Shown: positions 1-64,000, numbered from the stretch's first letter. The stretch is 64,000 nucleotides of DNA from Branchiostoma floridae (GCF_000003815.2 NC_049980.1:18053831-18117830); one strand, 5' to 3'. Notes: generated from the sequence alone by a model not told the origin. Program-made: numbers and translations.

Positions 1-174
1 TTTCATTTTACATTGTGAACAAAACACTTCACTGTCGTCTTACTTTTCCCTTGAAGGGTCTTCAAGAATATTTAATGTTTAGCAGTAACATTCTTTTTCA
101 TTATCATAAAAAATATACCAGTATCAAATCAAGGACTTAGTAGTAGACCTGTATACAGTGTATGAGACACCTAC
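1..174 (-). other. Intron within split TIL
   Basis: Continuation of the intron after E88; AT-rich and I see no exon or repeat in it. Confidence 0.6.
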
Positions 175-3100
175 CTGTAGCAATGACAGGTCTCTTCACA
201 ACGGAATGCACAGCCATATACCCTCTTCTTACACTGGGCTGTAGAAAAAAAAAAGAAGGATACATTATTGAATGAACAGTAGGGCAAATACATACTGTAA
301 TATATAATTATGCTTCATTCAAAATCAGAATTACTTGGCTTGCTTGGCTTAGTGGCCAGTGACCCTGCCAACACTAGTAACAGCAGCTCCTGTCAATCAA
401 CCACTTGCATGTGACTGAAAAGGGTAACAGTCCAAAGGAGAGGACATTAATGTGTGGCGATAACAGTTTTCACTGTTACAGTATTGGGTAAATAGAGCTT
501 AGGGATTTTCCCCTTACATTGAATAAATTGTGTATATCATCTGTCTTCACATCACCTGTGAAATATTTCAGTTTTTCAATTAATAGATGAACTGCTTCAG
601 GATGGAAATTTCATAAGAACATCTGATAATCATTTTCCATTCAACTTTAAGAAAACAATTATTAGACCCAACGTACTTGTCATTTCTGTTGTGAACCATG
701 GCCTTGTTGTCTCAGGGACTGTAGACCACTCTGGCTTTGTTGTCTCAGGGTAGGTCTTCTCTGGCTCTGTAACCTCTGGCTTGGTGGTTTCAGGGTAGGT
801 CTTCTCTGGCTCTGTAACCTCTGGACGTGTGGTCTCAGGGTAGGTCTTCTCTGGCTCAGTAACCTCAGGCCTGGTAGTGGAGGATGGTGTTGTCACCTTC
901 CTTGGTGTTTTGTATGTAGTTGTCAGGACAGTAGTGTAGGTTTCTGGCTTGGTTGTCTCGGGGTAGGTCTTCTCTGGCTCAGTAACCTCTGGACGTGTGG
1001 TCTCAGGGTAGGTCTTCTCTGGCTCAGTAACCTCTGGCCTGGTGGTCTCAGGGTAGGTCTTCTCTGGCTCAGTAACCTCTGGACGTGTGGTCTCAGGGTA
1101 GGTCTTTTCTGGCTCAGTAACCTCTGGCCTGGTGGTCTCAGGGTAGGTCCTCTCTGGCTCAGTAACCTCAGGCTTGGTGGTCTCAGGGTAGGTCTTCTCT
1201 GGCTCAGTAACCTCTGGCTTAGTGGTCTCAGGGTAGGTCTTCTCTGGCTCAGTAACCTCTGGCCTGGTGGTCTCAGGGTAGGTCTTTTCTGGCTCAGTAA
1301 CCTCTGGCCTGGTGGTCTCAGGGTAGGTCTTTTCTGGCTCAGTAACCTCTGGCCTGGTGGTCTCAGGGTAGGTTCTCTCTGGCTCAGTAACCTCTGGACG
1401 TGTGGTTTCAGCCACAGTCGGAGTGGTTACCTTTCTGGTAGGCTTGGTTGTCTCACCTGTTGTGATAGCTGTTGACCTTGTTGTCGATATCGTTGTGGAA
1501 GATGTTGTGCACAAGTTTGAGCAGGTGAGCTTGTTTTCGTAGCAAGTACACATCTTACACTGAGTGACCTTTACTGTTGTACCAGCCTGGAAACAAACAA
1601 GATTTGATTACAGTGATAGTCTAATGCAATGTCAGTTGAGAGAGTTGCATAAATTTCAGGATATCATGGCTTTTATGAAAGTGATGAAAACAAGAAGAGA
1701 GACATACCGGCACAATGATTCCTTCGTCTGTGATACAGTCACATTGTGTAGGTTTCACACATGTGTAGAGATCCTTTCTGATGTAGCCAGGTGGGCATGT
1801 TGGACACTCACCGCACGTTGGCACACAAGCATTAGGATCATTTCTGTCACATTGAGTAATCTTGTGGCGATAACAGTGACAGGTCTCACGGCACTTGAAG
1901 GAGCAACCATAAATCCTCTTTCTGCATTCAGCTAAGAATACAAAAAAATTGTGTAATGAATAAATCTTGCTTCTATCATTGATAGTAAAAAATGATGCTC
2001 AGTGCTCAAATAGCATGCATGTGCATCAGTCCTAAGGTACCTGAAGATGAATGAATGTTTGTCACATCTTCGTAATATTGTTGAAGCAAGCCACAGAAGA
2101 GGTTTCTAATCAGTTTTCCTGGCACTGTTTGGATAACTTACTTGTGACAGTGGTATAGGTAGGTCTTGTTGTAAGCTCAGGGTAGGTCTTCTCTGGCTCT
2201 GTAACCTCAGGCCTGGTGGTCTCTGGGTAGGTCTTCTCTGGCTCAGTAACCTCAGGCCTGGTAGTCTCTGGGTAGGTCTTCTCTGGCTCAGTAACCTCTG
2301 GCTTGGTGGTCTCAGGGTAGGTCTTCTCTGGCTCAGTAACCTCAGGCCTGGTGGTCTCAGGGTAGGTCTTCTCTGGTTCAGTAACCTCAGGCCTGGTGGT
2401 CTCAGGGTAGGTCTTCTCTGGTTCAGTAACCTCTGGCCTTGTTGTCTGCACCTGAGTTGTGCCTGTTGTTGTCCCTGTATTGTGATAATTGTCAATTAGT
2501 GGAAATTAACTCACAGTAGTACTAGTTACCATAAGTACTGGCAATTTTTCATTAGTATACTCCTGTCACCTCAAGGACCACTAGGCCCAGAAGAGGATTT
2601 TGAGTGCACGTGGGTGAGTAATACCAATTCAAACAAATGTCAACTTCAAAGAGATACCTTCAATGAATGTTTATAAATAAATATGAATCCTGACCAATTC
2701 TCAAATAATGTCTTAATTCTTCCTTTGCATGCTCATCTTAAGATGATATTTTTCAAAACTACTTCATGCCCAAAAAAGAGGTCTGATTTAAATCATACGG
2801 TTATCAAGTTGGTTTTCTTACCTGGAGTTGTAACCTTACGAGGTGTGCGATATGTAGTTGTCTCTGGATTGGTTTGCTCAGGAGTTGTGCCCTCAGGCCT
2901 GGTGGTCTCAGGGTAGGTCTTCTCTGGCTCAGTAACCTCAGGCTTAGTGGTCTCTGGGTAGGTCTTCTCTGGCTCAGTAACCTCAGGCTTGGTGGTCTCA
3001 GGGTAGGTCTTTTCTGGCTCAGTAACCTCAGGCTTGGTGGTCTCAGGGTAGGTCTTCTCTGGCTCAGTAACCTCTGGCCTGGTGGTCTCAGGGTAGGTCT

Positions 3101-6100
3101 TCTCTGGCTCAGTAACCTCTGGCCTGGTGGTCTCAGGGTAGGTCTTCTCTGGTTCAGTAACCTCTGGCCTGGTGGTCTCAGGGTAGGTCCTCTCTGGCTC
3201 AGTAACCTCAGGCCTGGTGGTCTCAGGGTAGGTCCTCTCTGGTTCAGTAACCTCTGGCCTGGTGGTCTCTGGGTAGGTCCTCTCTGGCTCAGTGACCTCA
3301 GGCCTAGTTGTTGTACCCTCTGTTGTTACTTTGCGTGTTGGCTTTGTTGTCTCAACCTGTGTCTTTTCTGGTGTAGTTGTAGCTGTTGGCCTAGTGGTCC
3401 ACCCGGGAACAGATGTGGTTCCTGGTGTGGAGGCTGTCACCACTGTTGTTGTCTTCATTATGGTGGTTGTGCACAAATTCATGCATACCAGCCTATTGTT
3501 GTAGCATGTACACTTGTTGCACTGATCTATCAATTTTGTGGTGCCCGCCTGTGAAAAAGTAAAATACCACTTGTCAAATGAATATCAACATAACGACTAT
3601 TGATAAAACCATTCCTAATGACAGCATACTGAACATACATGTAAGAATATCAATCACTTTGACATGCTTTTTAACCTTAGAATGTATTCTGCAACCATCT
3701 ACACCATCAAAGCACTTACAGGTACAATAACTCCTCCAGCAGTGATGCAGTCACAATCAGTAGGTTTGACACATTTGTACAGGTCCTTCCTGATGTAGCC
3801 TGGTGGGCATCTTGGGCACTCGCCACATGTAGGCACGCATGCTTTAGGATCGTCCATGTCACACTGTGTAATCTTGTGACGGTAGCAGTGGCAGGTCTCC
3901 TCACATCTGAATGAGCAGCCATACACCTTCTTCTGACACTCAGCTGCACAAAATATATGACAATTGTTCAAACATGAGCCTCTTTAAAATCTATGATATT
4001 AAGATACTCATATTAACTTTCAAGACATTTTCTTTATTGTAAACTAGTTGTATTTGATCAAACTATCACTAACATCTATTATCATAATACCGGTACGTTT
4101 ACGACGATTTTTCTAGCCATACTGATTTGACAAATTGTCAACGCATCATTTTCTCCAGTTACATGTTGCTGTTATAGGTTACCCTTGCCACTTCTTCTGT
4201 GTAACTTTTCTGCCACTCTTGTCCTGCTAAAAGCGTAATATTGTAATTGTAACACGCCGCGGAATTACACGGCAAACGGGCGCGTGGTTGGGAGGGGGTA
4301 AAAAATACCGGTAGGAAGAAACACGACACAACTAACTGCCGCTATGTACATTTATACATCCTCTGATGTTCCTTCCTTTTCTGTCACTAAATGCATAAAA
4401 CATAAACCTGCATGAGCATACAAAATGTCATGAGAAAACGGACGTATACTGTCAAGAATTTTCATTCAACTTCTGTCCGTCACAACCGCTATGACGTAAC
4501 ACTTTACTGCTAGCGTAGATATAAAAATGGCGGGAAAATGGCTGCGTACGTTCAATTTTGCCCATTCAGTCGTAGATCCGGGCTATTATGCAACGGTTCT
4601 TCACACTTTTACATGAGTTGTAGGTCACCAACAGAAATTCAAGATTGTTGTTGAATCATTTTCGTCTTGTGCCGTGAGCATGTGTAATTATGATCTATAA
4701 ATTTGGCAATGAATGTGACAGTGTGTTCGTCCCACGACGAGCTGCCTACCCCGAAAAAGATACTGAAAACTTTTGGCCTTGTTGTCTTCGAATGCATTGT
4801 TATCAATGCTTTGTAAATGATGTATTGGACACCTAGATGTCTGAAGTGTGCACAGCTCAGAAATAACTATTGTTGCATGTGTAGATCTCTTTAAGTTCCA
4901 GTATTTTTAATCTACCGGTATAAGTCTTACTACCGGTATTATGCCAATGCATGTTACATAATATAAGCATCTTACATCACTTAATGTTGCCAGATTGCAG
5001 AAACTGTTCCTAATCATATTCTACTTCATCATGAACTCACTTGTGACAGATGTGTATGTTGGTGTTGTTGTCCATTCAGGACTGGTAGTCTCAGGGTAGG
5101 TTGTCTCTGGCTCAGTAACCTCTGGTCTGGTGGTCTCAGGGTAGGTCTTCTCTGGCTCAGTAACCTCAGGCTTAGTGGTCTCAGGATAGGTCTTCTCTGG
5201 CTCTGTAACCTCAGGCCTGGTTGTTGTAACTTGAGTTGTTCCTAAAATGTATTGTGTTTTAGCAGTTATGAACACTGTCATGCATTGTTTGGGTGGCATA
5301 CATGTAACAGTTATATATTATCAAGATTTCAGTCAGAATCTCCACACAATGTTTTGGGTAATCTTTGACCTAAGATGTCCCCTTGTAGCTGTCTCATTTT
5401 CTGTTGATTCTTCTCAGGAGCACTCATGTACATAACTTGTCAAAACAAGTTATGTACAAGTTCTGTGCATCTGTATTTTTTACATATCAGCTGATCCTAG
5501 AGGAAATCAAGTAAAAAACAGCACCTCAGTACCAAAAGATATCATTTAGCTTTTTTACCTGGTGTTGTAACCTTACGGGGTGTGCGATATGTGGTTGTCT
5601 CTGGATAGGTTTGCTCAGGAGTTGTGCCCTCTGGCCTGGTCGTCTCAGGGTAGGTCTTCTCTGGCTCAGTAACCTCAGGCTTGGTGGTCTCAGGGTAGGT
5701 CTTCTCTGGCTCAGTAACCTCTGGACGTGTGGTCTCAGGGTAGGTCTTCTCTGGCTCAGTAACCTCTGGACGTGTGGTCTCAGGATAGGTCTTCTCTGGC
5801 TCAGTAATCTCAGGCTTTGTGGTCTCAGGGTAGGTCTTCTCTGGCTCAGTGACCTCAGGCCTGGTGGTCTCAGGGTAGGTCTTCTCTGGCTCAGTAACCT
5901 CAGGCCTGGTGGTCTCAGGGTAGGTCCTCTCTGGCTCAGTAACCTCAGGCCTGGTGGTCTCAGGGTAGGTCTTCTCTGGTACAGTTGATGTAACAGTTGT
6001 CATTGTTGTTACTGAAGTGTTTTAGAATGAAAATTGTGAATTTAATTTCTGGATGAAAAAGAATGTATTTAGCATGGAATATAGCAAAGCATTCAGGTTG

Positions 6101-9100
6101 TCCTTATCATTTTTCTGGCAATATAATATTGTAGTGACATTATTAGTTCAAGAAATAAATGAAATTAAAAAAAATTAATGTCATGCATGTACAGTTGTTA
6201 TGTCTTTTATGAGTCTTTTATGTTGAAAACATGACAACAACCAGACACTTTGTATACAGCTGGGAAATGATGTTGCATCTGTAAACAGCTATAAGGTAAA
6301 CATAATTGCAACCTTTATCCTATATACACCACATAGGACTGCAAAAGCATTGGGATGACCTGGAGGGTGATTTTATATTCATCTCAAAATGGGATGGTTT
6401 GTTATAACGTTAGTACCTTCAGTAGTGACCTTCCGCTCTGGTTTTGTGGTAACCTCCGGATACGTTCTTGCTGGTGTTGTTGTGGATCTAACAGTTGTTA
6501 CTGTAGTCTCTGGGAGAGTACTGGTAACAGTGCTTACAGTTGTTGTTGTGGTACATTTGTCTGTGCACACCAGCCTGTTGTTGTAGCATCTACACTCCTT
6601 ACACTCGTTGATCACTTTGACTTCTCCAGCCTTAAGAATATTAATATAAAATTCAATATAAAATCATCATCATATCGTTTACTTGTAATGTGTAATGGCA
6701 AAATTTAGTCGCCAAAAATATCATTCACAGGATAGTCTCCAGGAATATTCACAGGGAGGGGTCAGGCACAGATAGCCAACATAGCATGACGATAGCCACA
6801 CGCGTAAGCACTCACTGGGTTGCATACAATGTACTTGGTGGTCTGTCATCTTCGCCCAGGAAATGTCCAAATATAAACCCCTCCCAGGCACTAGCTATTT
6901 CCTGCATTTTGAGGAACAAGTTTCATGATTTTTTCTCTTCTCTACAGCCTGCTACACCTATCCTTGAAAAACTAAATTCAATGCTAATTATCTTTTTTGT
7001 GAAGGTTTACCCAGGGAGAAACAAATTACCCAATGCTTGTTGAAAGATATGGAGGACCTTAATTCATATTCACCCAAATATTTGAGGAGTGAGACATTCA
7101 GAAATTCAGTTTTTAGCCTCCATCAGAAAGGCAACTTTCAGAAGTTCTAACAGATTAATATCTCTATTATGTACAGATTGATACCAATACAGACATAAGG
7201 AAAATGATAACATACAGGAACGACAACACCATCTTCAGTAATGCAATCACAGTCTGTTGGCTTCACGCATGTGTAGAGATCCTTCCTGATGTAGCCTGGT
7301 GGGCAAGATGGACACCTGCCACACGTGGGCACGCATGCTTTAGGATCATCTCTGTCACATTGGGTGATCTTGTGACGGTAACAGTGACAGGTCTCGTGGC
7401 ACTTGAAGGAGCAGCCATACACCTTCTTTACACACTCAGCTGAACAGGGAAAGGAATTTAGGTGATATGTTTAGTCTGCTTTTGTCTGAAACACAAAAAC
7501 TACTGAAAATTCTATTGTGTATATCAAGTTAGTCAGACTTACTGGTCAATCTAAAAACATAACAGTAACAGCAATGCTTCAATCTACCCCAGGACATTGC
7601 AGCAGGTGATAATGTTAACATAAGGACATCCCCATAATTTTGTAAGGCAAGGAAAAACTAACTTGTGACTGAAGTGTATGTTGGTGTTGTACTCCATTGA
7701 GGCTTGGTGGTCTCAGGGTAGGTCTTCTCTGGCCTGGTTGTTTCTGGGTAGGTCCTCTCTGGTTCAGTGACCTCTGGCCTAGTGGTCATCACCTGGGTTG
7801 TGCCTGTTGTTGTTCCTGTATTGAAACAATTTGTAAAGTATTAATTGGTAAAATGCCAAACTATCATCTGATATTGATCCTAACGATTGGGCTGAAAAAG
7901 GTGGTTGCTGACATTTTGATTTGTGTATGCCTTTGTGTTGGCATAAAGTTAAGCATTGTAATATGATTAGGACCAACACAGGTTAGCTTCCATTTTACTG
8001 TAAGTCTTAATTGGTATATGGATTATTGTCATTATTGTTGACAGTACTTTTCCAAAAACTATTACATTCCACTAACCACCCCTGATCAAGAACTCTCTGC
8101 ATTTGTAAACTACCTTTAAAGTACCCAATCATGTCAATCAGTAATTAAAAGAAATTTTCTTGCCTGGTGTTGTAACCTTACGAGGTGTGCGATATGTGGT
8201 TGTCTCTGGATAGGTTTGCTCAGGAGTTGTGCCCTCTGGCCTGGTGGTCTCAGGGTAGGTCTTCTCTGGCTCAGTAACCTCTGGCCTGGTGGTCTCAGGA
8301 TAGGTCCTCTCTGGCTCAGTAACCTCTGGCCTAGTGGTCTCAGGGTAGGTCCTCTCTGGCTCAGTAACCTCAGGCCTGGTGGTCTCAGGGTAGGTCTTCT
8401 CTGGCTCAGTAACCTCTGGCCTGGTGGTCTCAGGGTAGGTCTTCTCTGGCTCGGTAACCTCTGGCCTGGTGGTCTCAGGGTAGGTCTTCTCTGGCTCAGT
8501 AACCTCAGGCCTGGTGGTCTCAGGGTAGGTCCTCTCTGGCTCAGTGACCTCAGGCCTAGTTGTTGTACCCTCTGTTGTCACTTTGCGTGTAGCCTTTGTT
8601 GTCTCAACCTGTGTCTATTCTGGCGCAGTTGTAGCTGTTGCCCTAGTGGTCCACTCGGGAACAGATGTGGTTCCTGGTGTGGAGGCTGTCACCACTGTTG
8701 TTGTCTTCATTATGGTGGTTGTGCACAAATTCATGCATACCAGCCTATTGTTGTAGCATGTACACTTGTTGCACTGATCTATCAATTTTGTGGTGCCCGC
8801 CTGTGAAAAAGTAAAATAACATATTGATAAAACCATTCCTAATGACAGCATACTGAACATACATGTAAGAATATCAATCACTTTGACATGCTTTTTAACC
8901 TTAGAATGTATTCTGCAACCATCTACACCATCAAAGCACTTACAGGTACAATAACTCCTCCAGCTGTGATGCAGTCACAATCAGAAGGTTTGACACNNNN
9001 NNNNNNNNNNNNNNNNNNNNNNNNNNNNNNNNNNNNNNNNNNNNNNNNNNNNNNNNNNNNNNNNNNNNNNNNNNNNNNNNNNNNNNNNNNNNNNNNNNNN

Positions 9101-12100
9101 NNNNNNNNNNNNNNNNNNNNNNNNNNNNNNNNNNNNNNNNNNNNNNNNNNNNNNNNNNNNNNNNNNNNNNNNNNNNNNNNNNNNNNNNNNNNNNNNNNNN
9201 NNNNNNNNNNNNNNNNNNNNNNNNNNNNNNNNNNNNNNNNTCAAGGCATTTTCTTTATTGTAAACTAGTTGTGTTTGATCAAACTATCACTACATAATAT
9301 AAGCATCTACATCACTTAATGTTGCCAGATTGCAGAAACTGTTCCTAATCATATTCTAGCTCATCATGAACTCACTTGTAACAGATGTGTATGTTGGTGT
9401 TGTTGTCCATTCAGGACTGGTAGTCTCAGGGTAGGTTGTCTCTGGCTCAGTAACCTCAGGCCTGGTGGTCTCAGGGTATGTCTTCTCTGGCTCAGTAACC
9501 TCAGGCTTAGTGGTCTCAGGATAGGTCTTCTCTGGCTCTGTAACCTCAGGCCTGGTTGTTGTAACTTGAGTTGTTCCTAAAATGTATTGTGTTTTAGCAG
9601 TTATGAACACTGTCAGGCATTGTTTGGGTCCCATACATGTAACAGTTATATATTATTATCAAGCTTTCAGTCAGAATCTCCACACAATGTTTTGGGTAAT
9701 CTTTGACCTAATATGTCCCCTTGTAGCTGTCTCATTTTCTGTTGATTCTTCTCAGGAGTACTCATGTACATAACTTGTCAAAACAAGTTATGTACATGTT
9801 CTGTGCATCTGTATTTTTTACATATCAGCTGATCCTAGAGGAAATCAAGTAAAAAACAGCACCTCAGTACCAAAAGATATCATTTAGCTTTTTTACCTGG
9901 TGTTGTAACCTTACGGGGTGTGCGATATGTGGTTGTCTCTGGATAGGTTTGCTCAGGAGTTGTGCCCTCTGGCCTGGTGGTCTCAGGGTAGGTCTTCTCT
10001 GGCTCAGTAACCTCAGGCTTGGTGGTCTCAGGGTAGGTCTTCTCTGGCTCAGTAACCTCAGGCTTGGTGGTCTCAGGGTAGGTCTTCTCTGGCTCAGTAA
10101 CCTCAGGCCTGGTGGTCTCAGGGTAGGTCTTCTCTGGCTCAGTGACCTCAGGCTTTGTGGTCTCAGGGTAGGTCTTCTCTGGCTCAGTGACCTCAGGCTT
10201 TGTGGTCTCAGGGTAGGTCTTCTCTGGCTCAGTAACCTCAGGCCTGGTGGTCTCAGGGTAGGTCTTCTCTGGCTCAGTAACCTCTGGACGTGTGGTCTCA
10301 GGATAGGTCTTCTCTGGCTCAGTAACCTCAGGCCTAGTGGTCTCAGGGTAGGTCTTCTCTGGCTCAGTAACCTCAGGCCTGGTGGTCTCAGGGTAGGTCC
10401 TCTCTGGCTCAGTAACCTCAGGCCTGGTGGTCTCAGGGTAGGTCTTCTCTGGCTCAGTAACCTCTGGCCTGGTGGTCTCAGGGTAGGTCTTCTCTGGCTC
10501 AGTAACCTCAGGCCTGGTGGTCTCAGGGTAGGTCTTCTCTGGTACAGTTGATGTAACAGTTGTCATTGTTGTTACTGAAGTGTTTTAGAATGAAAATTGT
10601 GGATTTAATTTCTGGATGAAAAAGAATGTATTTAGCATGGAATATTATAGCAAAGCATTCAGGTTGTCCTTATCATTTTTCTGCCAATATAATATTGTAC
10701 ACTACATTATTAGTTCAAGAATAAATGACATTAAAAAGAAATTTATGTCATGCGTGTACAGTTGTTATGTCTTTTATGAGTCTTCTATGTTGAAAACATG
10801 ACAACAACCAGACACTTTGTATACAGCAGGGAAATGATGTTGCATCTGTAAACAGCTATAAGGTAAACATAATTGCAACCTTTATCCTATATGCACCACA
10901 TAGGACTGCAAAAGCATTGGGATGACCTGGAGGGTGACTTTATATTCATCTCAAAATGGGATGGTTTGTTATAACGTTAGTACCTTCAGTAGTGACCTTC
11001 CGCTCTGGTTTTGTAGTAACCTCCGGATACGTTCTTGCTGGTGTTGTTGTGGACCTAACAGTTGTTACTGTAGTCTCTGGGAGAGTACTGGTAACAGTGC
11101 TTACAGTTGTTGTGGTGGTACATTTGTCTGTGCACACCAGCCTGTTGTTGTAGCATCTACACTCCTTACACTCGTTGATCACCTTGACCTCTCCAGCCTA
11201 TAAGATTGATAGCCACACGGTAAGCACTCACTGAGTTGCATCCAATGTACTTGGTGATATGTCACCCTCCCCCAGAAAATGTCCAAATATCAACCCCTCC
11301 CAGACACTATTTCCTGCATTTTAAAGGACAAGTTTTATGATTTCTTTTCTCTGCAGCCTGCTACAGCTATCTTTGAAAGCTTAATGCTAATATATAATTA
11401 TCTTTTTTGTGAAGGTTTCTCCAAGAAGAAACAAGTTACCCTATGCTGGTGGAAAGATAAGGACCACCCTAATTCATATTTGCCCCAATATTTCAGGACT
11501 GAGAAGTTTAGGAATTCAGTTCTCAGCCTCCATCAGAAAGGCAACTTTCAGAAGTTTTACAGATTGATATTTCTATTATGTAAACAGATTGAGACCAATA
11601 CAGATAACGAAAATGATAACATACAGGAACAACGACACCATCTTCAGTAATGCAATCACAGTCTGTTGGCTTCACGCATGTGTATAGATCCTTCCTGATG
11701 TAGCCTGGTGGGCAAGATGGACACCTTCCACACGTGGGCACGCATGCATTAGGATCATCTCTGTCACACTGGGTTATCTTGTGACGGTAGCAGTGACAGG
11801 TCTCGTGGCACTTGAAGGAGCAGCCATACACCTTCTTTACACACTCAGCTGAACAGGAAAAGAAATTTAGGTGATATTTATAGTCCACTTCTGTCATAAG
11901 ATGAAAACACAAAAACTAACTGAAAATTCTATTGTGTACATTACGTTAATCAGACTTACTGATCAATTTAAAAACATAGCAAATTATAACAGCAATGCTT
12001 CAATATACCCCAGGATATTGCAGCAGGTAACATTGCTAACATACAGACATCCCCATTATATTGTTAGACAAGGAAAAACTAACTTGTGACTGAAGTGTAT

Positions 12101-15100
12101 GTTGGTGTTGTAGTCCATTGAGGCTTGGTGGTCTCAGGGTAGGTCTTCTCTGGCCTGGTTGTTTCTGGGTAGGTCCTCTCTGGTTCAGTGACCTCTGGCC
12201 TAGTGGTCATCCCCTGGGTTGTGCCTGTTGTTGTTCCTGTATTGAAACAATGTGAAGTATCAGCAATTGCAAACAAGTCTTAATTGGTAAAATGCCAAAC
12301 TATCATCTGATATTGATCCTGACGATTGGGCTGAAAAAGGTGGTCACTGAAATTTTTATCTGTGTATATACCTTTGTGTTGGAATAAAGTTTAGTATTGT
12401 AATATGATTATGACCAACACGGATGAGCTTCCATGATACTGTAAGTCTTAATTGGTGATAGATGGATTATTGTCATTATTGTTGACAGCACTTTTCCTAC
12501 ATACAAAAACTATTACATTGCACTAACCACCCCTGATCAAGAACTCTCTGCATTTGTAAAGTAGTACCTTTAAAGCACCCATGTCAATCAGTAATTCAAA
12601 GAAATTTTCTTGCCTGGTGTTGTAACCTTACGAGGTGTGCGATATGTGGTTGTCTCTGGATAGGTTTGCTCAGGAGTTGTGCCCTCTGGCCTGGTGGTCT
12701 CAGGGTAGGTCTTCTCTGGCTCAGTAACCTCAGGCCTGGTGGTCTCAGGATAGGTCTTCTCTGGCTCAGTAACCTCAGGCCTGGTGGTCTCAGGGTAGGT
12801 CTTCTCTGGCTCAGTAACCTCAGGCCTGGTGGTCTCAGGGTAGGTCTTCTCTGGCTCTGTGACCTCAGGCTTTGTGGTCTCAGGGTAAGTCTTCTCTGGC
12901 TCAGTAACCTCAGGCCTGGTGGTCTCTGGATAGGTCTTCTCTGGCTCAGTGACCTCTGGCCTGGTGGTCTCAGGGTAGGTCTTCTCTGGCTCAGTGACCT
13001 CAGGCTTTGTGGTCTCAGGGTAAGTCTTCTCAGGCCTGGTGGTCTCAGGGTAGGTCTTCTCTGGTGTTGTTGTTACAGTGCTAAACACTGTTGTCCAGTT
13101 TTCTGGAGTGGTTGAAGGTGTAGTCTTTGAAGTTGTAACCTTGCGTTCAGGTTTAGTAGTTTCCAGGATGGTCTTTTCAGGGGTTGTTGTTGTTGTTACA
13201 GTTGTAGTGCCAGCAGTTTTCTTTGTCGTTACACCTGTGGTGGTAGTTTCTGAAGTTGTGCAATGATTTGTACAAACCAACTCGTTGTTGTAGCATGTGC
13301 ACTCATTGCATTCATCAACCTTCTTTGTTGTACCAGCCTGGAAAAGAAAGCAGGAATGGTTCTTTATCTCGCCGTTTAACATACGTTTAACATACAACTG
13401 TATCTAATGTAACATGTGGAAAATATGAAAGTCAAAAACCAAGACCTAAAAGTCATTGGTACTTACAGGAACAACCACTCCACCAGCTGTGATACAGGCA
13501 CATTGTGTGGGCTTGATGCAGGTGTACAGGTCCTTTCTGATATAGCCTGGAGGGCAGCGTGGACATTCTCCACATGTGGGCACACAGGCATTAGGATCAC
13601 CGTACGCACACTGGGTGATCTTGTACCTGTAGCAGTGGCAGGTCTCATCACACTTGAAGGAGCAGCCGTACACCTTCTTTACACACTCCGCTGAAAAGAA
13701 TTGTTTAATACCGTTTGTCAGAAACTACAGATAGTAGATTGAAAGACTACATTTTGTGTTGAAACATTGTAATTAACATTTACTATGTGTTACTGTAATT
13801 CACTTTGTCTTCTCGGTACCAAACTTTCACGGTCTGAGAAAATTTAACTTGTTCACGGAACTAACTGTTCACGGTGGCAGCAGGTGCACATGAAAAAAGT
13901 CTGTGAATTATTTGTTATCAGTAATGATAAGTTCACGTTACAGTCATCACAGTGAAAACCGTGAACATAAAAGTACATTGAAAAAATCAGGAATTACAGT
14001 ATTTGCCTTGATTCTATGTGGCTGTCAGATATCAACACATGAATTTGTCTATCATGTTGTTTGTAGTTTGTCATATGTGCCATATATAGATACAGATACA
14101 GATTTCAAGGTGAAGAAGCATCACACTTAATTAAATTTTATGCATATTGTATGCTGCTAATAGTAGTAATAATCAAAGCTCAATTCATAATCATACATAC
14201 TTGTGACAGAAGTGTAAGTTGGTCTTGTAGTAAGCTCAGGGGAGGTTGTCTCTGGTTCAGTGACCTCAGGCTTGGTGGTGTAGGTCTCAGGCTTGGTGGT
14301 GTAGGTCTCAGGCTTGGTGGTGTAGGTCTCAGGCCCAGTGGTGTATGTCTCAGGCTTGGTGGTGTAGGTCTCAGGCCTGGTGGTGTATGTCTCAGGCTTG
14401 GTGGTGTATGTCTCAGGCCTGGTGGTGTATGTCTCTGATGTTGTGGTCCATGTCTCAGGACTGGTGGTGTAGGTCTCTGTTGTGGTTCCTGGAGTTGTGA
14501 CCTTTCTTGGTGTCCTGTATGTAGTAGTCTGTACTGTTGTTGTACCAGCAGCAGTGGTCTCTGGTGTTGCCACAGTTGTGGTGATCTCGGGCTTTGTGCA
14601 CATGTCGCGGCAACTGAGGACATTGTTGTAGCACTCACATACTCTGCACTCATCAATCTTCTTTGTTGTTCCTGGCTGTGGGATGATCATTGAATTATTA
14701 CATTACACTCATATTTTCTATTTTACTAAGAACATTGTCAGTCATCAGGTGTCTATTAACGAAATTTTGTATCTAATTAAATTTATGGGAACTGATCTTT
14801 ACTATTCATTCAATCTAAAAACATTCTCTTCCTCATCAATCTACTATTTACACAATCAGTGTCAAATTGATATGTAAGCAATAAATCAATGTGTCAGAAA
14901 TTTAGTACTTAGGCCACAGCAAGTAAATTTTATGGATGACATCCTCTGCACACGGCAAAAATAGTGCGATAGAGCAAAAAACAAGATTGGTGAAAAAAAA
15001 ACAAGATGACTAGTACATTTTCGAAAATAGGTACCATGAAGTTGTGCTGACTGTTGTAAAAAGAATTAAAGGGACAAAACATAGTATTAGAGCAAACAAG

Positions 15101-18100
15101 GCTTTCATTCCTGTATTTAAGACATGTACTGGTGTGGTAAAATTGACACTAGTGTGGTAGACTGGCATCACCAACAAAGTAACCACACTCATAGCTTCCA
15201 TATAGGTGTCCCTTTTACAACTATCCAATAAGTTTCATTTGTACAACTACAGTCCTGGGTACCTCGCAAGTGTCACGTCTACAAGTACAATCATTAGGCT
15301 ACAACACAATATATTTGCTCATTTTGGTACTTTATCGTCATGTTGACCATCCCTGCAGAAGAAAAAAATTCTTGTTATTTTTTCTGAAATCAGGCGAAAA
15401 TTAATGCGCGCATTGATGTCATCGTAAAATTTACTTGCTGTGGCCTTATGACAGCCAACATAATACAGTACTGCCATGTAAAATGAAAACTCCTCCCTAC
15501 CGGAACAATAACACCATCTGCTGTTATACATGGACAGTCTGTTGGCTTCACACAGCGATTCCTGTCCACACGAACATAGCCCTTGGGACAAGGTGGACAC
15601 TCGCCACATGTAGGGACGCATGAAGAAGCATCACCAAACACACACTGGGTGATCTTGAACCTGTAGCAGTGGCAGGTCTCCTCGCATTTGAAGGAGCAGC
15701 CATACACCCTCTTGGCACACTCAGCTAGATTCAAGAGATAAAGTAATGTTTAATAAGCTGCTTGCAGTTTGCCAGTTCATGATGTCTTAAATCTCCATTC
15801 AACTATTAATTCAAGGAGCACTTGTGTGTGTATTGTCTGTATGTGTGTCTGTTTGTGTGTCTGTCAGCACGATAACTCAAAGAGGTCTAGATAGATTGAC
15901 TTGATGAGACATCAAAAACAATTACTACATTTTTGGCACTCTCATTGTGGTACTGCAGAAAATCTTGTTTGATCTGAACATGTTGTGGTCACAAGTTTAC
16001 AATGGTAGATAGCTCTAACTTGTGCACATGAATTAGTGGCATATGTTTGGTGACTTATAAGTTGCTACTTGATGCCCAAAGTGTAGGTAGGATGTCCAAA
16101 ATTGGAACAGGTGATGATGTCATAGATATGTAACAAACAAGATGTCTGCTAAGATACACACTTCTTCAGTTTAATACTCACTCGTCACTTCTGTTGTGAA
16201 CCATGACCTTGTTGTCTCTGGGTAGGTCTTCTCTGGCTCAGTAACCTCAGGCCTGGTAGTCTCTGGGTAGGTCTTCTCTGGCTCAGTAACCTCAGGCTTG
16301 GTGGTCTCAGGGTAGGTCTTCTCTGGCTCAGTGACCTCTGGACGTGTAGTCTCAGGGTAGGTCTTCTCTGGCTCAGTAACCTCAGGCCTGGTGGTCTCAG
16401 GGTAGGTCTTCTCTGGCTCAGTAACCTCTGGACGTGTTGTCTCAGGGTATGTCTTCTCTGGCTCAGTAACCTCAGGCCTGGTGGTCTCAGGGTAGGTCTT
16501 CTCTGGCTCAGTAACCTCAGGCCTGGTGGTCTCAGAAGTTGTAGTTATTCCAGGAGTTGTTACCTTTCTTGTGGGCTGGATAGGTCTTCTCTGGCTCAGT
16601 AACCTCTGGCCTAGTGGTCTCAGGATAGGTCCTCTCTGGCCTGGTTGTCTCAGGGTTGGTCTGCTCTGGCCTTGTGGTCTCAGGGTTGGTCTGCTCTGGC
16701 CTTGTGGTCTCAGGGTTGGTCTGCTCTGGCCTTGTGGTCTCAGGATAAGTCTTCTCTGGCCTGGTGGTGTACGTCTCTGGAGTTGTTGTAGAAGAGGGAG
16801 TTGTAACCTTCCTGGGTGTTTTGTATGTTGTTGTATCAGTCTCTGGCTTGGTGGTCTCAGCCGTAGTCCAAGTTGTTGCTGTTGTTGTGACTTCTGGTTG
16901 GGTAGTAACAACTACAGCAGTCGTACTTACAACAACTGGAGTTGTGGTAGTGCAGAAGTTCTCACATCTCAGTTGGTTGTTGTAACAGTCGCAGATATGG
17001 CATTCATCAATCTGCTTCTTTTCACCAGGCTGGTGTGACAAAAATTTCAGAGCATTATTATTCATCAGTCAGTTTGATATGTGTAACAACAAATGTAAAA
17101 ATCATAACAGGGTAGTAGACAAAAGAACTTAAAGTGAGTCTTACAGAGACACAACTAATATCATTGAAAAAAGCTGTCTAAACACCAAATTAGGGGTATG
17201 TTAACTATTGCCTAATTTTAATGAACAATAAATCAATGTTGGAGGTAAATATAGATAACGTTTGACAGTTAAAAAATATGTTACAGTTTGTGTATGTTAT
17301 GCATAAAACACAGCTCCTAGAAACACGGTGCATGATATAATTGCTCTTCATTGCTTTCCCTGACACAGAGAGGAATTATTTACTCTCCAAGCAGAGGTTA
17401 GGCCTCGGCTGTCAAAAAACAGCCATATCCTAACCTGTGCATGGAAAGTAGGGATTGTAAATTTTTTCAGTACCTGTAACTGTTTTGCATTTGTTGTGCA
17501 GTAACAAGTAAGTATAGTACATAAAGATGAAAAAAAGTCATTGAAGAGAAAATATTATTGTATTAATATACCGGAATGACAGTTCCATCTGCTGTAACAC
17601 ATGGGCATTCGGTTGGTTTGACACAGTGGTCACGGTCCTTACGGATGTATCCCTTGGGACATGGTGGACATTCACCACATGTAGGCACACAGGTGCTTCT
17701 GTCACCGTACATACACTGTGTGATCTTAAACCTGAAAGGCAACGTATAAGTCATGCATGGGCGTAAGACGTTGGTCTGTGGCACTGACTGCCTGATCATA
17801 ATATACTTACAAATCAAATAGACCATTAAAAAAAAGTGCACTTATGATGATATTAAGGCACACAGATTGGCTGTGCAGGGAGATGGTATATGTGTGTAGA
17901 AATCACAAACCTGTAGCAATGACAGGTTTCCTCACATCGGAATGAGCAGCCATAGACCTTCCTGTCACATGCAGCTGTGGGGTGTAAAATACATAGAATT
18001 CATTACACTACCCTGAACAGCAAAAGTAATGATTTCCAAGGACTTTTATCTAATTCTAAAAACCAGTCCTGTAAAAGTGTGATGTGCCTGAATGTTATGT

Positions 18101-21100
18101 ATATTGTAAAAACTTGTGAAGGTACACTGATGAGTGTAATGGTCTGAAGACAAAAGGGAAAATATTTCAATCTAATAATTATGTTGCATTGTACAATGCA
18201 TATTCAGTTGATGATTTCTGTGAATGCTGGTATGCAATAGTATTCAATTTGATGATCATGTGACTCACTTGTGAGTACGGTAGTATACCAAGGCTTGGTT
18301 GTTTCTGGAACTGTAGTCCACACAGGTTTAGTTGTCTCTGGGTAGGTCCTCTCTGGCTCAATAACCTCAGGCCTGGTGGTCTCAGGGTAGGTCTTCTCTG
18401 GCTCAGTAACCTCAGGCCTGGTGGTCTCGGGGTAGGTCTTCTCTGGCTCAGTAACCTCAGGCCTGGTGGTCTCAGGGTAGGTCTTCTCTGGCTCAGTAAC
18501 CTCAGGCCTGGTAGTCTCAGGGTAGGTCTTCTCTGGCTCAGTAACCTCAGGCCTGGTGGTCTCAGGGTAGGTCTTCTCTGGCTCAGTAACCTCAGGCTTG
18601 GTAGTTTCAGGGTAGGTCTTCTCTGGCTCAGTGACCTCAGGCCTGGTGGTCTCAGGGTAGGTCTTCTCTGGCTCAGTAACCTCTGGACGTGTGGTTTCAA
18701 TCACAGTTGGAGTGGTCACCTTTCTTGTGGGCTTGGTAGTTCCAGAGTAGGTCTTCTCTGGCTCAGTAACCTCAGGCTTGGTAGTTCCAGAGTAGGTCTT
18801 CTCTGGTTCAGTAACCTCAGGCATAGTGGTCTCAGGGTAGGTCTTCTCTGGCGTGGTTGCACTTGGAGTAGTTGCTAAAGAAGTGAATTAGATACAGTGA
18901 ACATTGTGCATATCAAAGATACATGTACCAATCATGCCATATGACAGCCATGCTTAACAGCATGAAAAATCTTCATTCAATGCATAGCATGCAATGCATA
19001 AAATCTACACATGCACAACATTTCTGACTTACAATGAGGTCTAACAAGGAATATCACCTTCTCATCAGGCTTTCACATTATGCCTGTTAACATTTTTTAT
19101 GAACAGTACCTAGTACTAGAGTCTAGCGTGTGTTAAATTTAACATTTTACAAATTATGGATTGTACTGCTTTTCTTGATATGATATTTGGATTATATATA
19201 AATATTTGTCCTTACTTTTGGAGCATATGGCAACATTAGCATTGCAGCACAGCAGACGAACTTCATAGTTGTAACAGTAGGGGCTGATTCCTCTCATCAT
19301 CATCTGGAACTTGCTGGGACCAGTGGCATGAGTACAGACACAGCCAACCTCACAGTTAGCCACAACATTCTGGCCTGTCTTTGAGTAGTCAATATGTGTT
19401 CCCACAGTGCGACATTGGATCCTGCTGATCTTCTGGTTTGCCCCACCAATCTTAAAGCCATGGCGACGGAGGCTAGTGAAAGACTCATCGTCACCACTGA
19501 CAGCTGGTGTTGGGTAGCAGGCATCCATCCAGCTGGTCCAGGAGCAGACCTCATGTTCCTCATAGCATCGTGTGGTAGGTACTTAAAGTATGAAGTAAGT
19601 CAACAATGTCATTACATTCAGGCTGCTACATATATCAACAATCCCTTTCCTGGCACAAGAGAACCTTATACTTTGCTTGCTAGTAGCTCAGTTTTGAATG
19701 GCATTCACCTAGAAGTAACTATAATTAGTAAATACAAAGCCAGTCCTCTTTCAACACAATCAGTATTTTCAAAACACTATATCATCACAGTTACTCTTGA
19801 GACTGAGAGGGTCAACAACAAAAAACAAAGATATGAAGTGTCAGTGAATGTCATTACCACAAATCATAAAAGTTAAAATGCCCAATATGGGATATCTTGG
19901 ATGATAGGTCTGATCCTATCAAAATGTATTCTTAGTCAGCATACCTCTACTTTCTGTTACCATAGAATGATAAGATCAATAGACAAGTTAGTATAGTACC
20001 TCCTGTTGTCACTGTTGATTGGGTTGTAGTTGGTGTTGGAACAGGTGTTGTAACCTTTCTGGGTGTCTTGTACCCTGTGGTGATTGCCCGGGTTGTTGTT
20101 GTTGCTGTTGCCTCTGTTGTTGCTGATGTTGTACACATGTTGCTACATGTCAATGTGTTTTGGTAACATGTGCACACCTGGCACTGCCCAACTTTAACTG
20201 TCTTGCCAGCCTGAAATTGAAATATACACGTAAAATGAAGATGAGGGACATCTACATATACCTGACGAATATTTCACTCAATGAATCAAGGGTTTAGTTT
20301 AATCACACATCACAATGATGGCAACTCACCGGCACAACAATGTTTCCATCTGTGATACAGTCACACTCTGTGGGCTTGACACAGTGATACAGGTCCTTCC
20401 TGATGTAGCCTTTGGGACATGCGGGACACTCACCACAGGTGGGCACACATGAACTCCTGTCACCACTCTGGCACTGAGTGATCTTGTACCTGTAGCAGTG
20501 GCAGGTTTCCTCACAACGGAAGGAACATCCATACACCTTCTTTGCACATTCAGCTGAAATGAAATAATGCATTTTGTTAAATGGTTATAGCTGATGTATG
20601 GTAATCGTTGTTAAATATATATTTTTGAACACATAGACATACTAGTACTCTGCTGTTTTAGTAATGTCCAGTATAATGTATTCAGATTATACATGTACAT
20701 CCTTCTGCAAGCAGTTTTCTATTGTTGAAAACATTAAACCTGCATATTATTATACAATATCATGAACAATTGACAATTGCTATATTTTTTTTTGTGAATG
20801 CTATATTTTTGTGTGAAAGAGGAAATCAACATACTTGTAACAGTAGTGTATGTTTCAGGCATTGATGTAGTGACATCCGGCCTTGTTGTAAATGTCTCAG
20901 GCCTGGTGGTGTAGGTCTCAGGCCTGGTGGTGTAGGTCTCAGGCTTGGTAGTGTAGGTCTCAGGCTTGGTGGTGTAGGTCTCAGGTTTGGTGGTGTAGGT
21001 CTCAGGCCTGGTGGTGTAGGTCTCAGGCCTGGTGGTGTAGGTCTCAGGCCTGGTGGTGTAGGTCTCTGGGCGTGTAGTTGTACCTGGAGTTGTAACCTTT

Positions 21101-24100
21101 CTTGGTGTCTTGTAAGTTGTTGTAACCACAGTTGTGTATGTCTCAGGCTTGGTGGTGTATGTCTCAGGCCTGGTGGTGTAGGTCTCAGGCTTGGTGGTGT
21201 ATGTCTCAGGCCTGGTGGTGTATGTCTCAGGCCTGGTGGTGTATGTTTCAGGTCTGGTGGTGAATGTCTCAGGCTTGGTGGTGTATGTCTCAGGTCTGGT
21301 GGTGAAAGTTTCTGGCTTTGTGGTGTACGTCTCAGGCCTGGTAGTCCATGTCTCTGGAGTTGTCCCAGAAGAAGGCGTTGTAACCTTCCTTGGTGTTTTG
21401 TATGTTGTTGTTTCAGTCTCTGGCCTGGTTGTGTATGTCTCAGGCTTGGTGGTGAAGGTCTCTGGCCTGGTGGTGTATGTTTCTGATGTAGTTGTAACTG
21501 TAGGAGTAGTAATCTTTGTTGCTTGGTAGCCAGTTGTTTCAACCATTGTTGTGGTCTTTATACTTGACGTTGAGCAGAAGTTGGAACATGTGAGCTTGTT
21601 ATTATAGCACCGACACATTGTACAGTCATCAATCTTCTTGGTCTCTCCTGCCTGTATGAAACAAATTAGTGTATTGTTACACAAAATATGTTGCTAATAA
21701 GAAATATTGTGTGATCATTTTTCAATAAATTCATATTCAACGTAGGATAAAACAAAAACCTAACATGGGATGAGNNNNNNNNNNNNNNNNNNNNNNNNNN
21801 NNNNNNNNNNNNNNNNNNNNNNNNNNNNNNNNNNNNNNNNNNNNNNNNNNNNNNNNNNNNNNNNNNNNNNNNNNGAATACACCGTGTTGTATTCTATACA
21901 AGGAAAACACTAAGAAAGGGACATGCATACAATTACAATGCAAGTAGAAGTGTGTTAGGTCTACATGTAATTATAGGTCAAGGTCAAATATTCTTAAAAT
22001 CTCTTTTCAGGATATGTGATCCTAGATATGTGGATATTAGCCAGAACAAAAGACCATTAACTGACAATTTTCATCATAACACTGCAGGATGTAGATAATT
22101 TAACTTACTGCACTCTGCCGGATCCACACAACGGTCGGCACCAAGAACCTTTCCTTCTGGGCAGCGGCAGCCCTCTACACATGGATGGCTGCAGCGTCCT
22201 GTTACCTTCTTCTGGTAATAGGCAGTGTTTTCACAGGTTTCAGGACATCCAGAACCACATGGGTCGTAGACGAATGTTGGTGGGCATGTTATTGCTGAAA
22301 AAGAGTTAACGATGAATACAGACAGTATGATATGTAATGTGTACCACATGCCATCAATTGTTGCTAAAGGTAGACAGTACATAAATTGTAACGTGCTCAA
22401 ATGTAACTCAGTGACCACATATTATGATGGCACTTTTAAAATCACACCTTGTACACTTCATATTTTAACACTATGACATCATACTACATGACTACAGCAG
22501 CCACTTTACAGGCCTGGTACATTTTGATTACATGCTATACTTACGACAGAGTTTGTCGCTTCTCCAGGACAGGCAGATGCCACAGCGTTGGCATGCTTTA
22601 GCATAAGCAGTCAGGGTGTCACAGAGCTCCTTTCCTGAGCAGACATCATCTCCACAGGCCTAAAGTACCAAGCGGACAATGCAATTATGTACTTGTGACA
22701 GCTTATTCACACAGCAGTATTTATCATTATTCATTTATTTAAGAGCTATTCAATCAACAGACATCAAAATTATCACATTGTATACCGTATACTGAAATGG
22801 AAATGGCATTTGCTCACATTCCAAGCCTCAACAACTTCTTGGCCTGAACATTAACTTCTTGCTGAAAACAGAATTTCCCATGGCTACATGTAGATTTTTA
22901 CTTAAGTATTAAGCTTCTATAAACCTAAATGGCACCATGAGTGACTGGGGACAACAATTGGAAGACATGATGAGACATACCTCGCGGAAGTTCTTGACAT
23001 TGACGTATGAGTGGCAAGGTGCAAATACTGAAGAATGCAGGATGTCGCACACAGAGGACTCCACTGGTGAGCAGGTTGGTGCGGGTGGAGGAAGTGTCTG
23101 GCAGTGCTTAGCACCATCATCAATGAACCATGATCGGCCAAACTTGTTGAAGTCTGTGACCTTGTACTGTCCATTGCAGACACCTTGGCAAGGAAAAGAA
23201 CAAAATATATACCATGAAATAGTGTTTCTTCTGGCCCAACAGTCCATGCAAAACTCCCATAACTACCACATCTTACTCACTCATCATCAATCACACTTAC
23301 TGCCTAGTCTATCATTCATTCTCCCATCTTCTGAGAGATAACTCATCAGTAGCACTGCCAGTTTTTTCACATCATGTTCTTACCACAAAGACCCTCAGTG
23401 TTGGAGCCATATCGGTCGTTGGGAACTGTTACACTGAATCCATGGCAAGAGTCGTCGTACTGCACCTCCAGACCATAGCGTTCATAGTTCAAGATCAGGC
23501 GAAGACCAACACAGCGCACAGTCATGGCTCCATTGTTGATAGGGATAGTGACTCCTCTAGGCACCAGCCGGGCAGAGCCATCAATGATAACCTATAGGGA
23601 AAAATCAATTCATTAGCCACACTAGGCTGCAATAACTGTCTTAGGTTATGTCTGTGGAGCTTTTTCTTATTTAATTGGCTTAATTTCAGTGGAGCAACAA
23701 TTGAAAGGTTCTAACTGCAAGATAATAGTGAACATAAGAATCATGAAAGTAATATGAATTTAAACATAACCCATATGTGAAAACTACTAATCAATCAAAA
23801 ACATCAGATCTACATTGCATGGTGACACTGTGGCTCTACCTTGAATCCTGCCATGAGTTCCACCTGCGTCTTCCCACAGAGTACCTTCACAGACCTGGTG
23901 CAGGTGTAGCTTGGGTTATTTGGACAAGCCTCATTGCTGATGTAGACCTCATAGTCAGGGTTCTTGGCATTGTGACGAGACAGCAGATGTGTGCAGCGTC
24001 CGCAGTACTTGTATGAGCGACTGTCAAAGGTGCTGAAGTGACATTCACCATACCCGAAGCAGAAGCCTGTCACAAAAACAGATACATGTATTCAGATTTT

Positions 24101-27100
24101 CAGTTGTCATATCAGAACTACACAGAATAGCTAGGGCAGAAAACATATCATCCAGAGATGTTAAATAACAAAAGGAACTTTTTTTTAATCTCAGCAACAA
24201 ATGAAGAAGAACAAAACTAACAAAAATACTTACATTCCTTGGGTGGTGTGGTAGGTGTGACTGTTGTGGTGATTTGTGGTGTTGTAGTAACCTCTGAAAA
24301 GATAGCAGACAATATCAGCCTTTCTGCATCAAATACCATTGTGGTGAAATCTTTAATTCAGCAATGGATGTAGTTTTCAACTTTCTGTTATAATTTCAAT
24401 TATATTTTAATACATGTACTGAAAATAATAAAATATTTCAGACACTGGGTTCAAAAACTTCATAGTACAAGTTGCATAACAACAAATACTTACCACATTC
24501 CCTCACACACTGATCATCCTGCAACATGTATCCCTCTTTGCATTCACATGTTTCTATGTTTTGGCGTGAACAAGTCATGAAACGATGGTAGTCCTTATTG
24601 GAGCATGTCAGAGGACAAGCACTTCCAGTAGGATTGAAGGTTTTTCCCTTCTCACAATCCAATGCTGCAGAAAACAACAAGCAGAGAAATCTGTGAGCAG
24701 TCTATTCCACAATATTCACAATCAATGAAAGGCACCATGACTAAGTAGATATGATTCATCATAAAGATTATATTTCAGCCATACATAGTATGGTGAAATA
24801 TATTGTATTCGTAATGTTTCTTCTTTCTTCTTCTTTCTTTCTCCTGTCAAATCTTCAAAGTGATTCATCTCCGCCGTTCCTGGACCGAATGACCTGAAAT
24901 TTGGCACAGGGGTAGAATGGGCCAATACCTTGATGCTTGTTTCTCAGTTTTTTTCATATCTGCCTCTAAAATGATTTTATTGAGATTTTTTGGTCAATTT
25001 TAGACCAAAACTGTATATTTTGGCCCCTGTACCCTGGTATTACAACCAAATGAGCTGAAATTTGACAGAGATGTGCCTTGATAATGCCCCCATATAAATT
25101 CGATAACACTTTTGGTGTACAGTACAACAAAATGCTTATTTTTGCGATTTTTTGACCAATTTTTGACCAAAAAATGACACTTTTGGCCCCTGTACCCTGG
25201 TATTACAACCAAATGAGCTGAAATTTGACAGAGATGTGCCTTGATAATGCCCCCATATAAATTCAATGACACTTTTGGTGTACAGTACAACAAAATGCTT
25301 ATTTTTGCGATTTTTTGACCAATTTATGACCAAAAAAGGACACTTTTGGCTCCTGTACCTTGGTATTGCAACCGAATGAGCTGAAATTTGACACAGATGT
25401 GCCTTGATAATCCCTTCATATAAATTCAATAACACTTTTGGTGTACAGTGCAACAAAATGCTTATTTTTGCGATTTTTGGCCAATTTTTGACCAAAAAAG
25501 GACACTTTTGGCTCCTGTACCCTGGTATTACAATTAAATGACCTGAAATTTGGTATAGATAGGCATTAGCTACTTGGTAACAAGATTCAAGTGAAATTTT
25601 TGACATAAACAACTTTAAAATGATTAATTTTGGCACTTTTCTGAGGGGAAATTTGTTTTCTTTTGGCCTCCTGACGTGACCTTCCGTGACCCCGCACAGA
25701 GCCACACCTGTGCGCGTCAGCCGGAGAGTTAATTGAATCAAAGACCTAGCCAATCAGCGAAGAGGAGGCCAAAGGCTAATTAATATTCATAAGCGGGGCC
25801 TCATGATCCCGTATATAGCAGTGTTCCCGCCAGGGGGAGCGAAGCCCGCCTAAGGCTCTCGCATTTTAGACTATTCAGAAGGCTTTATATTGTATCAGTT
25901 CTTAGGGGCATATCTATGATAATCGCAGCAGTCACTTAACTTCTATTCAGGAGTTTAGCGTAACACTATTTCAGGTCAAACCATCAAAGGCAACTAAAAA
26001 CAAACTTTAATGTTACTGAGTTCAACAGTACTTATATTTCAGCCATACATAGTATGGTGAAATATATTGTATTCGTAATGTTTCTTTCTTCTTTCTTTCT
26101 TTCTCCTGTCAAATCTTCAAAGTGATTCATCTCCGCCGTTCCTGGACCGAATGACCTGAAATTTGGCACAGGGGTAGAATGGGCCAATACCTTGATGCTT
26201 GTTTCTCAGTTTTTTTCATATCTGACTCTAAAATGATTTTATTGAGATTTTTTGGTCAATTTTAGACCAAAACTGTATATTTTGGCCCCTGTACCCTGGT
26301 ATTACAACCAAATGAGCTGAAATTTGACAGAGATGTGCCTTGATAATGCCCCCATATAAATTCGATAACACTTTTGGTGTACAGTACAACAAAATGCTTA
26401 TTTTTGCGATTTTTTGACCAATTTTTGACCAAAAAAGGACACTTTTGGTCCCTGTACCCTGGTATTACAACCAAATGAGCTGAAATTTGACAGAGATGTG
26501 CCTTGATAATGCCCCCATATAAATTCAATAACACTTTTGGTGTACAGTACAACAAAATGCTTATTTTTGCGATTTTTTGACCAATTTTTGACCAAAAAAG
26601 GACACTTTTGGCTCCTGTACCTTGGTATTGCAACCGAATGAGCTGAAATTTGACACAGATGTGCCTTGATAATGCCCCCATATAAATTCAATAACACTTT
26701 TGGTGTACAGTGCAACAAAATGCTTATTTTTGCGATTTTTGGCCAATTTTTGACCAAAAAAGGACACTTTTGGCTCCTGTACCCTGGTATTACAATTTAA
26801 TGACCTGGAATTTGGGATAGATAGGCATTAGCTACTTGGTAACAAGAATTCAAGTAAAATTTTTGACATAANNNNNNNNNNNNNNNNNNNNNNNNNNNNN
26901 NNNNNNNNNNNNNNNNNNNNNNNNNNNNNNNNNNNNNNNNNNNNNNNNNNNNNNNNNNNNNNNNNNNNNNNNNNNNNNNNNNNNNNNNNNNNNNNNNNNN
27001 NNNNNNNNNNNNNNNNNNNNNNNNNNNNNNNNNAAAGGCTAATTAATATTCATAAGCGGGGCCTCATGATCCCGTATATAGCAGTGTTCCCGCCAGGGGG

Positions 27101-30100
27101 AGCGAAGCCTGCCTAAGGCTCTCGCATTTTAGACTATTCAGAAGGCTTTATCATATATTGTATCAGTTCTTGGGGCATATCTATGATAATCGCAGCAGTC
27201 ACTTAACTTCTATTCAGGAGTTTAGCGTAACGCTATTTCAGGTCAAACCGTCAAAGGCAACTAAAAACAAACTTTAACGTTACTGAGTTCAACAGTACTT
27301 ATAACTTGTTATCCGAAGTTGAAACGCTAGCGATGGTATTTTCGCTGCGCTGTTAGCTCCGTGCGACTGTTGTTGACGGTCTTATAACGGTATTGTTTGC
27401 ACCCCTGTACCCTGGTATGAGTAACATTTGGTATAGATAAGCATAAGATAGTTGGTAAAATGATCCAAGTAAAATTTTTGGCATAAAGTACTGTAAAAGG
27501 CTTAATTACAGCACTTTTTTTAGGGGAAATTGGTTTTCTTTCGTTCTCCATGCCATGACCTTTCGGACGTTCACCCCACAGAGCCGACATCTGCACCTGC
27601 GTCTAGCCGGCAGGAAGAGTTAATTCAATTAATGGTTCAGCCAATCAGCGAAGAGGAAAGCGAAGGCTTATTAATATTCATAAGCGGGACCACACAATAC
27701 GTTAACTTGAAGACTCAGGCCGTACAGACTTCTCGCCAGGATTTTTTTAAAGCGTCGGACAGGGGTCCGGGGGCCGCCGAATGTCCCTGGCGGGGTCCAG
27801 GGGCAGGGCCACTGTGGGGGGGACCCAGGTGGGCGAAGCCCCCCCGGAAGCTCTTGCATTTTAGACTATTGAGAAGGCTTCTTTTATCAGTTTTTTTAGG
27901 GCCATATCTACGATAATCGTAGCAGTCACTTACTTCTCTTCAGCAGTTTGACTTTAAAATATTTCGGGTCAAAGCTTCAAAGACAACTAAAACCTCATAA
28001 ACAACAAACTTTACTTAGCTCAACAGTATACAAAAATATTGTACGGGTTGCCATCCTTAGTTGAAGCGCTTATTTATAGCGCTAGTATCTTCGCTGCGTC
28101 GTTAGCCGCCGTGCGACTTTTGTTGACGGTCTGATATCCCTACGTCGCCGCCTCGCTGATATTCCCACGGACATGTTTCAAGAAAAATACCCAGCAAAAA
28201 ACGCTGTTCTGCGTCAAATTCTATTCTATAAAACACGTGGGACTCAGTGTTACAGTCTAAATATTTTGTAGAAGCACCGCTGTAGGAAAGAAGGTCCAAG
28301 CAATGTAAAACATCACGTAGCATGAAGTTCGCTGTCAACTGGCACACAGCACATGACTGTTTGAAACTCTAAGTCTAATCAACAGCCGTGTTTGATTGAT
28401 AGCCGGCGGTCCTTTGATGAAGTCGGCGAAAGGTGCGTTAGTTAGAAAATCTGCGTTTAGTTTTGATACGTAATTATAAGTTAGACAGTGGCGAGAATGA
28501 TTATTTTCTCATCAATATTTCTCTTCAGAATTTTTTATTTGAACTTAATTGTACATCTAAACAATTGGCTTACCTGTGCAATGTTTATATGATTAATGAT
28601 CAGTGTACTGAAATCATGTGTAACGTATGGCTCCTAGTCAATAGATCAGCATTTTCTCTATAGTGACCACCTGTCTATAGTGGCCACATTTCTATCACTG
28701 GACTGGAACTTGCGAAAACTGCTGTATTTTCTCCAGAGCAAATGTATGTGTTCCTAGTGCTGTTGTTGTTTGACATAAACTTTGAACATTTAAATTGTAA
28801 GTAACTTTTAACTGCCAGAGTGTCAGCCCAATAAAACACTCTCAGCGCCAGGGTATGAACAGACTGACCAGACAGACAAAAATAAATCCTCGAACAAGGT
28901 TCAATCGTATCTTCCGGGTCTGGCAGGACTGAGTTGTTAAACTAAAATAAGAATAGGCTCGATGGCTGATTGCATACAAAGTAAAACAGTTTAACAGTTT
29001 TACAGCTTGAAGAAAACAAACGCTCCTACAGTACCTGCACCTGCTTGATAATTATTAAATCGTATGCCCTACTTGAATAAAAAAAGTTCACTGCAATAAT
29101 AAATGTACCCACATCACAAGGAGCTTATACTTTTTTAAAACTTACACCTAGTTATCGTACTGAAAATTGTTAATGACATTACATGAAGTCATTCAACAAT
29201 TTTCAGTCATGATGAAAATTTTCTAAATGGAAGGTGTGATTATTGTCATTTTCTGAAAAATAGAAGCAAGCTCTATCTTTACCTGGAATCAAGTCACAAT
29301 ACCAGTCCACTTTGGGGGATAATGTACTGTTAAGAGGATGTTCCATTTTTGCGCAGGGGTGATTTGGAACAGTCCAATGTTGCGTGGGAAGGGGTATGGC
29401 TGAAATATGCTGTATTTGCTCTTAAGCAAATGTCGGCCTTTCTAGTTGGAACTTGTTTGCAGACTAAAAGTCATTAATATACATCCATCATCATTCAGAT
29501 CAAATCTGAACAAGTCACATTTACTGTTAAAAGTGTGATGTGGTATCAATCTCTTTCTATAAAGCCCAGACCTTTGTTCAATGCAAATGGTTTTGCAGGG
29601 AAAACCCATTTCACAGCACAATAAATAGACTAAAATCCCGATGTTAAAAATCCTCCATGTCATTTCACTTTACAATACTCACGACAGAACTTCTTGGTCC
29701 TCCAAGACAAGACAACTCCACAGCTACGGCACTCTTCAGCATAAGCTGCCAGCACACTGCAGGTGTTGTTAGCATAGCACTCATCGTACAGACAGGCATC
29801 GTAGTACTTCATCACATCAACAACGTTGTGGCAAGGTGCAAATGCCTGCAAGAAATGAGGATGTCTGTCATTACTCTACTTTTAAAAAATCAAAGGGTTA
29901 TCACGGTGATGGGAAAAATAAACAGCTGTTTTTACTAATGTTAGAAAGTCCTACATAGCTTCAGCAGGAAACAGATCATGTTTCAGTTTCAGTGCTGGAT
30001 ATAAGGCCTTACCTTCAACACCGTCCACATTTGATAATGCTACTAGATACATCTAGAAAATTATTTCACTCCCTCCCAAAAATTTTAGACCTCCTTTTTT

Positions 30101-33100
30101 GTACAATGTTAGTAGCAATCTTTCAGGGGCTTGTTAATGAAAGCATGCTTACATTAGTCCAGAGGATGTTGCAGATGGACTCATCACGTGGAGGACATGG
30201 TGTGACAGGCTTGATTTCATTACAGGCGATGGACTTCCTCTCAACCAGCCAGTCCCGTCCAAATGTTACAACATTCTTTGTGACACTTCCATCTCGTAGG
30301 GTGAAGTCATCTGACTTGTCTTGATTACAAATACCTGTAGAAACAACAGGATGACACTTGTTCCCTTTGCCTACAACTTAGCAAATACATTACATGAATT
30401 ATTGAAGATCAATTGTAATCTAACATAGTTGCAAGATTATTGTCAGAATACCAGTTTTTTCAGTAGATGACTATCATATAAGGTAGATCTAATGCCAGAG
30501 GAATGGCTGCTCACCGCACAATCCCTCTGTCTTGCCAATGTAGAAGTTGGAGATGAGAACATTGAAGGCTTTGTTGACGCAGTCATATTTAGCCTCCAGG
30601 CCAACTGCCTTTACTGTGGCCACCAGCTGGAAGCCAACCCTCTCCACCACAATGCCGTTGTATACAAATGGACATGTAGAGGTGACGTCGTGGTATTTGC
30701 CATTTGACAATACCTGATAGTGACAAGTTGAAACAGTTGTGTTAATAGTTAATTACAAATAAAAATGCTAGTATGTTGAAGCATTTTGATATAATCTCCA
30801 TACATCCCTTAATGCATACAAAAATTTGAACTTTAAGTCATGATTAGAAAATTTATGATATCATTACTGTTCACTTGAACCATTTTGGTACTGCACATGA
30901 AATTCTCACTCATGAAATTCTTTGGGCACAGAGGAAATCAAAATACAGTTACAAAGACTCTAATTAAACATTTTTAGGCCATACCTTGTAACCAGCCTCC
31001 ATCTTGATCTCGCAGTCCCTGTAGCGTACGATCAGAGCCACTGGACATGTGGTTCCAGGGAAGCCACATTCATCAAGGACTGTCATCACTTCAAACTCCT
31101 GTCAAAAGCAAAAACAACAACATGACATTAAAAAATCTGTCATATGTACATGTAACTGTTGTAGCTACATGGTACTGTATCATTTTCATACAAGCTGCAA
31201 TAACCAAGAAGGGAAACACCTACATTGTATCAATACCATCTCTACCTTAAATACCAAAAAAAATGTACCTGTTTCCCCATATCCCTTGTCAGGACGTAGG
31301 TACACCTTCCATCAAAGTTGTAGTGACAGCTGTCATAGCTAATAAAGTGACCACACTTGCCATAGCCATAACAGAAACCTGTAAACAATTTATGAAAGAA
31401 AAGACTCAAAGGTTTGTCGCAAGATTCCTCTGTAATTGATAAATAACACTGCTTATTATATTTCATGAAAGCCAAATATGATAGTTATAAATACTAACAT
31501 GGTTATGCAACCCCAAATGGGTTATGATATAACCCTTGATTATTGCAACAAGCAGATACAGATAATTATCTGCTTAACTATGAATGGATATGTGGGTTAT
31601 CTACAGTAGTGTACGCATATGAATATAAGATAACCTGTTGCACAATTTACAAATGTGACAGACATGTATTGTGTTTATGACATGGTGGGCCTTGACATAA
31701 TCATAAGTTAAACACAATGCACCACACTGATACAACATTTGATGAGTCATTCTTCCCCCTATATCTACAGTACTCACACTTGTCTTCATGAGGTGGCCGT
31801 GTAGTTCTGGTGGTGGTGGTGGTAGCCAGTGTGGTTGTTGTAACAGTAGTGGTGGTTGGTTCAGTTGCAGGTGTGGTGGTCACTTGACAGATGTCTCTGC
31901 ATACCATTTTGTTTGATTCACAAGAGCACTGCATACACTTGCCCTCCATCCATTTTGTGTTGGGCTAGAAAGGTGACATTCAACAAGTTTTGAAATTACA
32001 GGGAGGTTGAATTACATACTAATAGATTCCCATGGAACTGGGGCAAATCATCCTTTTTCCAAAACAAAGCTAAGTTACTGTACAAAAATCTGTTTTGGTA
32101 AAACAAACCATTAAAAATGAGACGTTTATTCAGAAAATCATAGTTTCCTATCATAATAGCTACCAGTTGCCTACTAACACATTACATACATATCGTATTA
32201 TGCTTGGATGATTACATCCAGTTTTAACAAATTTTCCTACCTGGACAACTGTTCCATTCTCCAGACGGCAATCACAGTCCACTTCTCGGACACATTCATT
32301 GGAGGAGATGAGACAGTAGCCCTTGGGACATTTTCTGTGGTATCCACACTGAGGAACACAAGTCTCGTCGTGGCCATACTTACACTCAGTCACAGACTGG
32401 CGCATGCTGTGGCACATGTCGTAACAGCTGAAGGCACAAGGGTCGTACATGTCGTCTGGGCACTCAGCTATGAAGAAAGAACCATAGATGAGATCAGTTA
32501 TATTTCTGACCAAAAATGGTCTATCTGGACTAGGTATCTCTAGCCTACTATAGTATAAGGCAACTAATGTGTACAAAAGCCAAGTAAAAATAGAAAATTA
32601 ATAAACAGCAATTTAAGGGCATCTATACTACTCATACATTTTCAGAGTTTAGTGTATTCAATTTGATCTCATCAGGACTTACTTGTAACAGCTGGTGTTG
32701 TCTTTGAAGATGTGTAGATGATCTTTGGTGTGGTGGTTCTCATAATCTCAGGAGTTGTCTCTGGGTTGGTTGTGTAGACCTCTGGTGTTGTGGTGTAAAT
32801 CTCAGGCTTAGTGGTGTACTCCTCTGATGTGGTGTATGTCTCAGGCTTGGTTGTATAAACCTCAGGCTTTGTGGTGTAGGTCTCTGTGTGTGTAGTTGTA
32901 CCAGGAGTTGTTACCTTCCTTGGTGTTTTGTATGTTGTGGTGTAAGTCTCAGGCTTTGTGGTGTAGATCTCAGGCTTTGTGGTGTAGATCTCAGGCTTGG
33001 TGGTGTATGTCTCAGGCCTGGTGGTGTATGTCTCTGGCTTGGTGGTGTATGTCTCTGGCTTGGTGGTGTATGTCTCAGGCTTGGTGGTGTATGTCTCAGG

Positions 33101-36100
33101 CCTGGTGGTGTATGTCTCAGGCCTGGTGGTGTATGTCTCTGGCTTGGTGGTGTATGTCTCAGGCTTGGTGGTGTATGTCTCAGGCCTAGTTGTGTATGTC
33201 TCAGGCCTTGTAGTATATGTCTCGGGCCTGGTGGTGTAGGTCTCAGGCCTTGTAGTATATGTCTCAGGCCTGGTGGTATAGGTCTCAGGCCTGGTGGTGT
33301 AGGTCTCAGGCCTGGTTGTGTAGGTCTCAGGCCTGGTTGTGTAGGTCTCAGGCCTGGTGGTGTATGTCTCAGGCCTGGTGGTGTAGGTCTCAGGCCTGGT
33401 GGTGTAGGTCTCAGGCCTGGTGGTGTAGGTCTCAGGCCTGGTGGTGTATGTCTCAGGCATGGTGGTGTAGGTCTCAGGCTTGGTGGTCCATGTCTCAGGC
33501 CTGGTGGTGTATATCTCTGTTGTGGTTCCTGGAGTTGTGACCTTTCTTGGTGTCCTGTATGTAGTAGTCTGTACTGTTGTTGTACCAGCAGAAGTGGTCT
33601 CTGGTGTTGCCACAGTTGTGGTGATCTCAGGCTTTGTGCACATGTCGCGGCAAGTAAGAGCATTGTTGTAGCACTCACATACTCTGCACTCATCAATCTT
33701 CTTAGTTGTTCCAGGCTGTGGGGGTAGTCATCAATAGTTGATCATTATGGTGACCGGTTCACATAATTTATACGTTGAGTTAGCCTTTAAACATAATTGT
33801 GCATTTTAGCCATCAATAAATCATTTTTAGAAAGCAAGCAGTGGGTGAGTGACTTTTTTTTACTGTGAGTACTAAACAGTTCAAAGTGATAATGATATAT
33901 CACAAAAGTAATTTGTCCTACCGGAATAATGATGCCATCTGCTGTTACACAGGGACATTCTGTCGGCTTCACACAGCGATTCCTATCCATGCGAATGTAG
34001 CCCTTGGGACAAGGTGGACACTCGCCACATGTAGGGACGCATGAAGAAGCATCACCAAACACACACTGGGTGATCTTGAACCTGTAGCAGTGGCAGGTCT
34101 CCTTGCATTTGAAGGAGCAGCCATACACCTTCTTGGCACACTCAGCTAGATTGAGTAGATTAAACATAGAATAGAAATTAGCATGTTGGGTGTGACTGTA
34201 TCTTGTCAGGTGACTCGTTAAGAAAAAAGTCATTTGCATTAGGTATAGACAATTAAATACAAATACAAAATCTCAAGCGAAATCAATGAAGCTAATAATC
34301 TACATTTCGTTCAAAAAGGTTGCTGCACAAATATACACTCAAGCTTAATACGCACTGGTCACTTCAGTTGTAAACCAAGAGCTTGTTGTCTCTGGAATAG
34401 TAGAAGTTGTGGTTTCTGGCACAGTAACCTCAGGCTTGGTAGTCTCAGGGTAGGTCTTCTCTGGCCTGGTGGTCTCAGGGTAGGTCTTCTCTGGCTCAGT
34501 CACCTCTGGCCTGGTGGTCTCAGGGTAGGTCTTCTCTGGCTCGGTAACCTCAGGCCTGGTGGTCTCAGGGTAGGTCTTCTCTGGCTCAGTAACCTCAGGA
34601 CGTGTAGTCTCAAGAGAAGTTGTTGTACCTGGAGTTGTGACCTTTCTTGTAGGCTTGGTGGTTCCAGGGTAGGTCTTCTCTGGCTCAGTAACCTCTGGAC
34701 GTGTGGTCTCAGGGTAGGTCTTCTCTGGCTCAGTAACCTCAGGCCTGGTGGTCTCAGGGTAGGTCCTCTCTGGCTCAGTAACCTCAGGCTTAGTGGTCTC
34801 AGGGTAGGTCTTCTCTGGCTCAGTAACCTCAGGCCTGGTGGTCTCAGGGTAGGTCTTCTCTGGCTCAGTAACCTCAGGCCTGGTAGTCTCAGGATAGGTC
34901 TTCTCTGGCTCAGTAACCTCAGGCCTGGTGGTCTCAGGGTAGGTCTTCTCTGGCTCAGTAACCTCAGGCCTGGTGGTCTCAGGGTAGGTCCTCTCTGGCT
35001 CAGTAACCTCAGGCTTAGTGGTCTCAGGATAGGTCTTCTCTGGCTCAGTGACCTCAGGCCTGGTGGTCTCAGGGTAGGTCTTCTCTGGCTCAGTAACCTC
35101 AGGCCTGGTGGTCTCAGGATAGGTCTTCTCTGGCTCAGTAACCTCAGGCCTGGTGGTCTCAGGGTAGGTCCTCTCTGGCCTGGTCGTCTCAGGGTAAGTC
35201 TTCTCTGGCCTGGTAGTCTGTGCTGGACTAGTAGTGTATGTCTCTGACGTTGTTGTTGAAGAGGGAGTTGTCACCTTTCTTGGTGTATTGTAGGTTGATG
35301 AATCAGTCTCTGGCCTGGTGGTCTCAGGATAGGTCTTCTCAGGCCTAGTAGTCTCAGCTGTAGACCCAGTGGTTACAGTTGTGACCTCAGGCTTGGTAGT
35401 AACAACTACAGTGGTTGTACTTACAACAACTGGAGTTGTGGTAGTGCAGAAGTTCTCACATCTCAGTTGGTTGTTGTAACAGTCGCAGATATGGCATTCA
35501 TCAATCTGCTTCTTTTCACCAGGCTAGTGAGACAGAAATAAAAAAGCAATGTCTTAATGGCATGTACATTACAGTAACACTGATACTAGAAGTAAGATTC
35601 TAAAATTTAATTTATGCAAAAAAATGAAGCAAAACCTAGAAAAACTGTTAGTTGAGCATCATTTTTTGTATAGTCTTTCGGCTTTTTTTCATAGCATTTG
35701 TAATATATTATATTTAGTTTACATGTGGCTACTTATACATAGCTATCCTAATCTCACTGATGATGTTTGCACAATTTCTTGAAACATGGCAATATTTTTT
35801 CTTAGTGCTTTGTTACTAGTTACAATAATTTCTTAGTAATACTATATTATGTGTAGAAAAGTAGCAGAATATACCGGAATGACAGTTCCATCTGCTGTAA
35901 CACATGGGCATTCGGTTGGTTTGACACAGTGGTCACGGTCCTTACGGATGTATCCCTTGGGACATGGTGGACATTCACCACATGTAGGCACACAGGTACT
36001 TCTGTCGCCGTACATACACTGTGTGATCTTAAACCTGAAATATAGAATTATGAACTTAGTATTCATGTTGGAAATTAATATGTTATTCGTTTACTTAACT

Positions 36101-39100
36101 ACTTTCTTAAAAGTTACTTTCTTTAAAGTATGATGCTACATAATTTTAGGAATATTATCATGATTGCAAGCAAAAACAAATAATTTCTTTCTTTTACATA
36201 AAAAAAATATGCTGTGAATGAGGATATCAAATATGAAGTACATACCTGTAGCAGTGACAGGTTTCCTCACATTTGAATGAGCAGCCATAGACCTTCTTGT
36301 CACACGCAGCTGTGGGGTATCATAGTTCAATTAAGACCTGTAAACGCTATCTCAATATAAATCATAACATTGTAAATCTATGACATGCCCAAAGAAACAT
36401 TTTACTGTCCATTTGATTTTAAAACTACCAGTCAATTATGCTCAACTATTTTTGTTAAACATCATTAGAAAGCTCTGAAGGAAGTATTTACAAGACTGAA
36501 ACCAATCTCAGTGACTGCTTTATAGATGATGGCAAAGCTGAATTGTGATTAATAATTTCTGCAAAAAGCTTTGTATCTTGCTTAAATGTTGCAAAAATAG
36601 AACAAGTAAGAAATAAATGTCACTCACTGGTAAGTTCAGTTGTATACCAGGGCTTGGTTGTTTCTGGAACTGTGGTCCACACAGGTTTAGTTGTCTCAGG
36701 GTAGGTCTTCTCTGGCTCAGTAACCTCAGGCTTGGTGGTCTCAGGGTAGGTCTTCTCTGGCTCAGTAACCTCAGGCTTGGTGGTCTCAGGGTAGGTCTTC
36801 TCTGGCTCAGTAACCTCAGGCTTGGTGGTCTCAGGGTAGGTCTTCTCTGGCTCAGTAACCTCTGGATGTGTAGTCTCTTCTGTAGTCTCAGCTGTCCTTG
36901 GAGTTGTGACCTTTCTTGTTGGTTTGGTTGTCTCTCTGTAGGTCTTCTCTGGCTCAGTCACTTCTGGTCTGGTGGTCTCAGGGTAGGTCTTCTCTGGTTC
37001 AGTAACCTCTGGCCTGGTGGTCTCAGGGTAGGTCTTCTCTGGTTCAGTAACCTCTGGCCTGGTGGTCTCAGGGTAGGTCTTCTCTGGTTCAGTAACCTCA
37101 GGCCTGGTGGTCTCAGGGTAGGTCCTTTCTGGCTCAGTCACCTCTGGTCTGGTGGTCTCTGGGTAGGTCTTCTCTGTCGTACTTGTACTTGGAGTAGTTG
37201 CTGATGAAGAAAAAAAATTATTATAGAATAAGATCCAAAATTTCAATCATACAAATGTAACTAGGTAAAAGGAAACAGTGAAAGGCCATATCTTTCAAGC
37301 ATGAAAGTTGAACATTTAATCTTACTCTTGGAGCAAATGGCAACATTAGCATTGCAGCACAGCAGACGAACTTCATAGTTGTAACAGTAGGGGCTGATTC
37401 CTCTCATCATCATCTGGAATTTGCTGGGACCAGTGGCATGAGTACAGACACAGCCAACCTCACAGTTAGCCACCACATTCTGGCCTGTCTTTGAGTAGTC
37501 AATATGTGTTCCCACAGTGCGGCATTGGATTCTGCTGATCTTCTGGTTTGCCCCACCAATCTTAAAGCCATGGCGACGGAGGCTAGTGAAAGACTCATCG
37601 TCACCACTGACAGCTGGTGTTGGGTAGCAGGCATCCATCCAGCTGGTCCAGGAGCAGACCTCATGTTCCTCATAGCATCGTGTGGTGGGTACTTAAAAAA
37701 GGAAGTCAAGAAAGTTATTAAATCTGTCAGAGTTGTGCTGACATCACTTAAGTGTACAATATGCTTTTCAGTAGCTCTCACATTACGATAATGACATTCT
37801 TACAAACAGGTAAATATCATGCACAAAAGTCTCCCCCTCAACACAATTAGGATTGTCCCAGAGATCAGGAGGGTTGATCTACAATTATGTACATATGTGC
37901 ATGACAGCAGTGTGTCACACAGCAAATCATAAAAGTTGAAATTTTCAATATGGTCATACATGAGTTATATTAAATTGTAATAGTATCAGGGCGTTGCCCT
38001 TCAAAAAATCAAGCTAAAACCTTGTGTATTTTTTTAATGATGGAAATTTTTTCAAAACTAGCTATTCCCCTGAAAATGTAGGAAATGGTGCTTCAGAAAG
38101 TCCCAATTTCAAAATGTTGCCGGTCTTCCCTTGTGACGGTCCCACCTTGGGCGCATGACATGGGGAAAACATGTTGCGGGGAGCAAAATTTCCTGCGGCC
38201 GCCTTTGCAGGAGACTATCATTGTGAAGCTGATCTTATTGAAATGCACTAATGGTCATTATTCCGTTTCCATAGAATGATAACATGAATTATAATACTTT
38301 AAATACCTCCTGTTGTCACTGTTGACTGGGTTGTAGTTGGTGTTGGAACTGGTGTTGTAACCTTTCTGGGTGTCTTGTACCCAGTGGTGATTGCCCGAGT
38401 TGTTGTTGTTGCTGTTGCCTCTGTTGTTGCTGATGTTGTACACATGTTGCTACATGTCAATGTGTTTTGGTAACATGTGCACACCTGACACTGCCCAACT
38501 TTAACTGTCTTGCCAGCCTGAAATTGAAATGTACATGTAAAAAGGAGATGAGGGACATTTTCATACCTTGGGAATATTTCTCAATAAATCAAGAGTTTAG
38601 TTTAATCACACATCACAATGACAACTCACCGGAACAACAATGTTTCCATCTGTGATACAGTCACACTCTGTAGGCTTGACACAGTGATACAGGTCCTTCC
38701 TGATGTAGCCTTTGGGACATGCGGGGCACTCACCACAGGTGGGCACACATGAACTCCTGTCACCACGCTGGCACTGAGTGATCTTGTACCTGTAGCAGTG
38801 GCAGGTTTCCTCACAACGGAAGGAACAACCATACACCTTCTTTGCACATTCAGCTGAAATAGACATATTGATACATAGACATGTCATGTACTCTGCCATT
38901 TTAGTAATTTCAAGAATGATCTGTACAAATAACACATCTAACGTGCTTTTGCAGCCTCCTGTTATCCATATGATTGCAACAAATTCAACCTGCATTTCAG
39001 AGAAAATTAAATGATGTTAGGATTTATACACTTTATGCATTTTTATGGTAGGAAAGAGGACATTGACATACTTGTAACTGTAGTGTAGGTTTCAGGCATT

Positions 39101-42100
39101 GTTGTAGTGACACCTGGTCTTGTTGTAAATGTCTCTGGCTTGGTAGTGTATGTCTCAGGCTTGGTGGTGTAGGTCTCAGACTTGGTGGTGTAGGTCTCAG
39201 GCTTGGTGGTGTAGGTCTCAGGACGTGTAGTTGTGCCTGGAGTTGTAACCTTTCTTGGTGTCTTGTAAGTTGTTGTAACCACAGTTGTGTATGTCTCAGG
39301 CTTGGTGGTGTATGTCTCCGGCTTGGTGGTGTATGTCTCAGGCTTGGTGGTGTAGATCTCTGGCTTGGTGGTGTATGTCTCAGGCCTGGTGGTGTAGGTC
39401 TCAGGCCTGGTAGTGTATGTCTCAGGCCTGGTGGTGTATGTCTCAGGCTTGGTTGTGTATGTCTCTGGTCTGGTGGTGTATGTCTCAGGCCTGGTGGTGT
39501 AGGTCTCAGGTCTGGTGGTGTAGGTCTCAGGAGTTGTAGTGGAAGAGGGTGTTGTAACCTTCCGTGGTGTTTTGTACGTTGTTGTATCAGTCTCAGGCCT
39601 AGTGGTGTATATCTCAGACTTGGTTGTGTATATTTCAGAGGTAGTTGTAGCTGTAGTAACTACCTCTGTTGTCTGGTAGCCAGTTGTTTCAGCAATAGAT
39701 GTTGTTGTTACGCTTGATGTTGTGCAGAAGTTGGAACAGACAAGCTTGTTATTGTAGCATCTGCACATTGTACAGTCATCAATTTTCTTCGTCTCCCCTG
39801 CCTGTATAAAAAAACATAAATGCATTCATATTCAATATAGGATGAAGCAAAATGCAAGATGGCATATGAACAGATTTAAGAGTTAAGAAGAATATGTGAT
39901 ATATTTCAAATTAGTCTGCAATAAAACCCAAAATGCAAAAACTTTTGCACCTTTGTGAAAAACACTCGATGATCTTTAAGGGTCAAACAATTACTGGGAA
40001 TTTGTTCTTGATGTGCTTGACTTGATACATTGAACTTAAGTTATTCTTCTATCATCATGATGGTTTCCTTCTGATAATAATAAAAGATTGCAACCTTCAT
40101 CTACTATAAAATTCCAATCTAGAAGCTGATTCTTAACAATAATATTTCGCAGTTTGCATAAGACTAGTGCCAGGGATGCAATTTAGCCTGACAGCAATTG
40201 AAAATATCTAATTTAGTATTTGTGCTTTAATTGTGTTCTATCATAATCTGTTTACTACAGAAATTCCTCAATCAAGGTTTGACAATAGGTACAATAAACA
40301 GGTACAAAATAACAGGACTTTTGGGCCATGCAAAACTTTGTGTAGTCCCTGACAAGCCGTAGGTACTGTCTTTACCTTGACCACAACACCTCCATCAGTG
40401 ATACAGTCACACTCTCTTGGCTTGATGCAGTGGTACTGGTCCTTCCTGATGTAGCCTTTAGGACATTGTGGACATTCTCCACATGTGGGCACACAGGCTT
40501 TAGGGTCGTTGCGCTGGCACTGGGTGATCTTGTACCTGTAGCAATGGCAGGTCTCCTCACACTTGAAGGAGCAGCCATACACCTTCTTCTTGCACTGAGC
40601 TGAAAGAAAGAAAAAAATATGATGTTGACTGTAAATGTTATATCACATTTTGAAAATGACAGTGCATGCAGACAAATGTAAGGAAAATCTGTGAGATTTT
40701 TTTGGTGCATTCTAATGGACCCTGGCCTGAAATACAGACTTACTTGTGACTATTGGCTCTGATGTAGTATACTCTGGTGCAGTTGTTTCGGTCTCAGGCT
40801 TTGTGGTATATGTCTCAGGCTTTGTGGTGTATGTCTCTGAAGTTGTTGTAGAAGACGGTGTTGTAACCTTCCTTGGTGTTTTGTATGTTGTTGTGTAAGA
40901 CTCTGGCCTAGTGGTCTCCGGATAGGTCTTCTCTGGCCTGGTGGTCTCAGGGTAGGTCCTCTCTGGCCTGGTAGTCTCAGGGTAGGTCCTCTCTGGCCTG
41001 GTGGTCTCAGGGTAGGTCCTCTCTGGCCTGGTGGTCTCAGGGTAGGTCCTCTCTGGCCTGGTGGTCTCAGGGTAGGTCCTCTCTGGCCTGGTGGTCTCAG
41101 GGTAGGTCCTCTCTGGCCTGGTGGTCTCAGGGTAGGTCCTCTCTGGCCTGGTGGTCTCAGGGTAGGTCTTCTCTGGCCTGGTTGTCTCAGGGTAGGTCCT
41201 CTCCGGCCTGGTGGTCTCAGGGTAGGTCTTCTCTGGCCTGGTGGTCTCAGGGTAGGTCCTCTCTGGCCTGGTGGTCTCAGGGTAGGTCTTCTCTGGTCTG
41301 GTGGTCTCAGGGTAGGTCCTCTCTGGCTTGGTGGTCTCAGGGTAGGTCTTCTCTGGCCTGGTGGTCTCAGGGTAGGTCTTCTCTGGCCTGGTGGTCTCAG
41401 GGTAGGTCTTCTCTGGCCTAGTTGTCTCGGGGTAGGTCTTCTCTGGCCTGGTTGTATATGTCTCTGGAGTTGTGTTAGAAGAAGGAGTTGTCACCTTCCT
41501 TGGTGTTTTGTATGTTGTTGTTTCCATCTCTGGCTTGGTGGTATATGTCACCTTGGTTGTTGTTACAGTTGCCTTAGTTGTGCATGTGTTAGAACAGGTC
41601 AGCCTGTTGTTGTAACATTGACACACATGGCAACGATCTTGCTGGATAACTGTACCAGGCTGAAACACAGAGAGAGGTTTTCAGTTTTGTAACTTCTTCA
41701 CTCATAAAAACTCCTGAACGCTAAATTGAGGTTCTCATAAATTGATAAAGGTTTACAGAAACAAACAAAGAAACCAGAGGGTCTATTGCGTCCTTTGTCG
41801 TCAAGAAGTTGGCAGGGTACGAATAATCAACAATGTGACTTTAAGTTAAATTGTAATTCTAAGTCAATCTCTTATATTACTTTTTCCCTGCAATTACTTT
41901 CTTCCTGCTGCAGTGGTAGTAAGTCATTCAACTGCCAGCTTTTAAAGTCCATAACTCTCATCTTTTACTGTTTATCTGTGATTTACACCTATAGGTACAA
42001 TATGTACATTTACATACCGGTACTCTAGTACCATCTGGCAGGAGACATTCACACTCAGTAGGCTTGATGCAGTGGTACTGGTCCTTGCGGACGTATCCCT

Positions 42101-45100
42101 TGGGACATGGTGGACACTCTCCACATGTTGGAACACAAGAGCTCCTATCACCTCGGATACACTGGGTGATCTTATTCCTGTAGCAGTGGCAGGTCTCCTC
42201 ACAGCGGAAGGCACAGCCATACACTCTCTTCTTACACTGAGCTGCAATTACATATAATTTTAGTTAGCATTTTGCAACAATATTCTAAACTTTCATCTAA
42301 AACTATGCAGATACCACAGGGTATGCCATTGCAAGCTGTCTTGCAGACTGGTATAAATTATATCTTGGGCAACCAATACACATACATGTACATACTGCAA
42401 ATTTAAAACCATGATTGCTATATTTGGAAGTGGTTGCCAATGGTACAAAATCAAAATTTGTTTACAATTGATAAAAGTGTCATTAGACTAATTTAGATTT
42501 AGAAGCAGAATGAATGACTGACAAGAGAATATAGAAAGAAAGAAACCAACTTGTGACTATTGGCTCCGATGTAGTATATTCTGGAGCAGTTGTTTCAGTC
42601 TCAGGCCTGGTGGTATAGGTCTCAGGCTTGGTAGTGTATGTCTCAGGCTTGGTAGTGTAGGTCTCAGGCTTAGTGGTGTAGGTCTCAGGCCTGGTGGTGT
42701 AGGTCTCAGGCCTAGTGGTGTAGGTCTCAGGCTTGGTGGTGTATGTCTCAGGCTTGGTGGTGTATGTCTCAGGCCTGGTGGTGTATGTCTCTGATGTTGT
42801 GGTCCATGTCTCAGGCCTAGTAGTGTAGGTCTCTGTTGTGGTCCCTGGAGTTGTGACCTTTCTTGGTGTCCTGTATGTAGTAGTCTGTACTGTTGTTGTA
42901 CCAGCAGAAGTGGTCTCTGGTGTTGCCACAGTTGTGGTGATCTCAGGCTTTGTGCACATGTCGCGGCAACTGAGGACATTGTTGTAGCACTCACATACTC
43001 TGCACTCACCAATCTTCTTTGTTGTTCCTGGCTGTGGGGTGATCATTAAATCTCTATGTGATTATATGTTCATGAATCAATATGTTTTTTTCTGCAAAAA
43101 ATTAAATTTTTGGATGACATCCATGAGTACATAGATTTGGGCTAGTTTTTCTAATGACAGGCAAAAATTTGCAAACATTGACAATAATCATTTGATTTAC
43201 ATCACAATACATGGTTTACATAAAGCCACAGGTAAAGCTGTAACAGTTGCACAATGTTTGAATACATTAATCTATGCCTGTTAGGGATCTCAGACTATTG
43301 ACGTCAAGCAACTCAAACTTGTCACACTCATGCTTATTTCAATATTGAAATAGACACAATACAGAACACTAAAAAAAAATTATTCCTCCTACCGGAATGA
43401 TGATGCCATCTGCTGTAACACAAGGACAGTCTGTTGGCTTCACACAGCGATTCCTGTCCACACGAACATAGCCCTTGGGACAAGGTGGACACTCGCCACA
43501 TGTAGGGACGCATGAAGAAGCATCACCAAACACACACTGGGTGATCTTGAACCTGTAGCAGTGGCAGGTCTCCTCGCATTTGAAGGAGCATCCATACACC
43601 TTCTTGGCACACTCAGCTGGATTTGAGAGAAAACCATTGCAGCTTGTCACAATAGTTATTGCATATTTACTTCGACTAACATTCTGCACTCACTGAGGCC
43701 TTGAAACATTCCAAACAAGCTTTCTCAATTATTAGTTTACTTTTTAAAAACATTTTACTAAATTGTACTACTAAAAGTTGCTTGTCCTATTTGATGATAT
43801 GTAGCTAGAAACTGTGCCACTGGTGATTTAAGACCCATGTACAGGTAATGTTGGATACTCACTGGTTACTTCTGTGGTAAACCGAGACTTCGTTGTTGTC
43901 TCTTGAATAGTTGAGGTCCATTCTGAGGTCGTGGTTTCAGGGTAGGTCTTCTCTGGCTCAGTAACCTCAGGTCTGGTGGTCTCAGGGTCGGTCTTCTCTG
44001 GCTAATATTACTGAAACAGCAGATAAATATTACTTACTTGTGAGTTCTGTAGTATACCAAGGCTTGGTTGTTTCTGGAACTGTGGTCCACACAGGCTTAG
44101 TTGTCTCAGGGTAGGTCTTCTCTGGCTCAGTAACCTCTGGCCTGGTGGTCTCAGGGTAGGTCTTCTCTGGCTCAGTAACCTCAGGCTTGGTGGTCTCAGG
44201 GTAGGTCTTCTCTGGCTCAGTCACCACAGGACGCGTAGTACCAGCTGTACCAGGAGTTGTGACCTTTCTTGTAGGCTTGGTGGTCTCAGGGTATGTCTTC
44301 TCTGGCTCAGTAACCTCAGGCCTGGTGGTCTCTGGGTAGGTCTTCTCTGGCTCAGTAACCTCAGGCCTGGTGGTCTCTGGGTAGGTCTTCTCTGGCTCAG
44401 TAACCTCAGGCCTGGTGGTCTCAGGGTATGTCTTCTCTGGCTCAGTAGCCTCTGGCCTGGTGGTCTCTGGGTAGGTCTTCTCTGGCTCAGTAACCTCAGG
44501 CCTGGTGGTCTCAGGGTATGTCTTCTCTGGCTCAGTAGCCTCTGGCCTGGTGGTCTCTGGGTAGGTCCTCTCTGGCTCAGTAACCTCTGGCCTGGTGGTC
44601 TCAGGATAGGTCCTCTCTGGTGTACTTGTACTTGGAGTAGTTGCTGAAAACAATATATTGTCTTAGATGGACATTGTTAAAAACACAAGATGCAAAACGC
44701 CACACAAAGATAAAAGAAACACGAGGAGAAAAATGAACTTAAGTTTAAAAAATGAATTTACTTTTGGAGCATATGGCAACATTAGCATTGCAGCACAGCA
44801 GACGAACTTCATAGTTGTAACAGTAGGGGCTGATTCCTCTCATCATCATCTGGAACTTGCTGGGTCCAGTGGCATGAGTACAGACACAGCCAACCTCACA
44901 GTTAGCCACCACATTCTGGCCTGTCTTTGAGTAGTCGATATGTGTTCCCACAGTGCGGCATTGGATCCTGCTGATCTTCTGGTTTGCCCCACCAATCTTA
45001 AAGCCATGGCGACGGAGGCTAGTGAAAGACTCATCATCACCACTGACAGCTGGTGTTGGGTAGCAGGCATCCATCCAACTGGTCCAGGAGCAGACCTCAT

Positions 45101-48100
45101 GTTCCTCATAGCATCGTGTGGTAGGTACTATGAAAAAAAAATCAATATCACTAGGAGTGCAAGGAAAAATGTTCTAAATTTCTGTGTTGTACATGTTGAA
45201 TTATACTATTGCATTAAGACATACATTTGTCATGGGTCAATCATAATACACATAACGTAAATGTTTGTTATAATTTTTGGGGTACCTACTGGCTGCAAAT
45301 AATACACCAGATGTATTTATTATCATCATATAATTAATTGTTTAATAACAATAAAGAAAGCTGCAGAGCACTATGGCCAGAGTAAAATCACCAGTTTTCT
45401 GTCAATGTAGGTGACATAGTTGTATACCTTCTGTTGTCACTGTTGACTGTGTTGTAACAGGTGTTGTAACTGGTGTTGTGACCTTACGAGGTGTCTTGTA
45501 CCCAGTGGTTGCCGTTGCTTCTGTTGTCGACGATGTTGTGCACATGTTGCTACATGTCAATGTGTTCTGGTAACATGTGCACACCTGACACTGCCCAACT
45601 TTAACTGTCTTGCCCGCCTGAAAAAGGAAATAAAGACATTAACAGAAATAAGAAGACATATCTATACCTAAAGTGCTAATCTTCCATTCAATTACATCGT
45701 GTTAACCTAAATTGGTTAGTTTTATAACTAAAAATGACAACTCACCGGCACAACAATGTTTCCATCTGTGATACAGTCACACTCTGTAGGCTTGACACAG
45801 TGATACAGGTCCTTCCTGATGTAGCCTTTGGGACATGCGGGGCACTCACCACAGGTGGGCACACATGAACTCCTGTCACCACTCTGGCACTGAGTGATCT
45901 TGTACCTGTAGCAGTGGCAGGTTTCCTCACAACGGAAGGAACAACCATACACCTTCTTTGCACATTCAGCTGAAATGAAATATGATACACACAAATCAAG
46001 CTCTGGTTGTTTAAATAGACAGACTCTGGTGCATATAAACTGATATACTATGATTTAATAACATCTAGTCAAATTATACAATGTACTACCACCTGCAAAC
46101 TACTATTATTCTAACTGTAGCTACATTTTCATGGCAAGGAAGTGGAATTTAACATACTTGTAACAGTAGTGTATGTTTCAGGCATTGTTGTAGTGACACC
46201 TTGTCTTGTTGTAAATGTCTCAGGCTTAGTAGTGTAGGTCTCAGGCTTGGTGGTGTAGGTCTCTGGCCTGGTGGTGTAGATCTCTGGGCGTGTAGTTGTA
46301 CCTGGAGTTGTAACCTTTCTTGGGGTCTTGTAAGTTGTTGTAACCACAGTTGTGTATGTCTCAGGCCTGGTGGTGTATGTCTCAGGCTTTGTGGTGTATG
46401 TCTCAGGCTTGGTGGTGTATGTCTCAGGCTTGGTAGTGTATGTCTCAGGCCTGGTAGTGTATGTCTCAGGCTTTGTGGTGTATGTCTCAGGCCTGGTGGT
46501 GTATGTCTCAGGTCTGGTGGTGTATGTCTCAGGCTTGGTGGTGTATGTCTCAGGCTTGGTGGTGTATGTCTCAGGCTTGGTGGTGTATGTCTCAGGCCTG
46601 GTAGTGTATGTCTCAGGCTTTGTGGTGTATGTCTCAGGCTTTGTGGTGTATGTCTCAGGCCTGGTGGTGTAGGTCTCAGGCCTGGTGGTGTATGTCTCAG
46701 GCCTGGTGGTAAAAGTCTCAGGCCCAGTAGTGTAGGTCTCAGGCCTGGTGGTATAGGTTTCAGGCTTGGTGGTGTATGTTTCAGAGGTAGTTGTGATGGT
46801 AGAAGAGGGAGTTGTGATCTTTCTTGGTGTTCGGTACGTTGTTGTTTCTGTCTCAGGCCTGGTGGTGTATGTCTCTGAGGTAGTTGTTACCTTTGTTGGT
46901 TTGTATCCAGTTGTCTCAACCATTTTTGTGGTTGTTACACTTGATGTTGAGCAGAAGTTAGAACAGACAAGCTTGTTATTGTAGCACCTGCAAACTGTGC
47001 AGTCATCAATTTCCTTTGTCTCTCCCGCCTGTGAAGAAAGTCAGTGTTGCTGTCAGACATAAGAAATATCAAGATCCTTGTTCACACTGTTGATATTTGA
47101 TGTCGAATAAAATGTATGCCCAGGAGGAAAATGAAGTAACATCTCAAAATACAATGCAGTAGTAGATGTAGTATCCATTATTTGATGACATTACATGACA
47201 TTGTGACATAATACATTTTGTATTACATTACAGGTATGTGTATGATCACATTACAGGTACGTGTAAACTATGTATGATTGATTTTGCAATGCTTAACCCC
47301 TTGAAAAAGAATGGTACATACTATATGGTCACCAAGTGATATATCAAGTGGCGTGACATTTGTTGGCATTTGGGTGACAAAGACAAGGGGACCTAAACAA
47401 GCACCTTATAGAGCACCTTATAGACCATTAAGCTAAATGTTGTTACCTTGACCACAACACCTCCATCAGTGATACAGTCACACTCTGTTGGCTTGATGCA
47501 GTGGTACTGGTCCTTGCGAAGATACCCTGGAGGACACTGTGGGCACTCGCCACAAGTTGGAACACACGTGCTTCTATCACCGTACTGGCACTGGGTGATC
47601 TTGTACCTATAGCAGTGACAGGTCTCGTCACATTTGAAGGCACAGCCATACACCCTCTTCTTGCATTGTGCTGAAAGTAGAGAAGGGTAACCATTGTAAA
47701 CACATATTTCAAGTGACAAATACTATCAGGCAGTTTGCATGTAAGTGCTGGTAGATAAATATTGCCTTATGATTCTAATGATGGTTGTCAATAAAGCACA
47801 CAAGTCAGTGGATTGAAAAGAAAATGTCTGCTTAAATTTTTTTCTGACTTAAAAATCAAGATTGCATATGTACACAACTGTCATCAATGCAATGCCATAT
47901 TTAGATACAATTTAAGTCACTTATTCATGTATCATAACTTTCTACATCTAACATTGCCATTGAAGAAAATTCTCCTCTTACATGAATCTAAAAAATATAT
48001 ATCTTTCAAGACTCACTTGTATACACAGGCTTAGTTGTTGGATATTCTGGTGCAGTTGTAGGTACCGTAGGCTTAGTTGTATAGCTCTCAGGCCTTGTTG

Positions 48101-51100
48101 TATATGATTCTGGCCTGGTAGTGTAGGTTTCTGGTCGTGTTGTTTCCTCTGGACCTGGTGTTGTGACCTTACGACCTGTTCTATAGCCAGTTGTGGTCTC
48201 TTCTGACCTGGTGGTGTAGGTCTCAGGCCTGGTGGTGTAGGTCTCAGGCCTGGTGGTGTAGGTCTCAGGCCTTGTGGTGTAGGTCTCAGGCTTGGTGGTG
48301 TATGTCTCAGGCTTGGTGGTATATACGTTTGGTGTAGTGACAGTTGAGGTAGTAGTTGTGCAGATGTTCTTGCAAGTCATTTTGTTGTTGTAGCACTCAC
48401 AGGAGGTACATTCATCCACCTTCTTTACCGTTCCAGGCTGATGGCAAGATTCAATAGGAATGAATGACATACATTTGTTTGCACCATCAAAATATAATGG
48501 GTATAGGTATAGTGTAACCTATGGTTGCAACATTATATGAGTAACACCAAAAACACTTGGTACAAAATACAGGAGGTGTAAGGAGTTAGACAACAAAACA
48601 GTGCTTTGATATGGCACTGTAAATCTAAAGCTTATGATGCTACATTTAGTAAGCACATTTGCAATGTTGTCCTACAAATAGATCATGTTCTTGTATAATT
48701 CCTGTCTCTACAAGCTGAAAGATTAATTGAATGCCAAATCCAATACAGTGGCCCAAACTGTAAACCTGAATTCCCTCTTGGCCAGAAGTCTATATCAGAA
48801 TATTCAGATTGATTTTGTTTATTTATTTCAAATCACTCTTCTTTTTATTAGTTTGAAGCCCAAGAAGGTAACAGTGTAACATACTGGTATGATAGTTCCA
48901 TCAGCTGTGACACATGGACACTCAGTAGGCTTCACACAGCGGTTCCTGTCCATGCGGATGTATCCCTTGGGACAAGGTGGGCATTCCCCGCAGGTAGGAA
49001 CACAGGATGACTCATCACCAAACACACACTGGGTGATCTTGAACCTGTAGCAATGGCAGGTCTCCTCGCATTTGAAGGAACATCCATAGACCTTCTTGTC
49101 GCATTCAGCTGAAAAAAAGAGGTTCCATTTATATCCCAATCAAGAGGTACATGTGTCATCCATTGCATCATTACCTGTAATCATTTGTCATCAAGCTGTG
49201 CTGGCAGACATTTTGACAAACCTCTCAACTTGACAAAATGTATCATGGGTGAAATGTGAGAGTCTGCTAATGTCCTGTTGGAAACATGGCAGCTATGGAA
49301 AGTAAGAGGTTTGCAGCTCATTACCTTGAGATGGAGGTCAGTGACCCCTAGGAGTACTGTCAAATCTGTTGGAAGGAATAGTTCACATTTTGGCATATCA
49401 GTAGATATTGAGGTTCCAATGATGGGCACCATAATAATCTTTTGGGGTTTTGGAGAATTAAAGATTGACATCCACATATTGAAGATGTGGTACAATCCAC
49501 AGCTGGTGTTTGCCTTTGTAATTGAAGCTTTCACTGGCAGGCGTCATCTAGCTACTCTCCAAGCAGAGGTAAGGTTCTGAGTTGTTTTGTAGCAGCTGCT
49601 GCTTGCCTAATACATGACATAGTGTTAAGACTACCCTCTTAGCAGAACTTTAAAAAAGGTTCTGGCTTGCTACAATGCCCTGGTTGCTGCCTAGTTGGTG
49701 AATAAATCATGACTGTACGGCATGTGTCTCAGAAGGTTCCCTATGATGACTCTACTTACTAGTGACTGCAGTTGTGAATGTTACAGGAGTAGTCCTCTCT
49801 GTTGTGAAGACTTCTGGCTTTGTGGTGTACACTTCTGGCTTGGTGGTGTACACTTCTGGCTTGGTGGTGTACACTTCTGGCTTGGTGGTGTACACTTCTG
49901 GCTTGGTGGTGTACACTTCTGGCTTGGTGGTGTATACTTCTGGCTTGGTGGTATACACTTCTGGCTTGGTGGTGTACACCTCTGGCTTGGTGGTGTAAAC
50001 CTCTGGCTTTGTGGTGTATGTCTCTGGAGTTGTTGTAGAAGAGGGTGTTGTTACCTTCCTTGGCGTTTTGTAAGTGGTTGTCTGGACAGTTGTGGTATAA
50101 GTTTCCGGTTCGGTGGTGTAGATTTCAGGCCTAGTAGTGTATGTCTCAGGCTTGGTGGTGTAGGTCTCAGGCTTTGTGGTGTATGTCTCAGGCTTTGTTG
50201 TATAAGTCTCGGGGCGTGTTGTCTGCACCTGTGTTGTTGTCCTTGAGGTTGTGGTTGTGGTTGTACAGATATTCTCACACTTCATGTTGTTGTTCTCACA
50301 CTTACATACCATGCATTCTCCAACCTTGGTTACTTTTCCTGCCTGAAAATTTTAAAGTAGGATATTTTATTTGTTAAAGTCAGCTAGACTATTGACTGCT
50401 CATTTACAAAAAAAAATCTATAATTCTTTTACATGTAGTTGGATATCATGCTTTGGTTGTGGACAAGCACATTATTGCAGTATCTGTAATTGCTGGTATA
50501 GATAATTGCACTTGAATTTTGAAACATCAACATTTTAAGGAAGACATGTGACAGGTAGTGATCTAAACAGTAGTTTATCCTCATCTATCCTAAGATGAAT
50601 AATTCTTGAATAACATGGTATGATATCACAGATTTCTCTCTATATCTCTATTATGTCTATCATCTAAATTACTAGTCTTAATATTATTGTAATTCAAACA
50701 TTCAAATACATACTGGTACAATAACCCCATCTGCAGTGATGCAGTCACACTGGGTTGGTTTGACACAGTGGTCACGATCCTTCCTGATGTATCCCTTGGG
50801 ACATGCAGGGCACTCACCACAGGTGGGTACACAGGAACTCCTGTCACCGTACACACACTGTGTAATCTTGTACCTGTAGCAGTGGCAGGTCTCCTCACAA
50901 CGGAAAGAGCAGCCATACACCCTCTTCTTACACTCCGCTGCATTCAGAAGTAGGAAAGGTTAAAACTGAATACAGCACATAAGAAGTTCATATGTACAAT
51001 CATTGCAATGTCAATGTCATTGTTCAATGTTACCTATTCTATAAACCAATATACTTATAGCTTGAATAGAGTGTAATATTGCTTGTAAGTGTTTGAAAAC

Positions 51101-54100
51101 ATATCATTGGAGTATGCTTACTTGTAACAGCTGTTGTCACCCATGGAAGAGTTGTGGACTCCGGGATTGTTGTTTCCATTTCAGGCCTAGTTGTGTATGT
51201 CTCAGGCTTGGTGGTGTAGGTCTCAGGCTTGGTGGTGTAGGTCTCAGGCTTGGTGGTGTAGGTCTCAGGCTTTGTAGTGTAGGCCTCTGGAGTTGTTGTA
51301 GAAGAGGGAGTTGTCACCTTCCTTGGAGTTTTGTATGTTGTTGTCACCACTGTTGTGTAAGATTCAGGCTTTGTGGTGTATGTCTCAGGCCTGGTGGTGT
51401 AGGTCTCAGGCCTGGTGGTGTAGGTCTCAGGCCTGGTGGTGTAGGTCTCAGGCCTGGTGGTGTAGGTCCCCGGCTTGGTAGTGTAGGTCTCAGGCTTGGT
51501 GGTGTAGGTCTCAGGCTTGGTGGTGTAGGTCTCCGGCTTTGTTGTGTATGTCTCAGGCCTAGTGGTGTATGTCTCAGGCCTGGTGGTGTATGTCTCAGGC
51601 CTGGTGGTGTAGGTCTCAGGCCCAGTAGTGTAGGTCTCTGATGTTGTTGTAGAAGAGGGAGTTGTGACCTTCCTTGGAGTTTTATATGTTGTTGTCCCCA
51701 CTGTAGTATATGTTTCAGGCTTTGTGGTGAATGACTCAGGCTTTGTGGTGTAGGTCCCAGGCTTAGTGGTGTAGCTCTCTGGCCTGGTGGTGTAGGTCTC
51801 TGGTACAGTGGTACTAACAACCTTCGTTGTTACCTCTGTTGTTGTTGTGCAGAGATTCTCACAAGTCATTTTGTTATTCTCGCACTTGCAGATGGTGCAC
51901 TTATCAACATATTTTTCTGTATTGGCCTGGAATAAAAAAAGTAATATTTACTAATTCTATAATCTTATATGACATAAAAGCTTGTCTATGTCAACAAATA
52001 TCTCACTAATGATTCAATGTCAATTTCATACAAAAAGAAAAAAAAACTATAATATCTAATATCAGTTCACATCTTGTGTTACAAAAATTGAATCATATGT
52101 TTAAAAAACTGTCAAAATGCTACTCACGGGAACTATCTGTCCATCAGGAGTGATGCAGCCACACTCTGTAGGCTTCACACAGTGGTCCTGATCCTTGCGG
52201 ACATATCCTGGTGGGCAAGCTGGGCATGGCCCACATGTTGGCACACAAGAACTCCTGTCTCCGTACATACACTGTGTAATCTTGTACCTGTAGCAGTGGC
52301 AGGTCTCCTCACATCGGAAGGCACAGCCATACACCCTCTTTTTACAGGTGGCTGAAAATGTCATCAGATACATTCTTGTTAGAACAGCACATCATGCATT
52401 TAAGTGTCTTTATGGACCATATGGACAGTATACAGCACCAGGGACAGGGCCATGTGTACAATATTCAGCACCAGGGACAGGGCCATATGGACAGTATTTA
52501 GCACAAGGACAGGCCCATATGGACAGTATACAGCACTTGAGACAGGGTCATATGAACAATATTCAGCACCAAGGACAGGGCCATGTGGACAGTGCTCAAC
52601 ACCAGGGACAGGGCCATATGGACAGTTTTTAGCACAAGAGACAGGGCCATGTGGACAGTATTCAGCACCAGGGACAGGGCCATGTGTACAATATTCAGCA
52701 CCAGGGACAGGGCCATATGGACAGTATTTAGCACAAGGACAGGGCCATATGGACAGTATACAGCACTTGAGACAGGGTCATATGAACAATATTCAGCACC
52801 AAGGACAGGGCCATGTGGACAGTGCTCAACACCAGGGACAAGGCCATATGGACAGTTTTTAGCACAAGAGACAGGGCCATGTGGACAATATTCAGCACCA
52901 GGGACAGGGCCATATGGACAGTTTTTAGCACAAGAGACAGGGCCATGTGGACAGTATTCAGCACCAGGGACAGGGCCATGTGGACAGTTTTTAGCACAAG
53001 GACAGGGCCATGTGGACAGTATACAGCACTTGAGACAGGGTCATATGGACAATATTCAGCACCAAGGACAGGGCCATTTGGACAGTATTTTGCACAAGGG
53101 ACAGGGCCATGTGGATGGCATTCAGCACCAGAGACAGGGCTAAACTAGGTTTGGATGGATGGAGCAGACTAAACTAGGCTTGATATGTTTTTATGACAGT
53201 CTCTGCTAACATTACACAAAAAGCTTCAAATTTCATGGTCTTGGTTAAATTGAAGCTAATAACCTGAATAAGAAACATTGATCTATATTGAACAATAATA
53301 ATTCTGGTAAATGACTGTGATGTCATCATCACCCTTTCTTTGCCGATTCTATAAAATAGAATATAAAAAAAACTTACTCGTAATTTCAGTGGTGTACCAG
53401 GGAGTTGTGTTCTCAGGCACAGTTGTAGAGGTCTCAGGTCTGGTGGTGTATGTTTCAGGCTTGGTAGTGTAGGTCTCAGGCTTGGTGGTGTATGTCTCTG
53501 GTTTGGTAGTGTATGTCTCAGGCTTGGTAGTGTATGTCTCAGGCCTGGTGGTGTATGTCTCAGGCTTGGTAGTGTATGTCTCAGGCTTAGTGGTGTATGT
53601 CTCTGGTTTGGTAGTGTATGTCTCAGGCTTGGTGGTGTATGTCTCAGGCCTGGTGGTGTATGTCTCAGGCCTGGTGGTGTATGTCTCGGGCCTAGTGGTG
53701 ACCTGCTCAGGGCGTGTTGTAGAGGAAGGAGTAGTAACCTTCCTTGGTGTTTTGTATGTGGTTGTAACAACTGTGGTGTAGGTTTCAGGCTTTGTGGTGT
53801 ATGTCTCTGGCTTTGTGGTGTATGTCTCTGGCTCTGTGGTGTAGGTCTCAGGCCTGGTGGTGTAGGTCTCAGGCTTGGTGGTGTATGTCTCAGGCTTGGT
53901 GGTGTATGTCTCAGGCTTGGTGGTGTAGGTCTCAGGCCTGGTGGTGTATGTCTCAGGCTTGGTGGTGTATGTCTCAGGCTTGGTGGTGTATGTCTCAGGC
54001 TTGGTGGTGTATGTCTCAGGCTTGGTGGTGTAGGTCTCAGGCTTGGTAGTGTAGGTCTCAGGCTTGGTGGTTGTGTACACTTCAGTTGTTTGCTCTGGTT

Positions 54101-57100
54101 CAGTGGAACAGAGATTTGAACATGACAGCTTGTTGTTGTAGCATGTACAGACCTTGCAGTTGCCGACCTTAACAGATGTCCCTGCCTGAAACACAATGCA
54201 AAACATTTGTCCTTGATATCCTTCTCTACACTTTCAAATTGCATAGTACATGTACATAACAATGTCGGAAAGATGGAATTTAAAATTTAAAAAAATTAAT
54301 CTCTCAGGATCATATCAAATAGAACTTACTGGAATGATGACACCATCTTCAGTGATACAGTCACACTTTGTAGGTTTCACACAGTGGTAGAGGTCCTTCC
54401 TGATGTAGCCTTTAGGACATTGTGGACATTCCCCACATGTGGGCACACAGGCTTTAGGGTCGTCGCGCTGGCACTGGGTGATCTTGTACCTGTAGCAGTG
54501 GCACGTCTCCTCACACTTGAAGGAGCAGCCATACACCTTCTTCTGACATTCAGCTGTAGAATATTTTAAATGATTGATTTGCTATGTTCAAGTCATTTCA
54601 CCTAAAGACATGACTGCAGAACAGCCAACTTACAGCCAAAAACAAGATAATTTTTGAATTATCATGGCGATATTTAGGATGCTACAGTTATCATTTTTCT
54701 TCAAACTTTGGACTTTGCTATCAGGGACCCCTTGAATATTGAAAGTTTAGGTTTTCCTGTCCGTATTTCCCAGTATCACTATTTTTTTGGCAAAGCAACA
54801 TCAATTCTTATTGGTAACTCGCTGAAAACCCGTTTTTTTGGCAACCAACATATTGCCGAAAATGTCCTCATCATTTTCAAGGGTGTATTAACCTTGATTT
54901 TTATAATAATTGTCAGGAAATCCCGGTAAAATCTGCAAGTTTTGATTTGTATTTCGACGCCGACAAAAATCAAACTATGGCGCCCTCAATGTCAAACAGG
55001 TCATTGGGATAGTCCACTGTATCACAGTTGCAAAAAAATACACTTTTGAGAAGCAGGACTACTTGTAATCACAAGATATTACAATTTATGGACAATTTAT
55101 GGAAAATCAGCACTGAGCCGGACTTAAATGGTGGCAAAGTTCACTGTGATGTCATATACAGACAATCAATAACAAAAAATCTTGAGTGAGAAGAATGATC
55201 TTTGGATGGCAGAATGTTCAACAACAGGAACAAATGCATTATGTTCGTTAACTGAATAATTATCATTGTTGTTCAATGCAATCAGAAGATGAACATATGC
55301 CTGGATGATGAAATAAACTTAGTACTACTAGACAAATATTCTAACCAATTCTGTCATACCAGAGCATTAAACTGCTGCACAGTAACTTTACAAAAGCCAG
55401 AGGTTTTTGAAAATAATCCCTTGTGGTGATTTCCACTTCCAGTTTAACTAATTATGAGGATGAAATGATAAAAGTCACTATCATCATTAGATTTCAGAAT
55501 TTGAAACTTTGATTGGACACATCCTTATTTCTAGACCTACTCTAACAGTAAGTCTTGCAGTGTACTTCTCTTTATGAGGCTACTTTGCATACCAGATCAG
55601 TTATTGGCCTGCCTGATAACGGCCTGTCATATATGGAACTGTCTACACACAATAACAACTTCTGTAAGAAGATCTAAATGCCCATGAGGAATGCCACGCC
55701 ACAATTTTTGTTTGCAAAGCTGCCAGTATGTCAAAGGGCAGCTAGACTTATTGATACTTAATTATACAAATCAAAACAGATGTTCATTTCATATATCATA
55801 ACAAGGTAAAACTAGCAGTAGCTCAACCACACTTACTTGTTACAGTTGTGTAGGTAGTTGGCAAAGTTGTTTGTTCCTCTGGTGCCGTTGTAGAAATCTC
55901 AGGCTTAGTTGTATATATTTCTGGTTTAGTTGTATATGTCTCAGGCTTTGTGGTGTATGTCTCAGGCCTGGTGGTGTATGTCTCAGGCTTTGTGGTGTAT
56001 GTCTCAGGCTTTGTGGTGTATGTCTCAGGCTTGGTGGTGTAGGTCTCAGGCTTGGTGGTGTAGGTTTCAGGCTTGGTGGTGTATGTCTCAGGCCTGGTGG
56101 TGTATGTCTCTGGCTTTGTAGTGTAGGTCTCTGAAGTTGTTGTAGAAGAAGGAGTTGTCACCTTCCTTGGAGTTTTGTATGTTGTTGTTACCACTGTAGT
56201 GTAAGTTTCAGGCTTTGTGGTGTATGTCTCAGGCTTTGTGGTGTATGTCTCAGGCTTTGTGGTGTAGGTCTCAGGCTTTGTGGTGTAGGTCTCAGGCTTA
56301 GTGGTGTAGGTCTCAGGCCTGGTAGTGTATGTCTCAGGCCTGGTGGTGTATGTCTCAGGCCTGGTGGTGTATATCTCTGGCCTGGTGGTGTAGGTCTCTG
56401 GCCTGGTGGTGTATGTCTCTGGCCTGGTGGTGTAGGTCTCTGGAGTTGTTGTAGAAGAGGGTGTCGTAACCTTCCTTGGTGTTTTGTATGTTGTTGTCTC
56501 TGGCTTGGTGGTATAGATCTCAGGCTTGGTTGTGGTAATGGATCCTGTTGTCTCAACAAGTGGAGTTGTTGTGATGGTTGAGGTTGTGCACAGGTGTGAG
56601 CAGGTTAGCTTGTTGTTGTAGCAAGTGCACATTGTGCATTCATCAATCTTCTTTGTAGTCCCAGGCTAGAAAATACAGGAAATTGAAAATGTCATATTCC
56701 TTCTCAAAATAAAGATGTATATGACAACGTACATGTTTAGAATTCTACAGTACAATATTTTAGACCATTTAAGTGGTTGTATCAAAGTGGAATTAATGAT
56801 ACTCTGATACAAACATGTACATATTCGGTATCATATTGGTATTCAGTTTCATCTCTCATCCTTAGGAAACCTATTTTCCTAATTAACATAACATTACACC
56901 AATGTACTACTGACCTGGTAGAGGACAGCACAGCATAATAGACATGTAAGGCCAAAATAAATGGAAAAATATCAATAAAATCTAAAATGAAGGTTTCAAA
57001 CATACCGGTACAATGACGCCTTCTTCCGTTCGGCACTCGCATTCTGCTGGCTTGATACACCTGTCCCTGTCCATCCTAACATACCCAGCAGGGCAGGGTG

Positions 57101-60100
57101 GACACTCCCCACATGTCGGTACACAGGCCTTAGGATCTCCATATGCACACTGGGTGATCTTGGTCCGGTAACAGTGGCACACTTCATCACACTTGAAGGA
57201 ACACCCGTAGACCTTCTTCGTACATTCAGCTAAGAAGAATTATACACATGAATGTACTTTAGTATCTACAAGTATGATACACCTTACAGTACAGTCATGA
57301 TCCAGTGTCTGGTCTCTGTATCAAAACTACATTTAATTTCATGTGTCTGCATGCCATGGGGAAAACATTTACACACAGGTCACTTACTTGTTGTCAAACT
57401 CTCTGGGGTGGTAGTGTACACTTCTGGCTTAGTGGTGTACACTTCTGGCTTGGTAGTGTACACTCCTGGCTTGGTGGTGTACACCTCTGGCTTGGTGGTG
57501 TACACCTCTGGCTTGGTGGTGTACACTTCTGGCTTGGTGGTGTACACCTCTGGCTTGGTGGTGTACACCTCTGGCTTGGTGGTGTAAATCTCTGGCTTGG
57601 TGGTGTAAACCTCAGGTGTTGTTTCCATTCCAGGTGTTGTAACTTTCCTGGGTGTCCTTGTGGTGGTATCTTCTTCTGGCCTGGTCGTAAAGACAGGTGT
57701 GCCTGGCGTTGTTCCTGAAGGAGGTACATGTGTGCATCATTCTATGTACTTGATTTCCCTAAGTTGCACGCATCAACAGTGTTGATGCACAATTTAGAAT
57801 AGATTAACATACATGTACGTGCTTCACTTGAATGTTTAAACAGTTGTAAATAGAACAGCTACGAGAGGAGAAAAATTGATATTAAAGCTTTTTTACCATT
57901 ATCAACTTAAAGACTGTCACATAAGTTCTAGATTAAGAGATAACTGCAAGTAAATAAGATGATTGATGATCTTACGTTCAGAACAAATAGGAACATTGGC
58001 ACAGCACAGCAGACGCACTTCATAGTTGTAACAGTAAGGGCTGATTCCTCTCATCATCATCTGGAACTTGCTGGGACCAGTGGCATGAGTACAGACACAG
58101 CCAACCTCACAGTTAGCCACGACATTCTGGCCTGTCCTGGAGTAGTCAATGTGTGTTCCAACAGTGCGGCATTGGATCCTGTTGACCTTCTGGTTTGCCC
58201 CACCAACGTTAAAGCCATGGCGACGAAGGTTTGTGAAGGATTCATCGTCACCCCTTGTTGCGGGAGTTGGGTAGCAGGCATCCATCCATGCTGTCCAGGA
58301 GCAGGCTTCCTCCTCAGTGTAGCATCGAGTAGTAGGCACTAACAAAAAAACAAACAGGCCTTTTGTGAACAAATAACTAACTGGACCATTTATCTATAAA
58401 TATATATAGTATAATGATCTTAGCTGGGATACAAAATATGTCAAATTGAAAGGAGTAGAATACAAGATTGACTGTTACAAGAATCTAACAGTTCCTTTCC
58501 TGTACTACAAAAATTGAGGCTCACTGGAATTGTCGACTTACCTGTCGTAGTAACTGGTGTAGTTTTCTCCGTAGTAAGCTTCCTTGGAGTTTTGTACCCA
58601 GTAGTTGTAATTGATGGAGTTGTCGTTGGCACAGATGACGTTGTACATAGGTTGACACAGGTCATTTTGTTGTCATAGCAGTTGCAGACTGTACACTGAT
58701 CGATCTTCTGAGTGGTACCAGACTAGAATGTACAAACAAGGTATGATTATTTGCTTGAGTCACTTTTCCTAGAGTTATCAAGAGAGACTAATGCATTGAA
58801 AGTCATAAATTATCTACAACAACATCAAGATCTGTACATTTGAGTTGTCAGGATAAATACTGTAGATGAAAGGTATTTGAGATAGTCACTACAAACTGCC
58901 TCTAAAATGTCTGTGCATAGAGAAGAGGACCTGGTGAAAAAAATGTTCTGAAATAGTTGTTAAAGACCTTCACTATCTTGTTTTGGAATCATTATACTGC
59001 TGTTATCAACTATAAACTAGCCTCTTTCAAATATCTATTTCTCCTTTCTCCAGGACAAAGAGTTCTGTGGTCAACAGCAAAGATTGCAGTCATGTTACCT
59101 ACCGGAACAATAACACCATTATGGGCGATGCAGTCACACTCAGTTGGCTTGATGCAGTGGTATTGGTCTTTGCGGACGTATCCCTTGGGACATGGAGGGC
59201 ACTCTCCACATGTTGGGACACATGCACTGGCATCACCACTTGAACACTGGGTGATTTTGTAGCGGTAGCAGTGGCAGGTCTCCTCACACTTGAAGGCACA
59301 GCCATAAACCCTCTTCTTACATTGAGCTGTGTCAACATTTCATGAATACGTTAAAAACCTGAAGTATCTAATACAAAAACAATTGCCATAGGAGGTAAAA
59401 ATGATACTACACTGTTCTTTCATCAAATGGATGGTATTCAGGGACAGGGCAATGCAAATATTATTTAGCAACAAGGACAGGGCCATGTGGACAGTATTCA
59501 GTACCATTAACAGGGCCATGTGGACAGTATTCAGCACCAGGAACTCACTAATATTGACATGTGGACAGCATACAGCACTAGAAACAGGGCCATGTGGACG
59601 GTATTTATCACATGGGGCAGAGTCATGTGGATAATTCAGCACCATAGACAGGACCATGTGGATGATATTCAGCACCAGGAACAGAGCCATATAGATGGCA
59701 TTCAGTGCCAGGGACATGTGCACAGTTTTCAGCACCATGGACAGGCTCATGTAGACAGTATTCAACACTAGAGATAGGGCCATGTGGATAGTATACAGCA
59801 CTAGAAACAGGGCCACGTGGATAATATTCAGCACCATGGACAGGGCCACGTGGATAGTATTCAGCACCATGGACAGGGCCATGTGGATGGTATTCAAAAC
59901 CAAGTAAAAGGCCATGTGAACAGTATTCAGCACCAGGGACAGGGCATGTAGATAGCAGGGTCATGTGGATAGCATTCAGCACCATTTAGGGAAGGGAAGT
60001 CTGGCTGGTACAGATAATGTTCTATTTATTGACGAAAAACCTGTACCCGAGATATATAATCTCTATGGAACTCACTAATATTGACATGATAGTAATACCT

Positions 60101-63100
60101 CCTTTGCTTTTCAGTTCAAGACTGTTGTTCAAAATATGCTGTTGATTGGTGATCACGGCCCAAAAAAGAGACCAAAAACTACATTAACAATAATGATTAT
60201 GCTTACTTGTGACAATTGGGCTTGTTGTTGGATATTCAGGTGCTGTGGTGGTAGTCTCCTCAGGCTTAGTGGTGGTAGTCTCCTCGGGCTTGGTGGTGTA
60301 TGTCTCTGGAGTTGTGGATGAGGGAGTTGTCACCTTCCTTGGTGTTTTGTATGTTGTTGTCTCAGGCCTGGTAGTCTCAGGGTAAGTCTCTGGCCTGGTG
60401 GTCTCAGGATAGGTCTTCTCTGGCCTTGTGGTCTCAGGATAGGTCTTCTCTGGCCTGGTAGTCTCTGGATAGGTCTTCTCTGGCCTGGTGGTCTCAGGAT
60501 AGGTCTTCTCTGGCCTTGTAGTCTCAGGGTAGGTCCTTTCTGGCCTTGTTGTCTCAGGGTAGGTCCTCTCTGGCCTGGTGGTCTCAGGGTAGGTCCTCTC
60601 TGGCCTGGTGGTCTCAGGGTAGGTCCTCTCTGGCCTGGTGGTCTCAGGATAGGTCTTCTCTGGCCTGGTGGTCTCAGGATAGGTCTTCTCTGGCCTGGTA
60701 GTCTCAGGGTAGGTCCTCTCTGGCCTTGTGGTCTCAGGGTAGGTCCTCTCAGGCCTGGTAGTCTCAGGGTAGGTCCTCTCTGGCCTTGTTGTCTCAGGAT
60801 ACGTCCTTTCTGGCCTGGTGGTCTCAGGGTAGGTCTGCTCTGGCCTGGTGGTGTATGTCTCTGAAGTTGTTGTTGAAGAGGGAGTTGTCACCTTCCTTGG
60901 TGTTTTATACGTTGTTGTATAAGTCTCTGTCCCAGTGGTCTCAGGGTAGGTCTTCTCTGGCCTGGTTGTGTATGTCTCTGATGTGGTTGTGTATGTCTCT
61001 GATGTGGTTGTGTATGTCTCTGATGTGGTTGTGTATGTCTCAGGTAGAGTTGTAGTTTCAGTTTCTGGAGTAGTTGTTCCGCAGACATTGTCACACTTTT
61101 CCTGGTTTTCTTCACACCTGCAGACATTACACTTGTCTTTCCACCATACACTGCCAGCCTATGATGAGCAGGAGGATAGTCAGTGCAACACCATTGTGCA
61201 GTTCAACTTTCATACATGCTTTTCGTACATCAACATTTATCCTTTGTTTCCAGAATGGATATGGTAAATCTCTACAACTTGCATTTCAAACATGGCCTAT
61301 ATTGCCTAAGAGTCTTAAATATGTCTGCTTGGTCTTATTGTTTTCATTGCAAACTTTGCAACAATGTTTTTTTTTTCCATTATCATCACATTTTTCAAGG
61401 TACTGCATTTCAGCAATATTACAACAAACCAAAGGAATATAATCCATTATCTATTACATACCGGCTTAATTGTGCCATCCTCAAGCATACAGGGGCACTC
61501 AGAGACCTTGCAGCAGGTGTTGGCATCCAACAGAACATAGTCAGGAGGGCACTTGGGGGGCTCCCCACACCTTGGGCAGCATGTCTCATCATAGCCATAA
61601 GTACACTCTGTGATCTTCTTTCTGTAGGAGTTGCAGGTCTCCTTGCATGTGAAGGAGCATGGTTGTAACACCTGGCCAGGTGGACATTCTGCAAGGGAAC
61701 ATGAGTTAAGGTAACATGTTAATCATGAAAAGTGTTTCAGCCTCATATAGTATCAGCCTTAAACACATTTACTGTAACCAAATCATGGATTGAAGTAATA
61801 TCTAACATGAAGTGTTTCTTGATTTCTTTTTAACTAGGTGTAAAGACCAGCTGGATGTTGCCCACCCATGCAAGGTAACTTGTGTGGTATAATCAAATAC
61901 TGGATATATTATGTCCTGCACATTGTGATGTTTGCCATGTTAACAGTAGTTGATAGAAGATGATTACCAGTAGTCACGGGCACAGTTGTCTCTGGTGCCG
62001 TGGTGGTTATGACTGTTGTTGTGCTCATCCTCTGCTCGGGTGTGGTTGTCTGACAGGTAGATACACACTTCATCTGATTGTTCCAGCAGACACATGATGT
62101 ACACTTGTCCTCTTTCCATGAGGTGCCAGGCTGGAATAAGAACATGATATTCAGTATCGTTGAAAAAACTTGAATGCAACTGATATTCATTATTTGATAA
62201 TTGATGTATGCAGGCATGCTGATGAAAGGAGCGGAAAAAGTTATACCAATAAACTGTTATCAGCTAGTTGCTGTGTATCATAGCTTCATTCAGGCAGCTA
62301 ACATTAGTATAATCCTATTGTGAACAGCTGCTGCTAGTCATCATTGTATTCATTGAGAACATAATAAATGGCCCAAGCTATATTGAATGAGCATGACCTA
62401 CCGGTACAAGTGTACCATTCTCCAGCCTACAGGGACACTCTTCAATCTTGACACATGTATCGATGTCCCTGAGCAGCTGTCCAGTGGGGCAGCCCTTGTA
62501 GACACCACAGGTCGCCACGCAAGTCTTATCCCAGCCATACTCGCACTCCGTCACCACAGCACGGAAGCAATGGCACGTCTGCTCACACGTGAAGGAGCAG
62601 GGATACAGCTGGTCTTCTGGACAGGTTGCTACAAGGATAGATCAAGACAAAAATTATGATGATTAACCTTTAAGCACTTAGATTGAAAGCATCAAGAATC
62701 TTCAAAACAGTTAACAGCATTTTGTATTGTATTTATGACAAAAATGGACAGATAAAGGTAACACAAATCAATAATGACACATTCAACCGCTGTAATCATA
62801 ATATACCAGATTAAATACAAACAATGAAGGGAGCTAAGGGAGACACGGCAAGAAAATTGAGTACTTACTTGTAGCAAGTGTTGTTGGCTCAGGAGTTGTA
62901 GTGGTTGTTGTGGTCTCTGCCATTGTTGGCATCCAAGGTGTTGTTGTTGTCCCTATCAGAAACATAATGATACACATTGGTAAACCTGTACACGTACAGA
63001 GAGTCATAAAATATTTGACAGAATCTACATAAATTGGATAAGATGTACACACACAATGTTCTAGGTACATATTTGAACAAGACTTCATGAAAAGCCAAAC

Positions 63101-64000: not shown

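Follow-up and report, generated by a model that had tools for sequence, protein, structure and literature searches.

The question raised by this locus is whether the cysteine-rich and threonine-rich exons found in the 64,000 nucleotides of Branchiostoma floridae DNA considered here (the window) belong to a single gene, and how exons far apart from one another have come to be so similar. All modules in the window read on the minus strand, the strand of the gene. Coordinates are those of the plus strand or, where marked rc, of its reverse complement (rc = 64001 - plus). The features are listed below in the order of the gene, with the strand in parentheses.

62869..62952 (-) PTS-only exon, phase 1-1
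62399..62626 (-) diverged TIL-like domain, 12 Cys
61968..62130 (-) E-PTS exon
61459..61689 (-) diverged TIL-like domain, 13 Cys at other positions
60207..61158 (-) E-PTS exon, upper limit of the sequence-only reading
59103..59326 (-) TIL-like exon, 224 nt
58542..58722 (-) E-PTS exon
57388..57714 (-) PTS-only exon
57006..57229 (-) TIL-like exon, 224 nt, block B, 1
55837..56665 (-) E-PTS exon
54330..54553 (-) TIL-like exon, 224 nt, block B, 2
53378..54185 (-) E-PTS exon
52128..52351 (-) TIL-like exon, 224 nt, block B, 3
51122..51926 (-) E-PTS exon
50714..50937 (-) TIL-like exon, 224 nt, block B, 4
49760..50342 (-) E-PTS exon
48885..49108 (-) TIL-like exon, 224 nt
48017..48437 (-) E-PTS exon
47447..47670 (-) TIL-like exon, 224 nt, block C copy 1
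46158..47028 (-) E-PTS exon
45746..45969 (-) TIL-like exon, 224 nt, block C copy 1
45428..45617 (-) E exon, short tail, precedes CysD
44762..45127 (-) CysD (Mucin2_WxxW) exon, copy 1
44038..44643 (-) PTS-only exon
43393..43616 (-) TIL-like exon, 224 nt, block C copy 1
42551..43031 (-) E-PTS exon
42018..42241 (-) TIL-like exon, 224 nt
40744..41659 (-) E-PTS exon
40376..40599 (-) TIL-like exon, 224 nt, block C copy 2
39072..39801 (-) E-PTS exon
38630..38853 (-) TIL-like exon, 224 nt, block C copy 2
38307..38517 (-) E exon, short tail
37326..37691 (-) CysD exon, copy 2 (PF13330, 50.6 bits)
36628..37200 (-) PTS-only exon
36246..36309 (-) split TIL-like exon, 5' part, 64 nt
35875..36034 (-) split TIL-like exon, 3' part, 160 nt
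34356..35523 (-) E-PTS exon
33922..34145 (-) TIL-like exon, 224 nt, block C copy 2
32683..33715 (-) E-PTS exon, final one of array 1
32238..32465 (-) diverged TIL-like domain ahead of D4a, 12 Cys
31778..31964 (-) E exon, short Thr tail, ahead of D4a
30492..31484 (-) D4a VWD pieces
29663..30377 (-) D4a C8
26872..27033 (.) assembly gap, 162 N
24441..24701 (-) TIL assigned to D4a
23370..24091 (-) D4b VWD
22531..23262 (-) D4b C8
22077..22421 (-) D4b TIL
21775..21874 (.) assembly gap, 100 N, boundary of D4b and array 2
20835..21651 (-) E-PTS exon without TIL exon, behind 100-N gap
20330..20553 (-) TIL-like exon, 224 nt, block C copy 3
20000..20210 (-) E exon, short tail
19216..19581 (-) CysD exon, copy 3
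18269..18874 (-) PTS-only exon
17911..17974 (-) split TIL-like exon, 5' part, 64 nt
17572..17731 (-) split TIL-like exon, 3' part, 160 nt
16182..17029 (-) E-PTS exon, 848 nt, frameshifted within repeats
15501..15724 (-) TIL-like exon, 224 nt, block C copy 3
14201..14675 (-) E-PTS exon
13467..13690 (-) TIL-like exon, 224 nt
12614..13337 (-) E-PTS exon, GC donor assumed by analogy with exon ending plus 2822
12084..12236 (-) PTS-only exon
11625..11848 (-) TIL-like exon, 224 nt
10984..11197 (-) E-PTS exon, end set by donor rc 53017
9897..10574 (-) PTS-only exon
9376..9576 (-) PTS-only exon
8997..9240 (.) assembly gap, 244 N
8164..8800 (-) E-PTS exon without TIL exon, behind gap, one in-frame stop, GC donor assumed
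7663..7815 (-) PTS-only exon
7216..7439 (-) TIL-like exon, 224 nt, near-copy of plus 11625
6417..6630 (-) E-PTS exon, end set by donor rc 57584
5559..6011 (-) PTS-only exon
5041..5241 (-) PTS-only exon
3720..3943 (-) TIL-like exon, 224 nt
2822..3548 (-) E-PTS exon
2142..2474 (-) PTS-only exon
1708..1931 (-) TIL-like exon, 224 nt
677..1586 (-) E-PTS exon
175..238 (-) split TIL-like exon, 5' part, 64 nt; 160-nt part beyond plus 1

Architecture of the locus

The window probably covers the middle of a single, very large gene for a secreted gel-forming mucin, with two arrays of TIL-like + E modules and with its polymerising ends outside; judged from the sequence of both flanks, the whole gene would be about 99 kb long. 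A sequence-only reading of the window had called it a mucin, an identification supported by both flanks and by the centre. The upstream flank holds D1-D2-D'-D3 (Sushi 23.2 bits, C8 53.3 and 55.9, TIL 43.9, VWD 72.9), with two C8, TIL and VWD3 above the Pfam cut-offs and the motifs GMCGN and GLCGN present. The third C8 of this flank and the TILs of D2, D' and D3 were identified by reading open reading frames, without profile scoring, and VWD1 was not located among its D domains. The downstream flank holds CysD (31.1 bits), LDLa (44.5 bits), D4-type domains, VWC-like modules, and a cystine knot (Cys_knot 24.8 bits, narrowly above the cut-off of 24.0). The motifs GDPHY and CGLCG occur in this flank. 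Its D-type and VWC-like reading frames were recognised by eye, and the single VWC-like piece scanned fell below the Pfam cut-off. The window itself encodes 6109 residues of Thr/Pro/Ser-rich sequence (T 36.3%, P 14.7%, S only 2.3%), and inside the array are exons for CysD, a feature of some gel-forming mucins (PF13330, cut-off 22.4 bits).

Two VWD-C8-TIL domains, D4a and D4b (plus 22077-31484), split the modules into two arrays. The VWD pieces of D4a score 20.5 and 22.5 bits, slightly below the Pfam cut-off of 22.9, and the last piece of its C8 (PF08742) scores 57 bits; the TIL at plus 24441..24701 (28.4 bits, above cut-off) is taken to complete this domain, across 5 kb without recognised exons (rc 34.3-39.3 kb). 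D4b scores 48.1 bits for the first piece of VWD, 20.0 bits for the piece of C8 scanned (cut-off 23.7), and 43.4 bits for TIL. There are three N gaps in the window (100, 162 and 244 N), of which the 100-N gap (plus 21775-21874) divides D4b from array 2. The D-type pair is among the features that the sequence-only reading missed or understated, along with CysD, the PTS-only exons, the E exons lacking a TIL exon, the diverged TILs, and an in-frame stop.

The modules and their exons

Twenty exons of the window are exactly 224 nt long and of phase 1 to 0, just as had been claimed. Each encodes a Cys-rich TIL-like domain, and all 20 are preceded by AG, followed by GT, and open in one frame; four more lie just beyond the window. 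Since 224 nt was itself a search criterion, the independent support comes from exon ends that carry splice sites and fall at homologous residues. The translations of all 24 align over 74 columns with no gap. The split exons do sum to 224 nt: three copies are divided 64+160 at the same site (rc 27692/27967, 46027/46270 and 63763/64048), the third crossing the window edge. Three diverged domains (plus 62399-62626, 61459-61689 and 32238-32465) are 2-3 residues longer. At least 38 array-type TIL exons were matched genome-wide, these counts being lower bounds: 33 at the locus, four on the unplaced contig C192, and a marginal one on C10.

Profile searches had been proposed as a check, and the internal D-type TILs pass Pfam, but the array exons scanned do not: one TIL-like exon of 24 scored 15.4 bits (TIL cut-off 24.5) and one E-PTS exon of 27 scored 15.7 bits (VWC cut-off 27.6). 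A genome scan with Pfam TIL likewise gave no array exon among 148 matches (150 of 232 candidates scored). Eleven cysteines are common to the array and diverged copies, the array copies having C19 and C42 as extras. Comparison with 14 TILs by hhalign gave 96.0% (E 4.8e-9) from three array and three diverged rows, and 87.4%, over the second half only, from 24 array rows. Structure models were poor (pLDDT 63.8 and 68.6), with weak fold matches.

E exons with Thr-rich tails number 27, including three in diverged modules and two without a TIL exon. The claim of more than 25 serial units therefore stands as a count but not as a single series, since the D-type pair lies between two arrays, and some of the modules counted may be haplotype or assembly redundancy. 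The length of 26 of the 27 is 1 modulo 3, as had been noted, a regularity that is partly by construction because phase-1 donors were preferred when the ends were chosen. Two of the 27 (the exons at rc 52804 and 57371) at first stopped at sites lacking GT; with donors 53017 and 57584 as their ends, each is 214 nt, 1 modulo 3; those of the exons at rc 50664 and 55201 were placed at an assumed GC donor. The exception (rc 46972-47819, 848 nt) is frameshifted within repeats, as had been recognised, and the exon at plus 8164-8800 has one in-frame stop. The two E exons without a TIL exon (rc 42350 and 55201) each lie directly behind an N gap. There are also 12 PTS-only exons of phase 1-1, one ahead of the first module and the others spread over nine tails. 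An extra Thr-rich reading frame at rc 20000-20170 is not counted among them.

Rigid cysteine modules with variable PTS tails had been proposed, and 13+5 cysteines (TIL + E) are indeed found in every one of the 27 array modules whose two exons can both be read. Among the three diverged modules, two have an odd total (12+5, counted by hand), and so closed modules are not universal. Of 351 TIL pairs, 32 gave a usable dS; in these the median dN/dS is about 0.17 and every value is below 1. Over TIL pairs in general, mean pN is 0.17 and mean pS 0.67. The three CysD exons are 98% identical in DNA, with 118 residues identical in all copies, 2 of 51 fourfold sites differing in each comparison, and an identity of 0.33-0.42 in the flanking 60 nt. 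They are under strong purifying selection, as is TIL.

Duplication of blocks and similarity of exons

A TIL exon and the E exon of its module have moved as a pair: the distance correlation is 0.56, with 0 of 5000 permutations as high, and when shifted by one module it is 0.30, versus 0.61 unshifted in the same subset. This and the exon phases support the symmetric 1-1 cassette that had been described. A run of four neighbouring modules near the beginning of array 1 matches a run of four that closes array 2, member by member and in the same order (pair supports 100/100, 100/99, 100/100 and 97/99). The cassette is a frame-preserving unit, but duplication moved multi-module blocks, not single cassettes alone.

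Over 11 sister pairs, mean identity is 0.95 for TIL, 0.90 for E, 0.56 for the intron, and 0.454 for 150 nt upstream; the corresponding values for 30 random non-sister pairs are 0.72, 0.67, 0.46 and 0.448. By blastn, intron similarity is absent in nine of 12 sister pairs and upstream similarity in ten of 12, both being clear in the pairs rc 25148/43448 and 52153/56562. Sister introns exceed the highest of the 30 non-sister pairs (0.518) in seven of 11 pairs, and a gap-tolerant aligner places four of 12 clearly above shuffled introns. Short introns anchored by exons inflate this similarity, yet some residue of common origin remains. Fourfold sites differ at 72 of 437 positions over the 12 sister pairs, and so some of these pairs are not very close.

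One gene and one explanation?

It is unlikely that the locus is a tandem of at least two mucin genes, or was joined in assembly, with one gene ending at the D-type domains (plus 22077-31484) and array 2 belonging to another. D-type domains usually terminate a PTS region, and the pair could be a gene boundary: the 100-N gap sits precisely at the border of D4b and array 2, the 162-N gap lies in the D region, and there is the 5-kb stretch. However, the 134 kb read contain one N-terminal D domain set (upstream) and one cystine knot (downstream), the TIL taken as the end of D4a lies past that stretch, and contig C192 carries D4b (99.93% over 4063 bp) and then array-type exons. Within C192 33955-45549, free of N, D4b is followed by PTS exons, TIL, E-PTS, TIL, E, CysD, and split TIL. 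C192 duplicates part of the locus and so favours a different doubt, that two haplotypes of one diploid were merged as a mosaic and some modules doubled. I consider such inflation of the copy number quite conceivable, at somewhat less than even chances. The segment rc 50988-55802, with the in-frame stop inside the duplicated part, recurs as 55438-61054 at 89-96% identity, introns too, beside the 244-N gap, and a polymorphism rate of 4% is quoted for B. floridae (PMC8994340). The merger would explain only C192 and the 52153/56562-type pair, however, as introns are too diverged for alleles in ten of the other 11 sister pairs. That the locus, or array 2, is a decaying pseudogene is very improbable: one frameshift and one in-frame stop occur among the 27 E-PTS exons, both in array 2, but the dN/dS of TIL is low, no readable array module has lost a cysteine, and splice sites are consensus in both arrays.

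The similarity of distant exons is best fit by exon-limited gene conversion together with purifying selection, as judged from these comparisons. Strong selection without conversion, extending to synonymous sites and acting on very old duplicates, is favoured by the strong purifying selection on TIL and CysD, and the leftover intron similarity suits plain old duplication of whole blocks. I nonetheless regard it as a doubtful explanation. The mean pS of TIL pairs is near saturation, so that selection at synonymous sites is not general. In the closest pairs, a single fourfold site of the TIL exon differs, out of 26 or out of 23, and blastn finds no likeness between their introns.

Comparison with known systems

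Like MUC2, MUC5AC, MUC5B, MUC6 and VWF, the lancelet gene has D1-D2-D'-D3 at its N end and D4-type, VWC-like and cystine knot domains at its C end, and like gel-forming mucins it has a Thr/Pro-rich centre with CysD within the PTS region. Unlike these, whose vertebrate centres are not known to be built in this way, the lancelet centre consists of two dozen TIL-E modules alternating with stalks; the gene also differs in its extra mid-protein D-type pair, its LDLa near the C end, and its stalks, in which Glu, Tyr, Lys and Arg are abundant and Ser is scarce. The D' (TIL'-E') of VWF and MUC2 is part of the bridge between beads (PMC9169620), and the lancelet module resembles it as TIL + E without VWD and C8. 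Unlike D', the modules are repeated, encoded by separate exons, and followed by mucin stalks, and the TIL-like exon has 13 cysteines, 11 of them common to diverged copies. Ciona Ci-GFM1 is also a gel-forming mucin of an invertebrate chordate, with D1, D2, D'D3 and CK, but it has 2880 aa, a PTS of 50 residues, and chitin-binding domains, and the available parts of its description include no TIL-E-PTS array (PMC6109156).

Possible function and origin

It is very doubtful that this tyrosine-rich mucin is the protein iodinated in the lancelet endostyle in place of thyroglobulin. The stalks of the window, minus two defective exons, contain 447 tyrosines (7.9%), at a fixed place in 210 of 234 heptads and 141 of 144 decads, with TAC/TAT variation, and 234 of the tyrosines have Glu two residues earlier; the repeats that bear them are presumably exposed and flexible. 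A 2026 paper has the amphioxus endostyle making protein-bound T4 without thyroglobulin (PMC13078365), and lancelet mucus nets are secreted from the endostyle (PMC6109156). T4 acceptors follow the rule of a tyrosine directly after an acidic residue (PMC11730217). Against the idea, just 5 of the 447 tyrosines are so placed.

By analogy with MUC2 and VWF, the ends of the protein (D1-D2-D'-D3 and D4/VWC/cystine knot) would polymerise through disulfides. Between them would lie two arrays separated by two D-type domains, each repeating a TIL-like + E module and then a Thr-rich, presumably O-glycosylated stalk, with occasional CysD domains. The even number of cysteines per array module makes internal closure possible, and the modules, by analogy with D' (TIL'-E') and CysD, may be compact, protease-resistant nodes between glycosylated rods and not covalent cross-links.

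Patthy's rule allows in-frame duplication of class 1-1 modules in extracellular proteins; unlike those, the symmetric unit here consists of two asymmetric exons (1-0 and 0-1). With phase 1 at both outer ends, modules and accessory exons, and blocks of them, could be gained or lost whole and in frame. The arrays would have arisen by an old set of block duplications, with purifying selection later retaining the disulfide-rich modules; exon-limited gene conversion between corresponding modules most likely homogenised the exons as the introns diverged. What is new here is duplication by blocks together with exons that are nearly identical in corresponding modules despite introns and flanks almost at background.

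Cassette Structure and Identity of the TIL-Like Domain

The gene lies on the minus strand, and rc positions are counted along that strand (rc = 64001 minus the plus-strand position). Its repeated module consists of a TIL-like exon followed by an E exon with a Thr-rich stalk (PTS) as its tail, and each module is named by the rc start of its TIL-like exon. The window contains 20 TIL-like exons of exactly 224 nt with AG/GT borders, as the sequence-only reading had claimed, and each runs from phase 1 (two codon bases at its start) to phase 0 (a codon boundary at its end). Another four of 224 nt are found less than 8 kb past the window's edge. A gapless alignment of the 24 peptides spans 74 columns, with 13 cysteines in each, and chance can be ruled out as the origin of the common length, since all 24 exons have splice sites at homologous residues. 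The length of the E exon is 1 modulo 3 in 26 of the 27 in the window, again as proposed (two of the 27 ends were set by a separate donor search and two are assumed GC donors). Accessory exons, 12 consisting of PTS only and three encoding CysD (Mucin2_WxxW), run from phase 1 to phase 1.

In three modules (prefix s) the TIL-like domain is divided at one identical site into exons of 64 and 160 nt, whose sum is the expected 224:

plus 175-238, minus strand: split module s63763, extra intron at the common site
plus 17572-17974, minus strand: split module s46027, extra intron at the common site
plus 35875-36309, minus strand: split module s27692, extra intron at the common site

A similar E exon follows the split domain in all three, which points to a single gain or retention of an intron that would then have spread with the module. 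Against a single origin, however, the tree of modules joins only s27692 and s46027, leaving s63763 alone in an open fork.

The name given to the domain requires some caution. Against the TIL profile (cut-off 24.5) one array exon reached 15.4 bits, and against the VWC profile (cut-off 27.6) one E exon reached 15.7 bits. A link to TIL is suggested by the diverged copies (rc 1375, 2312 and 31536), which have 11 cysteines in common with the array copies. When compared to 14 true TILs, a six-row profile gave a match of 96.0% over 59 columns, and the 24 rows of the array by themselves gave 87.4%, in the second half only. A profile search of the array TIL against PDB sequences gave four weak matches (E of 0.4 or worse), none of them a TIL. 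Two predicted models, both poor, were submitted to fold search: the first found no related match and the second a weak match to VWF and MUC5AC. I call the domain "TIL-like". Two further cysteines of the array form, C19 and C42, may pair in an additional disulfide. The 13 + 5 cysteines are present in all 27 array modules in which both exons are readable; of the three diverged modules, counted by hand, two have 12 + 5 (an odd number) and one 13 + 5.

The Stalks

The window's stalks add up to 6109 residues, among them no cysteine; their composition is T 36.3, E 15.5, P 14.7, Y 7.7, K 6.4, R 5.9 and S 2.3%. This total includes two defective exons, without which there are 5676 residues, 447 of them Tyr. 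Two repeat types are frequent, the heptad ETYTT(K/R)P and the decad KTYPETTRPE, and Tyr, 7.7-7.9% of the residues, occupies fixed repeat positions. Tyrosine this abundant is unusual for a mucin domain. A dibasic RK before VTT or a variant of it, of the type (Y)xTPRKVTTP, occurs 44 times in the window stalks (for example, at plus 55837-56665) and is a possible cleavage or binding site. The Cys- and Trp-rich ORFs of the plus strand were rejected as genes: they mirror the Thr repeats in antisense.

A narrow look at other TIL clusters of the genome, in five pieces of 10 kb (two partly N), found one short Thr-rich ORF and no comparable Tyr-rich stalk. Elsewhere in the genome, on another contig (C6:15478439-15501906), 13 TIL matches occur every 1942 or 1943 bases, ten of them at an equal score of 53.3 bits, an array much more regular than the mucin locus; a 10-kb piece of it (L034) contained no Thr-rich stalk.

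The Whole Gene

In the order of transcription, the N-terminal side opens with a Sushi domain that may belong to this gene, after which come D1, D2, the D' TIL, D3 and array 1 (rc 1.0-31.3 kb), followed by a diverged TIL and E. Two internal VWD-C8-TIL domains, D4a and D4b, lie at rc 32.5-41.9 kb, a pair absent from the finding of the sequence-only reading, and array 2 occupies rc 42.3-73 kb. After it come another CysD, LDLa, two VWD-C8-TIL sets, an additional C8 and TIL, VWC-like modules and a cystine knot, after which a stop codon stands at rc 90.76 kb, about 99 kb from the first C8. Several domains in this order were read in ORFs, without a profile scan. One gene is the favored reading of the locus, because a single N-terminal D set and a single knot were found. 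The Sushi (L010:2754-2900, upstream of D1) and LDLa (L014:7695-7910, near the C end) would, if of the same gene, be additions to the usual mucin domain set.

The D pair and array 2 are parted by a gap of 100 N. An unplaced contig of the same genome, C192, duplicates part of the gene (33948-48863), with D4b 99.93% identical over 4063 bp but the array next to it only some 79%. Beyond D4b it continues, with no N between its positions 45549 and 33955, into PTS exons, TIL, E-PTS, TIL, E, CysD and a split TIL. It is a separate contig that lacks the gap, but if it represents the other haplotype it gives no independent biological evidence. In a comparison of 140 of its 376 kb with 134 kb of C2, the contig of the window, there was no match of at least 300 bp outside the 34-49 kb stretch, and C192 may be either a haplotype mosaic or a second copy of part of the gene. 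The long D4a-D4b interval contains repeated DNA with short mirrored ORFs (plus 24968-26814), also present on C192.

Copy number within the window is subject to similar doubt. The segment at rc 50988-55802 is repeated as rc 55438-61054 at 89-96% identity including introns (introns 86-98%), and this may be assembly redundancy, because the published B. floridae assembly is described as a merger of two divergent haplotypes (PMC7269912). An exon with an in-frame stop sits inside the repeated segment; the frameshifted exon at rc 46972 is in array 2. With these doubts, the number of modules in the window is best put at about 25, with an uncertainty of a few either way.

Duplication in Blocks and Similarity Concentrated in Exons

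The units of duplication are blocks of several modules. In a tree of 27 modules (of the 24 inner branches, 12 have good support and six are open), array 1 modules 6772, 9448, 11650 and 13064 pair in order with array 2 modules 65130, 67047, 69335 and 71283. Another block, which surrounds the CysD exon, exists in three copies, the first of which is missing the split module. TIL and E distances are correlated within modules (0.56, with none of 5000 permutations as high), and a shift by one module lowers the correlation to 0.30, as compared to 0.61 on the same subset. Most modules are old, to judge by a pS that averages 0.67 across all TIL pairs.

Corresponding duplicate modules (sister pairs) are alike mostly in their exons. 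Mean identity over 11 pairs is 95% in the TIL exon, 90% in the E exon, 56% in the intron and 45% in the 150 nt upstream, as compared to 72, 67, 46 and 45% in 30 random non-sister pairs (the E-exon control is noisy, with a standard deviation of 0.13). These statistics omit s27692/s46027 and pairs with u14893 (a module with an unsplit TIL-like exon), and the mean of 11 omits 52153/56562. Sister introns are not wholly background, since seven of 11 lie above the top control (0.518 among 30), and with a gap-tolerant aligner they exceed shuffled introns in four of 12 pairs. Blastn of the introns found no similarity in nine of 12 pairs and a 24-nt match in one; 25148/43448 and 52153/56562, with clear similarity, served as positive controls. 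Among the three CysD exons the 118 encoded residues are identical and two of 51 fourfold sites differ per comparison; blastn of their flanking introns gave a single match, of 31 nt, in six comparisons.

Purifying selection acts on the modules: TIL pairs have a median dN/dS of 0.17, all below 1 (32 of 351 pairs with usable dS), and E pairs 0.44 (24 usable). Selection alone, however, would hardly hold fourfold sites alike only in certain pairs, and exon-limited gene conversion, following an old block duplication, appears to explain the pattern best. Similarity can be uneven even within a cassette: in 11650/69335, three of 222 TIL positions differ, as against 18 of 84 E positions.

Meaning for Lancelet Mucins

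By homology, the protein would polymerize via D3 and the knot, and the even number of cysteines suggests that the array modules are closed. The TIL2-E2-TIL'-E' region of VWF and MUC2 is a bridge with a flexible joint (PMC9169620). The even cysteine count and this analogy suggest glycosylated rods strung in a chain, with compact nodes, closed by disulfides, as the joints. A search of the literature by title or abstract opening, with few subscription papers, did not find a description of this gene or its series of TIL-E modules, and an earlier mention is possible.

The locus offers, in one gene, a natural case in which paralogous exons are near-identical and their introns almost saturated, and exon-limited concerted evolution would be directly testable given a second lancelet genome. 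It presents a gel-forming mucin grown by a frame-safe two-exon module, rather than by a single giant repeat exon, with an extra D pair inside. The chain of rods and nodes may serve in a mucus of the endostylar net type (PMC6109156), and a mucin of this kind is a candidate component of the lancelets' endostylar feeding net.
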